A stretch of DNA of 64,000 bases from Amycolatopsis alba DSM 44262 (GTDB lineage Bacteria > Actinomycetota > Actinomycetes > Mycobacteriales > Pseudonocardiaceae): positions 1,513,021 to 1,577,020 of the forward strand of contig NZ_KB913032.1 of the NCBI RefSeq assembly GCF_000384215.1. The letters are read 5' to 3'. Below are positions 1-64,000 of the stretch, piece by piece. Under the pieces are notes generated by a model that did no database searches, had not been told where the DNA came from, and worked only from the letters and a program-made list of their open reading frames with translations. The translations under genes were made by a program, and so were the position numbers. Every line of letters begins with the position of its first letter. The stretch's first letter is position 1.

Positions 1-994
1 CGGACAGCGCGTCGTGCACTCGCAGCGCCTCCGGGCCGAGCCTGTCGGTGTGGCGGCGCGGTTTCGACGGATCCGTGCCCGGCTGCCCCAGCCGCCCGGC
101 GGTCTCGAGGATCTCGTCGACGGAGGTCACCAGCGTGGCCTCGCCTTCGCGGATCAGCGCGTGGCAGCCGGCGGACATCCCCGACGACACCGGTCCCGGC
201 ATCGCCATCACGACCTTGCCCAGCGCCCCTGCCGTACCGGCGGTGTTCCGCGCGCCGCTGCGCCTGCCCGCCTCGACCACGACCGTCCCTTCCGTGAGCG
301 CTGCGATGAGCCTGTTCCGGACGAGGAAGCGGTGCCTCGCGGGCGAGGTACCCGGCGGGTACTCGCTGACCACCGCGCCGGTTTTCCCGATGATGCGCAG
401 CAAGGTCGTGTGCTGCGCCGGGTACCCGGCGTCGATCCCGCAGCCGAGCAGCGCGACCGTCGTGCCGTCCGCGCTCAGCGCACCCCGGTGGGCAGCGCCG
501 TCGATGCCGTACGCCGCCCCCGAGAACACCGGGATCCCTCGGCTCGCCAGGTGATATCCCAGCTCGGCCGCGTTGTGCTCGCCGTACTCGGTCGCCGCGC
601 GGGCGCCGACGATCGCGATCGCCTGGTCGACCGCCTCGTCGAGCCTGGCCGGACCGCGTACCCACAGGGCAAGCGGAGGCGCCGCGCCGGAAACGCCCCT
701 GCCCTGGGCGACGGCCAGCGAGAGCAACGGCCAAGCAGGCCATTCGCCGTCTTCCGGGATGACGAGCCTGGTCTCGGTGGCGGCGGCCCGCTCAAGATCC
801 CGCTCGGCGTAGTCGTGCGCTCGCCGGGCGGCCGTCTCGTCACGCACCTTCGGCGGGCAATCCGCCCGCGACACCCGCTCCGCGGCGACGACCGGGCCGT
901 GTTCGCCGACGAAGCCGACCAAGGCGGGCGCCGGGGGTTCGGCCACGCGCAGAAGGTACGACCGCGCGATCCGTTCGGCTTCGAGTTCACTCAT
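1..994 (-). CDS. dprA: DprA, DNA-processing protein A (3' end off the window)
   Basis: DprA (Smf) binds incoming single-stranded DNA and loads RecA during transformation; its role in actinobacteria is poorly defined. About 331 N-terminal residues are visible. The Rossmann-like core starts at the VGARAATEYG motif (about residues 129-138), followed by SGAAYGIDGAAHRGAL (158-173), GCGIDAGYP (184-192), EYPPG (211-215) and RNRLIAAL, all typical of DprA. The ATG start shares an ATGA overlap with the comM stop codon, so the two are probably translationally coupled. The order yraN-comM-dprA is conserved in actinobacteria. The C-terminal winged helix, if present, lies beyond base 1. A frame-shifted reading of this stretch looks like an arginine-rich ORF but is a shadow. 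Confidence 0.93.
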   Translation of the reverse strand, partial: MSELEAERIARSYLLRVAEPPAPALVGFVGEHGPVVAAERVSRADCPPKVRDETAARRAHDYAERDLERAAATETRLVIPEDGEWPAWPLLSLAVAQGRGVSGAAPPLALWVRGPARLDEAVDQAIAIVGARAATEYGEHNAAELGYHLASRGIPVFSGAAYGIDGAAHRGALSADGTTVALLGCGIDAGYPAQHTTLLRIIGKTGAVVSEYPPGTSPARHRFLVRNRLIAALTEGTVVVEAGRRSGARNTAGTAGALGKVVMAMPGPVSSGMSAGCHALIREGEATLVTSVDEILETAGRLGQPGTDPSKPRRHTDRLGPEALRVHDALS

Positions 995-2502
995 CCGGAT
1001 GACCTCTCTCGGAAGTCCAAGGCCGCCGCCACCTCGTCCGCCTCCGGCTTGCCTGCCCCTCTCAGATCGGCGAGCGTCCAGGCGATGCGGAGGCAGCGGT
1101 CCGCGCCGCGCGCGGTGATCGCGCCTCGCTCCAGCGCGCGGTCCAGCAACGCCGTGGCCCGCGCTGGCAGGGCGAACTCGCGGCGCAGCGCCGGGCCGGG
1201 CACCTCCGCGTTCGTCGGCCAGCCATGGTCCACCCAGCGTTTCGCGGCTCGCTCACGCGCTTCCAGCACCCGTTCCCGGACGGCCGCCGTCGCTTCGGGT
1301 GCCTCGCTCAGGTGCGCGCTGAGCGCGGAAAGCGGGCGCAACCGAACCCGCAGATCCACCCGATCGAGTAGTGGCCCGGACAGTCGGCCCAAGTACCGCC
1401 GTCGCGCGGACGCCGAGCAGATGCAATCGGCGTCCTTCGCCGGGGCGCAAGGACAAGGATTGGTCGCCAGCACCAGTTGAAAGCGTGCCGGGTACCGCAC
1501 GGCCCCCTTGACCCTCGCGATCCGCACCTCGCCCTCTTCGAGGACAGTGCGCAGCGACTCCAGCCGTTCCGGGCCGAATTCGCAGACCTCGTCGAGGAAG
1601 AGGATGCCGCGGTGCGCCCGGCTGATGGCGCCGGGAACGGCAAGGCCGCTGCCACCGCCGATCAGGGCGGGCACGCTGATCGAATGGTGCGGCGAGACGA
1701 ACGGCGGCACGGTGACCAGTGGCTCGGTCCGGGAGAGCGAACCGTCGATCGAATGAACGGCGGTGACCTGCAACGACTCTTCGGCTGTCAGCCGTGGGAG
1801 GAGTCCGGGGAGGCGTTTCGCGAGCATCGTCTTGCCCACCCCTGGAGGACCCGTCATGAGCAGGTGATGCCCGCCCGCAGCGGCCACCTCCAGTGCCCAC
1901 CGCGCATCCGGCTGTCCCACGACGTCGGCGAGGTCCGGTACCGACGTCGGCTCCTGGGCGGCGAACGGCTCGGGCTTGGCGAGTTCGCCTTCACCCTTGA
2001 GCCAGTCCACGAAATCGCTCAGCCGGGCAACGCCGCCGACCTCCAGTCCGTCCACGAGAGCGGCTTCGAACAACGACTCGGCGGGCACGACGGCCCGGCG
2101 GTACCCGGCGTTGCGCGCCGCCAGCAGTCCCGGCAGGACGCCGCGGACGGCCCGGACCCGGCCGTCGAGGGCGAGTTCGCCGAGCAGCACGGTGTGCAGC
2201 AGCTTGGTGGCCGGAACCGACCCCGTCGCGGCCAGTACCGCCGCCGCGATGCCCAGGTCGTAGCCGGAACCCACCTTCGGCAGGTTCGCCGGTGAAAGGC
2301 CGAGGATCACCCTCTCGTCCGGCCACTGCTGCCCTGAATTGCGGACGGCGGAGCGGACCCTGTCCTTGGCCTCTTTCAGCCCGGTGTCGGGCAGCCCGAC
2401 CATCGTCACCTTCGGCGACCCGCCGCCGATGTCGGCCTCGATCTCGATCATCCGGCCGTCGACACCGAGCAGCGCGACGGACCAGGCTTTCGCCAGCGCC
2501 AT
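991..2502 (-). CDS. comM: ComM/YifB family magnesium-chelatase-like AAA+ ATPase
   Basis: A 503-residue protein of the ComM/YifB family, hexameric helicases that promote branch migration during recombination of incoming DNA. The N-terminal ChlI-like domain (VDGRMIEIEADIGGG, GLPDTGLKEAKDRVRSA) is followed by a linker and an AAA+ module with Walker A GPPGVGKTML (about 218-227), Walker B ILFLDEVCEF and a cysteine-rich loop (PCPCAPAKDADCIC) before the sensor region. Length and domain order match the family. The gene begins directly after the yraN stop and overlaps dprA by 4 bases, giving a three-gene cotranscribed unit. Confidence 0.95.
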   Translation of the reverse strand: MALAKAWSVALLGVDGRMIEIEADIGGGSPKVTMVGLPDTGLKEAKDRVRSAVRNSGQQWPDERVILGLSPANLPKVGSGYDLGIAAAVLAATGSVPATKLLHTVLLGELALDGRVRAVRGVLPGLLAARNAGYRRAVVPAESLFEAALVDGLEVGGVARLSDFVDWLKGEGELAKPEPFAAQEPTSVPDLADVVGQPDARWALEVAAAGGHHLLMTGPPGVGKTMLAKRLPGLLPRLTAEESLQVTAVHSIDGSLSRTEPLVTVPPFVSPHHSISVPALIGGGSGLAVPGAISRAHRGILFLDEVCEFGPERLESLRTVLEEGEVRIARVKGAVRYPARFQLVLATNPCPCAPAKDADCICSASARRRYLGRLSGPLLDRVDLRVRLRPLSALSAHLSEAPEATAAVRERVLEARERAAKRWVDHGWPTNAEVPGPALRREFALPARATALLDRALERGAITARGADRCLRIAWTLADLRGAGKPEADEVAAALDFRERSSG

Positions 2503-2889
2503 TCAGAACGCCGCCTTGATGTGCCGCACGCGCGGCCGGGCGTCGGACCGGGCGACGATCGCGATGATGTCGTAGCGGACCGGGCACCAGCGGAGCATGA
2601 ACGTGCGCTGCCACTGGTGCGCGAGACGGCGGATGCGGTCCGCCTTGGCCGGGGTCACCGCCTCGGCGGGACTGCCGAAGCCCAGCCCCGACCTTGTCTT
2701 GACCTCGCAGAACACGAGGCGCTTCCGGTCGGTCGCGACCAGGTCCAGCTCACCGTCACGGCAACGCCAGTTGCGGCTCAGGACGACGTAGCCCGTCTTC
2801 TCCAGATGCCGGACCGCGAGTTCTTCCCCCCACCTGCCCAGCTCGGCAGGCGATGCCCCGGCGGACGGCTGTTCGGCCGTGCTCATCAT
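2503..2889 (-). CDS. yraN: YraN family predicted nuclease (UPF0102)
   Basis: A 128-residue protein of the YraN/UPF0102 family. It carries the restriction-endonuclease-like core: an N-terminal LGRWGEELAVRHLEKTGY helix, then RDGELDLVA and LVFCEVKTR, which supply the acidic and E-x-K residues of a PD-(D/E)xK fold. Function is unproven, though Holliday-junction or recombination-related nuclease activity is often suggested from the fold and from linkage to comM-dprA. The first two codons are both ATG, so the start could be one codon later. The intergenic stretch upstream holds two DnaA-box sequences and a long hairpin. Confidence 0.9.
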   Translation of the reverse strand: MMSTAEQPSAGASPAELGRWGEELAVRHLEKTGYVVLSRNWRCRDGELDLVATDRKRLVFCEVKTRSGLGFGSPAEAVTPAKADRIRRLAHQWQRTFMLRWCPVRYDIIAIVARSDARPRVRHIKAAF

Positions 2890-2976
2890 CTCGATCCCCC
2901 TCAGCGATCATCACAGTGCGTGTGCGATCAACGCTGCCAGGGTGACCGGCCGCCGGACAGGGCCGATTCGTCAGCC

Positions 2977-3004
2977 TGTGGATAACTGGGGTGTTGTGGA
3001 TAAC
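2977..3004. promoter_or_regulatory. Pair of DnaA-box sequences (TGTGGATAAC twice)
   Basis: Two identical copies of TGTGGATAAC, the complement of the classical DnaA box TTATCCACA, begin at 2977 and 2995, so they are 18 bp start to start. They lie about 90-115 bp upstream of yraN in the only gap between that operon and DUF2469. The match to the consensus is exact. Binding by DnaA is an inference. Confidence 0.55.
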
Positions 3005-3017
3005 TCGAGCGCCCCAC

Positions 3018-3076
3018 AAGTACGTGAAGGCCCCCTTCACTGCGTCTGGCGCAGTGAAGGGGGCCTTCACGTACTT
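3018..3076. repeat. Long perfect inverted repeat, GTGAAGG family
   Basis: Two perfectly complementary 27-bp arms (3018-3044 and 3050-3076) flank a 5-base loop. Each arm contains its own smaller palindrome, GTGAAGG-CCC-CCTTCAC, so a cruciform is possible. It lies 8 bases beyond the DUF2469 stop codon. The GTGAAGG/CCTTCAC core recurs in the hairpins at 30252 and 59415. A transcription terminator or a REP-like element are both possible; there is no T-tract. Confidence 0.85.
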
Positions 3077-3083
3077 ACGAAGA

Positions 3084-3407
3084 TCAGCCTGAGAACGGAC
3101 CGTCCTCAGGCAGGCGAAGATCGGGTTTGTCGAGTTCCTCGACGTTGACGTCCTTGAACGTGATGACCCGGACATGCTTGACGAACCTGGCGGGCCGGTA
3201 CATGTCCCAGACCCACGCGTCGGACATCCGGACCTCGAAGTACACCTCACCGCCGCCGTCGCGCACCTGCACGTCGACGGCGTTGGCCAGATAGAACCGC
3301 CGCTCGGTCTCCACCACGTACGAGAACTGGCCGACTATGTCGCGATACTCGCGGTAAAGCGAGAGCTCCATCTCGGTCTCGTACTTCTCGAGATCCTCTG
3401 CGCTCAT
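3084..3407 (-). CDS. DUF2469 domain protein
   Basis: A 107-residue acidic protein of the DUF2469 family, conserved throughout actinobacteria immediately downstream of rnhB and lepB (Rv2901c in M. tuberculosis by synteny). Recognisable family segments are [23 protein letters not shown] and [11 protein letters not shown]. No catalytic motif or membrane segment is visible and the function is unknown. Its ATG overlaps the rnhB stop (ATGA). A strong GAGGAGG ribosome-binding site lies inside the last codons of rnhB. Confidence 0.92.
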
Positions 3408-4237
3408 GAAATCCGCGCCCCTCCTCGCGATTCTGCTGCTACTCCAGCGGCGGAGCGTTCATTGTTACCCACGTACGGGCCCAGGGCACGTATCGGCACG
3501 CTCGGGTTTTCCAGTGCCGCGACGGTCAGCACCACCGGGTGAGGCGGACGGGCCCGGTGCGCGGCGGCCGCGGTGGCCACATTGGCGTACGACCAGCGAT
3601 GAACCGGGCTCGGACCGTGCGCGGTCAGCGCCGCGCTGTGGTCGGTGGTGCTGTACCCCTTGTGCACGTCGAAGCCGTACTGCGGGTGGACGTCGTGCAG
3701 GTCGCCCATGATCCGGTCCCGCGTGACCTTGGCCAGCACGGACGCCGCCGCCACACACGCGACGGCCTTGTCCCCCTTGATCACCGGAACGCTCGGGGCG
3801 GGCAGCCCCGACACCCGGAATCCGTCGGTCAGGACGTAGCCCGGCGTGTTCCGCAACGCCGAGACAGCACGTCGCATGCCTTCGAGATTCATGACGTGGA
3901 TGCCGAACAGGTCGACCTCGGCCGCCGGGATGACGATGACCGCGTAGTCGACGGCACGCTGGACGACCCTGTCGTAGACCCGGTCGCGGGCCTTGGCCGT
4001 GAGCACCTTCGAGTCGGTGAGCTCGGGCAGCCGGGCGGCGTCGCCGGGACGCAGGACGCAAGCGGCCACGACGAGCGGGCCGGCGCAAGCGCCGCGCCCT
4101 GCCTCGTCGACTCCGGCGACGGGCCCGAGGCCCCGCCGGTCCAGCGCGCCTTGCAACCCCCAGAAGAGGTCGCCGCGCACCACTGCCCGCGGCGGCCGAA
4201 GCGGATCGGCCGGTGTGAGCGGTACAGGAACTCTCAA
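3404..4237 (-). CDS. rnhB: Ribonuclease HII
   Basis: RNase HII cleaves the RNA strand of RNA-DNA hybrids and starts removal of misincorporated ribonucleotides. The metal-binding core is present: [14 protein letters not shown] with D and E of the DEDD set, [12 protein letters not shown], an aspartate in YVLTDGF, and [12 protein letters not shown]. The open frame extends further upstream across lepB with arginine-rich sequence that does not belong to the protein. I chose a TTG start 4 bases after the lepB stop; a GTG at 4183 is the alternative. The last 20 or so codons (after VGNNERS) use A/T-ending codons unlike the rest, because they overlap the DUF2469 leader. Confidence 0.9.
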
Positions 4238-4241
4238 GGCC

Positions 4242-5171
4242 TTACCGCCTCCGGTCGACCGCCTTGCGGACTCCGGACGACATCCGCCTGCCGAGGAACA
4301 CCACGGGCCACGCCGCGGCGATGCCGACGCCCAGGGGAAGCCCCTGCTGCCAGGCCGGCGCACCGAGTGCCAGGGGCTGCGCGTTCGCCTGCGGGTTGTG
4401 GTCCGAAACGCCACCCCAGCGGCCGGGCGGCAGCACGATGATGCGCGCCTTGCCGATGATGTTGTCGACCGGCACGGCGCCGTTGACGCCGCCGTTGCCC
4501 TGGAACCGGGAGTCGCTCGAGTTGTTGCGGTTGTCGCCCATCATCCAGACGTATCCGGCGGGCACCTTGACCGGCTCGAACGTCTTCTCGGTGGGCGCCA
4601 TGCCCTCTTCCCAGTGGACGTAGGGCTCGTCGAGCGCCTTGCCGTCCACGACGACCCGGTTGTTGTCGCAGCACTGCACCGTCTGGCCGCCGACCGCGAT
4701 GATCCGCTTGACGAAGTCGCGCTCGTCCGGCGGCGCGAACCCGATCAGCGAACCGAGCGCGCGGAAGCCGGTGACGAAGATGTTGCTGGACTCCGGCGTC
4801 TCGATCTCGCCGACCCAGGCGGGCGGGCCCTTGAAGACCACCACGTCGCCGGGGCTCGGATCGGTGAAGTCGTACGTGATCCGGTCGACCAGGATCCGGT
4901 CGCCCGTGCACCCCGCGCAGCCGTGCAGGGTGGTCTCCATGGATCCCGAGGGGATCATGTAGACCTTGGCGAGGAACTGCTGGATCAAGATCGTCAGCAC
5001 GAGTGCGACGACGATCAGGATCGGCAGTTCCTTCCAGAACGACCGCTTCTTGTTGACCTTGCCGAATTTCTTGGAGCCGGATCGGCCCCGCCGGGAGGCC
5101 CTGGTGGGGCGCTCCTCATCGGGGCGATCGGGCTCGTCTTCGGAGGTGTTCTGGGACACGGGTTCGACCAC
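4242..5171 (-). CDS. lepB: Signal peptidase I
   Basis: A 309-residue type I leader peptidase that removes signal peptides from exported proteins at the membrane. A basic cytoplasmic N-terminus precedes one strong membrane helix (about 49-69, [18 protein letters not shown]). The nucleophile lies in [10 protein letters not shown] (Ser about 77) and the general base in [12 protein letters not shown] (Lys about 155), with the family box [11 protein letters not shown] further on. A second hydrophobic stretch near the C-terminus ([17 protein letters not shown]) suggests a second anchor. It sits between rplS and rnhB, the usual actinobacterial order. Confidence 0.95.
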
Positions 5172-5202
5172 GACGCCAGGTTACCTGTAACCGAGTGGCT
5201 AC

Positions 5203-5571
5203 CTACTTGGAGGAGGTCGTCTCGCGGTTCTCGCGGCGCTCCTTGATCTTGGCGGCCTTGCCGCGAAGCTCACGGAGGTAGTACAGCTTCGCCCGGCGGA
5301 CGTCGCCGCGCTTGAAGACCTCGACCTCGGCGATGTTCGGCGAGTGCACCGGGAAGGTGCGCTCCACGCCGATGCCGAACGACACCTTGCGGACCGTGAA
5401 GGTCTCGCGGATGCCGCCGCCCTGGCGACGCAGCACGACGCCCTGGAAGATCTGGTTACGCTCGCGGTTGCCCTCGATGACGCGGACGTGAACCTTGAGC
5501 GTGTCGCCCGGTCGGAAGTCCGGGATGTCGGAACGCAGTGACTGCGCGTCCAGCGCGTCCAGGGTGTTCAT
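5203..5571 (-). CDS. rplS: 50S ribosomal protein L19
   Basis: L19 sits at the interface of the ribosomal subunits. The 122-residue product matches the family throughout: [59 protein letters not shown] and the C-terminal [18 protein letters not shown]. The open frame extends 45 codons upstream, but the ATG at 5571 gives the conserved length. Position upstream of lepB is the conserved actinobacterial arrangement. Confidence 0.97.
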
Positions 5572-5685
5572 CGGTGGTCCGTCCTCGTCTTCGTATGGCT
5601 TACGTGCAGCTTGGGCGCGCAGTGTCGGGCACTGCGACCTACCCAGGGGGCTGATGGCGTTCCGGCCGACATCGCGGCCTTGCGA

Positions 5686-5700
5686 TTCACCTGAGGTGAA
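5686..5700. promoter_or_regulatory. Palindrome TTCACCT-G-AGGTGAA upstream of rplS
   Basis: A perfect 15-bp palindrome lies in the 184-bp gap between trmD and rplS, about 115 bases upstream of the L19 start. TTGACA- and TTGACG-like hexamers on the minus strand (5733-5738 and 5701-5706) lie nearby, but no convincing -10 accompanies them. It could be an operator, or part of a leader that regulates L19. Nothing else is recognisable in this gap. Confidence 0.35.
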
Positions 5701-5755
5701 CGTCAAGTTTCGCGCGTCTGCTCACGCCAACCTGTCAAGTATTGCAGACCAGGAC

Positions 5756-6520
5756 TCAGGTGGTTGACCCGGCCTGGCCGGTGCCCTCGTCCAAGCGGTC
5801 GAGGACCTTGAGATCGTGCTTGTCGAGACTACCTTCCGGCAGCAGGCCGATCAGTTCGGGCCTGCGCTGGACCGTCCGCTCCAGTGCCTGGTCGCGGCGC
5901 CAACGGTCGATGAGCGCGTGGTTGCCCGATCTCAGGACGTCCGGCACGGCCAGCTCTCGCCAGACCTCCGGCCGCGTGTAGCTGGGGCCTTCGAGCAGGC
6001 CATCGGAGAAGGAGTCCTCCTCGGCGGAGCGGGCGTTGCCGAGGACCCCCGGCAGCAGCCGGACGACGGCTTCGACCATCACCAGTACCGCGGCCTCGCC
6101 GCCGACCAGCACGTAGTCGCCGATCGAGACTTCGTCGACGGGCATCCGTTTCGCGGCGTCGTCGATCACCCGCTGGTCGATACCCTCGTAGCGGCCGCAG
6201 GCGAACACCAGGTGCTCCTCGGCGGCGTACTGGTGGGCCATGGCCTGGGTGAACGGGCGCCCGGCGGGGGTGGGGACCACGAGGCGGGTGTTCTCGCCGC
6301 AGACGTCGTCCAGGGCGGGGCCCCAGATCTGCGGTTTCATCACCATGCCGGGTCCGCCGCCGTACGGCGCGTCGTCGACCGCGCGGTGGACGTCGTGCGT
6401 CCAGTTACGCAGGTCGTGCACGCCGACCTCGATGAGGCCGCGGTCGATCGCGCGGCCGAGCAGCGCGGCGCGGAGCGGGTCGAGGTATTCGGGGAAGATC
6501 GTGACTACGTCGAGGCGCAT
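5756..6520 (-). CDS. trmD: tRNA (guanine-N1)-methyltransferase TrmD
   Basis: TrmD methylates G37 of tRNAs that have G36, using S-adenosylmethionine, and protects against frameshifting. The 254-residue sequence has the knotted SPOUT core: [13 protein letters not shown] at the N-terminus, [26 protein letters not shown] and the cofactor-knot segment [19 protein letters not shown], followed by [16 protein letters not shown]. Its ATG overlaps the rimM stop by one base (TGATG), which indicates coupling in the rpsP-khpA-rimM-trmD operon. Confidence 0.97.
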
Positions 6521-7032
6521 CAGGCGTCCAGCAGGCCTTCCGGCGGGTCGAGGACCACGCGGCCGCCCGCGACGTCGACGGCCGGGACGATCGCCTTCAC
6601 GAACGGCACCAGCACCTCGCGTCCGTCGTGTTCGATCGACAGCAGTTCCCCGGCGGGTGAATGCACGATTTCGAGCACCTTGCCGACGAGCGTTCCGTCG
6701 GCGAGTTCGGCCCGCAGGCCTTCGAGTTCGTGGTCGTAGAACTCGTCGGGGTCTTCGGTCGGCGGCAGCGTCGAGGTGTCGGCGATCAGGAGCGCACCGC
6801 GAAGGGTCTCCGCGACGTCCCTGGTCAGCACCTCTTCGAAACGCACCAGCAGCCGCCCGCTGTGTTCGCGGGCGGCTGCGATGGTGAGGTTCCTGCTGCT
6901 GCCGTCACGCAGCTTCGTCGTGACGGCCGAACCGACCGCGAACCGCTGTTCCGGCGAGTCCGTGCGCACGTCCACCGCGAGTTCCCCGCGGATTCCGTGC
7001 GCCTTGGCGATACGGCCGACTACGACGTCCAT
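6520..7032 (-). CDS. rimM: Ribosome maturation factor RimM
   Basis: RimM helps mature the head of the 30S subunit and binds S19. The 170-residue protein begins with the typical [20 protein letters not shown] segment and ends with the PRC-barrel part ([37 protein letters not shown]). It lies between khpA and trmD as in other actinobacteria, with a 1-base overlap with trmD. Confidence 0.96.
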
Positions 7033-7055
7033 TCCCGATCTGTCTCTGTCCTTGG

Positions 7056-7295
7056 TCAGCGATCGGTGTCGACGACGTCCACGCGGACGCCGCGGCCACC
7101 GATGCCGCCCATGACGGTGCGCAGGGCGGTCGCGGTACGACCGCCCCGGCCGATCACCTTGCCGAGATCGTCGGGGTGCACGTGCACCTCGAGCGTGCGG
7201 CCACGGCGTGTGGTCAGCAGCTCGACCCGGACCTCGTCCGGGTTGTCGACGATCCCGCGCACCAGGTGCTCGAGGGAGTCAGCGAGGAAGCTCAC
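7056..7295 (-). CDS. khpA: KhpA-like KH-domain RNA-binding protein
   Basis: A 79-residue single KH-domain protein. The GxxG RNA-binding loop is seen as [15 protein letters not shown]. It corresponds by position and size to KhpA, which in other Gram-positive bacteria pairs with KhpB and affects cell division and small-RNA biology. The start overlaps the rpsP stop by 4 bases (ATGA), so it is translated with S16. Confidence 0.93.
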
Positions 7296-7738
7296 GCCTC
7301 GGCCTTGTCACCCTCGGCGGCCTCGGCCTTGTCGGCTTCGGCCTTCTTCGGGGCGGACTTCTTCTTCGGCGTGGTGGCCTCGGCGGAGGCCGAGTCACCG
7401 GCGGCGGCGAGCGCGGCGTTGAACAGGTCCTGCTTCGACGGCTTCGGCTCGGCGACCTTCAGGGTGCCCTCGGCGCCCGGCAGGCCCTTGAACTTCTGCC
7501 AGTCACCGGTGATCTCGAGGATGCGCTGGACCGGCTCGGTCGGCTGGGCGCCGACGGACAGCCAGTGCTGGGCCCGCTCGGTGTCGACCTCGATGAAGCT
7601 CGGCTCTTCCTTCGGGTGGTACTTGCCGATCGTCTCGATGGCCTTGCCATCACGGCGGGTGCGCGCGTCGGCGACGATGATGCGGTAGTACGGCGCACGG
7701 ATCTTGCCGAGACGCTGAAGCTTGATCTTGACGGCCAC
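7292..7738 (-). CDS. rpsP: 30S ribosomal protein S16
   Basis: S16 is an early assembly protein of the 30S subunit. Residues 1 to about 85 match the family ([42 protein letters not shown]). The total length of 148 is longer than the usual 80-90, because of an alanine- and lysine-rich tail ([22 protein letters not shown]), a feature seen in many actinobacterial S16 proteins. First gene of the rpsP-khpA-rimM-trmD operon. Confidence 0.97.
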
Positions 7739-7896
7739 GGGTGTGGGTACTCCTCAGTTCTCTCTGATGCATGTGGAAGGCGTACGAGAGCCGAGTGGGG
7801 AACGGCTACGCACACCCGAAGGTCCGAAGCTCGGGCGCGGTGAGAGGGTCCGGCCAAAGCAGGCAAGCGTACATTCTGCCAGACGACGGCGAGACG

Positions 7897-8703
7897 TCAG
7901 AAAGCGGCTATCCCGAGCGACGCGAGCAGGATCGTCACGGCCGGGAGGAAGTTGTTCACCTGGTGGGCGACCACGCTGCCGAGCAATCGCCCGGTGAACA
8001 CCCTGGCCAGTCCGATCGGGATCGCGATCACCAGCAGCAGCGTGGTGCGCAGCGGTTCGAGGTGGCTCGCCGCGAAAACAGCCGTGGAGACCAGGAACGC
8101 CGCGATCCTCCCCCAGCGTTCGGTGCGCCAGGTCAGCCGCTCGACCGCGCCCCACAGCAGGCCGCGGTAGATGATCTCCTCGCAGATCGGCCCGACCAGC
8201 CACAGGTAGATGAACATCACGATGGCCGCCGAGACCGACATCCGCCGGTCTTCGACCAGCGCGCTGATCGCCGAGGTGGCGTTCTCGTTGCCCACCACCT
8301 GCGTCCAGGCCCACGCGGCGAGCGAGGTGAACCCGAGCCCGAGCACGCCGAGTTTGAGGCCGACCTTGACGTCGGCCCAGCTCCAGCCGATCCGCAGGTC
8401 GATGACCGGGCCGTTGCCACGCACGCGGGTGATCAGCAGCGCGACCCCGGCGGCGATCATCGTCGGCACCATCGTGCCCAGCAGCACCATGCGCATCGGC
8501 AGGGGCTGACCGGGCTGGACGTCACCGAGCAGGACGCTGATGAACGCTGCCGACGCCAGCAGGACCGCCTCCACGAGGAGGAAGGCCCCGAATCCCCAGC
8601 GATGCGGCGGTGGCGTGTCGGGCGCGGCCACCTCACCTCCGGCAGCGAGTTCGTCCGGCGGCGCGGCCTCGGGGATCGGCTCCCTGGGCTGAGATACGGT
8701 CAC
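7897..8703 (-). CDS. CPBP family intramembrane glutamic endopeptidase
   Basis: A 268-residue polytopic membrane protein of the CPBP (Abi/CAAX) family. The catalytic motifs are present: EEIIYRGLLWG (diglutamate plus arginine), a histidine in FAASHLEPL, and HQVNNFLPA near the C-terminus. About seven hydrophobic segments follow a proline-rich cytoplasmic N-terminus. Family members include CAAX-prenyl-type proteases and bacteriocin self-immunity proteins; the substrate here cannot be deduced. It lies next to a second, diverged member in the same orientation, suggesting an old tandem duplication. Confidence 0.88.
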   Translation of the reverse strand: MTVSQPREPIPEAAPPDELAAGGEVAAPDTPPPHRWGFGAFLLVEAVLLASAAFISVLLGDVQPGQPLPMRMVLLGTMVPTMIAAGVALLITRVRGNGPVIDLRIGWSWADVKVGLKLGVLGLGFTSLAAWAWTQVVGNENATSAISALVEDRRMSVSAAIVMFIYLWLVGPICEEIIYRGLLWGAVERLTWRTERWGRIAAFLVSTAVFAASHLEPLRTTLLLVIAIPIGLARVFTGRLLGSVVAHQVNNFLPAVTILLASLGIAAF

Positions 8704-8760
8704 GCCGATCCTCCGGTGATCGTTCGGTTACTCACAGACTCTAACCGCCTCAGGCGGCGA

Positions 8761-9513
8761 TCACCTCGCCGCGAAGAGCAATACAGCCGGTGGGAGGTTG
8801 TTGGCCGCGTGCGCGATGACCGCCGCGCTCACCCGGCCGGACAGATAGCGGGCGAGGCCGATGGCGATGCCCTGGCCGAACAGCGCGATCGTGCGCGCGG
8901 CCTCCCCGTGCAACTGGGCGAACATCAGCGCGGTGACCAGCAGGATCACCCACGACGGCAGGCGGTGGAAGCCCATGGCGTTCCACAGCGTGCCGCGGAA
9001 GAGCAGCTCTTCGGTGACCGGGGCGGCGAGGACGACGATGACCGCGGCCAGCACCAGCCAAACGGTGTCGCCGTCGGCGGTTCCGGACAGTTCGGTGAGC
9101 GGGCTCGGCGAGACGTCGGAGAAGGTCCTGTCCTCGCCGTCCGTCCCGTAGACGGCGAGCAGGAGCAGGTTGAGGAGGTAGCCGGCGGCGAGCGCGGCCG
9201 CTCCGCAGGCGACCCCGATCCGGACGTCACGCCAGGTGGGCTTGAGCCCGAAGTCCTCGCGGAGCCCTTTCCCCCAGACGCGGGAGCCGATCGCGGGGCC
9301 GAGACCGAGGACGAGGGTCGGCAGGAAAGCGAGGATCAGCAGCGGGCCGACGTCACGGAGTTCGAGAGGGTCGTAGCCGTCGAAGCGGCCTGACATCACG
9401 AAGCTCATGACGAGCGTGACGAGGTGGTACCCGGCGATGCCCGCGAAGAACGCTACGAACCCCCAGTGCGCTCCGAGCACCAGACGCTCACGAGCCTGCC
9501 CGTCGTCCACCAC
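8761..9513 (-). CDS. CPBP family intramembrane glutamic endopeptidase (second copy)
   Basis: A 250-residue membrane protein with the same motifs as its neighbour: EELLFRGTLWNAMGF, a histidine in FAQLHGEAART, and HAANNLPPAVLLF at the C-terminus. The flanking helices differ from the first copy, so if the two arose by duplication it was not recent. The gap to the downstream paralogue is 57 bases with no visible signal. Together the pair fills the space between rpsP and ffh. Function unknown. Confidence 0.87.
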   Translation of the reverse strand: MVDDGQARERLVLGAHWGFVAFFAGIAGYHLVTLVMSFVMSGRFDGYDPLELRDVGPLLILAFLPTLVLGLGPAIGSRVWGKGLREDFGLKPTWRDVRIGVACGAAALAAGYLLNLLLLAVYGTDGEDRTFSDVSPSPLTELSGTADGDTVWLVLAAVIVVLAAPVTEELLFRGTLWNAMGFHRLPSWVILLVTALMFAQLHGEAARTIALFGQGIAIGLARYLSGRVSAAVIAHAANNLPPAVLLFAAR

Positions 9514-9555
9514 GCCTCCACGCTAAGTGCCGCTCCGGTCACAGGTGGAGTCGGG

Positions 9556-10629
9556 TCAGGCGTAGATCTTGCCACGCAGCACGATATGACTCGGATGGCG
9601 CAGCACCGCGAGGTCTTCACGCGGATCCTCGGGGTAGACAAGGAGATCCGCCGAAGCGCCGTCGACGATCCCTGGCACGCCGAGCCATTCGCGCGCCGCC
9701 CACGAAGCCGACGCCAGAGCCTGCTCCGCGGACATGCCCGCCTTGTGCAGCGCCTCGATCTCGTCGACGAGCCTGCCGTGCTCGACCATGCCGCCCGCGT
9801 CGCTTCCGGCGTACACCTGGACGCCGGCCTCGATCGCCGTCGAGACCATGTCGCCGACGCCCGCGTGCAACGCCCGCATGTGGTCGGCGTAGACCGGGTA
9901 TTTGCCCGCCTTGTCGGCGATGCCGGGGAAGTTCTCGATGTTGATCAGGGTCGGCACGAGCGCGATCCCGCGGTCGGCGAGAACGCCCAGCTGATCCGGG
10001 GAGAGTTCCGTGCCGTGTTCGAGGCAGTCGATGCCCGCGTCGATCAAGCCCGGCAACGCGTCCTGGCCGAATACGTGCGCCGTCACCTTGGCGCCCTCGG
10101 CGTGCGCGATGGCAATGGCCTCGGCGAGGACGTCTTCGGGCCATAGGGGCGCGAGGTCGCCGACACCGCGGTCGATCCAGTCGCCGACGAGCTTGACCCA
10201 GCCGTCGCCGTCACGGGCCTGCTCGGCGACCGCTTTCGGCAGCTCGGAAGGATCTTCGAGGTCGATGCCGAGGTTGGGGATGTAGCGCTTGCGCAGGGCG
10301 AGATGCCGTCCGGCGCGGATGATCCGCGGCAGGTCGGCGCGCTCCTGCAGCGGCCGGACGTCGATCGGCAGTCCGCAGTCGCGGATCAGCAGCGTCCCGG
10401 CGTCGCGATCGGTGATCGTCTGCGCGGCGGCCTCCTCGAGCGTGGTCGGGCCACCGACCCCGATCCCTGGATGGCAATGCGCGTCGACCAGGCCAGGAAC
10501 GAGAAAGCCTTCACGGACAACGGTTTCCGCTCCGGCGACCGGTTCGGTCGTGATCCGGCCGCCGGTGACCCACAGCTCGCGGTGCTCGCCGTCCGGCAGG
10601 ACGATCCCCGCCAGATGCAGAGCCTCCAC
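9556..10629 (-). CDS. Metal-dependent amidohydrolase
   Basis: A 357-residue enzyme of the amidohydrolase superfamily, imidazolonepropionase-like branch. The metal ligands fit: LVDAHCHPGIG (HxH), VTAHVFGQ, CLEHGTELS and AGSDAGG. The N-terminal beta-sandwich (LHLAGIVLPDGEHRELWVTGGRI) and C-terminal ADLLVYPEDP complete the fold. Substrate unknown; close relatives act on cyclic amides or proline dipeptides. It starts 3 bases after the ffh stop and is probably cotranscribed with ffh, although no functional link to protein targeting is evident. Confidence 0.85.
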   Translation of the reverse strand: MEALHLAGIVLPDGEHRELWVTGGRITTEPVAGAETVVREGFLVPGLVDAHCHPGIGVGGPTTLEEAAAQTITDRDAGTLLIRDCGLPIDVRPLQERADLPRIIRAGRHLALRKRYIPNLGIDLEDPSELPKAVAEQARDGDGWVKLVGDWIDRGVGDLAPLWPEDVLAEAIAIAHAEGAKVTAHVFGQDALPGLIDAGIDCLEHGTELSPDQLGVLADRGIALVPTLINIENFPGIADKAGKYPVYADHMRALHAGVGDMVSTAIEAGVQVYAGSDAGGMVEHGRLVDEIEALHKAGMSAEQALASASWAAREWLGVPGIVDGASADLLVYPEDPREDLAVLRHPSHIVLRGKIYA

Positions 10630-10631
10630 GG

Positions 10632-12173
10632 CTACTTGTCCTTCGGGAACTTGAACTTCGTGGGGTCGAACCCCGGTACGTCGTTCATGCCGCCGAGCTG
10701 GGACAGGTCGGGCATTCCGCCGCCGCCGGGCATCCCGCCGCCGGGGGGAAGCATCGGCATGCCGCCGGGGAAGCCGCCGCGGACCTTGGGCTGCGTCGGA
10801 CCGCGCCCCTTGCCCTTCTTCCCCTTCTTGCCCTTGCGGTTCTTGCTGCCGCCGCCTCCGCCGCCGAAGCCGAAGCGGCCCGCCATCTGCGCCATCATCT
10901 TGCGCGCTTCGAAGAACCGGTTGACCAGGTCGTTGACGTCGCGGACGGCGACACCCGACCCCTTCGAGATCCGGACGCGGCGCGACGCGTTGATGATCTT
11001 CGGATCCGCCCGCTCGGCGGGGGTCATGCCGCGGATGATCGCCTGCAGCTTGTCGAGCTGCTTGTCGTCGACCTGCGCGAGCTGGTCCTTCATCTGCCCG
11101 GCGCCGGGCAGCATGCCGAGCAGGTTGCCGATCGGGCCCATCTTCCGGACCGCGAGCATCTGCTCGAGGAAGTCTTCGAGGGTGAGCTGGCCGCTGCCGA
11201 GCTTGGCCGCGGTCTGCTCGGCCTTCTCCTGGTCGAAATGCTGTTCGGCCTGCTCGATGAGGCTGAGCATGTCGCCCATGCCGAGGATCCGGCTGGCCAT
11301 CCGGTCCGGGTGGAAGAGGTCGAAGTCCTCGAGCTTCTCACCGTTCGACGCGAACAGGATCGGCTGGCCGGTGACCTGGCGGACCGACAGCGCGGCACCA
11401 CCGCGGGCGTCACCGTCGAGCTTGGTGAGCACGACACCGGTGAAGCCGACGCCGTCGCGGAACGCCTCGGCCGTGGTGACCGCGTCCTGGCCGATCATCG
11501 CGTCGACGACGAACAGCGTCTCGTCCGGCGAGACGGCGTCGCGGATGTCCGCGGCCTGCTTCATCAGCTCTTCGTCGACACCGAGACGGCCGGCGGTGTC
11601 GACCAGGACGATGTCGTGCTGGGCGCGCTTGGCCTCGTCGATGGCGCGGCGGGCGACGTCGACCGGGTCGCCGACCCCGTTGCCGGGTTCCGGCGCGAAC
11701 GTGGCGACCCCGGCCCGCTCGCCGACGACCTGCAGCTGCGTGACCGCGTTGGGGCGCTGGAGGTCACAGGCGACCAGCATCGGCGCGTGGCCCTGCTTCT
11801 TCAGCCACATCGCGAGCTTGCCCGCGAGGGTGGTCTTACCGGCACCCTGCAGACCCGCGAGCATGATGACCGTCGGCGGGTTCTTCGCGAACGTGAGCCG
11901 CCTGGTCTCGCCGCCGAGGATGGTGACGAGTTCCTCGTTGACGATCTTGATGACCTGCTGCGCCGGGTTCAGCGCGCCGTGCACCTCGGCGCCCTTGGCG
12001 CGTTCCTTGATCCGGGCGATGAAGTCCTTGACCACCGACAGCGCGACATCCGCCTCGAGCAGCGCGATACGGATCTCGCGCGCGGTGGCGTCGATGTCGG
12101 CGTCGGAGAGCCTGCCCTTGCGAGACAGGGTCTGCAGGGCGGACGTGAGCCGATCGGAGAGGGTGTCGAACAC
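10632..12173 (-). CDS. ffh: Signal recognition particle protein Ffh (SRP54)
   Basis: Ffh binds signal sequences of nascent membrane proteins with 4.5S RNA and docks on FtsY. The 513 residues show the N domain, GTPase G1 GLQGAGKTTLAGKLA (about 105), DTAGRLGVDEELM, TKLDGDARGGAALS and the methionine-rich M domain (LLGMLPGAGQMKDQL, GRFGFGGGGGG). The C-terminal tail is glycine-, lysine- and proline-rich, common in actinobacteria. The start is preceded by about 110 bases without recognised signals. Confidence 0.97.
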   Translation of the reverse strand: MFDTLSDRLTSALQTLSRKGRLSDADIDATAREIRIALLEADVALSVVKDFIARIKERAKGAEVHGALNPAQQVIKIVNEELVTILGGETRRLTFAKNPPTVIMLAGLQGAGKTTLAGKLAMWLKKQGHAPMLVACDLQRPNAVTQLQVVGERAGVATFAPEPGNGVGDPVDVARRAIDEAKRAQHDIVLVDTAGRLGVDEELMKQAADIRDAVSPDETLFVVDAMIGQDAVTTAEAFRDGVGFTGVVLTKLDGDARGGAALSVRQVTGQPILFASNGEKLEDFDLFHPDRMASRILGMGDMLSLIEQAEQHFDQEKAEQTAAKLGSGQLTLEDFLEQMLAVRKMGPIGNLLGMLPGAGQMKDQLAQVDDKQLDKLQAIIRGMTPAERADPKIINASRRVRISKGSGVAVRDVNDLVNRFFEARKMMAQMAGRFGFGGGGGGSKNRKGKKGKKGKGRGPTQPKVRGGFPGGMPMLPPGGGMPGGGGMPDLSQLGGMNDVPGFDPTKFKFPKDK

Positions 12174-12283
12174 GGGTGTGCACGCTCCAGCTGGGTCGTT
12201 GTGGCTCGCCGGTACGAACCGGCGGCTTCCCAGGGTAGTCGGTGTCCGGGGCCGGCGTCTGAGGCGGTTGCGGACGGGCCCGC

Positions 12284-12775
12284 CTATCCGGATTCCCCGG
12301 CGAGGTCTTCTGCCGCGCCCTTCCCCGCCTCGGTGGTGCGCCGCAGGAAGTCGGCGATCAGGTCCAGTTCGGCTTCGCTGTAGCCGGCGCAGAGGTCGTC
12401 CATCCTCGAATTCATCCCGGCGAGGTGCCGGTACATCTCACCGTCACGGTCGCCGGTCACCGAGACGACGACAGCCCGGCGGTCCGTCGCGTCCGCCGGG
12501 CGATCACGGGTGACCCATCCCGCGCGCTGCAACCGGTCCAGCACCCCGGTCATCGTCGCGGGATGCAGGCCTGCGTGCTTCGCCAGCGCGCTCGGGCTCA
12601 GCGGGCCGTTCAGGTTGAGCAGTTCGAGACAGTCGAAGTCCACCGGTTTGAGCGCGACCTTGGCGCTGACCTGGTGGTTGAAGAGCGCGAGCTGGTTGTT
12701 CAGCTCTCGCAACCCCTCTTTGATCACCGCGACCTTCCGGCGCCAGGACCTGCCGCCAGGTGTTACGGAATTCAT
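12284..12775 (-). CDS. MarR family transcriptional regulator
   Basis: A 163-residue winged-helix protein. The recognition region PSALAKHAGLHPATMTGVLDRLQRAGWVTRDRPADATDRRAVVV is a clear MarR DNA-binding wing. It is divergent from the NmrA-like reductase, with only about 70 bases between the starts, so it likely controls that gene and itself. The gap contains two TTCATAT direct repeats 40 bp apart. Confidence 0.9.
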   Translation of the reverse strand: MNSVTPGGRSWRRKVAVIKEGLRELNNQLALFNHQVSAKVALKPVDFDCLELLNLNGPLSPSALAKHAGLHPATMTGVLDRLQRAGWVTRDRPADATDRRAVVVSVTGDRDGEMYRHLAGMNSRMDDLCAGYSEAELDLIADFLRRTTEAGKGAAEDLAGESG

Positions 12776-12820
12776 ATAATCTCGTTTCCATGCTCATAAG
12801 TGATACGGTTTTCATATTGT
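12771..12820. promoter_or_regulatory. A/T-rich divergent control region between marR and the NmrA-like gene
   Basis: This is one of the few A/T-rich stretches in the window. It holds TTCATATAAT (12771-12780) and TTCATATTGT (12811-12820), direct repeats whose starts are 40 bp apart, near four helical turns. They overlap the likely -10 regions of both divergent genes and are reasonable MarR-binding candidates. No single perfect palindrome is evident. Confidence 0.4.
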
Positions 12821-12844
12821 ATGGCACTCATCGAGGAGGACGCC

Positions 12845-13702
12845 GTGTACCTGATCACCGGAGTGAGCGGCACCGTCGGGCGGCCGCTGATCGACAGCCT
12901 CGTCGGGGCGGGCGCCCGCGTACGCGCCCTGACCCGCGACGCCAAGTCCGCGGCTGAATGGCCTTCGGGAGTCGAAGTCGTCGAAGGGGACCCATCGCTT
13001 CCCGAAACCGTCGCACCCTTCCTGACAGGCGTCACCGGCGTCTTCCTGCATTCGCGAGCCGCGGCCGCCGCACCCGCCGGACTGCTCGCCCTGGCCAAGG
13101 AGCACGGCGTGCGGCGAGTGGTCGCGTTGTCCGCCACCAACGTCGACGAACCGGCGGAGCACCAGCCGTCACGTTTCCAGGGCGACCGGAACAAGGAGGT
13201 CGAACAGGCCGCCATGGACAGCGGACTGGACTGGGTGAGCGTGCGGGCTTCCTTCTTCGCGGCCAACACCCGGCTGACGTGGGCGGGCCAGATCAGTGCC
13301 GGTGATGACGTCTTCGGCCCGTTCCCGGACTTCGCCGAAGCGCCGCTGCACGAACGGGACCTGGCCGAGGTGGTGGCCCGCGCCCTGCTGACCGACGGGT
13401 TCACCGGCCGGAAACTCGAGGTGACCGGCGCACGTTCGCTCACCCACGCGGAAATGGTCGAGGTGATCGGCACCGTTCTCGGCAGAACCCTGCGGTACCG
13501 GGAGATTCCGGCGGACTCGGCCGCGGCGGCCATGATCGCGCGAGGCTTTCCCGAAGCCTTCGTCGAGGCGTTGATGAACAGATACCGGAGGCTTTCCGGA
13601 CAGCCCGGCCTCGTCACAGACGGAGTGGCGGAAGTGCTCGGGCGCCCGCCGCGGAGCTACGCGGACTGGGTCGCGGACAACGCCGCGGCGTTCCGGGTCT
13701 GA
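12845..13702 (+). CDS. NmrA-like NAD(P)H-binding oxidoreductase
   Basis: A 285-residue atypical short-chain dehydrogenase of the NmrA/HSCARG type. The dinucleotide fold starts immediately (YLITGVSGTVGRPLIDSL, about residues 2-19). The region around RVVALSATNVDEPAEH has no Tyr-x3-Lys pair, as expected for redox-sensing or quinone-reductase-like members. I chose the GTG start because GAGGAGG lies 5 bases upstream; an ATG at 12821 is also open. Divergent from a MarR regulator, so probably inducible by an electrophile or aromatic ligand (inferred from context). Confidence 0.88.
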   Translation: MYLITGVSGTVGRPLIDSLVGAGARVRALTRDAKSAAEWPSGVEVVEGDPSLPETVAPFLTGVTGVFLHSRAAAAAPAGLLALAKEHGVRRVVALSATNVDEPAEHQPSRFQGDRNKEVEQAAMDSGLDWVSVRASFFAANTRLTWAGQISAGDDVFGPFPDFAEAPLHERDLAEVVARALLTDGFTGRKLEVTGARSLTHAEMVEVIGTVLGRTLRYREIPADSAAAAMIARGFPEAFVEALMNRYRRLSGQPGLVTDGVAEVLGRPPRSYADWVADNAAAFRV

Positions 13703-13711
13703 CGCGAAACA

Positions 13712-13755
13712 GGGCTCCGGGACCGGTCGCCCCTCGCAGACCGGTACCGGAGCCC
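13712..13755. terminator. Hairpin behind the NmrA-like gene
   Basis: GGGCTCCGG-g-ACCGGT pairs with ACCGGT-a-CCGGAGCCC around a 12-base loop. It begins 10 bases after the stop of the upstream plus-strand gene, in the convergent gap before ku. It is very stable but lacks a T-tract, as is common for actinobacterial terminators. The rest of the gap to the ku stop holds nothing I can identify. Confidence 0.6.
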
Positions 13756-13947
13756 CTACGGAAGGCTCACCTCCCCGCGAGCCGACCGTAAGCACACTTG
13801 GCGAGCCGCACGGGATTTCGTATCGCCGGACCCCCAGTACCGGGCGATTCGCTTCCCGCGCTCTCTCCTCGCGATGGCATAACAATGCCCGGTCACCGTG
13901 GAGTCACGGGAGCGTGAAGACCCTCAACTGTCCCTGGGTAGAACTAC

Positions 13948-14808
13948 TCAACTGGTCTTGGCCGACGACGAAGCCCGCTTCGCCCGCGTCCGCGCCTGGC
14001 GCGCCTTGTCGGCCGCCTTCTTGGCCTTTTCGACAGGGGCACGGTCGGCCTCGACAGCGCTCTGCTGCAAGGCCGCCAGCAGCCGCGTCACGCCATCGGC
14101 CTGCTCGGCGGCGGTCGGCTGGAGGACGTCGTCCCCGTCCAGTTTGGCCTGGATGAGCGCTTCGAGCGCTTCCCGGTAGTGATCGGTGTAGCGGCCGGGG
14201 TCGAAGTCCTGTGTGAGGTCTTCGATGAGCGAGACGGCGTTCCGCAGTTCCCCGCGGCGCAGGTCGACGTCCTCGTGCAGGAACGGGAAATCGGGCCGCC
14301 GGACCTCGTCGGGCCACAGCATCGTCTCGAGCAGGATCACCTGGTCCCGCACGCGCAGCGCGCCCAGCGTCTCACGCTGCCGCAGCGTCACCTTCACGAT
14401 CGCGATCCGACCGGACTGCTGCAGCGCCTCGCTCAGCAGCACGTACGGCTTGGTGCCCGACGGCTCCGGTTCGAGGTAGTAAGTGCGTGCGAAGTACGTC
14501 GGGTCGACCTGCTCGGCCGGGGTGAACCCGACGACGTCCATCGACTGGGTGGTCGGCCCGAGCAGCGACGCGAAGTCGCGGCCGGTCAGGAGGACGACGT
14601 CGCCGTTGGGCACGGGGTGTCCCTTGGCGATCTCGGCCGCGGGCACCTCGGCACCGTCGACCTCGCAGACCCACTTCACCCGCACCCGGCCGCCGTCCGG
14701 CTCGTGCACCTGGTGGAGGGGGACGGTGCGCTCTTCGGTCGCGCTGTACGCCTTCACCGGGATGGCGTAGGTCCCGAATCCGATCGTGCCCTTCCACACC
14801 GCCCGCAT
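13948..14808 (-). CDS. ku: Ku protein for non-homologous end joining
   Basis: Bacterial Ku forms a ring on DNA double-strand ends and recruits the ligase LigD. The 286 residues match the core (MRAVWKGTIGFGTYAIPVKAYSATEE, DRETLGA-like LRQRETLGALRVRDQVILLETMLWPDEVR), followed by a lysine- and arginine-rich C-terminal tail (EKAKKAADKARQARTRAKRASSSAKTS) that typically aids DNA binding. The ATG at 14808 has GGAGGTGG just upstream; an in-frame start 10 codons earlier is less likely. No ligD gene is in the window. Confidence 0.95.
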   Translation of the reverse strand: MRAVWKGTIGFGTYAIPVKAYSATEERTVPLHQVHEPDGGRVRVKWVCEVDGAEVPAAEIAKGHPVPNGDVVLLTGRDFASLLGPTTQSMDVVGFTPAEQVDPTYFARTYYLEPEPSGTKPYVLLSEALQQSGRIAIVKVTLRQRETLGALRVRDQVILLETMLWPDEVRRPDFPFLHEDVDLRRGELRNAVSLIEDLTQDFDPGRYTDHYREALEALIQAKLDGDDVLQPTAAEQADGVTRLLAALQQSAVEADRAPVEKAKKAADKARQARTRAKRASSSAKTS

Positions 14809-14858
14809 GGCCCACCTCCGCCCGATCAGCGTAACCACGCGCCGAAGCGGCGGAACAG

Positions 14859-15293
14859 CTACAAACGGGTGTCAGGGGCGACCGATTCGCTCACACATTC
14901 GAATGACGGCCGTGATTCGGCGAGCGCGTCGGCCGAACAGCCGACAGCGGTGGCGGCCGCTCGGAGTACTTCCGCGACCACCTCGACGTCGACCATCGGG
15001 GCGGTGGACAGCGCGCCCTCGCCGCCCACTTCGACCCGGCCCGCCATGCCTTCGAGCGCGATGGCCAGCGCCTGCTGGCCCGCGACGAGATGCCGGACGA
15101 CCTTGAGCAGTTCGGGTACCGTCGCGGCGGTCCCGGACGCGGTCAGCGAGACGGCGAGGTCGTCCGCGCACGCCTGGAAATGAGAGGCGACGACGGTCGG
15201 CGGCAGTGTGATCCGGTGTGGTCCTGGCGAGTTCTGCCCGTGATCGAGCACGCGCTCACCGCCCTCCGGATCCGTCGGGTTTCGACCGCGCAC
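14859..15293 (-). CDS. Hypothetical protein upstream of ku
   Basis: A 144-residue protein I do not recognise. The N-terminal 35 residues are polar and may be a mis-assigned start. The rest (VVASHFQACADDLAVSLTASGTAATVPELLKVVRHLVAGQQALAIALEGMAGRVEV) looks like an amphipathic helical hairpin. Codon use agrees with a real gene. It lies 50 bases upstream of ku on the same strand and could be cotranscribed. Function unknown. Confidence 0.6.
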   Translation of the reverse strand: MRGRNPTDPEGGERVLDHGQNSPGPHRITLPPTVVASHFQACADDLAVSLTASGTAATVPELLKVVRHLVAGQQALAIALEGMAGRVEVGGEGALSTAPMVDVEVVAEVLRAAATAVGCSADALAESRPSFECVSESVAPDTRL

Positions 15294-15351
15294 ATCCTGC
15301 CACCGTCACCCTCCGCTCTTCGCGCGACACCCCGGACCGGGCGAGAAGGCG

Positions 15352-17661
15352 TCACGAAGCGGCCGCCAGCAGCGCGGCTTCGATCTTCGACCGCCACGCC
15401 TGGTCGACCCGGCCTGTCCGCGGCGCGACGGCGAACGAGTCGACGACGGCGCCGCCGAGGGTGGCCACCTTCGCCCAGCGCACCTCGGCCTCGCACCGGC
15501 GCAGCGCGCCCGCGACCCGGTACAGCAGCCCGATCCGGTTCGCGGCCCGCAGTTCGACCACGACCGTGTCCCGCCCGCTGGTCTCGTCGTCGAACCAGAT
15601 CACCTTCGCGTTCGCCGTGGGAGTCTCGCCGTAGTCCCGTTCCTTCGCCGCGAGCCGCTGGGTGAGCGGCATCGTCCCGGCCACGGCCCGCGCGAACTGC
15701 TCGCGCAGCAACGTGACGTCGGGCAGCGAGCCGAACTTCGGTGACGCCGTGAACACCCCCGCCCGTCCCCCGTCGTGCCCGCGCAGCACCGCCGCGTGGA
15801 CTTCCAAGGAGTTCAGGGCGAGCACCCCGGCGGCGGGCGCCAGCAGTTCGGCGCGGGCCGGTACCGCGAGCACCACAGTCACGATCTTGCCGACGGCGGT
15901 GATCCGCACTTCCCCGCGGCCGGACGCGACGGCTTCGGCGACGAGCTCCCGCTGTTCGGCGCCCATCGGCTCCGGTGGCACGAAACCCTTGCCGTGCAAC
16001 GCTTCCTCGCAACCCGACACGAGTTCGGCGAGCAGGCGGGCCTTCCAGTCGGTCCACACGCCCGGCCCGGTGGCCAGCGAATCGGCCGTCGTCAGCGCGT
16101 GCAGCAGTTCCAGCAGGACCAGGTTCTCGTCGAGCGTTTTCGTCACGCGCTGGATCGTGGCCGGATCGCTGATGTCCCGCCGTGTCGCGGTATGCGGCAG
16201 CAGCAGGTGATGCCGGACCATCGCCGACACCAGCGCCACATCGCTTGACGGCAGCCCGAGCCGGGCCGCCACCTGGGCGCTGATCTTCGCGCCGAGTTCG
16301 GAATGGTCCGTGTCGCGGCCCTTGCCGATGTCGTGCAGCAGCGCGCCGATCAGCAACAGGTCCGGCCGCGAAACGGTGGTCGTCAGTTTCGACGCCTCGA
16401 CGGCGGCGCGCACGAGATGCCTGTCGACGGTCCACGCGTGCACCGGCGACCTCGGCGGGAGATCCCGCACCGCACCCCATTCGGGGAACAGCCGCGCCCA
16501 CAGGCCAGTGCGGTCGAGCGCCTCGACGGCGTCGACGAGGCCTTCGCCCGCGCCGAGCAGTTCCACCAGCGCCTTGAGGGCATCGGCCGGCCACGGCGCG
16601 CGCAGTTCCGGCGCGGTATCGGCGAGTGCCCGCAAAGTCCCGTGCGCGATGGGCTTCCGGATCCGCGCCGACGCCGCGGCGACCCGCAGCAGCAACGCCG
16701 GATCCTTGGCGGGCAGCGCGTCCCGCGCCAGCGCGACCTCGTTCCCGTGCAGGACGACACCTTCGTCCAGTGGCGTCCGCACGGGCCGCCGCCCGAACCT
16801 GGCCTTCGGTGGCTCCACAGTGGACCGGAGCGCCACGTCGACCGCGTACGCGATCGTCCGGCCGGCGCCGGAAAGCTTGCGCGCCAAGGTGAACCTGTCG
16901 CCGAACCCGAGTTCGGCCGCGACCGTCCCGGCCTCGGGCGCGCTGAGGATGTCCCGCTCCCGGCGCAGTTCCCGGCGCAACTCCGTCCGGACGTCGAGCA
17001 GCAGGCCCTTGGCCGCCAGCAGTTCCTCGCCTGGCCTCGCTGTCAGCTGTGCCGCCGCGAGCGCCTCCAGGACGGCGAAGTCGCGAAGCCCGCCTCGGCC
17101 GTGCTTGAGATCCGGCTCGGCGGACTGCGCGATCTCGCCACTGCGAGCCCAGCGCTGCCGCACCGCGTCCGACAGTTCGCCCATCCGTTTCCGGGCGGTC
17201 CGCCGCCACTGGTCCCGCGCCGCGGCCGCCAGCCTGGCGGTGATCTCGGCGTCCCCGGCGATGTGGCGGATGTCGAGCAGCCCCATCGCGGTCCGCAGGT
17301 CCTCGGACGCCACCTTCAGCGCCTCACCCGGCGTGCGGACCGAGTGATCGAGGCCGATTTTGGCGTCCCACAACGGATACCAGATGGCGTCGGCGATCTC
17401 GCCGACGCGAGAGTTGCCGTTGTGCAGCAACAACAGGTCGAGGTCGGAGAAGGGCACCAGCTCGCTGCGCCCGAGGCCACCGACGGCGGCCAGCGCGACA
17501 CCGGGTTCAGCGGTGTCGACGCCGGCCGTCGCGGCGCCCTTTCCCAACCAGAATTCGTAGAGGTCGACGCACGCGGCCCGCAGTGCGGTCGCGCCCAGCC
17601 TCCCGTGCCTGCCCTCGAGCAAACGCTCGGTGGCCTTGACCAGCTCACCCCCGTCGGCCAT
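15352..17661 (-). CDS. glnD: PII uridylyltransferase/adenylyltransferase GlnD
   Basis: GlnD modifies and demodifies the PII protein in response to glutamine. The 769 residues carry the nucleotidyltransferase motif GGLGRSELVPFSDLDLLLL (about 61-79), the HD hydrolase motif LLHDIGKGRDTDHSEL (about 440-455) and two C-terminal ACT domains that sense glutamine (about 590-760). In actinobacteria the enzyme adenylylates rather than uridylylates PII. It is the last gene of amt-glnB-glnD, 9 bases after glnB. Confidence 0.95.
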   Translation of the reverse strand: MADGGELVKATERLLEGRHGRLGATALRAACVDLYEFWLGKGAATAGVDTAEPGVALAAVGGLGRSELVPFSDLDLLLLHNGNSRVGEIADAIWYPLWDAKIGLDHSVRTPGEALKVASEDLRTAMGLLDIRHIAGDAEITARLAAAARDQWRRTARKRMGELSDAVRQRWARSGEIAQSAEPDLKHGRGGLRDFAVLEALAAAQLTARPGEELLAAKGLLLDVRTELRRELRRERDILSAPEAGTVAAELGFGDRFTLARKLSGAGRTIAYAVDVALRSTVEPPKARFGRRPVRTPLDEGVVLHGNEVALARDALPAKDPALLLRVAAASARIRKPIAHGTLRALADTAPELRAPWPADALKALVELLGAGEGLVDAVEALDRTGLWARLFPEWGAVRDLPPRSPVHAWTVDRHLVRAAVEASKLTTTVSRPDLLLIGALLHDIGKGRDTDHSELGAKISAQVAARLGLPSSDVALVSAMVRHHLLLPHTATRRDISDPATIQRVTKTLDENLVLLELLHALTTADSLATGPGVWTDWKARLLAELVSGCEEALHGKGFVPPEPMGAEQRELVAEAVASGRGEVRITAVGKIVTVVLAVPARAELLAPAAGVLALNSLEVHAAVLRGHDGGRAGVFTASPKFGSLPDVTLLREQFARAVAGTMPLTQRLAAKERDYGETPTANAKVIWFDDETSGRDTVVVELRAANRIGLLYRVAGALRRCEAEVRWAKVATLGGAVVDSFAVAPRTGRVDQAWRSKIEAALLAAAS

Positions 17662-17670
17662 CGTGGGCGC

Positions 17671-19400
<1,730 letters not shown>

Positions 19401-19474
19401 AATCTTCCTCCCGTGCCTGGGGTGTACTGCGCAGGAATCCTTGGACCGGGGTGTTTCCTCGGGCGGCGATTCAG

Positions 19475-19522
19475 GTTTCACCCGCGTGAACTGTCGGTGC
19501 GGCGTTGTTACGTGCAGGTTTC
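19475..19522 (-). promoter_or_regulatory. Two GlnR-like boxes upstream of amt
   Basis: The actinobacterial GlnR consensus is GTnAC-n6-GnAAC repeats. Read on the minus strand, 19507-19522 is GAAAC-CTGCAC-GTAAC (both half-sites, opposite order), and 19475-19490 is TTCAC-GCGGGT-GAAAC, one mismatch from the consensus. The boxes lie between the amt start and the divergent rlmA-like gene, where a nitrogen regulator of amt-glnB-glnD would be expected. Confidence 0.6.
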
Positions 19523-19575
19523 CGGAGACCGGGTGCGTTCTGTCCGGTTGCGAAACGCCGTGGTCGAATATCCCC

Positions 19576-20436
19576 ATGAGCGCGCGTGAGCACGGCAATG
19601 ACCCACTGCCACCGGAGGTCGTCCGGTCGCTGCGGTGCTCGGTGTGCGGTGACCCGGTCGGGGCAGCCGATCGCACGGTGCGTTGCGGACGGGGCCACTC
19701 GTTCGACGTGGCGAAGCAGGGTTACGTCAATCTCCTGCACGCGCGCATACCGGCCGGTACGGCGGACACCGCGCCGATGGTCGCGGCTCGCGTCGACCTC
19801 CTCTCTTCGGGCGCCTATCGCCCTCTCGCCGACGCCCTCGCGAAGGTGGCTTCGGAGCACGTCGAGAACGGGCTGATCATCGACGCCGGCGCGGGCACGG
19901 GGTACTACCTCGCGCGCGTGCTCGACGCCGTCCCGGCCGCGTGTGGACTGGCGCTCGACGTCTCCGCCGTCGCCCTGCGCCGGGCCGCTCGCGCGCACGC
20001 GCGCGCGGGCGCGGCCGTGTGGAATCTGTGGGAACCCTGGCCTGTGGCGAGCTCGAGCGCGTCACTGATCCTCAACGTCTTCGCGCCCCGCAACGCCCCT
20101 CAGTTCCACCGCGTCCTGACCGCGGACGGGCTGCTGGTCGTCGCGACGCCGAACCCCGGTCACCTCCGGGAGCTGGGCGACCTGGTGATCTCCGTCGACG
20201 GCGGCAAGGACGCGCGGCTGGAGGAGACCCTGGGCGAGCGGTTCAGCCGGGTGGACCGGCTCGACGTCACCCAGCGGGTGACGTTGTCGCCCGCCCAGGT
20301 CCGCCAGGTCGTCGAGATGGGCCCGAGCGCGCACCATCTCCACCGTGAAGGACGCCGTGAACGACTCGACGCGATCACCGGGCCGGTGGACGTCACGACG
20401 TCGTTCAGCGTCACGCTGTACCGGCCGGTGCCCTGA
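19576..20436 (+). CDS. Putative RlmA-type 23S rRNA (guanine-N1) methyltransferase
   Basis: A 286-residue SAM-dependent methyltransferase. It starts with a zinc ribbon (LRCSVCGDPV, VRCGRGHSFDVAKQGYVNLL), which is diagnostic of the RlmA/TlrB group acting on 23S rRNA G745/G748. The SAM-binding motif IIDAGAGTGYYLARVL follows at about residues 98-113. Some group members confer resistance to mycinosyl macrolides, but typical housekeeping RlmA is as likely. Its TGA overlaps the ATG of the next gene. Confidence 0.85.
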   Translation: MSAREHGNDPLPPEVVRSLRCSVCGDPVGAADRTVRCGRGHSFDVAKQGYVNLLHARIPAGTADTAPMVAARVDLLSSGAYRPLADALAKVASEHVENGLIIDAGAGTGYYLARVLDAVPAACGLALDVSAVALRRAARAHARAGAAVWNLWEPWPVASSSASLILNVFAPRNAPQFHRVLTADGLLVVATPNPGHLRELGDLVISVDGGKDARLEETLGERFSRVDRLDVTQRVTLSPAQVRQVVEMGPSAHHLHREGRRERLDAITGPVDVTTSFSVTLYRPVP

Positions 20437-21053
20437 TGGAGGCGCCCGCGACCCTGCTCGCCGACGCCGCATGGGTCAGCGCCCGCATCGGCGGCGCCGC
20501 GAAGCTCTACGGCTGCTCCTCGCCCGAAGTACTCGGCACGATCTGGTGGTACTCGCTGTCTTCGGTCCTCGTCGCCCCCTCGGTGGAATCACTCGTGCGC
20601 GACAGCACGCCCCTGGACCCGTCGCTCGACGCCGTCACGATCGACCTCGTCCCGGACGGCCGCTTCACCGGCGCCCGATCGTCACGGCCACTCGACGGCG
20701 GCCTGGCCGAACTCGGCGAGGCCTTCGCCTCGACGCTGGGCACGGCGATCGGGACGATCTCGGCCGTCACGGGGGCGAATCCGCGCGCGCTGGGCGCGAT
20801 CGCGACGGATTCGATCGGCAACCGCCTCTTGTGGACCGGCGACACCGAACGGGCGGTCGCGCTGGCGGCGCCGCTCGTGGCCGCGATCGGGCTCGGCATG
20901 CCGGAGCCGCGGTTCTCCAGGGTCGGGCGGAACACCGTGGTGCGCCGTGCTTCCTGCTGCCTGATCTACGAAGCAGGCAATCCGAAGTGCGCCAGTTGTC
21001 CCCGGCAGACGCCCGAGGAACGGGACCGCCGTCTTCGCGCGGCCCTCGGTTAG
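20436..21053 (+). CDS. FhuF-like (2Fe-2S) ferric-iron reductase domain protein
   Basis: A 205-residue protein ending in the FhuF-type C-terminal cysteine cluster: CC at RASCCLIYEAGNPKCASCP, a CC-x10-C-x2-C arrangement that in FhuF binds a [2Fe-2S] centre for reducing siderophore iron. No siderophore genes are nearby, and the N-terminus only loosely resembles FhuF. It is translationally coupled to the methyltransferase by a TGATG overlap, so a common role is conceivable but not evident. Confidence 0.78.
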   Translation: MEAPATLLADAAWVSARIGGAAKLYGCSSPEVLGTIWWYSLSSVLVAPSVESLVRDSTPLDPSLDAVTIDLVPDGRFTGARSSRPLDGGLAELGEAFASTLGTAIGTISAVTGANPRALGAIATDSIGNRLLWTGDTERAVALAAPLVAAIGLGMPEPRFSRVGRNTVVRRASCCLIYEAGNPKCASCPRQTPEERDRRLRAALG

Positions 21054-21110
21054 AACACCGCGGTCCGCCCCCTGACCAGGGCCGGGGGCGGCGCGTGAGA
21101 GGGTGGCGGT

Positions 21111-21287
21111 ATGGCCAAACCGACGCCTCTGCAGCTCAGGAACATCGTCATGGCAGTGCTCATGGCGGGGGCCCTGGTGTGGAATCTGTCCATCAGCGGC
21201 GCTTGGTGGCTCACCGCGATCTTCTCGGTCGGTATCGTCCTTTCGCTGTTCTCCGCGTACCTGAACCGGCCCGGCGCTCAGCCCTGA
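21111..21287 (+). CDS. Small two-helix membrane protein, 58 residues
   Basis: MAKPTPLQLRNIVMAVLMAG begins a short protein with two hydrophobic helices (about residues 12-27 and 31-50) and the ending LNRPGAQP. It is too small for most gene callers but has a normal start, G/C-ending codons and a terminal 10-base overlap with allantoicase on the other strand. No family recognised. Confidence 0.65.
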   Translation: MAKPTPLQLRNIVMAVLMAGALVWNLSISGAWWLTAIFSVGIVLSLFSAYLNRPGAQP

Positions 21288-22306
21288 GCGCCCTCGAAGC
21301 GCGAAGCGATCTCAGTGCGGCCTCGCTCGGAAAGGGCTCCGAAGAGACGTAGGCGCGCCATGCCGCCATCGGGATAGATGTCGAGACGGACTTCAGTCAC
21401 CTCAGGTCCCGAAGCCAGGGCGAACCGATGCCGCGTGTCGGGCTGCAAGCGTGTCTTCGGCAGCAGCTCGACCCACTCGCCGTCGCCGTCCCGGCCGCTC
21501 AGCGCCGCCCAGCCGGGCGCGTTGCCCTTGAGGTTGCTGTTGTCGAACTCGGCGAACCGGACGACGCCCGCGCCTGCCAGCCGCACCGTGACCCAGTCGT
21601 TCCCGTCGTCCCGCCGCCGCGCCGTCTCCCAGCCCTCGGCCTGATGCGCGGCGAGCCCCGGCGAGAACAGGTTGTTGGGCGAGGAATAGAACATGTTGCT
21701 GCAGCCGGTGACCACCGCGCCGTTCTCCAGCGCCGCGAGGTCGAGCGCGCCGGGGTCGAGCAGGCGCGGATCCGGGATCGGCGTGCCGTGCACCCGCAGC
21801 CGGGCCACCCCGCCGTCCGGATGCATGGTCAGCCGGACGTGCGTGTAGCGCTTGCTCCCGCCGATTTCGAAGAAGTTCTCCGTGTGTCCCGCGGCCGCGC
21901 CACGTTTCACCAGCACGTCCCAGTCCGCTTCGGACAGTTCGGCCGCGTTGGGGTACCCCTCGACGGCGCACGCCTCGACGGAGACGAACGGCGGGTAGTT
22001 CCCCTTGAAGAACGCGGTGTCCACGATGACACCGGTGACAGCGCCCGCCAGGCCGAGCCGGACGACGGCCTGATCGTCACCGGGCTCGCGGTGCCGCCGG
22101 GTCTCCCAGCCGTCGTAGACCTGCCCCTTGGGCCCGAACGTCTCCGTCTGGTGCGCGGGAACCCACGGATTGACCAGGTTCTCCTTCTCGGCGAACAACT
22201 CGTCCGTCGCCCACATCACGGTCCCGCCGAACTTGCGCGAAGCCAGATCGGGCAGGGCTGTCCACTCAGGACGGTCGTTCACGGTCTCCTCCATCTCAGC
22301 AGTCAC
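21278..22306 (-). CDS. alc: Allantoicase
   Basis: Allantoicase hydrolyses allantoate to ureidoglycolate and urea. The 342-residue protein shows the two-fold internal repeat of the family: [22 protein letters not shown] in the first half and [20 protein letters not shown] in the second, each followed by a jelly-roll segment ([49 protein letters not shown]). The start lies inside the last codons of allB (11-base overlap), so the two form an operon. Confidence 0.95.
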
Positions 22307-23624
22307 CCCGGCTCAGCAGAACGCCTGCCGGGTCTTCACCGGTGATCTCCTCGCCCCGCAACCACGTGCTCCGGACGACGCCCGCGAGCGGGCGCCCGTG
22401 ATAGGCGCTGACCGGGTTGCGGTGCTTCAACTTCGCGACGTCGACGACGAAAGCCTCGTCGGGCGCGAACACGCTGAAGTCGGCGTCGTAGCCCGGCGCG
22501 AGGTGCCCCTTGCGCCGCATCCCCGCCTGCACGGCGGGGTGTTCCGCCATCCAGCGGACGACGTCGGTGAGCGCGAACCCGCGCTGCCGCGCCTGGGTCC
22601 AGACCGCGGGCAGGCCGAGCTGGAGCCCCGCGATCCCACCCCAGGCGAGCCCGAAATCGCCGCTGTCGAAGCGTTTCAGCTCCGGCGTGCACGGCGAATG
22701 GTCGGTCACCACACAGTCGATGACGCCGTCCGCGAGGCCTTGCCACAACAGTTCACGGTTCCCGGCCTCGCGGATCGGCGGGCAGCACTTGAACTGCGTC
22801 GCGCCGTCGCCGATCTCCTCCGCGGTGAAACTCAGGTAGTGCGGGCAGGTCTCGGCGGTCAGCCGGACACCGTCGCGCCGCGCGCTCTCGACCATAGGCA
22901 GCGCGTCCGAAGAGGACAGGTGCAGGATGTGCGCGCGGACGCCGGTCTTCCTGGCGAGCTCGATGACCTGCGCGATCGCCACGTTTTCAGCGCCACGCGG
23001 ACGCGAGTGCAGGAAGTCTTCGTACTTCTCGCCGTGCGGGTCGGGCGCGTGGTCGATCGCGTCGGAGTCTTCCGCGTGCACGATGATCATGCCGTCGAAG
23101 GTCCGCAGTTCGGTCATCGCCTCTTCGAGCCCGCGCGCGTCCAGCGGCGGGAACTCGTCAACACCCGAATGCAGCAGGAAGGACTTGAAGCCGAACACCC
23201 CGGCCTCGTGCAGGCCGCGCAGATCCGCCAGATTGCCGGGGATCGCGCCACCCCAGAACCCGACGTCGACGTGCACGCGCCCCTCGGCGGTCTTGCGCTT
23301 CACCTCCAGCGACGCGACGTCGACCGTCGGCGGCAGGCTGTTCAGCGGCATGTCCACGATCGTGGTGACCCCGCCGGCCGCGGCCGCGCGGGTCGCCGAG
23401 GCGAAACCCTCCCATTCGGTGCGGCCGGGGTCGTTGACGTGCACATGCGTGTCCACGAGACCCGGCAGCAGGACGACGTCCTCGCCGAGTTCGAGTACCC
23501 GATCGCCGTCCAGCGCGGCTCCGGCGGGTTCCACCGCGACGATGCGGCCGTCGTCGACACCGATCGTCGCGGGTACCTCTCCGGCGGCCGTCACAGCTCG
23601 GGCGGCCTTGATCACCAAGTCCAT
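22296..23624 (-). CDS. allB: Allantoinase
   Basis: Allantoinase opens the hydantoin ring of allantoin to give allantoate. The 442-residue cyclic amidohydrolase has the metal motif [18 protein letters not shown], the carboxylated-lysine segment [33 protein letters not shown] and [11 protein letters not shown]. The ATG at 23624 with GGGAG upstream is chosen over an open extension that would include the promoter. A 15-bp palindrome lies 14 bases upstream of the start and probably binds the AllR repressor. Confidence 0.96.
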
Positions 23625-23637
23625 AGATACTCCCAAT

Positions 23638-23652
23638 TTCCACTGGGTGGAA
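23638..23652. promoter_or_regulatory. Candidate AllR operator upstream of allB
   Basis: TTCCAC-TGG-GTGGAA has 6-bp perfect arms. It lies 14 bases upstream of allB, in the gap shared with the divergent YkoF-HTH gene. The same pattern with changes (TTCCGC-TAT-GCAGAA on the minus strand) occurs between aceB and the IclR regulator at 46395. Two matching sites in front of allantoin-pathway genes suggest a common regulator. Confidence 0.6.
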
Positions 23653-23727
23653 TCGAGGTTTCGCACTCCGACATTAACTCTGGCCACCGTGCTCGTCAAT
23701 GAGCCTCAGCGGCGCTACCTTCGCTTG

Positions 23728-24204
23728 GTGCAGTTAGAAGCCGAGTTCACCAGCGAACCGTTCCACGGCGAGGGTCCGCCGCCCGAGCACGCCGTCAAAG
23801 CCCGCGACACCGCGGAGGACGCGGGCCTGTCCGCCGACTTCGGCCCGCTCGGCACCCTCGTCCGCGGCGACGCCGACACCCTGCTCGACGCGCTCCCGTC
23901 CATCGCCAGGGCGGCGCTGAACGGCGGCGCGACCCGCGTGACCCTCCAGCTCCGGCAGGTCGGCGACGACTCGGCCGAACCGCCCGTCGAACTGCACAGC
24001 GCGCTGGCCCGCCTCATCGGCGACGTCGAACGCGAACTCGGCGGCAAGCTCGACACCCTCGACCGCGCCGCCAAGCAGCGCGCGGTGCGGTTGCTCAAGG
24101 AACGCGGCGCGTTCGGCCTCCGCAAGTCGGTGTCGACCGTCGCCGAGGCACTGGGGGTCACGAGGTTCACGGTCTACAACTACCTCAACCGCGACCAAGA
24201 CTGA
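23728..24204 (+). CDS. YkoF/thiamine-binding-like domain fused to a helix-turn-helix
   Basis: A 158-residue regulator. Residues 1 to about 80 (VQLEAEFTSEPFHGE, ARDTAEDAGLSADFGPLGTLVRGDADTLLDALPSIARAAL, GGATRVTLQLR) resemble the YkoF/MTH1187 ferredoxin-like fold, which in other proteins binds thiamine or related small molecules. Residues about 110-158 (VRLLKERGAFGLRKSVSTVAEALGVTRFTVYNYLNR) form a helix-turn-helix. It is divergent from allB and directly precedes uraD-uraH-pucL, so it probably senses a purine-pathway intermediate. GTG start assumed; an earlier GTG (23689) is open. Confidence 0.78.
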   Translation: MQLEAEFTSEPFHGEGPPPEHAVKARDTAEDAGLSADFGPLGTLVRGDADTLLDALPSIARAALNGGATRVTLQLRQVGDDSAEPPVELHSALARLIGDVERELGGKLDTLDRAAKQRAVRLLKERGAFGLRKSVSTVAEALGVTRFTVYNYLNRDQD

Positions 24205-24213
24205 AGAGCAGAT

Positions 24214-24247
24214 TCAACAAAATGTTGACGGCGACGGAATCGTCGCC
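24214..24247 (+). promoter_or_regulatory. Operator-like palindromes upstream of uraD
   Basis: TCAACA-AAA-TGTTGA (24214-24228) is a perfect 15-bp inverted repeat, A/T-rich in very G/C-rich DNA, followed by GGCGACG-GAAT-CGTCGCC (24230-24247). A possible promoter TTGACG (24225-24230) with TACCGT (24249-24254, 18-bp spacing) would place the operator over the -35 box. The likely binder is the YkoF-HTH protein just upstream (inference). Confidence 0.5.
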
Positions 24248-24262
24248 GTACCGTCAGCTCCC

Positions 24263-24754
24263 GTGCCGCTCACCATCCGAGAGTTCGACCAGGCTCCCGC
24301 ACAGGACGTCCGGCCGGTGCTGACCGCCTGCCTCGACGTGCCGCGCTGGGTGGAAACCCTGCTGGCCAGGCGCCCCTTCGGCGATCTGGCCACCCTGCTC
24401 GCCGCGTCCGAGGCGCTCACCCCACTGCGCCCCGGCGAGGTCCGGCAGGCGATGGCCGCCCATCCCCGGATCGGGGAGAAAGCAGGCGGCGAAAGCACCG
24501 AAGCCGGCTGGTCGCGTTCGGAACAGTCCGGAGTGGACAGTGACACGGCGCGCGAGTTCGCCGCGGCCAACGCCGAATACGAGGCGGCGTTCGGGCATGT
24601 GTTCCTGGTCTGCGCGAGCGGCCGGAGCGGTGCCGAACTGCTGGAGAACCTGCGTTCGAGGCTTTCGAACGATCCGGAGAAGGAACTCGAAGTGGCCGGT
24701 CAAGAACTGGCCAAGATCGCCGCGCTGCGGCTGGAAAAGGCGGTGACGGCGTGA
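24263..24754 (+). CDS. uraD: 2-oxo-4-hydroxy-4-carboxy-5-ureidoimidazoline (OHCU) decarboxylase
   Basis: UraD decarboxylates OHCU to S-allantoin, the last step of urate oxidation. The 163 residues contain the family boxes CLDVPRWVETLLARRPF, MAAHPRIGEKAG (catalytic histidine) and AAANAEYEAAFGHVFLVCASGRSGAELL. It begins the uraD-uraH-pucL operon with a GTG start and overlaps uraH by GTGA. Confidence 0.94.
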   Translation: MPLTIREFDQAPAQDVRPVLTACLDVPRWVETLLARRPFGDLATLLAASEALTPLRPGEVRQAMAAHPRIGEKAGGESTEAGWSRSEQSGVDSDTAREFAAANAEYEAAFGHVFLVCASGRSGAELLENLRSRLSNDPEKELEVAGQELAKIAALRLEKAVTA

Positions 24755-25068
24755 GCCTCGTGACCACCCACATCCTCGACACCGCGGCCGGGCGACCGGC
24801 GGCGGGCGTCGGGGTCCGGCTCGAAACCGGCGCGGGCGAACCCGTCGCCGAAGGCCGGACCGACGCCGACGGCCGGATCCGCGACCTCGGCCCGGAAACC
24901 CTGGAACCAGGCGTGTACCGGCTGACCTTCGACACCGGCGCCTACCTCGGCCCGGACTCCTTCTTCCCCGAAGTCACCCTGACCTTCCGCGTCGCCGACG
25001 GGACCGAGCACCACCACGTGCCGTTGCTGCTGAGCCCGTTCGCCTATTCCACCTATCGAGGGAGCTGA
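24751..25068 (+). CDS. uraH: 5-hydroxyisourate hydrolase
   Basis: A 105-residue transthyretin-like protein that hydrolyses 5-hydroxyisourate, the uricase product. It has the N-terminal THILDTAAGRPAAGV box and the diagnostic C-terminal YRGS tetrapeptide. The start overlaps uraD and the uricase begins 6 bases after its stop. Confidence 0.95.
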   Translation: MSLVTTHILDTAAGRPAAGVGVRLETGAGEPVAEGRTDADGRIRDLGPETLEPGVYRLTFDTGAYLGPDSFFPEVTLTFRVADGTEHHHVPLLLSPFAYSTYRGS

Positions 25069-25074
25069 TCGCCC

Positions 25075-25953
25075 GTGGCCATCACCCTGGGCCCCAACCA
25101 GTACGGCAAGGCCGAAGTCCGGCTCGTCACCGTGCGGCGCGAAGGCACCGTCCACCACCTCAAGGACCTCACCGTCTCGACGTCGCTTCGCGGCGATCTC
25201 GCGGCCACGCACCTCACCGGCGACAACGCCGGCGTCGTCGCGACCGACACCCAGAAGAACACCGTCTACGCCTTCGCCAAGGAGTCCCCGGTCGGTGAGA
25301 TAGAGGACTTCGCGCTGCGGCTCGGACGGCATTTCGTCGACTCGCATCAGCACATCTCCGGTGCCCGGATCCTGATCGACGAACACGGCTGGAACCGGAT
25401 CTCCGGTCATGATCACGCGTTCTCCCAGGCGGGCAGCGAAAAGCGGACGACCGCGGTGACCGTCCAGGACGGTCAGGCCTGGGTGGTGTCCGGTTTGGAC
25501 GATCTCGTCGTGCTCAAGTCGACCGGATCGGAGTTCCACGGCTTCCCGCGCGACGAGTACACGACGCTGGCCGAGACGAACGACCGGATCCTCGCGACCG
25601 CCGTGACCGCGCGCTGGCGCTACCAGGGCGACGGGATCGACTGGGCCACGAGCCACGCGGAGGTCCGGCGGATCCTGCTGGAGACCTTCGCGGACAAGCA
25701 CAGCCTCTCCCTGCAGCAGACGCTGTACGCCATGGGAGAGGCTGTGCTCCAGGAACGCGAAGAGGTCGCCGAAGTCCGGCTTTCGCTGCCGAACAAGCAC
25801 CACTTCCTGGTGGATCTTTCGCCGTTCGGGCTGAAGAACGACAACGAGGTGTTCTTCGCCGCCGACCGCCCGTACGGCCTGATCGAGGGTGTGGTCCTCC
25901 GCGATGACGCGGAGGAGCCGGGACTGGCCTGGCACACCCTCGCCGCCTTCTGA
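25075..25953 (+). CDS. pucL: Urate oxidase (uricase)
   Basis: A 292-residue cofactor-free uricase that oxidises urate to 5-hydroxyisourate with release of H2O2. Family segments include YGKAEVRLVTVRR (catalytic lysine), GVVATDTQKNTVYAFAKE (catalytic threonine), ISGHDHAFSQ, LKSTGSEFHGF and the C-terminal NDNEVFFAADRPYGLI. It is the last gene of the operon; a double palindrome and a hairpin follow. Confidence 0.96.
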   Translation: MAITLGPNQYGKAEVRLVTVRREGTVHHLKDLTVSTSLRGDLAATHLTGDNAGVVATDTQKNTVYAFAKESPVGEIEDFALRLGRHFVDSHQHISGARILIDEHGWNRISGHDHAFSQAGSEKRTTAVTVQDGQAWVVSGLDDLVVLKSTGSEFHGFPRDEYTTLAETNDRILATAVTARWRYQGDGIDWATSHAEVRRILLETFADKHSLSLQQTLYAMGEAVLQEREEVAEVRLSLPNKHHFLVDLSPFGLKNDNEVFFAADRPYGLIEGVVLRDDAEEPGLAWHTLAAF

Positions 25954-25986
25954 TCGGGACATTGGACGTCTCTCGCGGGCGGCGGC

Positions 25987-26046
25987 GTTGCGAAAGCCAC
26001 TTTCGCAACGTTGGAGGTTGCGAAAGTGGCTTTCGCAACCTCCAAA
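25987..26046. repeat. Double palindromic repeat, GTTGCGAAAG family
   Basis: Unit 1 (25987-26009) is GTTGCGAAAG-CCA-CTTTCGCAAC. Unit 2 (26017-26039) is its reverse complement after a 7-base spacer, so the whole can fold on itself or as two hairpins. The second unit extends to 16-bp arms (26011-26046). An identical copy of unit 1 occurs at 54510 and a variant pair at 54419. It lies 33 bases after the uricase stop, in a convergent gap. Confidence 0.85.
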
Positions 26047-26070
26047 GCCGGCACACCGGTGAGCGAGGCC

Positions 26071-26097
26071 GGGGCCCTGCCGACCGGGCAGGACCCC
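26071..26097. terminator. G/C-rich hairpin between uricase and the exported peptidase
   Basis: GGGG-c-CCTGCC pairs with GGCAGG-a-CCCC around a short loop. It lies in the convergent gap 8 bases before the stop of the minus-strand peptidase gene, so it could terminate transcription from either side. No T-tract. Confidence 0.5.
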
Positions 26098-26104
26098 GAC
26101 GTCA

Positions 26105-27643
26105 TCACGGAGCAGGAGTGGGCAGCGGCATTCCGGTGACGCTCTGGTCGGCGGGGACGACCCCGTCCACCAGATAGGCGTCCACGACCTTGTCCACGGC
26201 CGGGTTGCCACCCGCGTAAAGCCCGTGGTCGCCCTCGCCGGTCACGGTCAGCATCCGCGAGTTCGCGAATCCGGCGTGTGCCTTCTTGGCGCCCTCGATC
26301 GGGGTGGCCGGATCGTGCTCGGACTGGACGATCAGCACCGGCGGGACCCCCTTCCCGTCGAGCTTCGGCAACGGACGCGGCTGCTTGTCCCAGAACAGGC
26401 AGACCGACGCGTTCAACGTACCGCCGCCCGCCAGTAGCAGACCGCGGTCGAGGTTCCGCTGCGAGTCGCGGATCAGCGACTCGCGGGTGCCGGTGAACCG
26501 GCCCTCGCCGCAGACGGTGTTCCAGAACGTGCCGTCCTGCGCGTCGGGGAAGTCACCCGCGCCCTTGACCGCGGCACGGGCTTCGGCCTTGGCCTGTTCC
26601 GGCGCCCCGTTCTCCAGCCCCGCCCGGACCTTGACCAGCAGGTCGGCCAGCGCCGGGAAAGACGCCTTCTTGTAGAGCAGGTAGATCATCGCGTACTCGA
26701 GCTGCATCGGCCCGTTCCCGTTGATCGGGTTGCGCGACAAGGCATACCGAAGCCGCTCGTAGGCCTGCCGGACCTCTTCGCCGCCGGTGCCGAAGTGGTA
26801 TTTGGCGTCGTAGCGCGCCATCCACGGCAGGAAGTCCTGCCGCCAGCGCCGTTCGAAGCCGACGGCCTGCCGATCGAACGACTTCTGCCAGGTCGTGGTG
26901 AACTCCGTCGACGAGTCCAGTACGAACCGTCCCGTCCGCTGCGGGAACTGCTGCGCGTAGTGCGCTCCCAGCCAGGTGCCGCCAGAGTAGCCGACCCAGT
27001 TGATCTTTTCCCGGCCCAGCAGGACCCGGAGCAGGTCGTAGTCCTTGATCGTCTGGTAGGTGGTGATCAGCGGCCCGAGTTCGCCGCTGGCGTTCTGACA
27101 GGATCGGGCCACGTGCTCCGCGTTCGCCAGGATCTGGTTCAGGTTGCGCGGGTCCCGGTCACGCGGATCCAGCTGATTGACCAGGTCGGCGGTATTCCGG
27201 CAGGTGACGTTCGTGCTCTTGCCGGTCCCGCGGACGTCGATGCCGATGACGTCCTGGTGTTCGCGCAGCTTGTCCTGCCCGCGGAACGTCACCGGGAACC
27301 AGCGGCCCGGCCCGCCGGGACCACCGGGGTTGGTCAGCACCGAGGCCGTCGACGGCCCGGTGGACTTCAGCCTGCTGACCGCGATGGTCAGGTCTTGCCG
27401 CTCGTTCGGGCGGTCCCAGTCGCGAGGGGTGCGATAGGACGCGCATTCGAGTCCGCCGATGTCGGTGCCCGGCGGCAACGTGACCAGTTCGTCCGCCGCG
27501 CAGGGATGCCAATCCAGGGTCTGGCCGCTGTAATAGCCGGGGATGCCCGTCGTGTTCAGCGTGCTCGCCGAAGCCGGCACGGCTCCGGCGAGCAGTCCGC
27601 CCACGACCACCGGGATCACCCCGGCGGTCAGTAGCCGCTTCAT
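26105..27643 (-). CDS. Secreted alpha/beta-hydrolase, tripeptidyl aminopeptidase type
   Basis: A 512-residue exported serine hydrolase of the S33 SlpD/TAP family that removes N-terminal tripeptides or processes secreted proteins. A signal peptide (MKRLLTAGVIPVVVGGLLAG, cleavage near ASA-ST) is followed by NPGGPGG (oxyanion region), IDVRGTGKS, the nucleophile elbow GYSGGTWLG, the acid in QSEHDPATP and the histidine in GEGDHGLYAGG. The ATG at 27643 has a purine-rich ribosome-binding site. The open frame upstream is not part of the protein. Confidence 0.92.
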   Translation of the reverse strand: MKRLLTAGVIPVVVGGLLAGAVPASASTLNTTGIPGYYSGQTLDWHPCAADELVTLPPGTDIGGLECASYRTPRDWDRPNERQDLTIAVSRLKSTGPSTASVLTNPGGPGGPGRWFPVTFRGQDKLREHQDVIGIDVRGTGKSTNVTCRNTADLVNQLDPRDRDPRNLNQILANAEHVARSCQNASGELGPLITTYQTIKDYDLLRVLLGREKINWVGYSGGTWLGAHYAQQFPQRTGRFVLDSSTEFTTTWQKSFDRQAVGFERRWRQDFLPWMARYDAKYHFGTGGEEVRQAYERLRYALSRNPINGNGPMQLEYAMIYLLYKKASFPALADLLVKVRAGLENGAPEQAKAEARAAVKGAGDFPDAQDGTFWNTVCGEGRFTGTRESLIRDSQRNLDRGLLLAGGGTLNASVCLFWDKQPRPLPKLDGKGVPPVLIVQSEHDPATPIEGAKKAHAGFANSRMLTVTGEGDHGLYAGGNPAVDKVVDAYLVDGVVPADQSVTGMPLPTPAP

Positions 27644-27756
27644 CTGCTGCCCCCTTCTTCCTTGATTCCCAACGGCTCCCGACGCTAGGGCGGGGCACAC
27701 CCGGCGAACATCGACCGCAGGTAGCGCCGGAAGGTGAACCAAGGTTCAAGGGACGG

Positions 27757-28755
27757 CTAGGTCCGCGGCACAAGCCCGGCCGCGGCGGCCTTGCGCTGGA
27801 GTTCGGCCGGAGTGCTCGCGTTCCGCGCGTCCGGCGCCTCCGTGGACGTCGCGGTGGTGCCGCCGAGTGCCTTGAAGATCAGGTCGGCTTCGGCCTTCAT
27901 CCCCGCCGCGTACGGGTGATACGCGACCGCGCGGAACAGGTTGGTGTCCTTGCCGCTCACCCAGGCCGCGTCACCCGCGCAAGCGTCGTGACCGTTGCTC
28001 GGCCCATACGTGTCGACGTAGCGGGCGCCCTGCTTCCGGGCGGCGGTGGAGACGGCCTTGTTGAGCGCGCGTTCGACCTCGTCGGCCCAGGCGTAGTCGC
28101 CGTCGGCGAACGGGAGGACACTGGGGCAGTAACCCTTCGACGGCGCGATCCGCGGGTAGCCGACCAGCACGATGGTGGCCGCGGGCGAACGCTCCCGGAC
28201 GCCCTTGACGACGCGTTCGAGGTTCCGCTGGGTGTTCTTGAGCGCGGCGAGCAGGGTGTCGGTGCCGTTGATCGTGAAGTGGTCCTTGCACGGCGAACCG
28301 GTCGGATCGTCGTCACGCAACTCGGGGCAGGTCCCGATCAGGCTGCCGAAGACGCCGTAGTCGTTGCCGCCGATGCCGATGGTCACCAGGTCCGTGTCCA
28401 GGGTCAGCGCGTCGAACTGCGGCGGCACCGACCCGAGCGCGAGACTCGGCGAGGGGACCGTCTGCGGGCTGAGCATGTTCGTGGTGTCCGCCGAGGAGCA
28501 GCTGACGTCGGTGAAGGCGCCGGACCTGTAGTAGAGCCCGAGCTTGGTGGCGAGCCAGGCCGGGTAGTTGTTGTTCGACCGGAAGCACCAGCTCGCCTGC
28601 TGCCACGGGATCAGCGGACCGGCGGTGTAGGAGTCGCCAAGAGCGACGTATTTGCGGAACGACGGGGTCTCGGCGGCGCTCGCCGGTGTCCCCAAACTCG
28701 CTAGTGAGAAGACCGCCAGCAGCGTGGCGAGGACAAATCGGGTGGTGCGGCGCAT
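27757..28755 (-). CDS. Secreted SGNH/GDSL hydrolase
   Basis: A 332-residue exported esterase/lipase of the SEST type. The signal peptide MRRTTRFVLATLLAVFSLAS ends near ASA-AE. The SGNH blocks are present: GDSYTAG (serine), IGIGGNDYG (asparagine), and VAYHPYAAGM (histidine). Several cysteines (SWCFRSNNN, DVSCSS, GTCPELR) fit the disulphides of Streptomyces esterases. An alanine-rich tail follows. Its start is about 120 bases from the divergent TetR gene. Confidence 0.92.
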   Translation of the reverse strand: MRRTTRFVLATLLAVFSLASLGTPASAAETPSFRKYVALGDSYTAGPLIPWQQASWCFRSNNNYPAWLATKLGLYYRSGAFTDVSCSSADTTNMLSPQTVPSPSLALGSVPPQFDALTLDTDLVTIGIGGNDYGVFGSLIGTCPELRDDDPTGSPCKDHFTINGTDTLLAALKNTQRNLERVVKGVRERSPAATIVLVGYPRIAPSKGYCPSVLPFADGDYAWADEVERALNKAVSTAARKQGARYVDTYGPSNGHDACAGDAAWVSGKDTNLFRAVAYHPYAAGMKAEADLIFKALGGTTATSTEAPDARNASTPAELQRKAAAAGLVPRT

Positions 28756-28853
28756 GGCGACCTCGTGATCCGTCGTTGGACTACCGGCCGATCCTGACAA
28801 GTTCCCACCTCCGTCCACAATAGAAGTGAGCATCTTTCACGTTTCAGGGGGTT

Positions 28854-28871
28854 TGATAGAACGCTCTATCA
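28854..28871. promoter_or_regulatory. TetR-type operator at the start of the tetR gene
   Basis: TGATAGA-ACGC-TCTATCA is a perfect inverted repeat that ends 8 bases before the GTG start of the TetR regulator. Its position implies autorepression. The divergent SGNH hydrolase promoter is about 100 bases away and might also be affected. Confidence 0.75.
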
Positions 28872-28878
28872 TGAGGGC

Positions 28879-29454
28879 GTGACTGGAACACGGGAACGCA
28901 TCGTGAACGCCGGGGCCGAGCTGCTCAGACGGAACGGCTACACCGGCACCGGGGTGAAGCAGATCGTCGAGGCCGCGAACGCGCCCTTCGGCTCGCTGTA
29001 CCACTTCTTCCCCGGCGGCAAGGAGCAACTCGGCGAGGAGGTCATCCGGACCTCCGGGATGATGTACCTCGCGCTGTTCGAGATCTTCTTCGCCGACGAG
29101 CCGGACCTGATCCACGGGATCGAGGCGGCCTTCGCCAGTGCCGCCGACACGCTCGAAGCGACCGGCTACGCCGACGCCTGCCCCATCGCGACGGTCGCGC
29201 TGGAGGTCGCCAGCACCAACGAGAAGCTGCGCATCGCGACGGCCGACGTGTTCACGGCGTGGATCGAGACCGGCGCCGGGAAGCTGGGCAAATACGGCCT
29301 CGGCCCCGAGGCCGCGCGGCAGCTCACGATCGCGTTGGTGAACAGCCTCGAAGGAGCGTTCGTGTTGAGCCGATCGCTGCGTAACACCGAAGCGCTCGAG
29401 GTCGCGGGCGCGTCGACGGTCGCCTTGGCGCGCACGCTGCTCCCCGATGCGTGA
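28879..29454 (+). CDS. TetR/AcrR family transcriptional regulator
   Basis: A 191-residue TetR regulator. The N-terminal DNA-binding domain is TRERIVNAGAELLRRNGYTGTGVKQIVEAANAPFGSLYHFFPGGKEQLGEEVI, close to the LmrA/YxaF group that has a C-terminal TetR_C_16-like ligand domain (ACPIATVALEVAS). It begins just downstream of a perfect palindrome and is probably autoregulated. The target is not clear from its neighbours. Confidence 0.9.
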   Translation: MTGTRERIVNAGAELLRRNGYTGTGVKQIVEAANAPFGSLYHFFPGGKEQLGEEVIRTSGMMYLALFEIFFADEPDLIHGIEAAFASAADTLEATGYADACPIATVALEVASTNEKLRIATADVFTAWIETGAGKLGKYGLGPEAARQLTIALVNSLEGAFVLSRSLRNTEALEVAGASTVALARTLLPDA

Positions 29455-29556
29455 AGCACCGACGGCCGGTTGCTGAACACCGGGATTTCCCCGCAACGGG
29501 CAACGACTTCCGGCCGACCTAGCGGTCGTCAACTCCGGAATGCCTTTGGGGAGCAC

Positions 29557-30246
29557 ATGATCATCAGGAAGCTCGTGATCGGTACCATCGCCGCGGCCGC
29601 GCTGCTCACCGCGGGCGCGGTGCCCGCGACCGCCGCCGAGGTCCAGCCGTCCACCCTCACCACGTCCACCAGCAGCACCAAGATCGACGCGGGCAAGACC
29701 GTCACGATCTCCGGGAAGCTCACCAAGGCCGACGCCACTCCGATCGCGGGAGCCGAGGTGGGCATCTCCTTCTGCTTCAACGGCTTCTGCGGCGAGGCCC
29801 AGGCCAAGCCGGTCACCGACGCCGCCGGCGTCTACACCGCGAAGCTGACCCCGATCCGCACCGGCAACTACCACGCCGACTTCTTCCCCACCGACCCGGC
29901 GATCGCGGACTCGCACGCCGACACCCCGAAGATCGTCGTGCTCCACCCGGCGAAGATCACGTCGTTCGCGGCGGGCCGGAACGCGGCCAAGGCCGTGACC
30001 GGCTCCGGCACGATCGACTTCCCCGGCCAGTACACCGCGAACCCGATCCCGGTCGAACTCCAGTACTTCTCGTTCGGCACCTACCGCTGGACCACGGCGG
30101 CGACGGTCGAAGCCACCTGGAACGGCACCACCTGGGCCTTCGCGGCCTCGGCCGAGTACCGCAAGCCCGGCGTCTGGCGGGCCTTCTACGCGGGCGCGCC
30201 GGAGATGTTCCAGGCCGCGGCGAGCGACCTCGTCTTCGTGCTCTGA
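29557..30246 (+). CDS. Secreted Ig-like domain protein
   Basis: A 229-residue exported protein. Signal peptide MIIRKLVIGTIAAAALLTAG with cleavage near ATA-AE. The mature part begins with an immunoglobulin-like bacterial surface fold (STKIDAGKTVTISGKLTKADATPIAGAEV, GVYTAKLTPIRTGNYHADFF) seen in many actinobacterial exported proteins. No catalytic motif. The ATG is preceded by GGGGAG. A long hairpin begins 6 bases after the stop. Confidence 0.82.
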   Translation: MIIRKLVIGTIAAAALLTAGAVPATAAEVQPSTLTTSTSSTKIDAGKTVTISGKLTKADATPIAGAEVGISFCFNGFCGEAQAKPVTDAAGVYTAKLTPIRTGNYHADFFPTDPAIADSHADTPKIVVLHPAKITSFAAGRNAAKAVTGSGTIDFPGQYTANPIPVELQYFSFGTYRWTTAATVEATWNGTTWAFAASAEYRKPGVWRAFYAGAPEMFQAAASDLVFVL

Positions 30247-30251
30247 CGTTG

Positions 30252-30302
30252 CCGTGAAGGCCTCCTTCCCTACCCTGAGAGTAGGGAAGGAGGCCTTCAC
30301 GG
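30252..30302. repeat. Long perfect hairpin, GTGAAGG family
   Basis: Perfect 22-bp arms (30252-30273 and 30281-30302) with the 7-base loop CCTGAGA; arm core GTGAAGGCCTCCTTC. It lies between two convergent stops, 6 bases after one and 5 before the other. A near-identical element with one arm mismatch is at 59415. Terminator and REP-like mobile palindrome are both plausible. Confidence 0.88.
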
Positions 30303-30306
30303 ACGG

Positions 30307-30669
30307 CTAGAGGGACGAGAGGTAGGCCCGCCAGTCACCGACGGCAGTAATGTCGGTCAGCCCAGGTGAGTCCACAAAGGATGAACGCAGGACGGTCGCG
30401 AGGCAGGCCGCGCCGTCCTCCAGTTCGACGACGCCCAGCTCCAGTTCCGGCGGCTCGGCGGGGACGAGGTGATCCCGCAGCACCGAAAGCGGCAGGTCGT
30501 AGACCTCGCCGACCACGGATCCGGAACCGCCTTCGTGCATCGCCGGGAACCGGTCGCCCACGGAGAAGTAGTGGTACTTCGGTGCCGACCGGGCCACGCA
30601 GCACAGCGGCGCGCCCTGCAACTGTTCGTGCAGCGGTCCGCCACGCATGCCGCCGCCGTTGAGGAACAT
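30307..30669 (-). CDS. Allophanate-hydrolase C-terminal-like protein (AtzF_C family)
   Basis: A 120-residue protein equivalent to the C-terminal domain of allophanate hydrolase: MFLNGGGMRGGPLHEQLQGAPL, YHYFSVGDRFPAMHEGG, VGEVYDLPLSVLRDHLVPAEPPELELGVVELEDG. The amidase half of true allophanate hydrolase is missing, so it is a stand-alone domain with a gamma-glutamylcyclotransferase-like fold. It is coupled to the NCS2 permease by a TGATG overlap and ends the purine operon. A role in ureidoglycolate or urea-derived metabolism is possible but unproven. Confidence 0.82.
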   Translation of the reverse strand: MFLNGGGMRGGPLHEQLQGAPLCCVARSAPKYHYFSVGDRFPAMHEGGSGSVVGEVYDLPLSVLRDHLVPAEPPELELGVVELEDGAACLATVLRSSFVDSPGLTDITAVGDWRAYLSSL

Positions 30670-32111
30670 CAGAACCACGACATGATCCCTTCGATCCCGA
30701 AGTACACCCCGAACACCGCGGCCAGGATCCCGAGGATCCAGCCGATCTCGCGGATCTTGCCCTTGCAGATCTTGATCAGCACGTAGGCGACCAGCCCGGC
30801 GCCGATCCCGTTGGTGATCGAGTAGGTGAACGGGATCAACGCGATGGTCAGGAACACCGGGATCGCGAAGTCCAGGTCCCGCCAGGGAATCCGCGCGCAC
30901 TGGGCCATCATCATCCCGCCGATGACGACCAGCGCGGGTGCCGCGGCCTGCGCCGGGACGACCGCCGCGAGCGGCGTCAGGAACAGGGTCGCGGTGAACA
31001 ACCCGCCGGTGACGATGCTCGCCAGCCCGGTCCTCGCGCCTTCACCGACACCGGCGGCCGATTCGAGGAACACGGTGTTGGGGGCCGAACCGGTCACGCC
31101 GCCCGCGAGCGCGCCGGCGCCGTCGACCAGCAGGATGCGGCCCATCCCCTCGACCTTGCCGTCCTTGGTCAGGCCCGCTTCCTCCGAGACGCTGGTGATC
31201 GTGCCCATCGCGTCGAAGAACCCGGAAAGCACCAGCGTGAACAGGAAGACCGCCGCCGTCACAGCGCCCGCCGACGCGAAGCCGCCGAAGAGGTCGATGT
31301 CCCCCAGGAGACTGAAGTCGGGATGCGCCACGACCTGGTCGGGCACCTTGGGCTCGACCAGCCCCCAGCCTTGGACGTGGAACACGCTGTTGACCAGCAC
31401 CGCGAGCCCGGTCGCGACGGCGATGCTGATCAGCACCGCCCCCGGTACGCCGCGGCTCACGAGCACGATCATCAGCAGCAGGCCGAGGCAGAAGATCGCG
31501 ATCGGCCAGCCGACCAGATGACCGCCGATGCCCATCCGCACCGGCACCGTCGACTGGGCGGAGTCCGGTGTCCGGGTGACGAATCCGGCGCTGACCAGGC
31601 CGACCAGCGCGATGTAGAGCCCGATGCCGACGGTGATCGCGACCTTGAGCGGCATCGGGATCGCGTTGATGATCCGTTCCCGGATCCCGGAAACCGCCAT
31701 GAACACGATGCAGACGCCTTCGAGGACGACGAGTCCGAAGGCCTGTGCCCACGTCATGGCCGGCGCCATCTGGAACGCGACGACGCCGTTGACGCCGAGA
31801 CCGGCCGCGAGCGCCAGTGGCGCGTTCCCCACGAGTCCCATCAGGATCGTGGTGACGCCCGCCGCCAGCGCGGTCGCGGTCGTGATCGCCTCGGTGCTCA
31901 GCCGGGCGCCGGTGATGTCGGCCGACGCGCCGAGGATGAGCGGGTTGAGCAACACGATGTAACACATCGCGACGAACGTGGTGATCCCGCCGCGCACCTC
32001 GCGGCCGATCGTGCTGCCGCGGTGGGAGATCTTGAACCAGCGGTCGAGCCCGGACAGCCGGCTCGGCTCGGCCGAGGACGGGTGGGGACGCTCTGTACCT
32101 AATTGGGTCAT
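30669..32111 (-). CDS. NCS2 family purine permease (AzgA-like)
   Basis: A 480-residue transporter with about 12-14 membrane helices of the guanine/hypoxanthine (AzgA) branch of NCS2. Diagnostic segments are REVRGGITTFVAMCYIVLLNPLILG, NAPLALAAGLGVNGVVAF and VTGSAPNTVFLESAAGVGEGARTGLASIVTGG. It lies between guanine deaminase and the AtzF_C-like gene in the xdh operon and likely imports purine bases for degradation. Confidence 0.93.
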   Translation of the reverse strand: MTQLGTERPHPSSAEPSRLSGLDRWFKISHRGSTIGREVRGGITTFVAMCYIVLLNPLILGASADITGARLSTEAITTATALAAGVTTILMGLVGNAPLALAAGLGVNGVVAFQMAPAMTWAQAFGLVVLEGVCIVFMAVSGIRERIINAIPMPLKVAITVGIGLYIALVGLVSAGFVTRTPDSAQSTVPVRMGIGGHLVGWPIAIFCLGLLLMIVLVSRGVPGAVLISIAVATGLAVLVNSVFHVQGWGLVEPKVPDQVVAHPDFSLLGDIDLFGGFASAGAVTAAVFLFTLVLSGFFDAMGTITSVSEEAGLTKDGKVEGMGRILLVDGAGALAGGVTGSAPNTVFLESAAGVGEGARTGLASIVTGGLFTATLFLTPLAAVVPAQAAAPALVVIGGMMMAQCARIPWRDLDFAIPVFLTIALIPFTYSITNGIGAGLVAYVLIKICKGKIREIGWILGILAAVFGVYFGIEGIMSWF

Positions 32112-32118
32112 GCCTACT

Positions 32119-32132
32119 CCACAACGTTGTGG
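32119..32132. promoter_or_regulatory. Palindrome CCACAACGTTGTGG between guaD and the permease gene
   Basis: A perfect 14-bp palindrome in the 33-base gap upstream of the NCS2 permease, within an otherwise tightly packed operon. It could be an internal operator or an RNA-level signal. Supported only by the symmetry. Confidence 0.35.
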
Positions 32133-32144
32133 GGCGGGAGAAAC

Positions 32145-32639
32145 TCAGTAAGCCTTCTTGTCGGGTTTCGACAGCCAGGCCTGGAAAGGCGCGAAAGAGT
32201 CCGGAAGGGACAGTTGGCCGACGGGTAGTGACCAGGTCTCGCGCGGGCGGGAAAAGAGATCGTAGAACTCTCGGTCGTCGAAGCCCGCCTCGGCCGCGTC
32301 GTGGCGGTCCGCGGCGTAGACGACCTTGCCGACGCGCGCCCAGAGCGCGGCGGAAAGGCAGAGCGGGCAGGGTTCACAGGAGGTGACGAGCACGCAGCCG
32401 TCGAGTTTGTAGTCGCCGATCGCCTGGCAGGCCGCGCGGATCGCGACGACCTCGGCGTGCGCCGTCGGGTCCAGCGTCGGCGTCACCTGGTTGGTCCCGG
32501 TGGCCAGCACCGAACCGTCGCGGACGATCATCGCGCCGAACGGGCCACCGCCGCGTTCGACGTTCGTCGTCGCCAGCTGGACCGCTTCGGCGAGCCACTT
32601 CTGCTCGTCGGACTCCGAAATGGACAGACGGGTACCCAC
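32145..32639 (-). CDS. guaD: Guanine deaminase, cytidine-deaminase superfamily
   Basis: A 164-residue enzyme converting guanine to xanthine. It has the zinc motifs of the deaminase fold, DPTAHAEVVAIRAA (HAE) and TSCEPCPLCLSA (PCxxC), and the guanine-deaminase specific segment DAAEAGFDDREFY plus C-terminal FAPFQAW that aligns by eye with the Bacillus subtilis GuaD/Gde protein. The GTG start is supported by AGGAG 7 bases upstream. It feeds xanthine to the dehydrogenase encoded upstream. Confidence 0.9.
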   Translation of the reverse strand: MGTRLSISESDEQKWLAEAVQLATTNVERGGGPFGAMIVRDGSVLATGTNQVTPTLDPTAHAEVVAIRAACQAIGDYKLDGCVLVTSCEPCPLCLSAALWARVGKVVYAADRHDAAEAGFDDREFYDLFSRPRETWSLPVGQLSLPDSFAPFQAWLSKPDKKAY

Positions 32640-32671
32640 GGATGTGCTCCTAGCTCGAAAAAGTACGGATG

Positions 32672-34954
32672 TCAGGTGCCGGTGAGGTGCTCGGGACGCA
32701 CCGGGACACGCGGCAGCGCCAGCCCGGTGGCCGCGCGGATGGCCGCGACGATCGCCGGGGTGGACGAGATCGTCGGCGGTTCGCCGACCCCGCGCAGACC
32801 GTACGGCGCGTTGGGGTCGGGCCGTTCCAGGACGTCGATGTCCATCGGCGGCATGTCCAGCACGGTCGGGATGAGGTAGTCGGTGAACGACGGGTTCCGG
32901 ATCTTCCCGTCCACGGTCTGGATCTCCTCCATCACCGCGAGCCCGAGGCCCTGCGCGGAGCCGCCCTGGATCTGGCCGAGCACCGCCTGCGGGTTGAGCG
33001 CCTTGCCGACGTCCTGCGCGCAGTCGAGTGCGACGACCTTGATCAGCCCGAGTTCGGTGTCGACGTCCACGACCGCGCGGTGGGCCGCGAAACCGTACTG
33101 GACGTGCGCGTTCCCTTGTCCTGTCTCGGGATCGATGGGTGTTGTCGGACGGTGACGCCACTCGACGGTCTCGTCGAAGACCTCGTCGCCGAGGACGTCG
33201 GCGAGGTCCGCCAGCACGCTGCCGTCGACGGAGACGACCTTGTTCGCGACGACGTTCAGCTTGCCGTCCGCGGCGAGTTTGCCCGCCAGGTGCTGGTGCA
33301 GCCCGGAGCGGACCGCGACACAGGCGGCCTGGACGGCGCCGCCGGTGACATAGCTCTGCCGCGACGCCGACGTCGAACCGCCGTTGCCGATGTTCGTGTC
33401 CATCGGCAGGATCGTCACCTGCTCGATGCCGAGTTCGGTCCGGACGATCTGCTGCATGATCGTCACCAGGCCCTGGCCGACCTCACAGGCGGCGGTGTGC
33501 ACGGTCGCCGCGGGTTCGCCGCCGACGAGTTGCAGCCGCACGCGGGCCGTCGAGTAGTCGTCGAAACCCTCGGAGAAGCAGATGTTCTTGATGCCGACCG
33601 CGTAGCCGACGCCCCGGACGACACCCTCGCCGTGGGTGGTGTTGGAAACGCCGCCCGGCATCCGGCGCAGGTCCAGATCTTCGTGCTGGACCGGCAACGG
33701 CTTGGCGCGCAGGCGTTCCAGCAGCTCCGCGACCGGCGCGGCCGAGTCGACCACCTGCCCGGTCGGCATGAGACTGCCTTCCTCCATCGCGTTGAGGATC
33801 CGGATGTCCACCGGGTCGATACCGCAGGCCTTGGCAAGTTTGTCCATCTGGGACTCGTAGGCGAAGCCCGCCTGAACAGCGCCGAAGCCGCGCATCGCGC
33901 CGCAGGGCGGATTGTTGGTGTACACACCCCAGCAGTCGACAGAGGCACTGTCCACATTGTACGGGCCGACGCCGAGCGTGGCCGCGTTCGCGACCACCGC
34001 GCCGGTCGACGAGGCGTACGCTCCGCCGTCCAGGTACAGCTTCGCCTTCACATAGACGAGCCGGCCGTCCTTGTCCGCGCCGTGCTCGTAGTACATCTTC
34101 GCCGGGTGGCGGTGCACGTGGCCGTAGAAGGATTCCTCGCGGTTGTAGACCATCTTGACCGGCTTGCCGGTGTGCAGCGCCAGCAGGCACGCGTGCACCT
34201 GGATCGACAGATCCTCGCGGCCGCCGAACGCGCCGCCGACCCCGCCGAGCGTCAGCCGCACCTTGTCCTTGGGCAGGCCCAGGGCGGCGACGATCTGCTG
34301 CTGGTCGACGTGAAGCCATTGCGTGGCGACATAAAGGTCGACACCGCCTTCGGTGTCCGGGATCGCCATGCCGGACTCGGGACCGAGGAAAGCCTGATCC
34401 TGCATGCCGACCTCGTAGACGCCGGACACCACGACGTCGGCTTTCACCGACTGGTCACCGTGGCGGATCTTGGCGTGTCGCACGACGTTCCCGCCGGGGT
34501 GCAGCTCGGCGCCCTCGCCTGCGGCGGCCTTCTCGGAGTCCGTCACCGGTTCGAGGACCTCGTAGGAGACCTTGATCCGCTTCATCGCGCGCCGCGCCGT
34601 CTCGGGATGATCCGCGGCGACGAGCGCGACGGGCTCGCCCTGGTAGCGCACGACGTCGACGGCGAGCACCGGCTGATCGGAGTGTTCCAGGCCGTACTTG
34701 TTCAGGCCGGGCACGTCTTCGTGGGTCAGCACCGCGTAAACCCCTTGCACGGCAAGGGCGTCAGTGATGTCGATGCCGGTGACGCGCGCGTACGGATGCG
34801 GGCTGCGCAGCGTCGCGCCCCACAGCATGTCCTCGTGCCACAGGTCCGAGGAGTAGGCGAATTCGCCGCGCACCTTGACCGTGCCGTCGGGCCGCCGCGG
34901 GCTCGTGCCCACCCCGTTGCCGGTGGTCTGCGTGGAGACTTCAGTGGTGGTCAT
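32672..34954 (-). CDS. xdhB: Xanthine dehydrogenase, molybdopterin-binding subunit
   Basis: The 760-residue large subunit binds the molybdenum cofactor and oxidises hypoxanthine and xanthine to urate. Motifs: GVGGAFGGREDLSIQ, PPCGAMRGFGAVQ, GGSTSASRQSYVTGGAV, IQGGSAQGLGLAVMEE and the catalytic glutamate region GVGEPPTISSTPAIVAAI. The open frame extends far upstream over the deaminase gene in a shadow reading; the ATG at 34954 overlaps that gene's stop by ATGA. Subunit letters vary between organisms. Confidence 0.93.
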   Translation of the reverse strand: MTTTEVSTQTTGNGVGTSPRRPDGTVKVRGEFAYSSDLWHEDMLWGATLRSPHPYARVTGIDITDALAVQGVYAVLTHEDVPGLNKYGLEHSDQPVLAVDVVRYQGEPVALVAADHPETARRAMKRIKVSYEVLEPVTDSEKAAAGEGAELHPGGNVVRHAKIRHGDQSVKADVVVSGVYEVGMQDQAFLGPESGMAIPDTEGGVDLYVATQWLHVDQQQIVAALGLPKDKVRLTLGGVGGAFGGREDLSIQVHACLLALHTGKPVKMVYNREESFYGHVHRHPAKMYYEHGADKDGRLVYVKAKLYLDGGAYASSTGAVVANAATLGVGPYNVDSASVDCWGVYTNNPPCGAMRGFGAVQAGFAYESQMDKLAKACGIDPVDIRILNAMEEGSLMPTGQVVDSAAPVAELLERLRAKPLPVQHEDLDLRRMPGGVSNTTHGEGVVRGVGYAVGIKNICFSEGFDDYSTARVRLQLVGGEPAATVHTAACEVGQGLVTIMQQIVRTELGIEQVTILPMDTNIGNGGSTSASRQSYVTGGAVQAACVAVRSGLHQHLAGKLAADGKLNVVANKVVSVDGSVLADLADVLGDEVFDETVEWRHRPTTPIDPETGQGNAHVQYGFAAHRAVVDVDTELGLIKVVALDCAQDVGKALNPQAVLGQIQGGSAQGLGLAVMEEIQTVDGKIRNPSFTDYLIPTVLDMPPMDIDVLERPDPNAPYGLRGVGEPPTISSTPAIVAAIRAATGLALPRVPVRPEHLTGT

Positions 34955-36300
34955 ACCGTCTCCCTCAGCCGCGCACTGGCCACGGCCAGCTCGCGGGCGA
35001 TCTCGTCTTCGGATTCCTCGCGCAGCGAGCCGCCGGTCACCACGGTCGCGCCGCCCACGAAGAGCCGCTCGACCGGCGGGGTGGCGCCGAGCACCAGGGC
35101 GGCGACGGGGTCGGTGATCCCGGCGTAGTTCAGGCCGTTCAGGTTCCAGACCGCGAGGTCGGCGAGTTTGCCGACCTCGACCGAACCCAGGTCGTTTTCC
35201 CGGCCGAGGCAGCGAGCGCCGCCCATCGTGCCCATCCACAGCGCCTCGCGCGTGGTCAGCGCACGTGGCCCGCCGCGCTGCCGCGCCTGCAGCAGGGACT
35301 GGTGCAGTTCCTCGCCGAGGCCGCCGGACTCGTTGGACGCGGCGCCGTCGACGCCGAGCCCGACCGCCACCCCGGCGTCGAGCAGCTGCCGGACCGGCGC
35401 GATCCCGGCGCCGATCCGCCCGTTGGACGTCGGGCAGTGCGCCGCACCGGTCCCGGTGGCGCCCATCCGCCGGATCGCTTCCGGGGCGAGGTGGATCGAG
35501 TGCGCGAGCCAGACGTCCTCGGCGAGCCAGCCGAGTTTGTCGGCGTACTCGGCCGGTGTGCAGCCGACTTCGGCGAGGCACTGCTTCTCCTCGTCGACCG
35601 TCTCGGCGAGATGTGTGTGGAGCCGGACCCCCTTGCGCCGCGCCAATTCCGCCGCGCCGGTCATCAGCCGCTCGCTCACCGAGAACGGCGAGCACGGCCC
35701 GGCCGCGATCTGCAGATGAGCGCCTGCCGAGGCGTCGTGGAACCGGTCGATCGCGGCCTCGGTGCCGAGCAGCGCGGCCTCGGTCTCCTCGACGAGGTTG
35801 TCCGGCGGGAGCCCGCCCTGCGACTCGCCGCGGTCCATCGAACCGCGCACGACGTGCAGCCGCACGCCGACGCGGATCCGGGCGGCGGCGAGGGCCGCGA
35901 CCTGGTCACCACCGTCGCGCGGGAAGACGTAATGGTGGTCGGCGACGGTCGTGCAGCCGGTGGTCGCGAGCCTGGAGAGCCCGGCGGTGGCCGCCGCGTG
36001 CGTGATCTCGGCGTCGAGCCTCCCCCAGATCGGGTACAGCGCGACGAGCCATTCGAACAACGTGTGGTCGGCGGCGAGACCGCGCGTGGCCCACTGGTAG
36101 AGGTGGTGGTGGGTGTTGATCAGCCCCGGTGTGACCAGGCAGCCGGAGCCGTCCACGCGTTCGTCGTACTCACCGTCGGGAGCCTTCCCGGCACCGACCG
36201 CGGCGATGCGGTCGTTCTCGATGACGACGTGACCCGAGGCGTGCTCGGTGCCCGCGCCGTCGACGGTCGCGATCGCGGCGTTCTCGATGACGGTCCTCAC
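34951..36300 (-). CDS. 8-oxoguanine deaminase
   Basis: A 449-residue amidohydrolase of the AtzB/8-oxoguanine deaminase group (product: urate). Motifs: TPGLINTHHHLYQWATRGL (HxH), LFEWLVALYPIWGRL, HTHLAETVDEE, WLAHSIHLAPE and LGVDGAASNE. The LYPIWGRL and CPTSNGRIGAGI segments are typical of 8-oxoguanine deaminases rather than chlorohydrolases. It sits between the iron-sulfur and molybdenum subunits of xanthine dehydrogenase, overlapping both by 4 bases (GTGA and ATGA), a strong sign of joint function. Confidence 0.88.
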   Translation of the reverse strand: MRTVIENAAIATVDGAGTEHASGHVVIENDRIAAVGAGKAPDGEYDERVDGSGCLVTPGLINTHHHLYQWATRGLAADHTLFEWLVALYPIWGRLDAEITHAAATAGLSRLATTGCTTVADHHYVFPRDGGDQVAALAAARIRVGVRLHVVRGSMDRGESQGGLPPDNLVEETEAALLGTEAAIDRFHDASAGAHLQIAAGPCSPFSVSERLMTGAAELARRKGVRLHTHLAETVDEEKQCLAEVGCTPAEYADKLGWLAEDVWLAHSIHLAPEAIRRMGATGTGAAHCPTSNGRIGAGIAPVRQLLDAGVAVGLGVDGAASNESGGLGEELHQSLLQARQRGGPRALTTREALWMGTMGGARCLGRENDLGSVEVGKLADLAVWNLNGLNYAGITDPVAALVLGATPPVERLFVGGATVVTGGSLREESEDEIARELAVASARLRETV

Positions 36301-36767
36301 GCGGTCTCTCCCCTGGTCGCGGCCAGCCGGACGGCGTCGAGGATCTTCTCGTACCCGGTGCACCGGCACAGGTTGCCCGCCAGCGCCTCGCGGATCTCCT
36401 CGTCGGCGGGGTTTTCGACCCGGTTGAGCAGATCGTGCGCGGCCACCACCAGGCCGGGGGTGCAGAAGCCACATTGGACGGCGCCCGCGTCCACAAAGGA
36501 CTGCTGGACGCGGTCCAGCTTGTCGCCGTCGGCGAGCCCTTCGACCGTTCGGACCTCGCGGCCCTCGACCTGACCGGCCGCGACCAGGCAAGAACACACC
36601 GGGACCTCGTCGAGGTACACCGTGCAAGAACCGCATTCACCCTGTTCACAGGCGTTCTTGGAACCGGGGAGGCCGAGCCGTTCGCGGAGCACGTAGAGCA
36701 GGCTTTCGCCCTCCCAGACGTCGTCGGCCTGGCGGGATTCGCCGTTGATCGTCACGTTCACGCGCAC
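36297..36767 (-). CDS. xdhC: Xanthine dehydrogenase, [2Fe-2S] subunit
   Basis: A 156-residue small subunit with two iron-sulfur clusters. The plant-type ferredoxin set is CEQGECGSCTVYLDEVPVCSC and the second cluster set is CGFCTPG plus CRCTGYEKI. It accepts electrons from the molybdenum subunit and passes them to the FAD subunit. Its start overlaps the FAD-subunit gene by 10 bases and its stop overlaps the deaminase gene. Subunit lettering is not uniform. Confidence 0.95.
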   Translation of the reverse strand: MRVNVTINGESRQADDVWEGESLLYVLRERLGLPGSKNACEQGECGSCTVYLDEVPVCSCLVAAGQVEGREVRTVEGLADGDKLDRVQQSFVDAGAVQCGFCTPGLVVAAHDLLNRVENPADEEIREALAGNLCRCTGYEKILDAVRLAATRGETA

Positions 36768-37627
36768 TCGCGTTCACCCTTCTGGAAGTCGTTCCACGCC
36801 CACGTCAGCGTCCGCCGCGCCAGGACGGACAACGCGTGCTTGCGGTAGTCGGCGCTGCCGCGGACGTCGTCGATCGGCGACGACGCTTGGGAGACCAGCT
36901 CACCGAACCGGCGTTTCACCGAATCCGCGATCGCCGCCTTGCTGGACCAGGGAAGTTCGGCGGAGAGGAATTCTTCGGCGGCGCTCGCCCGGCGCGGGGT
37001 CGGGGCCGCCGATCCGACGGCCGCGCGGATCTCGCGGGTGTCGGGATGCAGGGCCAGCGCGAACGAGCAGACCGCGATGACCATCGCGTTGCGCGTCCCG
37101 ACCTTGGCGAACTGCTGCGGACCGACCTCGGCGGGCAGATGCACCGCGGTGATCAGCTCGTCGGGTTCGAGGGCGTTGCGTTTGACGCCGAGATAGAACT
37201 CCTCGGCCGGGATCCGCCGCGTTCCGCGCACCGACGCGGCCTCGACCTCGGCGCCGAGCACGAGCAGCACGGGATGCGTGTCGCCGGCGGGCGAGGCGGC
37301 GCCCAGGTTCCCGCCGACGGTGCCGCGATTGCGGATCTGCGGCGAACCGACGGTGCGTGAGGCCATCGCCAGCGCGGGGAGAACTTCACCCAGCTCAGCG
37401 ATCACCCGGACGTAGGGCACGGACGCGCCGAGCCGGATCTTGCCGTCGCTTTCGGTCCACTCGGCGAGTTCCGTGACGCGGTTCAGATCGAGCAGCGCGC
37501 CGGGGCGGCGGTGGTCGAAGTTGAGCTCCACCATGACGTCCGTGCCGCCCGCGATGGGCACCGCGTCGGGTCGCTCGGCCTTCACGGCGAGCGCCTCGGT
37601 CAGCGAGCTGGGGCGCAGGAAATCCAC
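36758..37627 (-). CDS. xdhA: Xanthine dehydrogenase, FAD-binding subunit
   Basis: A 289-residue FAD subunit of the CoxM/XdhB type. The flavin loop is AVPIAGGTDVMVELN, followed by SPQIRNRGTVGGNLGAASPAGD and the C-terminal CO-dehydrogenase flavoprotein domain. I chose the GTG start (VDFLRPSSLTEA); upstream codons read into the promoter. First gene of the seven-gene purine operon, divergent from pucR. The letter given follows gene order and may differ from other annotations. Confidence 0.93.
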   Translation of the reverse strand: MDFLRPSSLTEALAVKAERPDAVPIAGGTDVMVELNFDHRRPGALLDLNRVTELAEWTESDGKIRLGASVPYVRVIAELGEVLPALAMASRTVGSPQIRNRGTVGGNLGAASPAGDTHPVLLVLGAEVEAASVRGTRRIPAEEFYLGVKRNALEPDELITAVHLPAEVGPQQFAKVGTRNAMVIAVCSFALALHPDTREIRAAVGSAAPTPRRASAAEEFLSAELPWSSKAAIADSVKRRFGELVSQASSPIDDVRGSADYRKHALSVLARRTLTWAWNDFQKGERECA

Positions 37628-37763
37628 TCTCGGGCTCCTCGGTTCGGCGGAGTGCTGTGACGGCTGACTCAGTAGACGCCCTGCCCCCGTATGGCGGCAA
37701 CGGTGCCGAAGCATGAAATCTCCCCTGCCCGGCCGGGTCGTTTTGTGCTTTCCTACAAACCTG

Positions 37764-39185
37764 ATGACGACCGTGAAAACTCTGCTCGCGCTTCCGGGGT
37801 TGCGCTTGCGCGTGCGTGCCGGGACGGCACTGCTCGACCGTCCGGTGTCCCGGATCTACGTCACCGAGCTGCCCGATCCGGGGCGGTACGTGTCGGCGGG
37901 CGAACTCGTCCTGAGCGGGTTGCTGTGGTGGCGCGGGCCCGGTGATTCCGAGGCCTTCGTCGCCGCGCTGACGAAGGCCGGGGCGGCGGCGCTGGCGGCA
38001 TCCGGAGCGGATTCCGACGGGATTCCCGAAGATCTCGTCGAAGCCTGCACGCGACACGGGATTCCGTTGCTGGAGGTGCCGACGGATCTGTCGTTCTCGG
38101 TTGTCACCGAACGCGTCGTCCTGGCGTTGGCCGCGGCCGCGGAAGGCGCTCGCAAACGTTTGCTTTCAGCGGCGACGGAAGACGCGTCGGTGGAAACACT
38201 GCTGGAGCGGGCACGCGCGGAGATCGGTCTCCCCTGCTGGGTGGTGCCCGCCGGCACGCCGTCGGATCTGGTGCGGCGGTTCGTCGCGGCGGGCGGACGT
38301 TCCCTGGAGGCGGACGACGTCTCCGTCCGGCCGGTCGGCGGCAGGCACGCGCTGCCGTGGCTGCTCGCGATCGGCGGCGCGCTGACCGCCACCCAGGCGG
38401 AGATCGCGGAGGAGCTCGCCGGACTGATCGGACTCGCGCGCACGCGGGCGGACGAGGTCCGCGCGGTCACCGACAGGGTGCTCGAACCACTGCTCGCCGC
38501 GCTCGACGAGGGAAGCGATCCGCACGCGGCGCTGACCGCGACCGGGCTGCGCGGCGATCTGCGCGTCGTCGTCGCCCGCACCGAGGGCTCCGAAGCCGCA
38601 CGCGGGATCCTGACCGAGCTGCTGCCACCAGGCGCCCTCGTCGGGCCGGCCGGGGAAACGACCTGGGCGCTAGCCGAGGACGACGGCGAGTGGCCGGAAG
38701 ACTGGCCGGCCGCGGTCGCCACCGCACTGTCCACAGTGGAGCCGCTGCTGCCCTGCCGCCGGGTGCTGATCGGGATCAGCGACCGTTCCCCGGTGTCGAT
38801 GCTGCGGGGCGCGAAAGAGGTCGCGCGTTACGCGCTGGCCGTGGCGGCGGACCGGCCGGGCACGATCGAGGTCGTCCCCGGCGGCGAGATCGGCATGCAC
38901 CGGCTGCTGCTGGCCGGCGCGCCCGACGACCTCCGGGCGGCGTTGCGGCGACGGGTGCTGGGCCCGCTGCTGAGCTACGACGCCGAACAGGGCACCGATC
39001 TGGTGCACACCCTGCGCGTCTTCCTCGAATGCTCCGGCTCGCCGACGCGGGCCGCGCGGGAACTGCACGTCCATGTCAACACTTTGCGGTACCGGATCGG
39101 CCGGGCGAGCGAGCTGCTCGGCACCGATCTGACCGAGTTCACCGAACAGCTCGACGTCTATTTGGCCTTGTCGGCAGGGAGCTGA
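37764..39185 (+). CDS. pucR: PucR family purine catabolism regulator
   Basis: A 473-residue PucR/CdaR-type regulator. The N-terminal PucR domain (VKTLLALPGLRLRVRAGTALLDRPVSRIYVTELPDPGRYVSAGELVLSG) spans about 1-125, and the C-terminal PucR-type helix-turn-helix is DLVHTLRVFLECSGSPTRAARELHVHVNTLRYRI. Divergent from the xdh operon, so likely its activator. An imperfect TTTGT-n8-ACAAA repeat lies just upstream of the ATG. Confidence 0.92.
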   Translation: MTTVKTLLALPGLRLRVRAGTALLDRPVSRIYVTELPDPGRYVSAGELVLSGLLWWRGPGDSEAFVAALTKAGAAALAASGADSDGIPEDLVEACTRHGIPLLEVPTDLSFSVVTERVVLALAAAAEGARKRLLSAATEDASVETLLERARAEIGLPCWVVPAGTPSDLVRRFVAAGGRSLEADDVSVRPVGGRHALPWLLAIGGALTATQAEIAEELAGLIGLARTRADEVRAVTDRVLEPLLAALDEGSDPHAALTATGLRGDLRVVVARTEGSEAARGILTELLPPGALVGPAGETTWALAEDDGEWPEDWPAAVATALSTVEPLLPCRRVLIGISDRSPVSMLRGAKEVARYALAVAADRPGTIEVVPGGEIGMHRLLLAGAPDDLRAALRRRVLGPLLSYDAEQGTDLVHTLRVFLECSGSPTRAARELHVHVNTLRYRIGRASELLGTDLTEFTEQLDVYLALSAGS

Positions 39186-39186
39186 A

Positions 39187-39669
39187 ATGGGCATCACCAC
39201 GGCGAAAGAAGCCGCCTACGACCCGCGTGTGGTCGCTTTCGGACGGATGATGGGCGCGGCGAACCGGCTGGAATACCTGCTCGGCCGCGCGCTGGAGGCC
39301 GAATGCGGGATCTCGCATCTGATGTTCGAGGTCCTGCTGATCGTCGGCAGATCGGGCGAGGCCGGGATGAGCATGCGCGCGATCGCGCAGGAGCAGGTGC
39401 TGACCACCGGCGGCGCGACCCGGCTGGTCGACCGGATGACGACGCTCGGCCTGGTCATCCGGGCCGCCGACCTCGAAGATCGCCGCGTGCAACTCGTGCG
39501 GCTGACCGAGCAGGGCGAGGAGACGACCGTCCGGGCCGCGCTGGTCCACGTCGAGAACATCCAGCGGCTCTTCCTCGACCCGCTGCCCGCGGACCATCGC
39601 GAACGGTTCGCGCAGGACCTGCGGGCGCTGAGCCATTCCGCGCGTGACGCGCTCCCCCGGCTCCGGTAG
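39187..39669 (+). CDS. MarR family transcriptional regulator
   Basis: A 160-residue winged-helix protein (FEVLLIVGRSGEAGMSMRAIAQEQVLTTGGATRLVDRMTTLGLVIRAADLEDRRVQLVRLTEQG). It begins one base after the pucR stop but is probably functionally linked to the DsbA-like gene downstream, from which it is separated by a palindrome. Confidence 0.9.
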   Translation: MGITTAKEAAYDPRVVAFGRMMGAANRLEYLLGRALEAECGISHLMFEVLLIVGRSGEAGMSMRAIAQEQVLTTGGATRLVDRMTTLGLVIRAADLEDRRVQLVRLTEQGEETTVRAALVHVENIQRLFLDPLPADHRERFAQDLRALSHSARDALPRLR

Positions 39670-39674
39670 GAATA

Positions 39675-39688
39675 TCTGACTGGTCAGA
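39675..39688. promoter_or_regulatory. Operator-like palindrome TCTGAC-TG-GTCAGA
   Basis: A perfect 14-bp inverted repeat in the 36-base gap between the MarR gene and the DsbA-like gene. It is A/T-richer than its surroundings and well placed for a MarR protein to control the downstream gene. Confidence 0.55.
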
Positions 39689-39705
39689 CATTGTTGGGTA
39701 TCGTC

Positions 39706-40308
39706 ATGAGGCTCATCTATGTCTTCGACGCGTACTGCGGCTGGTCCTACGGCTTCGCCAGGACCATGGCCGACGTCGCGCACCGGCATCCGGACCTGCC
39801 GGTCGAAGTGGTTTCCGGCGGCCTGTTCCTCGGCGGACGGCGTGTGCCGATCCGGCAGTTCGGCTACGTCCAGGGAGCCAACGCCGAGATCACGCGCCGC
39901 ACCGGGGCGCCGTTCGGGGAAAGCTACGAACGGCTCATCGCGGACGGCGAGTTCGTCATGGACTCCGAGGCCGCCGCCTGCGGGATGGCGGCGCTGCGCG
40001 AAGTCGGGCCGGACCGCGCGGTGCGGCTCGCGGCCCTGTTGCAGGAGGCCTTCTACCTCGACGGACTGAGCCTGTCCGAGGTCTCGACCTACCGCATGGT
40101 CGCGCAGCGGGCAGGTCTGGACGGGGACGCTGTCGAGGCCGCGCTGGACCGCGTTTCCGCGGCGGCCGATTTCCGGCGGGCACGGGACTTGGGGGTCACG
40201 GGTTACCCGACGCTGCTCGCCTCCATCGGGGAACAGGTCGTCACCCTCGTCGCCGGGAACGCGAGCGCGGACGAGGTGGAACAGCGGATCGGCGCGCTGG
40301 TTTCCTAA
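39706..40308 (+). CDS. DsbA-family thioredoxin-fold protein with a CxxS motif
   Basis: A 200-residue protein of the DsbA/FrnE group (LIYVFDAYCGWSYGFARTMADV ... GVTGYPTLLASIGEQVVTL with the cis-proline). The active site reads CGWS, that is CxxS, so it cannot form the usual internal disulphide and may act as an isomerase, reductase or glutathione/mycothiol-type transferase. No signal peptide, so cytoplasmic. Preceded by a MarR gene and palindrome, suggesting stress-responsive control. Confidence 0.85.
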   Translation: MRLIYVFDAYCGWSYGFARTMADVAHRHPDLPVEVVSGGLFLGGRRVPIRQFGYVQGANAEITRRTGAPFGESYERLIADGEFVMDSEAAACGMAALREVGPDRAVRLAALLQEAFYLDGLSLSEVSTYRMVAQRAGLDGDAVEAALDRVSAAADFRRARDLGVTGYPTLLASIGEQVVTLVAGNASADEVEQRIGALVS

Positions 40309-40318
40309 ACTCGGCGTC

Positions 40319-40795
40319 ATGCCTTTGACGATTCGACCGGCGACCCCCGCGGACGCCGACGCCGTGGCGAAAATCTGGTACCACGGCTGGCAGGACGGCC
40401 ATCTCGGCAACGTGCCCGACGCGCTTGTCCGGGTCCGCACGCGCGAATCGTTCCGGGAGCGCGCCTCGGACCACGTCTGCGACACCACTGTCGCCGAGGT
40501 GACCGGCGAGGTGGCGGGGTTCGTGATGGTCGCAGGCGAAGAGGTCGAGCAGGTCTTCGTGTCGTCGGATCACCGCGGGAGCGGCGTGGCCGGAGCACTG
40601 CTCGCGGAGGCCGAACGGCTTGTGCGCGATGGTGGGCATTCCTGCGCTTGGCTCGCCGTCGCGCCGGGTAACGCGCGGGCGCGGCGGTTTTACGAGCGGT
40701 GCGGGTGGGTCGATGAGGGATTGTTCGACAATCAGGCTTTCGGTCCGGACGGTCCGATTTCGGTGCCGTGTCACCGTTACGTGAAGGATTTGTAA
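40319..40795 (+). CDS. GNAT family N-acetyltransferase
   Basis: A 158-residue acetyltransferase. The acetyl-CoA-binding loop is VSSDHRGSGVAGALLAEAERL and the C-terminal helix NARARRFYERCGWV is typical. Substrate unknown. It starts 10 bases after the DsbA-like gene, so both may be cotranscribed. A clean hairpin lies 29 bases after its stop. Confidence 0.9.
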   Translation: MPLTIRPATPADADAVAKIWYHGWQDGHLGNVPDALVRVRTRESFRERASDHVCDTTVAEVTGEVAGFVMVAGEEVEQVFVSSDHRGSGVAGALLAEAERLVRDGGHSCAWLAVAPGNARARRFYERCGWVDEGLFDNQAFGPDGPISVPCHRYVKDL

Positions 40796-40823
40796 GCGAT
40801 CGACGAATCGCCCCTTCGGTGCC

Positions 40824-40849
40824 ACCGCAATTAGTCGGCTAATTGCGGT
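40824..40849. repeat. Hairpin ACCGCAATTAG-TCGG-CTAATTGCGGT
   Basis: Perfect 11-bp arms with a tetraloop, A/T-rich in the stem, 29 bases after the GNAT stop at a convergent junction. Its composition differs from the G/C-rich terminators elsewhere. It may be a terminator or a member of a third palindromic repeat family. Confidence 0.75.
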
Positions 40850-40850
40850 G

Positions 40851-41096
40851 AAGGGAAAGGCAAAAGTGTCCTGTCGGACGGACACCCGAACCCGCCTGTG
40901 GTCTCAGTGACACCAGTAGTCACGGGCGGTGCCGCGTCACGCCCCGCCGGGGTTCGGGTGCCCCCGCGCCGCGCTTCGGGATGTCTCAAAGGGGCCCTTC
41001 AGGACGGTGAACGTCCCACAGGTGGCCTTCAAGACATGACGTCGAGCCACCCGATCCCCGGTCGTCCCCAACGACACAACACGTTTGCCTTTCCCC
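40851..41096. other. Non-coding segment bounded by imperfect inverted repeats
   Basis: No gene lies between the GNAT and TetR genes (about 300 bases). The segment begins with GGGAAAGGCAAA-a-GTGT and ends with the reverse complement of GGGAAAGGCAAA-c-GTGT; similarity extends over about 24 bases with a few mismatches. Inside is a degraded palindrome ATGTCT...AGACAT (about 40982-41037) containing AAAGGGGCCCTTCAGG and GGTGGCCTTCA fragments related to the GTGAAGG family. It looks like decayed repeats; no ORF or transposase remains. Confidence 0.5.
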
Positions 41097-41735
41097 TCAA
41101 TAAACGCGAGACCCGGAGGGCGAAGCCAGGTATGCCAGCGCCATCCCGGTCGTTTCACCAGCCCACTCACTCCAGCTCAGGTCGTCCGGCCAGAACCGGC
41201 CACTGGCGGCCCGGTGCACGCAGGAACCGATGATCGTCCGGCTCACCACGCGGACGGCCCGCTCCCGATCCGCCCCGGCGCACGAGCGAGCGGCTTCGAC
41301 GAACTCGTCCTGGATCGTGGCCAGTGCCTGGAGGCCGCGATCGCGTCCCTCGGCGCGCTGATTGTCGAGCAGCTCGGGGAAGATCCGGTCGTGGCGGGCG
41401 AAGGTGTCCGCCAGCGCCTGGACGAACGCGCCGACGATCCCGCTCAGACCGGGCTCCGCCGCGCGAAGGGCTTCGCTGACGCTGGTCTCCAGTTGTCCGA
41501 GCAGCTGGTCTTTCACCGCGTACAGCAGCTGGTTCTTGCCCGCGAATCGGCGATAGATCGCCCCCACCGACATTCCGGCCTGCTCGGCGACCGCGCCGAC
41601 GGTGAACTCCTCGATGCCTTGGCTCGCCAGTACATGCTCGGCCGCGGCCAGCACCTTCTGCAAGGACTCCCGGCTGCGGGCCTGCTGCGGCGGACGGAAA
41701 CCTTGATCGACGGTCTGCTGGCTCACCGACCGCAC
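41097..41735 (-). CDS. TetR/AcrR family transcriptional regulator
   Basis: A 212-residue TetR regulator with the DNA-binding domain SRESLQKVLAAAEHVLASQGIEEFTVGAVAEQAGMSVGAIYRRFAGKNQLLYAV. The start is GTG; a second GTG three codons later is possible. It is divergent from an ABC-type ATPase gene, with a palindrome in the gap, and probably controls that gene and itself. Confidence 0.9.
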   Translation of the reverse strand: MRSVSQQTVDQGFRPPQQARSRESLQKVLAAAEHVLASQGIEEFTVGAVAEQAGMSVGAIYRRFAGKNQLLYAVKDQLLGQLETSVSEALRAAEPGLSGIVGAFVQALADTFARHDRIFPELLDNQRAEGRDRGLQALATIQDEFVEAARSCAGADRERAVRVVSRTIIGSCVHRAASGRFWPDDLSWSEWAGETTGMALAYLASPSGSRVY

Positions 41736-41749
41736 GTTACCCCACCCAA

Positions 41750-41775
41750 ATGCGAATGATAACTTCCGTTCGCAT
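41750..41775. promoter_or_regulatory. Divergent operator ATGCGAA-n12-TTCGCAT
   Basis: Perfect 7-bp arms separated by 12 bases lie between the divergent TetR and ABC-ATPase genes, about 15 bases from the tetR start. The arrangement and symmetry are typical of a TetR operator. Confidence 0.65.
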
Positions 41776-41800
41776 CTGACGGAGCGTGAAGGGCGGCATC

Positions 41801-42559
41801 ATGGTGAGCATCGAGGTACAGAGCGCCTACGTCGATTTCCCGATCTTCGACGCCAAGACCCGGTCACTCAAGAAACAGGTGCTCGGCAAGGTCGGCGGCA
41901 AGATCGGCACCGACGCGAAAGTCCCGATCATCGAGGCCCTGCGGGACATCTCGCTCTCCTTGAGCGACGGCGACCGAGTCGGCCTGGTCGGCCACAACGG
42001 CGCCGGGAAGTCCACTCTCCTGCGCCTGCTGTCCGGAATCTACGAACCGACCAGGGGCAGCACGCGGGTCGTCGGCAGGATCGCGCCGGTGTTCGATCTC
42101 GGCGTGGGACTGGACCCCGAGGTCTCGGGGCACGAAAACATCCTGATCCGGGGCCTGTTCCTCGGCATGTCCCGCAAGCAGATGGCGAAACGCGTCGACG
42201 ACATCGCGGAGTTCACCGAACTCGGCGACTACCTGCACCTTCCCCTGCGCACCTACTCCGCAGGCATGCGGGTGCGGCTCGCGCTCGGCGTGGTGACCAC
42301 CATCGACCCCGAGATCCTCATCCTCGACGAGGGGCTCGGCGCGATCGACGCCGCGTTCCTCGCCAAGGCACGCGAACGACTGGTCGACCTCGCCCGCCGC
42401 TCCGGCGTACTGGTGTTCGCCTCGCACTCCGACGAACTGCTGCGGGAGCTGTGTACCACCGCCCTTTGGCTGGACGAGGGCCGGATCCGCGCGCACGGAT
42501 CACTGGACGAGGTTCTCGCGACCTATCACGGCATTCAGAGGAAGATCTTGACCAGCTGA
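41801..42559 (+). CDS. ABC transporter ATP-binding protein, Wzt/TagH-like, without permease
   Basis: A 252-residue ATPase of the polysaccharide/teichoic-acid export subfamily. Walker A GHNGAGKSTLLRLLSG, signature TYSAGMRVRLALG and Walker B ILILDEGLGAIDAAF are intact, and the N-terminal segment VQSAYVDFPIFDAKTRSLKK resembles mycobacterial RfbE (galactan export). The partner permease Wzm is not in the window. It ends 25 bases inside the convergent RHH-like gene. The ATG is preferred over a GTG 5 codons upstream. Confidence 0.88.
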   Translation: MVSIEVQSAYVDFPIFDAKTRSLKKQVLGKVGGKIGTDAKVPIIEALRDISLSLSDGDRVGLVGHNGAGKSTLLRLLSGIYEPTRGSTRVVGRIAPVFDLGVGLDPEVSGHENILIRGLFLGMSRKQMAKRVDDIAEFTELGDYLHLPLRTYSAGMRVRLALGVVTTIDPEILILDEGLGAIDAAFLAKARERLVDLARRSGVLVFASHSDELLRELCTTALWLDEGRIRAHGSLDEVLATYHGIQRKILTS

Positions 42560-42780
42560 TCCTGCCCGTCCGGATCCCGCAGCACGACCTGTTTGCCCGC
42601 ACGGATTTCCGCGTCGACGAACTCGTAGATCAGCAACGCGCGATTGACCAGGTCGACCTTCTTCAACCCGGTGCGCGCCTGCAGTTTGCCCAGCGCGTCG
42701 ACCGCCTCGGCGATCAGCGCGACATTGACGCGATCGACCACCGCGGGGCGGCCGGTCGCGGTCTCCTCGACCGATGGCAT
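42535..42780 (-). CDS. Small ribbon-helix-helix-like protein
   Basis: An 81-residue protein: RVNVALIAEAVDALGKLQARTGLKKVDLVNRALLIYEFVDAEIRAG has the beta-helix-helix pattern of RHH DNA-binding or antitoxin-like proteins, followed by KQVVLRDPDGQDQLVKIFL. No toxin partner is adjacent. It overlaps the 3' end of the ATPase gene on the other strand. DNA-binding is inferred from the pattern only. Confidence 0.72.
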   Translation of the reverse strand: MPSVEETATGRPAVVDRVNVALIAEAVDALGKLQARTGLKKVDLVNRALLIYEFVDAEIRAGKQVVLRDPDGQDQLVKIFL

Positions 42781-42869
42781 ACCCGCTCCCTTCCCCTGCG
42801 GCTGCACGCCGCACACCTCATCGTGTCACAGACAGCGCAGGTTCACCACATTTTTGGCAGCGAATATGT

Positions 42870-42909
42870 GCGCTACGGTTGCCGCGCGACTGTGATCGGC
42901 GCTACAGTT
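42870..42909 (+). promoter_or_regulatory. Promoter TTGCCG-n18-TACAGT with direct repeats
   Basis: TTGCCG (42879-42884) and TACAGT (42903-42908) with 18-bp spacing resemble a sigma-A promoter reading toward the membrane-protein gene at 43149. Two copies of GCGCTAC-n-GTT (starts at 42870 and 42899, 29 bp apart) overlap the -35 and -10, a good layout for an operator. The divergent RHH-like protein is a possible binder. Confidence 0.5.
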
Positions 42910-42912
42910 CTC

Positions 42913-43148
42913 GTACCGGCTTCGCGGTACAGCAACAAACCTCGTACAGGCCCGTCCCCATGCGGCGGGTATCACCATCGAAGGTTCGGCCACGGCCTTC
43001 ACGTATGAGGTGCCCGAAGAGAACCGGACGACCGCGAGTTGAAGGGGAATCGTCCGGTTCCGGCAGCCCAGAGATCGGCTGCCCCAGTGGTCCCCAGCTT
43101 GACGCGCCAACCAGGGCTCGCCTGTCTGGGCAAGAAAGGGCACGACGC
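42913..43148 (+). other. Long structured leader upstream of the two-helix membrane protein
   Basis: About 235 bases separate the promoter from the next start codon. The segment carries a hairpin GTACCG-n6-CGGTAC (42913-42930) and a stem GAACCGGACGA (43021-43031) with TCGTCCGGTTC (43050-43060). No ORF with good codon use is visible. It may be a cis-regulatory RNA, but it matches no riboswitch class I recognise. Confidence 0.4.
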
Positions 43149-43490
43149 ATGGGTGCCGAAATCGACGGCGTGGACGACACGGCGTCAGAAGAGATGACGA
43201 GCTGGGAAGGGACACCGACCCGGCTCGCGCGCGTCAGGATCGAGACGTCGGAGTTGAAGGCGGAAGCGGCGGTGCCCGCGAGCCAGGCACACCGGCTGCT
43301 CACCACGATCCTCGACACGCTGGTGGTGCTCGGAGTCGTTCTCGGCCCGACGCTGACGTTGCAGGTGGTTCCGGCCGCCTTCCCGACGTGGGCGGCGGCC
43401 GGGACGATCGCGGGTCAGCTCGCCATGCTGGCGCTCGTCGCGAGGTCCGTCCACCGCCGGGAAGAAACCGGCCCGCTGCCGACGGACTGA
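43149..43490 (+). CDS. Small membrane protein with two predicted helices
   Basis: A 113-residue protein. A polar N-terminus is followed by two hydrophobic helices (about residues 49-70, LLTTILDTLVVLGVVLGPTL, and 75-98). The frame is open further upstream, but the ATG at 43149 is the first with a sensible position after the leader. Family not recognised; function unknown. Confidence 0.65.
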   Translation: MGAEIDGVDDTASEEMTSWEGTPTRLARVRIETSELKAEAAVPASQAHRLLTTILDTLVVLGVVLGPTLTLQVVPAAFPTWAAAGTIAGQLAMLALVARSVHRREETGPLPTD

Positions 43491-43499
43491 GGCGGGACG

Positions 43500-43561
43500 G
43501 GTTGAGCAGCGGCTGCGGGAGCGCCTGCCTCGAAAGGCGTTCCCTCAGCCGCTGCTCAACC
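43500..43561. terminator. Bidirectional long hairpin between convergent genes
   Basis: GGTTGAGCAGCGGCTG (43500-43515) pairs perfectly with 43546-43561, and the inside (GGGA-n-CGCCT with AGGCG-n-TCCC) pairs further, giving a stem of more than 25 bp. It begins 10 bases after one stop codon and includes the stop of the convergent gene. A strong bidirectional terminator is the simplest reading. Confidence 0.75.
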
Positions 43562-44752
43562 GCTTCGCCGCGCGTATCCGTCCAGTTCTGCCCGTGAGAA
43601 CGAAAGCTCCTCCGCGTCCACGGCGCCGCAGTCCAAGCCACGCAACAAGAAACTCGCCAGAGCCTGCGCGGTCGCAGGCTCGTCCAGGACGCCGCGGCCG
43701 GTTTGGTCCGCGTAGTCCCTCAAACGCCCCAGCGCCGCCGGGAATCCCTCGCGGAAGAACGCGTACGTCGCGGCGAACCGGGTCGGCAGCTGATGCGGAT
43801 GCAGATCCCAGCCCTGGTAGAAGCCGTTTTCCAGGGAGCGCCGCACCAGCCGCAGGTGTTCGCGCCAGGCCGGGAGGATCGCGTCGCCGACGGGCAGTTT
43901 GTTCGTCGAGCCGTCCGAAAGCCGGACGCCGGTCCCCGCGGCCGAAACCTGCATGAGCTGTTTGGCGAAGTCCGCGGCCGGATGCTCCATGCTCTGGTAC
44001 TCGGCGCCGATGCCGAGACCGGCGCTGTAGTCGTACGTCCCGTAGTGCAGTCCCGAACACCGGCCGCGCGCGGCCTGGATGATCCGCGGCACCGCCACCG
44101 TCCCGTCGATGTCCACAATGGACTGCGCCGTCTCGATCTGGACCTCGAACCGCAAGGCCCCGTCAGCCAGGCCGTACGCGGATTCCAGGCGCTCCAGGAC
44201 ATCCGCCGCCACTTCGACCTGCTCGACGGCGGTCACCTTCGGCAGCGTGACGACGAAACCGTCCGGCAGCGGCGCGCTTTCCAGCAGACCGGCCAGGAAG
44301 AGGTCGAGAGTGCGGATGCCGCGGCGCCGGGTCGCCTGCTCGAAGCTCTTGAACCGGATGCCGACGAACGGCGTCCCGCCCGTGACGGCGAGGGTCCGCC
44401 CCGCGGCGAGCGCGGTGGCGTCCTCCTCGTCGTCGCCCGGCCTGCCGAGGCCGTCTTCGAAGTCGATCCGCAGATCCTCGATCGGCTCCGTCAGGAGTTT
44501 GGTCCTGACCCGATCGGCGATGTCCGCGTCCAGGCCCAGCTGATCGGCGTGTTCGCCGAAGACCCGCAGGGCCTGTTTGCCCCAGTCCGCCACGAGCCGC
44601 GTCTTGTACTTCGACGCGGGCACGTACACGGTGTGCACGGGCTGGCGGCCGGGCGGCTCGCCGGGATACTCGGCCGCGACGCGCGCGTCCGCCTCGGCGA
44701 GGCGCGCGTCAGCGGCGGTGTAGACGTCCTCGGTGAGCCGCCCGTTCCCCAT
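43556..44752 (-). CDS. DUF6986 CitE/HpcH-like lyase-fold protein
   Basis: A 398-residue TIM-barrel protein of the HpcH/HpaI aldolase-citrate lyase type (DUF6986). Segments: VYVPASKYKTRLVADWGKQAL, LRIDFEDGLGRPGDDEE, GIRFKSFEQATRRRGIRTLD, RFEVQIETAQSIVDIDG (acidic metal ligand) and RCSGLHYGTYDYSAGLGI. It starts 4 bases after the malate synthase stop. The same pair is linked to allantoin genes in Streptomyces, as I recall, so it may act on glyoxylate-derived compounds. Its reaction is unknown. Confidence 0.85.
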   Translation of the reverse strand: MGNGRLTEDVYTAADARLAEADARVAAEYPGEPPGRQPVHTVYVPASKYKTRLVADWGKQALRVFGEHADQLGLDADIADRVRTKLLTEPIEDLRIDFEDGLGRPGDDEEDATALAAGRTLAVTGGTPFVGIRFKSFEQATRRRGIRTLDLFLAGLLESAPLPDGFVVTLPKVTAVEQVEVAADVLERLESAYGLADGALRFEVQIETAQSIVDIDGTVAVPRIIQAARGRCSGLHYGTYDYSAGLGIGAEYQSMEHPAADFAKQLMQVSAAGTGVRLSDGSTNKLPVGDAILPAWREHLRLVRRSLENGFYQGWDLHPHQLPTRFAATYAFFREGFPAALGRLRDYADQTGRGVLDEPATAQALASFLLRGLDCGAVDAEELSFSRAELDGYARRSG

Positions 44753-44756
44753 TTGT

Positions 44757-46334
44757 CTACTTGATCCGTTCGTAGGCGGGCAGGGTCAGGAAGTCCGGGA
44801 ACTCGTCGGCGAGCGCGACCTGCTCGAACAGCTCGACGGCGGGCTCCAGCAGCTCCGGCTTGATCTCGGCGGCGAGTTCGCCGCGGACCTCGGCCAGCAC
44901 ACCGCGCACGAGTTCTTCGGTCACCTTGTCACCGGTGTCGAGCTGCGTGCCGTTGCGCACCCACTGCCACACCTGCGAACGCGAGATCTCCGCGGTGGCC
45001 GCGTCCTCCATCAGGTTGTGGATGGCGGCGGCGCCGTTCCCGCTCAGCCAGGAGGCGATGTAGCGGATGCCGACGTCGACGGCGGCACGCAGACCGGCAG
45101 CGGTGGCGCCACCCGGCGTCGAAGCCGCGTCGAGGAGCTGATCGGCGGTGACGGACACCTCGTCGCGGGTGCGGTCGAGCTGGTTCGGCTTGTCGCCGAG
45201 GACCTTGTCGAACTCCTCGCGGCAGATGTCCACCATGCCGGGGTGCGCGACCCAGGAGCCGTCGAAGCCATCGCCTGCCTCGCGGCTCTTGTCCGCGCGG
45301 ACCTTGTCGAGCGCGGCGGCGGTGACTTCCGGATCCTTGCGGTTCGGGATGAACGCGGCCATGCCGCCGATGGCGAACGCGCCGCGCTTGTGGCAGGTGC
45401 GCACCAGCAGTTCGGTGTACGCGCGCATGAACGGCGCGGTCATGGTGACCGAGTTGCGGTCCGGCAGCACGAACTTCTCGCCCGCGTCACGGAAATACTT
45501 GATGACACTGAACAGGTAGTCCCAGCGGCCTGCGTTCAGGCCGGAGGCGTGCTCGCGCAGTTCGTAGAGGATCTCGTCCATCTCGAACGCGGCCGGGATG
45601 GTCTCGATCAGCACGGTCGCGCGGACGGTGCCGTGCTCGATGCCGAGCGTCTTCTCCGAGTGGGTGAAGACGTCGTTCCAGAGCCGCGCTTCGAGGTGGT
45701 TCTCCATCTTCGGCAGGTAGAAGTACGGGCCCTTGCCGCGGCTGAGCAGTTCCTTCGCGTTGTGGAAGAAGTAAAGCCCGAAGTCGACCAGCGCGCCGAC
45801 AGCCTGGCGCCCGCCGAAGGACAGGCCACGCTCGTCGAGGTGCCAGCCGCGCGGGCGGACGACGATGGTCGCGTGCTCGACGTCGTCCTTCAGCGCGTAG
45901 CTCTTGCCGCCGCTTTCCAGCGTGATGGTCCCGCGGACGGCGTCGGACAGGTTGACCTGGCCGGAGACGACGTTCGCCCAGTGCGGCGTGTTGGCGTCCT
46001 CGAGGTCGGCGAGCCAGACCTTGGCGCCGGAGTTCAGCGCGTTGATGGTCATCTTGCGGTCGGTCGGACCGGTGATCTCGACGCGGCGATCGCGCAGCGC
46101 GGGCGGGGCCTCGGCCACCTTCCAGTCGCCCTCGCGGACCTGCGCGGTCTCGGGCAGGAAGTCGAGCTTGCCGGTGGTCCTGGCCTCCTCACGGCGCTTG
46201 CTCCTGGCCTGCAGCAGCTCGTCGCGGCGGGCGGCGAAAGCCTCGTGCAGGCCGGCGAGGAAGGCGAGCGCCTCCGGCGTGAGGATTTCGTCCCCGCGCT
46301 CGACCGGATCGCCGAGCACCTGAGCTTCAGACAT
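44757..46334 (-). CDS. aceB: Malate synthase A
   Basis: Malate synthase condenses glyoxylate with acetyl-CoA. The 525-residue product has the A-type features: MTINALNSGAKVWLADLEDANTPHW, TIVVRPRGWHLDERGLSFGGRQAVGALVDFGLYFFHN, VLIETIPAAFEMDEILYELREH (catalytic acid) and GFDGSWVAHPGM. It would consume glyoxylate released from ureidoglycolate. No isocitrate lyase gene is nearby, which fits a purine rather than acetate role. The ATG at 46334 is chosen; a GTG three codons upstream is possible. Confidence 0.95.
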   Translation of the reverse strand: MSEAQVLGDPVERGDEILTPEALAFLAGLHEAFAARRDELLQARSKRREEARTTGKLDFLPETAQVREGDWKVAEAPPALRDRRVEITGPTDRKMTINALNSGAKVWLADLEDANTPHWANVVSGQVNLSDAVRGTITLESGGKSYALKDDVEHATIVVRPRGWHLDERGLSFGGRQAVGALVDFGLYFFHNAKELLSRGKGPYFYLPKMENHLEARLWNDVFTHSEKTLGIEHGTVRATVLIETIPAAFEMDEILYELREHASGLNAGRWDYLFSVIKYFRDAGEKFVLPDRNSVTMTAPFMRAYTELLVRTCHKRGAFAIGGMAAFIPNRKDPEVTAAALDKVRADKSREAGDGFDGSWVAHPGMVDICREEFDKVLGDKPNQLDRTRDEVSVTADQLLDAASTPGGATAAGLRAAVDVGIRYIASWLSGNGAAAIHNLMEDAATAEISRSQVWQWVRNGTQLDTGDKVTEELVRGVLAEVRGELAAEIKPELLEPAVELFEQVALADEFPDFLTLPAYERIK

Positions 46335-46394
46335 GAGTAACACCCCGAGTTCGGATAAATAACGTCCCTACGGTTTTACATGACGGACTATAGT

Positions 46395-46409
46395 TTCTGC
46401 ATAGCGGAA
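46395..46409. promoter_or_regulatory. Candidate AllR operator between aceB and allR
   Basis: TTCTGC-ATA-GCGGAA is a near-perfect 15-bp inverted repeat (five of six arm pairs) in the roughly 100-bp divergent gap. Its reverse complement shares 10 of 15 positions with the palindrome upstream of allB, including all outer TTCC/GAA bases. A shared IclR-type repressor site is likely. Confidence 0.55.
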
Positions 46410-46437
46410 CATCAACGCCGACGTAAGGAGTACCACG

Positions 46438-47214
46438 GTGGCAGCGGAGAAGAACGGGCGCGATGGCGGCGTCCAGTCACTTCAGCGAGCCTTCGAGCTC
46501 CTCGAGCATCTCGCGGACACCGGCGGCGAGGCCAGCCTCTCGGAGCTGGCGACCCTGTCCGGGCTGCCGATGCCGACCATCCACCGGCTGATCAGGACGC
46601 TGGTGGACCTGGGTTACGTCCGGCAGAACACCAACCGCCGGTACGCGCTGGGCGCGCGGCTCATCCGGCTGGGTGAGAACGCCAGCATGCAGTTCGGCTC
46701 GTGGGCGCGGCCGCTGCTCGCGGAGCTGGTCGACGAGGTCGGCGAGACCGCGAACCTCGCCGTCCTGGAACGGGACGAGGTCGTCTACGTCGCCCAGGTG
46801 CCGTCGAAGCACTCGATGCGGATGTTCACCGAGGTCGGGCGCCGTCTCCTGCCGCACGGCACCGGCGTGGGAAAGGCGATGCTCGCGCACCTGCCGTCCG
46901 ACGACGTCACGGCGCTGCTGGTCAGGACCGGCATGCCCGCGTACACCGAGCACACCTTCACCGACCAGGACGCGCTTCTGCGTGAGCTGGCGAGGATCGC
47001 CCAGCAGGGTTATGCGCTCGACGAAGCCGAGCAGGAACTGGGCGTCCGCTGCGTGGCCGTCGCGGTCCCCGGCGCGCCGGTGCCGGCGGCGGTCTCGGTG
47101 TCCGGGCCTTCGGGACGGCTCACGATGGAGGCCGTCGAGCGGATCGCGCCCGTCGTCCAGCGGATCGCGACCTCGCTCGGCTCCACCCTTTCGCGTGACG
47201 GGGTCACCGTTTGA
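46438..47214 (+). CDS. allR: IclR family regulator, probable AllR
   Basis: A 258-residue IclR regulator: winged helix GVQSLQRAFELLEHLADTGGEASLSELATLSGLPMPTIHRLIRTLVDLGYVRQ and a C-terminal ligand domain (LAVLERDEVVYVAQVPSKHSMRMFTEVGRRLLPHGTGVGKAML). Divergent from aceB. In Streptomyces coelicolor an IclR-type AllR represses allantoinase, allantoicase and malate synthase genes, and the cluster content here matches. The GTG start follows AAGGAG. Confidence 0.9.
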   Translation: MAAEKNGRDGGVQSLQRAFELLEHLADTGGEASLSELATLSGLPMPTIHRLIRTLVDLGYVRQNTNRRYALGARLIRLGENASMQFGSWARPLLAELVDEVGETANLAVLERDEVVYVAQVPSKHSMRMFTEVGRRLLPHGTGVGKAMLAHLPSDDVTALLVRTGMPAYTEHTFTDQDALLRELARIAQQGYALDEAEQELGVRCVAVAVPGAPVPAAVSVSGPSGRLTMEAVERIAPVVQRIATSLGSTLSRDGVTV

Positions 47215-47935
47215 GCCTGGTCTCCAAACCGTCGAGCATCCTGTCCAGCCCGTAGCGGAACTTCTCGTCGCGAAGCCGCTCCGGGTCGGCCTCACTGTCG
47301 TCGTGGACGAGCCGTTCCCGCTGGTGCGGATGCTCTTGTGCCGCCGCCTCGACGGCCGGCCGCAAGCGCTCCGCCCACTCGCGTTCGCTCTGGCCGCTCT
47401 TCGCGACGATGGTGAGCCAGGCCGCCTCGCTCGTCCCCATGCCGATGACGTAGGAGATGACCGCGCTGATCGCCTGCTCCGCTTCGTCGCCGGGAAAGCC
47501 CGCGGTCACGAAAACGGCCAGCAGCCGCTCGTTGAGCCGCATGACGTTCGGCCCGAGGTAGGACAGGCCCACCGAGCCGAGCAGTGAAGCGACCCAGGGG
47601 TGCCGCAGGATCATCGCGCGGACACTCTGCGCCCCGACGACGGCCGCCTCGCGCCACCGCGCCGGATCGTCACCGTCCGGCACGGTGATCTCGCCGTAGA
47701 CCTCGTCGACGACCAGCTCGATCAGCTCGTCACGGTTGGCCACATGCCGGTAGAGCGAGGTCGCGCCCGCGTTCAGCGCGGTGCCCAGCCTGCGCATGCT
47801 CAGCGCGTCCACACCTTCGACGTCCAGGAGCCGGACCGCCTCGCCGACGATCTGCGCCTGGCTCAGCGCGGGCTGATCCCGTTTGCGACGGGGACGGGTC
47901 CACACCGACTGGATCGGCTGCTCCTCGGTTGTCAT
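47204..47935 (-). CDS. TetR family transcriptional regulator
   Basis: A 243-residue TetR regulator: LSQAQIVGEAVRLLDVEGVDALSMRRLGTALNAGATSLYRHVANRDELIELVVDEVYG, followed by a TetR_C-type ligand domain. It is divergent from an MFS exporter gene and presumably its repressor. The 3' end overlaps allR by 11 bases. Confidence 0.92.
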   Translation of the reverse strand: MTTEEQPIQSVWTRPRRKRDQPALSQAQIVGEAVRLLDVEGVDALSMRRLGTALNAGATSLYRHVANRDELIELVVDEVYGEITVPDGDDPARWREAAVVGAQSVRAMILRHPWVASLLGSVGLSYLGPNVMRLNERLLAVFVTAGFPGDEAEQAISAVISYVIGMGTSEAAWLTIVAKSGQSEREWAERLRPAVEAAAQEHPHQRERLVHDDSEADPERLRDEKFRYGLDRMLDGLETRLKR

Positions 47936-47985
47936 GCGCCCACTCTAGCGCACGACGTGCCCCATTGCGAACGCTGTCACGTTCT

Positions 47986-48000
47986 GCGTACAGTGTGCGC
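47986..48000. promoter_or_regulatory. Near-palindrome GCGTACAGTGTGCGC between tetR and the MFS gene
   Basis: A 15-bp inverted repeat with six of seven pairs matching, in the 107-bp divergent gap, 43 bases upstream of the exporter start. A plausible TetR-regulator site; GAACG-n6-CGTTC lies just upstream and may be part of it. Confidence 0.5.
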
Positions 48001-48042
48001 ATTAGTAGAACAACGTACGCAACCGCCTCTGGGGGTAGTCAA

Positions 48043-49524
48043 ATGAACGAGACGCCGACGCGTGACCCGCGCCGCTGGTGGATCCTGATCGTGCTGTGCC
48101 TGAGCACGCTCGTGCTGGTCGTGGACAACATGGTGCTGACGGTCGCCGTGCCGCCGCTGGCCGAAGACCTCAAGGCGAGCGCCCAGGACACGCAGTGGAT
48201 CCTGGACTCCTACATCCTGGTGTTCGCCGGCCTGCTGCTCACCTCGGGAAGTCTCGGGGACCGGTTCGGCCGCCGGAAGGTGATGATCATCGGCCTGCTC
48301 CTGTTCGGGGTGGCCTCACTCGTCGCCGCGCTGGCCTCGAATCCCCTGGAACTGATCCTGTCCCGCGCGGCGATGGGCGTCGGCGGCGCGCTGATCATGC
48401 CGAGCACCCTGTCCATCCTGATCACCGTCTTCGACGACGCCGAACGCCGGAAGGCGATGGCGGCGTGGAGCGCGGTCGCGATGCTCGGCCTGATCGGCGG
48501 CCCGGTACTGGGCGGCGTGCTGATCGCGTGGTTCTGGTGGGGCGCGGTGTTCCTGATCAACGTGCCGATCGTCGTCATCGCCGTGCTCGCCGCGCTCACC
48601 CTGATGCCGGAATCCCGTGGCCCGTGGCAGAAGCCCGACCCGCTCGGCACGATCCTGTCCGCGACCGGCATGGTCGCGCTGGTCTGGACGATCATCGAAC
48701 TGCCCAAGCACGGCATCGCCGAAGCAGGCACCCTGGTCCCGCTGGCGATCGCGGTGGTGAGCCTGACCGGCTTCGTTTTCTGGGAACGGCACACGCCGTC
48801 GCCGATGGTCCCGCTCAAGCTGTTCCGCAAGCGCAACTTCAGCGGCGGCAGCCTCTCGCTCACGCTGGTGCAGATCGGCAACGGCGGGCTGCTGCTGCTC
48901 CTGACCCAGTACCTGCAGTTCGTGCTCGGCTACACCCCGACCCAAGCGGGCTTGGCGTTCATCCCGATGGCCGTCGCGTCGCTGCTCTGCAACACCCTCG
49001 GCGCCACACTGGGCCAGAAGATCGGGAACCGCGCGCTGGCCACGGCCGGGATGACCGTGATGGCCGCCGGATTCGGCCTGCTCGGGACTCTGTCGACGAC
49101 TTCGGGCTTCCTGCTGACGGCGATCGCGCTGTTCCTGCTCGGCGCAGGCGGCGGGCTGGCGATGCCCGCGGCGATCTCGGCGCTGATGGGCGAGGTCCCT
49201 CAGGAGCAGGCCGGTGTCGGCTCCGCGCTCAACGACACCATCCAGCAGCTGGGCGCCGCGCTCGGCATCGCGATCCTGGGCAGCGTCGTGTCCAGCCTGT
49301 TCACCGCGCACATGCCCGACTCCGCACCGGCTCAGGCGCGGCTTTCGATCGGCGACGCCTTCGCCACCGGTGACAGCGGAGTCATCGCGGCGGCCCGCGA
49401 GTCGTTCACCTCGGCGATGTCGACGACGTTCGTCGTGAGCGCGGCCGGGGTGCTGGTGGCGGCGGTGGTCGCGTTCGTGGTGATGCGGGACAAGCAGGCG
49501 GAACCTGCGCTCGTCAGTTGCTGA
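48043..49524 (+). CDS. MFS multidrug exporter, DHA2 (14-helix) family
   Basis: A 493-residue drug:proton antiporter. MFS motif A appears as GSLGDRFGRRKVMIIG, motif C-like RAAMGVGGALIMPSTLSIL, and the overall hydrophobicity fits 14 helices. Substrate unknown. Regulated by the adjacent TetR protein (inference). The start ATG is preceded by a weak GGGGG site; the open frame upstream is the promoter. Its end overlaps ftsY by 11 bases. Confidence 0.92.
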   Translation: MNETPTRDPRRWWILIVLCLSTLVLVVDNMVLTVAVPPLAEDLKASAQDTQWILDSYILVFAGLLLTSGSLGDRFGRRKVMIIGLLLFGVASLVAALASNPLELILSRAAMGVGGALIMPSTLSILITVFDDAERRKAMAAWSAVAMLGLIGGPVLGGVLIAWFWWGAVFLINVPIVVIAVLAALTLMPESRGPWQKPDPLGTILSATGMVALVWTIIELPKHGIAEAGTLVPLAIAVVSLTGFVFWERHTPSPMVPLKLFRKRNFSGGSLSLTLVQIGNGGLLLLLTQYLQFVLGYTPTQAGLAFIPMAVASLLCNTLGATLGQKIGNRALATAGMTVMAAGFGLLGTLSTTSGFLLTAIALFLLGAGGGLAMPAAISALMGEVPQEQAGVGSALNDTIQQLGAALGIAILGSVVSSLFTAHMPDSAPAQARLSIGDAFATGDSGVIAAARESFTSAMSTTFVVSAAGVLVAAVVAFVVMRDKQAEPALVSC

Positions 49525-50821
49525 GCAGGGCTTCGACGAAGGCGCCGGGCTCGAACGGGGCCAGGTCGTCCGGCCCTTCGCCGAGGCCGACCAGCTTGAC
49601 CGGCACCCCGAGCTCACGCTGCACCTGGAAGACGATGCCGCCCTTCGCGGTGCCGTCCAGTTTGGTCAGCACGATGCCGGTGACGTCGATGACCTCGGAG
49701 AACACGCGGGCCTGCATCAGCCCGTTCTGCCCGGTGGTGGCGTCGAGCACCAGCAGCACCTCGTCGACCTTCGCCTGCTTCTCGACGACTCGTTTGACCT
49801 TGCCCAGCTCGTCCATCAGGCCGGTCTTGGTGTGCAGGCGGCCGGCGGTGTCGACCAGGACGGCGTCCACCCCCGCCTCGGTGCCGCGTTTGACGGCGTC
49901 GAAGGCGACCGCCGCTGGGTCCGCGCCTTCCTTGCCGCGGACGACCTCCGCGCCCACCCGCTCGGCCCAGGTCTGCAGCTGGTCCGCGGCGGCGGCGCGG
50001 AAGGTGTCGGCCGCGCCGAGCACGACGGTGCTCCCCTGTGCGACGAGCACCCGTGCGAGCTTGCCGGTGGTGGTGGTCTTGCCGGTGCCGTTGACCCCGG
50101 CGACCAGCACGACGGCGGGCTGCTTCACGCCGTCGACGGTGTGCGGCAGGGCGCGGACGGCCCGGACGGCGTCGGTCGACAGGGCGGCGGTCAGCACCTC
50201 CTGCAAGACCGCGCGTGCCTCCTCGGAGGTCCGCACGGCGCGGCGCTTCAGCTCCTCACGAAGGCGCTCGACGATCTCGGTGGTCGTGGCGGCGCCCAAG
50301 TCCGCCATGAGCAGCGTGTCTTCGACGTCCTGCCAGGAGTCCTCGTCCAGGTCACCGGCGCCCAGCAGGCCGAGCAGGCTCTGCCCGAACACCGAACGGG
50401 ATTTGCCCAGCCTGCCGCGCAGCCGCTCGAGTCGTCCGGACGCCGGGGCGATCTCCTCGGCGGGCGCGGCTTCCTCGGCCGGTTCGGGAAGTTCGACGTC
50501 GCGCACCGTGCGCTGCGCGGAATCCCTCGGCACCGACGCGTCGTCCCCGACGGCGGGCTGGCCGTCGGTCTCCGGGCGATCCTCGACCGGATGTTCCGGC
50601 TCGTCGGCCTCTTCGGTCTTCTCGCCGCCCGGAGCGAGCGCGATCCCGCCCGCCGCGGTGTAGCCGCCACCCTTCGGCTTCTCGCGTTCGACGGCGGCGG
50701 CAGCCTTGGACTCGTCCAGGCTGATCCGGCGGCGGCGCGCGATGAGGAGCCCGGCCACCAGAACGGCGACCAGTACCACGACGGCAACGACAACGATCCA
50801 GAACCAGGGGGTGCTCGACAC
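49514..50821 (-). CDS. ftsY: Signal recognition particle receptor FtsY
   Basis: FtsY docks SRP-ribosome complexes at the membrane. The 435 residues comprise an N-terminal helix (TPWFWIVVVAVVVLVAVLVAGLLIARRRR), typical for actinobacteria, an acidic linker, then the NG domain with GVNGTGKTTTTGKL (about 239-252), DTAGRLHTKTGLM and TKLDGTAKGGIVF. A GTG ten codons upstream (50851) is also open. In M. tuberculosis ftsY lies between amt and smc; here it is separated from both. Confidence 0.95.
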   Translation of the reverse strand: MSSTPWFWIVVVAVVVLVAVLVAGLLIARRRRISLDESKAAAAVEREKPKGGGYTAAGGIALAPGGEKTEEADEPEHPVEDRPETDGQPAVGDDASVPRDSAQRTVRDVELPEPAEEAAPAEEIAPASGRLERLRGRLGKSRSVFGQSLLGLLGAGDLDEDSWQDVEDTLLMADLGAATTTEIVERLREELKRRAVRTSEEARAVLQEVLTAALSTDAVRAVRALPHTVDGVKQPAVVLVAGVNGTGKTTTTGKLARVLVAQGSTVVLGAADTFRAAAADQLQTWAERVGAEVVRGKEGADPAAVAFDAVKRGTEAGVDAVLVDTAGRLHTKTGLMDELGKVKRVVEKQAKVDEVLLVLDATTGQNGLMQARVFSEVIDVTGIVLTKLDGTAKGGIVFQVQRELGVPVKLVGLGEGPDDLAPFEPGAFVEALLSN

Positions 50822-50974
50822 GGCGCCAATCCTCGCATCCGCGCACGGCACGACGTAGACGCCCCACGGGAAGGAAGCCGATCTTGTCAGACACCCACTG
50901 GATAGGACTCATTTCGGACAAGAAGAAACAGTCTCGCTTGCGCGTTCTCCGGAACGAGCGCTAGACCACTTCGA

Positions 50975-52183
50975 ATGACAGTTTTCTCCGGCTCTGGGGT
51001 CCGGATGATCGGGCTCATCTCCGGCACGTCGATCGACGGGATCGACGTGGCGGCCGCCGAACTGCGCGCCGACGGCGACACGGTGGTGCTGTCCCCGCTC
51101 GGCAAACTCGAAATCCCGTATCCCGAAGCGCTCCGCGAGGCCCTGCTCGGCGCCCTGCCGCCGAATCCGTGCAGCGCCGAACAGCTCACGAAACTCGACA
51201 CCCTGGTGGGACAGGCTTTCGGCGAGGCTGCCGCGCGCGGCGTCGAGGAACTGGCAGGCGGCAAAGCGGACGTCGTCGCCTCGCTGGGCCAGACGGTGTT
51301 CCACTGGGTGGAGGACGGGACCGCTCGCGGCACGCTGCAACTGGGGAACCCGGCGTGGATCGCCGAGCGCACCGGACTGCCGGTGGTGGCGGACCTGCGC
51401 GTGCGCGACGTCGCCGCCGGCGGGCACGGCGCGCCGCTCGCCAGCACCCTGGACGCGTTGTGGCTACGGGACATGGCCGCGCTCGGCCCGGTCGCGGCGC
51501 TCAACATCGGCGGGATCGCGAACATCACCGTCGTCCCCGCCGACGGTGATGTGCTCGCCTACGACACCGGCCCCGGCAACGCGCTGATGGACATCGCCGC
51601 GCACCGCGTCACCGGCAGGCGTGCCGACATCGACGGCGAGCTGGCCCTGCGCGGCGCCGTCCGGTCCGACCTGCTGGCGAAACTGCTGCTGGACCCGTAT
51701 TACGCGGCCGCGCCACCAAAATCCACCGGCAAGGAACTGTTTCACGGCGCGTACCTCGACGAGGCGCTCGACGGACTCCCGCCGGTCGGCGCGGAAGACC
51801 TCCTGGCGACCCTGACCGAACTGACCGCGGTGACGATCGCCGCGGAATGCCGTCGCCACGACGTCACCACGGTGATCGTCTCCGGCGGCGGCGCCGACAA
51901 CCCGGCGCTGATGGCCGCGCTCGACAGGAACCTGTCCGATACCGCACTGAAAACCAGTGACGACCACGGGCTGCCACGCGCGGGCAAAGAGGCATACCTG
52001 ACCATTCTGCTCGGCTGGCTCACCTGGTCCGGTGTCACGGGGAACCTCCCGTCGGCGACCGGCGCCAGGGGCGATCGGCTGCTCGGCAACATCACCCCTG
52101 GTGCGGGTCCCCTGCGGCTTCCCGCCCCGCATACCTCAACCGTGACCCGGCTACGGGTGGCGGCGACGACCGGCGAGCGATAG
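50975..52183 (+). CDS. anmK: Anhydro-N-acetylmuramic acid kinase
   Basis: AnmK phosphorylates and opens 1,6-anhydroMurNAc during cell-wall recycling. The 402-residue ASKHA protein has GLISGTSIDGIDVAAAEL, VADLRVRDVAAGGHGAPL, LNIGGIANIT and YDTGPGNALMD. An ATG at 51005 would remove ten non-conserved residues and is an alternative start. It is followed after 9 bases by a sodium/solute symporter, suggesting uptake and use of wall sugars. Confidence 0.94.
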   Translation: MTVFSGSGVRMIGLISGTSIDGIDVAAAELRADGDTVVLSPLGKLEIPYPEALREALLGALPPNPCSAEQLTKLDTLVGQAFGEAAARGVEELAGGKADVVASLGQTVFHWVEDGTARGTLQLGNPAWIAERTGLPVVADLRVRDVAAGGHGAPLASTLDALWLRDMAALGPVAALNIGGIANITVVPADGDVLAYDTGPGNALMDIAAHRVTGRRADIDGELALRGAVRSDLLAKLLLDPYYAAAPPKSTGKELFHGAYLDEALDGLPPVGAEDLLATLTELTAVTIAAECRRHDVTTVIVSGGGADNPALMAALDRNLSDTALKTSDDHGLPRAGKEAYLTILLGWLTWSGVTGNLPSATGARGDRLLGNITPGAGPLRLPAPHTSTVTRLRVAATTGER

Positions 52184-52192
52184 GAGATACGG

Positions 52193-53776
52193 ATGCGCGC
52201 ACTTGACCTCGCGATCATCGGGCTTTTTCTGGTCGGTATGCCCCTATTGGGCGTCTGGATCGGCGGAAAACAGAAGTCAGGCTCCGACTACTTCGTCGGC
52301 GAAGGCAAGATCTCCTGGTGGGTGGCCTGCCTTTCGGTGGTTTCCGCGGAGACGTCCACCCTCACCGTGCTTTCCGTGCCGACGGTGGCCTACATCGCCA
52401 CCCCCGGCGACGGCGGGATGACGTACCTGGCCTTGGCGATCGGGTACATCCTCGGCCGGATCGTGGTGTCGATGGTGCTGCTGCCGCGCTATGTGGCGGG
52501 CAACCTGGTCACCGCGTACGCCTTCCTGGGCAAACGGTTCGGCAGCGGGCTGCAGGGCACCGCGTCGGTGACCTTCCTGCTCACCCGGACACTCGCCGAC
52601 GGGATCCGGCTGTTCGCCACCGCGATCCCGATCAAGGTGGTGATGGCGGCCTACGGCCTGAACGTCTCGTACTGGACCATCGTGGTCGGGCTCGGTATCG
52701 CGATGGTGCTCTACAGCTTCTTCGGCGGGGTCCGCGCGGTCGTCTGGGTCGACGCGATCCAGATGCTCTGGTACATCCTCGGCGCGGTCGTGGTGATCTG
52801 GGTGATCGCCGGCAGGCTTCCGGACGGCTGGTTCGGAAAAGCCTTCGACGCCAACAAGTTCCAGATCCTCGACCTCTCTTCGAACATGCTCACCGGGCAG
52901 TACGCGCTCCTCACCGCGGTGATCGGTGGCGCGGTGCTCTCGATGGCGTCACACGGCTCGGACCAGCTGATCGTGCAGCGCCTGCAGGCCACCAACGACC
53001 TGCGCGCCGCGCGGAAGGCCTTGATCGCCAGCGGTTTCGTGGTGTTCATCCAGTTCGCGCTGTTCCTGTTCATCGGCGTGCTGCTGTGGGCGCTGTACAA
53101 CGGCCTCGCCCCGACCAAGCCGAAGCCGGAAGGGCTCGGGCTGGCCAACAAGGACGAGCTGTTCGCGAACTTCATCGTGAACGACCTGCCGAGCGGGCTT
53201 TCGGGCTTCGTGATCGCCGGGATCCTGGCCGCCGCACTGAGTTCGTCGCTCGGCGCGCTGGCGTCGTCGACAGTGACCGACGTCTACGAACGGGTGATCG
53301 GCCGGGAGCTGCCGGAAGCGGACCGGCTGCGGCACGGCCGGATCTGGACGATCGTCTGGGCGGGCGCGCTGATCCTGTGCGCGGGGTTCTTCGCCTCGTC
53401 CAACAAGACCTCGGCCGACCCGATCGTGGTGCAGGCGCTCGGCATCACCGGCTACACCTACGGCGCGCTGCTCGGCGCGTTCCTCTTGGGTCTGCTGATC
53501 AAGCGGGCCAGGCAGGCGGACGCGATCGTGGCGTTCGTGGCGACGGTGATCGTGATGGCCTTCATCATCCTCGGCGTCAAGTTCAACAAACCGGACGGCA
53601 GCCTGATCGGTATCGACTTCGGCAAGGCGTCGGGGAACACGGTGGCACTGGCCTGGCCCTGGTACACGTTGTGCGGCGTGGTGATCACGCTCGTGGTGGG
53701 CGGACTGCTCTCGCTGCGGCACAGCACGCCGGATCCGCTCACCGAAGAGGTGAGCAAAGAACCGGAACCCGTTTGA
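52193..53776 (+). CDS. Sodium:solute symporter (SSS family)
   Basis: A 527-residue transporter with about 13-14 helices of the SSS family. Segments: DYFVGEGKISWWVACLSVVSAETSTLTVLSVP, YVAGNLVTAYAFLGKRFG and MASHGSDQLIVQRLQATNDLRAARKAL, like SGLT-type sugar symporters. The GGAGAT ribosome-binding site and 9-base gap link it to anmK, so anhydro-muropeptide or amino sugar uptake is likely (inference). Confidence 0.9.
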   Translation: MRALDLAIIGLFLVGMPLLGVWIGGKQKSGSDYFVGEGKISWWVACLSVVSAETSTLTVLSVPTVAYIATPGDGGMTYLALAIGYILGRIVVSMVLLPRYVAGNLVTAYAFLGKRFGSGLQGTASVTFLLTRTLADGIRLFATAIPIKVVMAAYGLNVSYWTIVVGLGIAMVLYSFFGGVRAVVWVDAIQMLWYILGAVVVIWVIAGRLPDGWFGKAFDANKFQILDLSSNMLTGQYALLTAVIGGAVLSMASHGSDQLIVQRLQATNDLRAARKALIASGFVVFIQFALFLFIGVLLWALYNGLAPTKPKPEGLGLANKDELFANFIVNDLPSGLSGFVIAGILAAALSSSLGALASSTVTDVYERVIGRELPEADRLRHGRIWTIVWAGALILCAGFFASSNKTSADPIVVQALGITGYTYGALLGAFLLGLLIKRARQADAIVAFVATVIVMAFIILGVKFNKPDGSLIGIDFGKASGNTVALAWPWYTLCGVVITLVVGGLLSLRHSTPDPLTEEVSKEPEPV

Positions 53777-53892
53777 TCACAACGGTTTCTGACTATATGT
53801 GACCTGCGTCACAGTCATGAACAAGCCTCTGGTCATCTCCGTGTCGGCGATGGGACCCGCCGGCACACGGCGGGCTGAGGAGAGGCGAAATC

Positions 53893-54396
53893 ATGAAGCG
53901 AACGACCGTGGCCATCGCCGTCGGCGCACTGCTGATCGGCGGTGGCACGACCGCCTACGCCGCGACGAGCACCGGCGTGCCGGACGCGATCAAAGTGCCG
54001 GAAGGGAACAAGCGGATCGCCACCTACCTGGGCGAGGGCGTACAGATCTACGGCTGCGCCAACGGGGCGTGGGCGCTGATCCAGCCCGCCGCGACGCTCA
54101 GCCACCGCGGGCGGACGATCGCGCTGCACAGCAAGGGTCCGGTGTGGACGTCCACTGTGGACGGCAGCACGGTCGGGGCGGCGGCCGTCCCCGGTGCGTC
54201 GAACCCGCGGCCGAACGCGGTGCCGGAACTGCTGCTGAAGGCGAATCTGAACAGCGGTGACGGGATCTTCGGCAAGGTCACCTATGTCCAGCGGCTCGAC
54301 ACCCACGGCGGACTCGCTCCGGCGGGCACCTGCGCGAACGGCGCGCAGACGGCCGTCCGGTACTCGGCCGACTACGCCTTCTGGGTCGCGAAGTAG
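53893..54396 (+). CDS. Secreted DUF3455 protein
   Basis: A 167-residue exported protein with signal peptide MKRTTVAIAVGALLIGGGTT (cleavage near AYA-AT). The mature part (VPEGNKRIATYLGEGVQIYGCANGAWALIQPAATLSHRGRTIALHSKGPVWTSTVDGSTV) matches DUF3455, a beta-rich family of unknown function, with a cysteine pair (YGCANG, GTCANG). A palindromic repeat pair lies 22 bases after the stop. Confidence 0.88.
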   Translation: MKRTTVAIAVGALLIGGGTTAYAATSTGVPDAIKVPEGNKRIATYLGEGVQIYGCANGAWALIQPAATLSHRGRTIALHSKGPVWTSTVDGSTVGAAAVPGASNPRPNAVPELLLKANLNSGDGIFGKVTYVQRLDTHGGLAPAGTCANGAQTAVRYSADYAFWVAK

Positions 54397-54418
54397 TCGG
54401 TGACGGAGGCTCGGAAGC

Positions 54419-54471
54419 GTCGCGAAAGCCACTTTCGGGACGTCAGGTGTCCCGAAAGTGGCTTTCGCGAC
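54419..54471. repeat. Hairpin with 23-bp perfect arms, GCGAAAG family
   Basis: GTCGCGAAAGCCACTTTCGG and three more bases (54419-54441) pair perfectly with 54449-54471 around the 7-base loop GTCAGGT. The GCGAAAG-CCA-CTTTCG core is the one at 25987 and 54510, with the outer bases changed on both arms so pairing is kept. It lies in the convergent gap between the DUF3455 gene and smc. Confidence 0.85.
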
Positions 54472-54509
54472 ATCGACGGACGCAAGCGGGCGGGCTGGTG
54501 GAAGGCGGT

Positions 54510-54532
54510 GTTGCGAAAGCCACTTTCGCAAC
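54510..54532. repeat. Identical copy of the 23-bp palindrome at 25987
   Basis: GTTGCGAAAG-CCA-CTTTCGCAAC, identical over 23 bases to 25987-26009 some 28 kb away, and 38 bases after the preceding hairpin. Together they form a second double element. The remaining 60 bases up to the smc stop show nothing else. Confidence 0.85.
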
Positions 54533-54592
54533 ATCCGAGGCCGACATGCACGCGAGTGAGCCGGCACCTTTGCCTTACCCCGCAAACAAACG

Positions 54593-57500
54593 CTACGCGG
54601 GAACAGGGTCCTCTTCAGCGGTCCGGAGCCGCTGCGAGATCACCTTGGTGATGCCGTCGCCCTGCATCGACACGCCGTACAGGGCGTCGGCGATCTCCAT
54701 GGTCGGCTTCTGGTGGGTGATGATGATCAGCTGCGAAGAATCGCGCAGCTGCTCCAGCAGCCCGATCAGCCGTCGCATGTTGGTGTCGTCGAGCGCGGCC
54801 TCGACCTCGTCCATGACGTAGAAGGGCGAAGGCCGGGCGCGGAAGATCGCGACCAGCATGCCGACGGCGACGAGCGACTTCTCGCCACCGGAGAGCAGCG
54901 AGAGCCGCTTGACCTTCTTGCCCGGCGGGCGCGCCTCGACGTCGACACCGGTGGAGAGCAGGTCGTTCGGCTGCGTGAGCACCATGCGTCCCTCGCCGCC
55001 GGGGAACAGCACGCCGAACACGGTCTCGAACTCGCGCGCGACATCTTCGTACGCCGATTCGAAGACCTCGAGGATCTTTTCGTCGACCTGCTTGATGACC
55101 GCTTCGAGGTCCTTGCGGGTGTCCTTGAGGTCTTCGAGCTGCGTCGAGAGGAACTTGTAGCGCTCCTCCAGCGCCGCGAACTCCTCCAGCGCCAACGGGT
55201 TGACCTTGCCCAGCAGGCTCAGGTCCTTCTCCGCGCGCTTCGCCCGGCGGGCCTGGGTGTCACGGTCGAACGGCATGGGCGGCGGCTGGGTGACGTCCTC
55301 GCCGCGTTCCTTGGCGGCCTCGTACTCGGCCATCTCCCCCGCGCTCGGCGGGACGGGGACGTCCGGGCCGTACTCGGAAACGAGGTCCTCGAGGCCGATG
55401 CCGAAGTCCTCGGCGATCTTGGTTTCGAGCTGCTCCAGCCGCAGCCGCTGCTCGGCACGCAGCACCTCGTCGCGGTGGACGGCGTCGGTGAGCTTCTCCA
55501 GTTCGCCGGTCAGCTCGCGGACCTTGCTGCGGACCTGGGTCAGCGCGGTCTCCCGTGACTGCCGCTGCGCCTGCGCCTCGTCCCGTTCGTGGGCGGCGCG
55601 CTGCACGGAGACCTCGATGCGTTCGAGCGCGATCTCGCCGCCGTTGACCACCGCGTTGGCGATCTCGGCGCCGCGTTTCCGCGCGGCCCTGGACTTTTCG
55701 GCACGTTCACGGGCCTGCCGCTCGGCGTGCGCGGCACGGCGGAGCGATTCGGCCTTGCCCTGGATGCTCCGCGCGCGCTCCTCGGCGGTGCGCAGCGCGA
55801 GGCGGGACTCCATCTCCTCCTGGCGGACCGTGCCGAGGTCTTCGGCGGCCTGGTCGCGCTCGGCGGTGTCCGGATCCTCGTCGACCTCCTGGTCGGCGAC
55901 GGCGGCGAGCCGCTCTTCGAGTTCGGCGAGCTGCTGAAGCGCCTGCTCCCGGCTCTGCTCGACCTTGGCGCGCTGAGTGCTCAGCCGGTCCATCTCGGCC
56001 TGCGCGCCGCGCGCGGCTTGCTGCAGCCTGTTCAGCCGCTCGGACGAGCGGGCCTTGCGGACCTTCGCGTCCCCGAGCGCTTCCTTGGCCCTGCCGACTT
56101 CTTCGCGCCGGGCCTGCTGTCCGGCGCGGGCGCCTTCGAGTTCGGCGGCGGTGCGTTCCAGCGCGCGCTCGGCGGCGTGCAACCGGTCGCCCGCCTCGTC
56201 GACGGCGGCCTGGACTTCGATGACGCTCTCGCTGCGGGCGGAACCACCGGCCGCCCAGCGGGCCCCGAAGACGTCGCCCTCGGGCGTGACCGTGCTGACC
56301 TCGGGATACACCTCGACGAGACGGCGCGCGGACTCCAGACCGTCCACAATGGCCACCCGGTCGAGCGCGTGCTCGACGGCGGACCGCAGCGCTGGCGGCG
56401 CCGTGACCACTTCGCGTGCCCAGCGCGCGCCCTGGGGCAGCGACGGCCAGGATCCGGTGTCCACAACGGACCCCAGCCCGCCGAGCAGGATGCCGGCGCG
56501 GCCGGAGTCGTTGTCCTTCAAGAACTTCAGCGCGTCGAGCGCGTCGGCACCACCGTTGACCGCGACCGCGTCGGCGACCGGGCCGAGCGCCGCGGCCAGC
56601 GCGACCTCGTGGCCCGCCTCGACGGTGAGCAGCGCGGCCACCGAGCCGAGCAGTCCCGGCAGCTCGTGCTGCGCGCCGAGCAGCGCCCCGGCGCCGTCCT
56701 TGCGGCGCAAGCCCATCGACAGCGCCTCGACGCGCGCCTTCTCCGACGCGATCTCGCGTTCGGCGGCGCGCTCGGCCTTGACCAGTTCCTCGACCCGCGC
56801 CTTGGCGGCGTTGTTGGCCTCCACCGTGCGGTCGTGATGGGCCTGCAGGTCGACGTCGTCGGATTCTTCGACGCCGCCTTCGGCTTTGGCTTCTTCCAGC
56901 TCTTCGACGGCGATTTCCGCGCGCTCGGCGGACTCTTCGAGCGAAACGGTGAGCCTGTCGATCTCGTCGGAGGTGGCGCCGTTCTTGCTGCGCAGCGCCT
57001 CGACCTGCCCGGCGAGCTTCGCCAGCCCCTCCCGCCTGTCGGCGATGGCGCGGACAGCGGCCATATGCGCGCGTTCGGCGGCCTGGACGAGGTGTTCGAG
57101 CTGCTCACGCTTCTGGACGGTCTCCGAAAGCACCATCCGGGCCTCGGCGACGGCCTCGTTGAGCTCCTGCTCCTGCTCGGCGACGTGCTCGGCCTCGGCC
57201 AGCAGCTCGTCCGGGTCGCGGCCGGTGCTCGCCTGCTGCACGTCGGACGACAGGTGCCGCTGACGCTCCAGCGCGAGCCGCACGGTGCCGCGCAACCGCT
57301 CCGTCAGCGCGGAAAGCTTGTACCAGGTCTCCTGGGCCGCGGCCAGGCGCGGCGCGTCCTCGGCGAGCGACGCTTCGAGCTCGGCCTCCTCGGCCGCGAC
57401 GATCTCCAGCGCCTGCTCGACCTCACCGCGACGCTGACGGGCGACGCGCTCGTCGGCCTCTTCCTTGGCGATGCCCTCGCGCTGGGAGACCAGGTCGTGG

Positions 57501-58192
57501 GCGAACAGCCGCAGCCGGGCGTCACGCAGTTCGGACTGCACCCACTGCGCCTTGCGGGCGATCTCGGCCTGTTTGCCCAGCGGTTTGAGCTGACGGCGAA
57601 GCTCGGTGGTGAGGTCGCCGAGGCGGTCGAGGTTGCCCTGCATGTTCGCGAGCTTGCGCAGGGTCTGTTCCTTGCGCTTGCGGTGCTTGAGGACGCCCGC
57701 GGCCTCTTCGATGAAGGCGCGGCGCTCCTCGGGCTTGGATTCGAGGATCGCCGAAAGCTGACCCTGACCGACGATCACGTGCATCTCGCGGCCGATACCG
57801 GAGTCCGACAGCAGTTCCTGCACGTCCATCAGACGGCAGCGGTCGCCGTTGATCTCGTATTCGCTCGCGCCGTCACGGAACATCCGGCGGGTGATCGAGA
57901 CCTCGGAGTACTCGATGGGCAGCGCGCCGTCGGCGTTGTCGATGGTGAGGGTGACCTCGGCGCGCCCGAGCGGGGCGCGGCCGGCGGTCCCGGCGAAGAT
58001 GACGTCCTCCATCTTGCCGCCGCGCAGATCCTTCGCGCCCTGGGTGCCCATGACCCAGCGAAGCGCGTCGAGGACGTTCGACTTACCGGAGCCGTTCGGC
58101 CCGACCACACAGGTGATACCCGGCTCGAAACGCAGCGTCGTCGCCGAGGCGAAGGACTTGAAGCCCTTGAGCGTCAGGCTCTTCAGGTGCAC
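54593..58192 (-). CDS. smc: Chromosome segregation protein SMC
   Basis: The 1199-residue condensin subunit organises and segregates the chromosome with ScpA and ScpB. Walker A VVGPNGSGKSNVLDALRWVMG (about 30-50), long coiled-coil arms rich in E, R, A and Q, a central hinge (about 510-640, with LPGLLGSVAALLTVEAGHEVALAAALG), and the C-terminal head with LSGGEKSLVAVGMLVAIF and FYVMDEVEAALDD. Length is normal. Long antisense ORFs here are shadows. Next to acyP, as in mycobacteria. Confidence 0.98.
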   Translation of the reverse strand: MHLKSLTLKGFKSFASATTLRFEPGITCVVGPNGSGKSNVLDALRWVMGTQGAKDLRGGKMEDVIFAGTAGRAPLGRAEVTLTIDNADGALPIEYSEVSITRRMFRDGASEYEINGDRCRLMDVQELLSDSGIGREMHVIVGQGQLSAILESKPEERRAFIEEAAGVLKHRKRKEQTLRKLANMQGNLDRLGDLTTELRRQLKPLGKQAEIARKAQWVQSELRDARLRLFAHDLVSQREGIAKEEADERVARQRRGEVEQALEIVAAEEAELEASLAEDAPRLAAAQETWYKLSALTERLRGTVRLALERQRHLSSDVQQASTGRDPDELLAEAEHVAEQEQELNEAVAEARMVLSETVQKREQLEHLVQAAERAHMAAVRAIADRREGLAKLAGQVEALRSKNGATSDEIDRLTVSLEESAERAEIAVEELEEAKAEGGVEESDDVDLQAHHDRTVEANNAAKARVEELVKAERAAEREIASEKARVEALSMGLRRKDGAGALLGAQHELPGLLGSVAALLTVEAGHEVALAAALGPVADAVAVNGGADALDALKFLKDNDSGRAGILLGGLGSVVDTGSWPSLPQGARWAREVVTAPPALRSAVEHALDRVAIVDGLESARRLVEVYPEVSTVTPEGDVFGARWAAGGSARSESVIEVQAAVDEAGDRLHAAERALERTAAELEGARAGQQARREEVGRAKEALGDAKVRKARSSERLNRLQQAARGAQAEMDRLSTQRAKVEQSREQALQQLAELEERLAAVADQEVDEDPDTAERDQAAEDLGTVRQEEMESRLALRTAEERARSIQGKAESLRRAAHAERQARERAEKSRAARKRGAEIANAVVNGGEIALERIEVSVQRAAHERDEAQAQRQSRETALTQVRSKVRELTGELEKLTDAVHRDEVLRAEQRLRLEQLETKIAEDFGIGLEDLVSEYGPDVPVPPSAGEMAEYEAAKERGEDVTQPPPMPFDRDTQARRAKRAEKDLSLLGKVNPLALEEFAALEERYKFLSTQLEDLKDTRKDLEAVIKQVDEKILEVFESAYEDVAREFETVFGVLFPGGEGRMVLTQPNDLLSTGVDVEARPPGKKVKRLSLLSGGEKSLVAVGMLVAIFRARPSPFYVMDEVEAALDDTNMRRLIGLLEQLRDSSQLIIITHQKPTMEIADALYGVSMQGDGITKVISQRLRTAEEDPVPA

Positions 58193-58281
58193 GGCGTGCT
58201 GACCCCTCTGGCTGCGGGAACCGGTCGTTCAATCGGCCCAGGCTACCTGTGTGCCCTGGGTGATCGTGGGACGCGGGGGCG

Positions 58282-58569
58282 TCAGCGCTCCACGAACCCG
58301 CGGATCCCACCTTTCGCGGGCGACCAGCGCTCGACGACATGATCCACACTTCCGGGTGATTCGCCGGATCTCAAAGCCGCCAAAAGCCGCTCACAGTGTT
58401 CCCGAACACCCTCCGCTATCACCTCGACACGTCCGTCGGCGAGGTTGCCCGCGCTGCCGACCAACCCCAGCTCAAGCGCCCGACTGCGGGTCCACCAGCG
58501 GAAACCGACCCCCTGCACCCGGCCGTGCACCCACGCGGTCAGCCGGATTCGCGTTACTTCTTCACTCAC
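58282..58569 (-). CDS. acyP: Acylphosphatase
   Basis: A 95-residue acylphosphatase that hydrolyses carboxyl-phosphate bonds. Residues VHGRVQGVGFRWWTRSRALELGLVGSAGNLADGRVEVIAEG contain the catalytic arginine (VGFR) and asparagine (GNLADGRV). The GTG start (VSEEVTRIRL) gives the usual length; the open frame continues upstream without homology. Its position next to smc is conserved in actinobacteria. Confidence 0.93.
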   Translation of the reverse strand: MSEEVTRIRLTAWVHGRVQGVGFRWWTRSRALELGLVGSAGNLADGRVEVIAEGVREHCERLLAALRSGESPGSVDHVVERWSPAKGGIRGFVER

Positions 58570-58627
58570 ACCCCCTATCGTGCACCATGCGGATGAACGC
58601 GGAGGGTGAACACAACGTTCGCAGCGG

Positions 58628-58656
58628 TTCGCAGACAGTGAGGTCACGGTGATAAT
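58628..58656 (+). promoter_or_regulatory. Promoter TTCGCA-n17-GATAAT
   Basis: TTCGCA (58628-58633) and GATAAT (58651-58656) with 17-bp spacing, the -10 preceded by GGT (extended -10 type). It would drive the membrane-anchored protein gene about 100 bases downstream. The rest of the divergent gap with acyP shows nothing more. Confidence 0.5.
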
Positions 58657-58766
58657 CTCCGCGCCGGGTCCCCACTTTGGGCTACGTCACCCAGGTAGCC
58701 GGAAACGTCTCGGTGTCTCTCACCAGTCGCTTCACTCCCCGAAGTCCCCCATCCGAGGAGTCAGCC

Positions 58767-59402
58767 ATGCCCCGTCCCGACGGGTCTGATCCGAGCGCAC
58801 GCGTGTCCGTGGCACCCCCGCGCGGCGCCACCGGCAAGCTCAACCGCGCCGGCTACGCCGTACTCGGCGTCAGCGGCCTCGTGGTGGCGACGGCCTTCGC
58901 CGCGATCGCCGAACTCGCGGGCCCCGGTGTCTCGGCCACCGCGGGTGGCACCGGCGTCCCCGGCGGCGGGCAAGGTGTCGCTCCCGCCGGTGCCCAGCTG
59001 GTCCCCGGCAACGCCGTCCCCGGCGGCCCGATGACCGTCAGCGGCTCGCCGACCCCTGGCGCGCCCTCCAGTTCGACGGCGCCGCCGACCACGGTGACTT
59101 CGGTCGGCCCGGACGGCAAGAAGACGACGAGCGTCGTCACCCCGCCCCCGCCGGTGGTGCCCCCGCCCGGTGGCGGCGAGCCGCCGGTGGTGGTGCCGCC
59201 GACGACGCCGACCACTCCGAAGCCCACCCCCACACCGACGAAGACGACGACGCCCACACCGACGACCCCGACCTCGACGCCGTCACCGGATCCGTCGTCG
59301 AGCCCGCCGGGTGGCGGCTCCAGCTCCAGCGGTGCCCCGGACTCGTCGCCGGGCCGGTCGAGCACCTCGGGCACCGACACGTCCACCAGCAGCGCCCGGT
59401 AA
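58767..59402 (+). CDS. Membrane-anchored Pro/Thr/Ser-rich protein
   Basis: A 211-residue protein. A short cytoplasmic N-terminus with arginines is followed by one membrane helix (about 34-56, GYAVLGVSGLVVATAFAAIAELAG). The rest is an extended low-complexity wall-spanning region rich in P, T, S and G (PPTTPTTPKPTPTPTKTTTP and similar), a likely target of O-mannosylation. No folded domain follows, so it may be a spacer or lack a recognised partner. The ATG has a GAGGAG ribosome-binding site. Confidence 0.82.
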   Translation: MPRPDGSDPSARVSVAPPRGATGKLNRAGYAVLGVSGLVVATAFAAIAELAGPGVSATAGGTGVPGGGQGVAPAGAQLVPGNAVPGGPMTVSGSPTPGAPSSSTAPPTTVTSVGPDGKKTTSVVTPPPPVVPPPGGGEPPVVVPPTTPTTPKPTPTPTKTTTPTPTTPTSTPSPDPSSSPPGGGSSSSGAPDSSPGRSSTSGTDTSTSSAR

Positions 59403-59414
59403 GACTTCTGGTCC

Positions 59415-59461
59415 GTGAAGGCCTCCTTGCCTACCTTGAGGGTAGGGAAGGAGGCCTTCAC
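59415..59461. repeat. Hairpin, GTGAAGG family
   Basis: 20-bp arms with one mismatch (59415-59434 and 59442-59461) and the 7-base loop CTTGAGG. The core GTGAAGGCCTCCTT and the right arm are the same as in the hairpin at 30252, 29 kb away. It begins 13 bases after a stop codon at a convergent junction. Confidence 0.85.
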
Positions 59462-59510
59462 CACTTCCCGGAGCCGGATGCCGGCTGGTCGTGAGCGCGA
59501 TTCCGGTCGC

Positions 59511-59598
59511 CGTGCTCGAAGGCGTGACTCACGTGCTAGAAGACGTGACTCGCGTGCTTGAAGGCGGAACTCACGTGATCGGCCTCCAAGCACGCGAG
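59511..59598. repeat. Tandem 21-bp repeat with terminal inverted segment
   Basis: Three units of 21 bp follow each other at 59511, 59532 and 59553, each beginning CGTGCT-n-GAAG and ending ACTCA or ACTCG. A segment at 59583-59598 (CCT-c-CAAGCACGCGAG) is the inverse of the junction between units 2 and 3. The array lies in the gap between the hairpin and kdpE. There are no spacers, so this is not a CRISPR array. Confidence 0.7.
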
Positions 59599-59627
59599 AT
59601 CCGGCTCTGATCACGCACGACCGGGGC

Positions 59628-60329
59628 TCACATTTCGAAGCGGTAGCCCATTCCCGGTTCCGTCAGCAGGTGCCGCGGCCGCGAGGGTTCCGGTTCCAGC
59701 TTCCGCCGCAGCTGCGCGAGGTACACCCGCAGGTAGTGCGACTCGGTCTCGTAGGTCGGACCCCACACCTCGTGCAGCAGCTGCTTCTGTGCCACCAGAC
59801 GGCCCCGGTTGCGCACCAGCAGTTCCAGCACGCCCCATTCGGTCTTGGTGAGGTGCACTTCCTTGCCGTCCCGGCGCACCTTCTTCGCCGCGAGGTCGAT
59901 GCGGAACGAACCCGTGTCCACCACCGCGTCCGCACCGTCCACACTGGACGTCGCCGAACGCCGGACGGCGGCGCGGAGCCGCGCGAGCAGTTCGTCCATG
60001 CCGAAGGGTTTGGTGACGTAGTCGTCGGCGCCCGCGTCGAGGGCCTGCACCTTGTCGGCCGAGTCGCCGCGCGCGGACAGCACGATGATCGGCACCGTCG
60101 TCCAGCCGCGGAGCCCGGCGATCACCTCGGTGCCGTCGAGGTCGGGCAGGCCGAGGTCGAGCACGACGACGTCGGGTTTGGTCTCGGCGACGGCCTTCAG
60201 CGCGGCCGTCCCGTCGTGCGCGGTGATCACCTTGTAGCCGCGGGCGGACAGGTTGATCCGCAGGGCTCGCACGATCTGCGGTTCGTCGTCGACGACCAGA
60301 ACGGTCGCCGACGCGGTGTCGGCGCTCAT
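59628..60329 (-). CDS. kdpE: Response regulator KdpE
   Basis: A 233-residue OmpR/PhoB-type regulator of the kdp operon. Acidic pocket VLVVDDEPQIVR, phosphoacceptor Asp58 in VVVLDLGLPDLDG, the conserved lysine in VTKPFGMDELLAR, and a C-terminal winged helix (LTKTEWGVLELLVRNRGRLVAQKQLLHEVWG). The start overlaps kdpD by ATGA. Activates kdp genes under potassium limitation. Confidence 0.95.
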   Translation of the reverse strand: MSADTASATVLVVDDEPQIVRALRINLSARGYKVITAHDGTAALKAVAETKPDVVVLDLGLPDLDGTEVIAGLRGWTTVPIIVLSARGDSADKVQALDAGADDYVTKPFGMDELLARLRAAVRRSATSSVDGADAVVDTGSFRIDLAAKKVRRDGKEVHLTKTEWGVLELLVRNRGRLVAQKQLLHEVWGPTYETESHYLRVYLAQLRRKLEPEPSRPRHLLTEPGMGYRFEM

Positions 60330-62911
60330 CGCACTCGCTCCTCCTCTTCGTTTTCCAGGCCCTCGTCATCGAAAGCGAGGAGGCTCTTTTCCGGATCCTG
60401 ACCAACATATGCGGGCAGCGAGATGACCACGGTGAGCCCGCCGCCCGGCGTGTCCTCCGCCCGGATCCGCCCGCCCATCGCCTCGGTGAACCCCTTGGCG
60501 ACCGACAGCCCCAGTCCCACGCCGGGCACGCTGTCCCGGTCTCCCCCGAGCCGCTGGAACGGCGCGAAGGCCGAGTCCGCGGTGCCCTTCTTGAGCCCGC
60601 GCCCGTGGTCGATGATGCGCAGTTCGACGTGCTCCGAATGCGTGCTGGCCCGCGCCGAGATCGGCTCGCCGGACGCCCCGTGCCGCAGCGCGTTGTCGAC
60701 CACGTTCGCCACGACCCGTTCCAGCAGGCCGGGGTCGGCGCACACCGACGGCAGCCGCGAGTCGATCGCGACCACGACCGACTCCGAGTTGTCCACATTG
60801 GACAGCGCGTGCGCGACGACCTCGTCGTAGCCGACCGGGCGCAGGAGCGGGCGGACGGCGCCGGTCGCCAGCCGCGACGAGTCGAGCAGGTTGTCGATCA
60901 GCCCGGCGAGCCGGTCCGCCGATTCCTCGATCGCTTCGAGCAGCTCGTCGGTGTCCTCTTCGGACAGTGAGATGTCGGTCGCGCGCAGGCTGCCGATGGA
61001 CGCCTTGATGGACGTCAGCGGCGTCCGGAGGTCGTGTCCCACGGCCGAAAGCAGTGCCGTGCGCAGTTCGGTCGCCTCGGCCTTGCGTTCGGCGCGGACG
61101 GCCGCCTTCGCCGTCCGCTGCTGCCGCAGGGCCAGCAGCGCCTGCCCTGCGACGGCTTCGAGCACTCCCCGGTCCGACGCGGGCAGCGCGCGGCCCCGCA
61201 GCGTCAGGTGGACGTCGGCGGTGACGGCGATGTCGGCGTCGGCCTGATCCGGGTCGGCGCAGGGATCCGTGCCGGCGTTCGCCACCCGTTTCCACTTGCC
61301 GTCCCGCTTTTCCAGCAGGGTCACCGAAATCATCCCGAAGTTCTCGCGGACCTTCTCCAGCAGCCGCTCGATCGGGTTGGTGTGCGTGAGCACTGTCCGC
61401 GCGTAGGAGGCGAGCAGCGCCGCTTCGGTCCGCGCCCGCGCGGCCTGCGTCGCGCGCCGGGCGGCGGTGTCGACGACCGCCGCGACGAGGATCGCCACCA
61501 GCACCATCGCGACCAGCGTGATCACGTTGCGCGGTTCGTGGACGGTCAGGTTGTACAGCGGCGGCGTGAAGAAGAAGTTCAGCAGCCCGGCCGAGATCAC
61601 CGCCGCGAGCAGCGCGGGCCCGAGCCCGCCCACGAGCGCGACCAGCACCGTCGCGAGGACGTAGTCGATCACGTCGGTGGAGAAGTCCAGCTGATCCCTC
61701 AACAGGACTCCGAGCAACGTCGCCAGCGACGGAAGCACCAGCGAGAGCGCCCAGCCCGACAGCCGCCGCGAAGGCGTCAGCGGGCTCCGGGCGAACCGGG
61801 CGCGCAACCGCCCGCCCGCCTGGGCGTGCGTGACCATGTGGACGTCGATCGGGCCGGACCGCTGGACGACGGCCGCGCCGATGCCCTCGTCGAACAACCG
61901 GGCCACCCGTGACCGCCGCGAGGTCCCGACGACCAGCTGGGTCGCGTTCACTCCCTGCGCGAAATCGAGCAGCGCCGTCGGCACGTCGTCACCGACGACG
62001 GTGTGGAAGGTCGCGCCGACCTCTTCGGTCAGCTTCCGGTACTTGCCGACCGCCGTCGGCCCCATCCCGGCGAGCCCGTCGCCGCGCAGGATGTGCAGCA
62101 CCTGCAGTTCGGCGCCCGCGCGGTTCGCGATCCGGCTCGCGCGGCGGATCAGCGTCTCGCTCTCCGGGCCGCCGGTGATCGAGACGACCACCCGTTCGCG
62201 TGCTTCCCACGTGTCGGTGATCTTCTGCTCGGCCCGGTAGCGCTGCAGGGCGACGTCGACCTGGTCGGCGACCCACAGCAGCGCGAGCTCCCGCAGCGCG
62301 GTGAGGTTGCCGGGCCGGAAGTAGTTGCCCAGCGCCGCGTCGATCCGCTCGGCCGGGTAGACGTTGCCGTGTGCCAGGCGCCGCCGCAGCGCCTCGGGCG
62401 TGATGTCGACCAGCTCCAGCTGCCCGGCCCGCCGCACGACCTCGTCGGGCACCGTCTCCTGCTGGGTGACGCCGGTGATCCGCTCGACGACGTCGTTGAG
62501 GCTCTGCAGATGCTGCACGTTGACCGTGGAGAGGACGTCGATCCCGGCGGCGAGCAGTTCGTCGATGTCCTGCCAGCGCTTCTCGTTGCGGGAACCCGGC
62601 ACGTTGGTGTGCGCGAGTTCGTCGACGACGGCGACCTCGGGCGCGCGGGCGAGCAGCGCGTCGAGGTCCATCTCGTCGAACTCGTGGTCGCGGTGCTCGG
62701 ACCGGCGGCGCGGCACGGTCTCGAGCCCCTCGACGAGCTCCGCGGTCTTCTTGCGCCCGTGCGTCTCGACCAGGCCGATGACCACGTCGGTGCCCCGGTC
62801 GAGGCGGCGCCGCGCCTCGCCGAGCATCGCGTAGGTCTTGCCGACGCCGGGGGCCGCGCCGAGGTAGATCCTCAGCTCACCCCGGCGCGGCTTGGTCGTG
62901 TTCTCGTCCAC
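60326..62911 (-). CDS. kdpD: Sensor histidine kinase KdpD
   Basis: An 861-residue kinase sensing low potassium or turgor. The N-terminal KdpD domain has a Walker A-like GAAPGVGKTYAMLGEA, then a USP-like domain (VVVSITGGPESETLIRRASRIANRAGAELQVLHI), four membrane helices (about 375-480), a GAF-like part, and the transmitter with SAVGHDLRTPLTSI (His about 626) and ATPase boxes VDNALRHG and PGVGLGLSV. GTG start after the kdpC stop; the frame is open upstream within kdpC. Confidence 0.93.
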   Translation of the reverse strand: MDENTTKPRRGELRIYLGAAPGVGKTYAMLGEARRRLDRGTDVVIGLVETHGRKKTAELVEGLETVPRRRSEHRDHEFDEMDLDALLARAPEVAVVDELAHTNVPGSRNEKRWQDIDELLAAGIDVLSTVNVQHLQSLNDVVERITGVTQQETVPDEVVRRAGQLELVDITPEALRRRLAHGNVYPAERIDAALGNYFRPGNLTALRELALLWVADQVDVALQRYRAEQKITDTWEARERVVVSITGGPESETLIRRASRIANRAGAELQVLHILRGDGLAGMGPTAVGKYRKLTEEVGATFHTVVGDDVPTALLDFAQGVNATQLVVGTSRRSRVARLFDEGIGAAVVQRSGPIDVHMVTHAQAGGRLRARFARSPLTPSRRLSGWALSLVLPSLATLLGVLLRDQLDFSTDVIDYVLATVLVALVGGLGPALLAAVISAGLLNFFFTPPLYNLTVHEPRNVITLVAMVLVAILVAAVVDTAARRATQAARARTEAALLASYARTVLTHTNPIERLLEKVRENFGMISVTLLEKRDGKWKRVANAGTDPCADPDQADADIAVTADVHLTLRGRALPASDRGVLEAVAGQALLALRQQRTAKAAVRAERKAEATELRTALLSAVGHDLRTPLTSIKASIGSLRATDISLSEEDTDELLEAIEESADRLAGLIDNLLDSSRLATGAVRPLLRPVGYDEVVAHALSNVDNSESVVVAIDSRLPSVCADPGLLERVVANVVDNALRHGASGEPISARASTHSEHVELRIIDHGRGLKKGTADSAFAPFQRLGGDRDSVPGVGLGLSVAKGFTEAMGGRIRAEDTPGGGLTVVISLPAYVGQDPEKSLLAFDDEGLENEEEERVR

Positions 62912-62916
62912 GTCTG

Positions 62917-63528
62917 TCAGTGTGCTCCTCCGGCCGCGTCGCGCACGGCCAAGTTGACCTTCAGCACAGTGACACCCGGCGCACCGATCCCGGCGCCGCT
63001 CGTGTTCTCGGCCACGAGCTGCCGGACCTTCTCCTCGGACAGGCCGGTGTTCCGCGCCACCCGCGGGACCTGCAGGTCCGCGTAGGCGACGCTGATCGCC
63101 GGGTCCAGCCCCGATCCCGACGTCGTCACCGCGTCGGCGGGCACCTGCGACTCCTGGACGCCTTCGCGGGCGGCGATGAGCTTCTTGCGTTCGCCGATCG
63201 CGGCGACCAGGTCCTCGTTGTACGGGCCCTTGTTCGACGCGCCGGACGACGACGGGTCGCCAGGGCCGAGCGCGTCCTTCGAGCCCGCGGACGGGCGGTT
63301 GTGGAACCACGGGTCCTTGGCCGGGTCGGCCGCGACCGGGTCGACGCCGATCAGGGACGAACCGACGGCTTGCCCGTCCTGGGTGATGATCGAGCCTTCG
63401 GCGTTGCCTTGGAGGCCGGGGATCCGGGAGACGGCCCACACGCCGAGCGGGTAGACCACGCCGAGGAGCACGGTCATCACGAGCAGGACGCGCAGCCCGG
63501 CGAGGGTCTGCTTCAGCAGTGCGTTCAT
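62917..63528 (-). CDS. kdpC: Potassium-transporting ATPase subunit KdpC
   Basis: A 203-residue subunit with one N-terminal membrane helix (about 11-33, GLRVLLVMTVLLGVVYPLGVWAV) and an external domain with PWFHNRPSAGS and TTSGSGLDPAISVAYADLQVPRVAR, typical of KdpC. It assists ATP binding and assembly of KdpFABC. It begins 4 bases after kdpB. Confidence 0.95.
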   Translation of the reverse strand: MNALLKQTLAGLRVLLVMTVLLGVVYPLGVWAVSRIPGLQGNAEGSIITQDGQAVGSSLIGVDPVAADPAKDPWFHNRPSAGSKDALGPGDPSSSGASNKGPYNEDLVAAIGERKKLIAAREGVQESQVPADAVTTSGSGLDPAISVAYADLQVPRVARNTGLSEEKVRQLVAENTSGAGIGAPGVTVLKVNLAVRDAAGGAH

Positions 63529-63532
63529 GGCG

Positions 63533-64000
63533 TTACCCGATTCCAGGGATGAGACGGACGAGCAGGTCGATCAGCCAGATCCCGAGGAACGGGCTGACGA
63601 TGCCGCCGAGGCCGTAGACCAGCAGGTTCCGGCGCAGCAGCGCCGAGGCGGACGACGGCTTGTACCGGACGCCGCGCAGGGCGAGCGGGATCAGCCCGAC
63701 GATGATCAGCGCGTTGAAGATGACCGCCGACAGGATCGCCGACTTCGGCGTCGCGAGCTGCATGATGTTGAGCGCGCCGAGCTGGGCGAAGATGCCGGTG
63801 AACATCGCGGGCAGGATGGCGAAGTACTTCGCGAGGTCGTTGGCGACGCTGAAGGTGGTCAGCGCGCCGCGGGTGATCAGCAGCTGCTTGCCGATCTCCA
63901 CGATCTCGATCAGCTTCGTCGGGTCGGAGTCGAGGTCCACCATGTTCCCCGCCTCCTTGGCGGCGGAGGTCCCGGTGTTCATCGCGACGCCGACGTCGGA
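63533..64000 (-). CDS. kdpB: Potassium-transporting P-type ATPase KdpB (C-terminal part only)
   Basis: The last 155 codons of KdpB; the 5' part lies beyond the right edge. The fragment begins at [41 protein letters not shown], the end of the P domain, and continues through the last membrane helices ([63 protein letters not shown]). KdpB hydrolyses ATP to drive high-affinity K+ uptake. The operon order kdpB-kdpC-kdpD-kdpE is normal. Confidence 0.96.

Follow-up and report, generated by a model that had tools for sequence, protein, structure and literature searches.

The window, by which we mean the whole 64,000-nucleotide stretch of the genome of the soil actinobacterium Amycolatopsis alba DSM 44262 analysed here, contains eleven convergent gene junctions. 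A hairpin was found at all seven of the non-overlapping ones, although one of these has only a 12-bp stem, and at none of the four overlapping pairs. The features and their coordinates are collected in Table 1, where F1 and F2 denote two of the dispersed palindrome families described below.

Table 1. Hairpins, palindromes and overlapping convergent gene ends in the window
Feature	Position	Build	Setting
F2-type hairpin	3018..3076	27-bp perfect stem, loop 5	7 nt past DUF2469 stop (- strand); co-directional spacer
Unassigned hairpin	13712..13755	17-bp arms, 1 mismatch, loop 10	NmrA-like (+) / Ku (-) junction
Overlapping convergent stops, no hairpin	21278..21287	TCA...TGA in 10 bp	+ frame is a 58-aa ORF
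F1 dyad	25987..26039	23-bp perfect stem, loop 7	uricase (+) / TAP-like hydrolase (-) junction
F2 hairpin	30252..30302	22-bp stem, loop 7	5 and 4 nt from two stops
Short hairpin	40823..40850	12-bp stem, 4-nt loop	GNAT (+) / TetR (-) junction
Overlapping convergent ends, no hairpin	42535..42559		ABC transporter frame (+) / reading frame 42535-42780 (-)
Unassigned hairpin	43500..43561	27-bp arms, 2 mismatches, loop 8	
Convergent overlap, no hairpin	47204..47214	11-nt overlap	same state in this strain and 5/5 congeners
Convergent overlap, no hairpin	49514..49524	11-nt overlap	likewise in G303 and G090
F1 dyad, subfamily b	54419..54471	23-bp perfect stem, loop 7	DUF3455 (+) / SMC (-) junction
Solo F1 palindrome	54510..54532	10-bp core stem, loop 3	
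F2 hairpin	59415..59461	21-bp arms, 1 mismatch, loop 5	12 nt past ORF 58677-59402 (+)

Hairpins and gene ends in the window

A sequence-only reading of this DNA had placed long inverted repeats at 13712, 25987, 30252, 43500, 54419 and 59415, and had described the overlapping pairs near 21280, 42545, 47210 and 49520 as free of them. Our scan recovered all six repeats and found no hairpin at the four overlaps. A seventh repeat, given at 40824, is present but short; its 12-bp stem is under the scan threshold of arms of at least 15, which is why the scan missed it. This hairpin adjoins an inverted-repeat unit with TTGAGGGG-type ends. The repeat at 59415 does precede kdpE (59628-60329, minus strand), as that reading noted, yet it had not been counted as part of a convergent pair. 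Since kdpE faces the hairpin from one side and the plus-strand ORF 58677-59402 from the other, this is the seventh convergent junction of the window. The ORF has no Pfam match and is 74–92% identical in 5/5 congeners.

Two further details were revised. Loops of exactly 7 bases occur in three of the named hairpins (25987, 30252 and 54419), not four, the others having loops of 10, 8, 5 and 4 bases, and the earlier list omitted the longest perfect hairpin found by the window scan, 3018-3076, which separates two co-directional genes, DUF2469 and UPF0102. The hairpin at 13712 starts 9 nt past the plus-strand stop, the F1 dyad at 54419 starts 22 nt past that of DUF3455, and the one at 25987, in which a 23-nt palindrome occurs in two inverted copies, lies 33 nt past the uricase stop, while the hairpin at 43500..43561 contains the codon that ends the minus-strand DUF6986 gene. 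Compared with dinucleotide shuffles, each of the seven named hairpins folds more stably, as do the 3018 hairpin and the solo palindrome at 54510 (z -3.5 to -14.2), and 0/200 shuffles equalled any of them. Rfam gave no gathering-score matches in the window.

Enrichment and position across the sampled genome

Junctions were surveyed in 1.66 Mb, window included, with a hairpin defined by an arm of at least 15 and with genes from a home-made caller, whose misplacements include the 59415 and 40824 junctions. Among spacers longer than 40 bp, hairpins were found in 80/122 convergent, 72/409 co-directional and 7/248 divergent ones (Fisher p 6e-23 and 5e-41 for convergent versus co-directional and divergent, respectively), and shuffled convergent spacers yielded a mean of 0.2/122 over 5 replicates. 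Enrichment at convergent junctions, expected genome-wide from the sequence-only reading, is thus observed on the 17% of the genome sampled. Its statement that every non-overlapping convergent junction carries a hairpin holds for the window but not for the sample, where 42 of the 122 convergent spacers lack one. Spacing was bimodal: of 131 convergent pairs no more than 40 bp apart, 129 were hairpin-free, and at 41–80 bp a hairpin was present in 25/34. Converging genes here thus mostly touch or have a long hairpin between them.

Between -10 and 30 nt from a stop we found 60/110 of the hairpins in convergent spacers and 47/85 of those in co-directional spacers. The proposed absence of T-tracts is broadly right: the 8 nt after the ends of stop-near hairpins hold a mean of 1.92 T (background 1.44), and at least 3 T follow 39/132 such ends, compared with 17% of 11,478 background positions. 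The other 93/132 ends have fewer than 3 T, the absent or weak U-tract of an I-shaped terminator. The U-rich tract of a canonical L-shaped terminator was not seen, 4 or more T in 8 nt occurring at only 17/132 ends.

Published work describes long-stemmed, U-poor terminators ('I-shaped' or HS-U-lack) in high-GC Actinobacteria, and bidirectional transcript ends among U-poor terminators in Streptomyces clavuligerus (PMC8269248, PMC12207403, PMC12288462). As candidate terminators, our hairpins resemble the I-shaped type in having long stable stems soon past stops, few U, and a placement suited to serving both strands; they differ in that about half of the sampled Amycolatopsis hairpins belong to dispersed families of similar sequence. 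Loci from an Arthrobacter-type outgroup, which contain no F1 or F2 matches, show the same bias (convergent 30/67, co-directional 39/213, divergent 1/74), and the overall pattern is accordingly in keeping with the U-poor terminator known from actinobacteria. More unusual is where the hairpins come from, namely dispersed palindrome families.

Dispersed palindrome families

The families, which account for about half of the sampled hairpins, differ in position. Stop-adjacent placement (-10 to 30 nt) was observed for F2 (35/44), F4 (5/6), F5 (5/7), F7 (4/4) and the unassigned hairpins (49/75), and was infrequent in the mid-spacer families F1 (7/40) and F3 (2/19). A stable stem-loop within ~50 bp past a stop, as in I-shaped terminators, is thus seen in both spacer types and in F2 in particular, F1 and F3 being the exceptions. 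The sequence-only reading had offered two interpretations. G/C-rich, U-poor terminators fit the stop-adjacent hairpins by placement and build, while the mid-spacer F1 and F3 have the look of palindromic elements in dispersed copies. Its addition that insertion is tolerated only at convergent junctions is not borne out by F2, with 22 co-directional and 22 convergent copies, and by F1, co-directional in 13/41.

It is conceivable that all of the hairpins are passive REP-like passengers, surviving only where they leave genes and promoters unbroken, with convergent spacers the most tolerant. The dispersed families, two of them nearly genus-limited, would be expected from this, as would the mid-spacer position of F1 and F3, nesting, the scarcity of hairpins in divergent spacers and the moderate retention at orthologous junctions. 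We nevertheless consider it unlikely, because F2, F4, F5 and F7 sit near stops and not anywhere in the 3' spacer, and because the outgroup loci share the bias with no F1 or F2. Hairpins in clusters of 1-2 are biased too (n=109: 38 convergent, 41 co-directional, 5 divergent, 25 in called genes), despite co-directional spacers >40 bp being 3.4 times, and divergent ones twice, as numerous as convergent ones.

F1 dyads have a 23+7+23 layout, of which 48 were found, 37 of them distinct, and so have the two-unit hairpin form of a REPIN. Their place is the middle of spacers that are often wide (median gap 319 bp), and each half of a dyad is a palindrome in its own right. At <=3 mismatches the F1 pattern occurs at 474 places (control 0), and matches to its palindrome number in the hundreds, nearly all outside called genes. 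At <=2 mismatches it was found in 8/11 genomes of its own genus and 0/287 others of the order; the F2 core gave 188/196 in this genome and at most 1 in each of 115 other-genus genomes of the family. Among the genomes searched, F1 and F2 thus occur almost exclusively in Amycolatopsis. Neither matched at the cut-offs in 687 kb around DUF6986 from 34 named Amycolatopsis loci, though the convergent bias was present there. The 91-bp F1 region had no match in plasmid or phage records, and in the literature searched no listed title or abstract opening names the families and no paper text contains the four literal core sequences.

The families recall REPINs and REP elements with RAYT, as described earlier (PMC8049555, PMC3733652), in being inverted pairs of short palindromes, high in copy number, mostly extragenic and in many cases near convergent 3' ends; the main text of the REP survey among them does not use the word Actinobacteria. 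That F1 is a REPIN population mobilised by RAYT, a Y1 tyrosine transposase, would agree with its two inverted palindromes, short spacer and hundreds of extragenic matches. It is very improbable, given that PF01797 (Y1_Tnp, RAYT) matched neither this genome nor any of 80 genus genomes (the control matched in 5/14), and that GTAG stands beside 0/48 F1 dyads and CGTC beside 4/48. A RAYT since lost, or one too divergent for Pfam to recognise, is the only thing that would revive this reading. A further difference from REPINs is that 36/41 F1 copies form a 23-bp long stem with a 7-nt loop.

Sites for a dimeric protein would also have palindromic halves. REP/BIME elements bind gyrase, and the hairpins might act on DNA and supercoiling, as BIME-like gyrase or nucleoid-protein sites that relieve positive supercoils between converging genes, instead of as RNA. 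The mid-spacer position of F1 in wide spacers would suit this. The stem changes of F1 speak against it, since they preserve the long hairpin (95.9% of cells paired, 6 pairs with both sides changed) to a slightly greater degree than the two short palindromes (93.6%, 4 pairs), although the short-palindrome folding, too, beats all 500 shuffles in percentage paired and covariation score. The stop-adjacent families, too, would be difficult to account for in these terms, and we regard a role at the DNA level as improbable.

Hairpin differences between relatives, and nesting

Filled and empty hairpin sites occur at orthologous junctions. Where this strain has the overlap at 21278-21287, congener G336 has a 62-nt hairpin, with none in G303, G090, G076 or G340; at 49514, the genes of G076 and G340 lie 62-64 nt apart, with 3-5 nt between the intervening hairpin and either stop, and in G336 a hairpin lies in a 662-nt gap. 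At 30252, an F2-type hairpin is present in the four congeners where the junction was found (it was not found in G336). The minus-strand frame 42535-42780 was matched in only 1/5 congeners. At the uricase junction, only the 10/17 loci read in the right frame were used; six of them lack a hairpin and have stops that touch or overlap, three have F1 and one has a wide nested spacer. Some of the empty sites can be put down to deletion of a hairpin.

Nineteen convergent junctions have a hairpin in both this strain and its relative G303; the flanking proteins of the two have a median identity of 94%. Eleven of the hairpin pairs are alike (>= 0.75 identity), one is at 0.70 and seven are at 0.56 or less; for unrelated junctions the median is 0.54, with 10.5% at 0.75 or more. 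At 7/19 junctions, then, the two genomes have unlike hairpins, at the level of unrelated junctions. Retention is moderate: of the convergent junctions with a stop-adjacent hairpin in this strain, 10/19 have one in G303 too, and for F1/F3 the figure is 3/8. Substitutions in shared hairpins were few (5 compensated pairs, 4 broken, 1 G-U), in a count that left out 7 hairpin pairs with unequal loops.

These observations are best accounted for, with a probability of roughly 0.7, by stop-adjacent U-poor terminators or barriers that overlap with dispersed palindrome families in Amycolatopsis. Hairpins ~30 nt or less from a stop would be bidirectional U-poor (I-shaped) terminators or 3'-end barriers, and a long hairpin between convergent genes probably stops transcription from both sides, one serving both transcripts because its stem is symmetrical. 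Overlapping or touching pairs would do without. Many stop-adjacent hairpins belong to F2, F4, F5 and F7, and spacers would also gather F1 dyads and F3, spread as small non-autonomous elements, presumably by an enzyme, and able to nest between the arms of older hairpins. If a junction needs a stable hairpin and not a particular sequence, one family could replace another through selection for structure. A further proposal, that RAYT-independent mobile palindromes insert at convergent ends and hairpin apexes, so that terminators are transposable and junctions alternate between overlap and inserted terminator, seems to us possible but doubtful. U-poor termination remains contested for high-GC bacteria, and gene-end hairpins that recur with natural variants, empty sites and unlike counterparts at the same junction provide a natural panel on which the requirements of a terminator could be tested. 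If the families are mobile, selfish DNA would form part of the boundaries of transcription units in this genome, and some enzyme would have to mobilise them.

Nesting was observed in F4, whose arms form 11 closed pairs and a further 11 split, one-to-one pairs with 70-700 nt between the arms (arm match >= 16, reached by 8% of random arm pairs; 3' arms belonging to closed hairpins excluded). Another hairpin lies inside 7/11 split pairs; at least one of the 11 split pairs (G090 26007) may still involve the 3' arm of a closed hairpin. Unlike MITEs, the hairpin families give no signal of target duplication beyond the control: flanking direct repeats, assessed for 208 hairpins, did not exceed shuffled flanks, a comparison that very short duplications would escape, so a usual transposition signature is missing. 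A ~20-bp flanking repeat at the uricase junction of one relative resembled a target-site duplication but was a single case that did not generalise. The search for a transposase between paired F1 copies was negative, the sample holding only one pair 300-4000 bp apart; an IS-like reading frame was seen, by eye only, beyond the second copy of that pair. The GGTAAGGCAAAGGTG 3'-end motif, considered as a terminator signal, is in fact the terminal part of a larger inverted-repeat unit. MITEs have terminal inverted repeats, and a MITE-like side element was also observed, with TTGAGGGGTAAGGCAAACGTG inverted ends around units of ~200-365 bp.

Hairpins at convergent gene ends

The hairpins would serve an ordinary function, as terminator-type structures at convergent gene ends; their supply is unusual, with palindrome families that are dispersed and possibly mobile providing part of it in Amycolatopsis. 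The window spans positions 1,513,021–1,577,020 of a genome of 9.81 Mb in one contig, and the identity of its DUF6986 protein to those of named Amycolatopsis species, up to 97%, points to that genus. The inverted repeats that a sequence-only reading had reported in the window are present and fold well below shuffled controls. It had counted six non-overlapping convergent pairs, each with a hairpin; there are seven, and all seven carry one, one of them short (a 12-bp stem at 40824, which had been called a long repeat). The seventh, at 59415, was correctly placed as preceding kdpE but is itself a convergent junction, since it sits between kdpE and a conserved ORF (74–92% identity in five of five congeners; a Pfam match was sought and none found). 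Three 7-nt loops were counted instead of the four claimed, and none of the four overlapping convergent pairs in the window has a hairpin, as stated.

Features by window coordinate
Position	Feature	Context
3018-3076	perfect 27-bp hairpin, absent from the earlier list	co-directional spacer, after DUF2469 gene
13712	hairpin	convergent junction
25987-26039	F1 hairpin	convergent junction
30252	hairpin	convergent junction
40824	hairpin	convergent junction
40854-41100	inverted ends TTGAGGGGTAAGGCAAACGTG of ~200-365 bp unit	gene spacer
43500	hairpin	convergent junction
43556-43558	DUF6986 gene stop codon, part of hairpin stem; similar layout in loci L095, L099, L109	
54419-54471	F1 hairpin	convergent junction
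54565-54585	TTGAGGGGTAAGGCAAACGTG unit, right-hand end alone (54565)	gene spacer, SMC junction
58677-59402	ORF facing kdpE	
59415	hairpin	convergent junction

The suggested genome-wide enrichment at convergent junctions was borne out on three 400-kb stretches plus 400 kb adjoining the window (1.664 Mb with the window), using a home-made codon-usage method for gene calls and listing ungapped hairpins with arms of at least 15, loops of 3–12 and at most two mismatches. Among spacers longer than 40 bp, a hairpin was found in 80 of 122 convergent versus 72 of 409 co-directional and 7 of 248 divergent cases; after shuffling, 0.2 of the 122 convergent spacers held one on average over five replicates. 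Of all 228 hairpins, 26 lay within called genes. Convergent gap sizes were bimodal, with hairpins in 2/131 pairs at 40 bp or less and 25/34 at 41–80 bp. The general bias is not peculiar to the A. alba genome, since it recurs in 34 named Amycolatopsis loci (convergent 26/54, co-directional 26/102, divergent 1/135), Arthrobacter-type loci (30/67, 39/213, 1/74) and, thinly, Pseudonocardia-type loci (3/10, 2/23, 0/16). No F1 or F2 match was found in 46 outgroup loci.

Published accounts describe strongly folded, U-lacking 3' ends in S. clavuligerus Term-seq data, with longer stems at bidirectional ends (PMC8269248). The TERMITe study found hairpins to be longest, and U enrichment weakest, in Streptomyces (PMC12207403), and a mycobacterial review places I-shaped terminators no more than 50 bp from the stop (PMC12288462). 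The review cites papers for and against a U-tract requirement, judging by their titles. As far as sequence can tell, the stop-adjacent hairpins described below would work like I-shaped terminators.

Palindrome families, placement and folding

Of the 228 hairpins, similarity grouping assigned 119 to clusters of at least three, with F1 and F2 joined through intermediates in one cluster of 92; the families below follow our own motif rules, which define the small classes F5 and F7 only loosely. The stop-distance counts show two placement groups: F1 and F3 seldom lie close to a stop and form the mid-spacer one, and F2, F4, F5, F7 and much of the unassigned class form the stop-adjacent one.

Hairpin families in the 1.664-Mb sample
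Family	Hairpins	Convergent	Co-directional	Divergent	In called gene	-10 to 30 nt from stop
F1	41	27	13		1	7/40
F2	46	22	22	1	1	35/44
F3	20	16	3	1		2/19
F4	6					5/6
F5	7					5/7
F7	4					4/4
Unassigned	104					49/75

Many F2 hairpins share the outer stem (G)TCCGTGAAGGCCTCCTT and carry one of several unlike inner stems (CCCTACC, GAGGGACT and others), both arms having changed together. F1 is a dyad of two inverted palindromes, and 36 of its 41 hairpins have a loop of 7 nt. Its two subfamilies have loops near GTTGAAG/CTTCAAC and GTCTGAT/ATCAGAC, which largely set orientation, the rest being nearly self-complementary.

The long hairpin paired 95.9% of cells across 36 distinct F1 sequences, with six pairs changed on both sides, and the alternative of two short palindromes paired 93.6% with four; each folding exceeded all 500 shuffles, both in percentage paired and in covariation score. 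Positions 4 and 50 are constant and positions 20 and 34 are not, and this disrupts 12 and 14 of the 36 short pairs compared with 9 of the 36 long ones. These figures are modest evidence that F1 would fold as the long hairpin, only modest because the sequences are related copies. Bases flanking the 53-nt dyad are complementary above chance (positions 1–3, 21–25/48; position 6, 20/48), so the stem often extends past the repeat (25950-26060 and other copies).

Copy number, range and turnover

The F1 palindrome occurs at 474 places in the A. alba genome with up to three mismatches (control 0); forward and reverse matches are the same places, and one dyad is two palindromes. With up to two, matches were confined to eight of the 298 genomes searched in the order. 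These eight belong to the 11 genomes of the genus (305, 2, 160, 95, 371, 289, 0, 44, 0, 2 and 0 matches), and the 287 outside it had none. The 18-nt F2 core (at most one mismatch) matched A. alba at 188 forward and 196 reverse sites, with 50–193 matches per strand in four other genomes of the genus, and at most one each, in three genomes, among 115 family genomes of other genera. The two vary independently (genome G055, 2 F1 and 80 F2 matches). Neither is ubiquitous even within the genus, since at these cut-offs both are absent from 687 kb around DUF6986 in 34 named Amycolatopsis records.

F1 is built like a REPIN, a type of element reported to be moved by RAYT transposases (PMC8049555), and a REP survey reports that in P. 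entomophila and S. wittichi palindromes tagged with GTAG or CGTC adjoin convergent genes at the two 3' ends (PMC3733652). F1 differs, however: no RAYT was found in 80 genus genomes, and of 48 F1 dyads none has a GTAG tag beside it and 4 have CGTC.

We compared 464 kb of A. alba with 470 kb of congener G303 (337 reciprocal best protein pairs, median identity 94.2%), counting hairpins with arms of at least 14. At 50 shared convergent junctions, a hairpin was present in both genomes at 19, in A. alba only at 7, in G303 only at 3 and in neither at 21; the corresponding counts were 11, 4, 7 and 175 at 197 co-directional and 1, 1, 1 and 54 at 57 divergent junctions. The best match at the 19 was at least 0.75 in 11, 0.70 in one and at most 0.56 in seven (between different junctions, median 0.54, 10.5% reaching 0.75). 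Counting extra hairpins in wide spacers, 15 of 28 single A. alba hairpins had no G303 counterpart above 0.56. Retention is moderate, given that G303 keeps a hairpin at 10/19 A. alba convergent junctions with stop-adjacent, non-F1/F3 hairpins and at 3/8 with F1 or F3. The DUF3455/SMC junction holds four different hairpins across A. alba and three congeners, and each of the five congeners has a hairpin at the kdpE junction, with several kinds represented.

Filled and empty sites, nesting and possible insertion traces

Among 138 flank-pair matches, spacing was equal in 72, different in 50 and below 15 nt in 16. The cleanest filled/empty sites are A. alba 387705/G303 414885 and the convergent junction near 21280, where stops overlap in A. 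alba, G303, G090, G076 and G340 and G336 has a 62-nt hairpin. At the junction near 49520, A. alba, G303 and G090 have an 11-nt overlap and G076 and G340 a hairpin 3–5 nt from both stops; the plus-strand gene end also differs there, so the change may have gone either way. Direct repeats around 208 hairpins did not exceed control.

When F4 arms were paired one-to-one, excluding 3' arms that belong to closed hairpins, 11 pairs were closed and 11 were split by 70–700 nt with arm matches of at least 16 nt, a length reached by 8% of random arm pairs. Another hairpin was enclosed in 7 of the 11 split pairs. The opening is at the apex in several pairs, and in two the left break carries TTGAGGGGTAAGG-type ends; this end sequence matches the genome 19 times in forward and 11 times in reverse orientation (control 0). 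The TTGAGGGGTAAGGCAAACGTG-ended unit sometimes sits in an F4 apex (GGTTA/TTGAGG...CCTCAA/TAGAAC), where its insertion may have duplicated TA.

At the G090 uricase junction the spacer is 271 bp long and contains nested palindromes; about 20 bp of the uricase gene end recurs at its opposite end and looks as if duplicated on insertion. In the close relative G299, contig 124 stops at this junction, at most about 190 bp from the uricase gene end; palindromic repeats of this sort may break draft assemblies.
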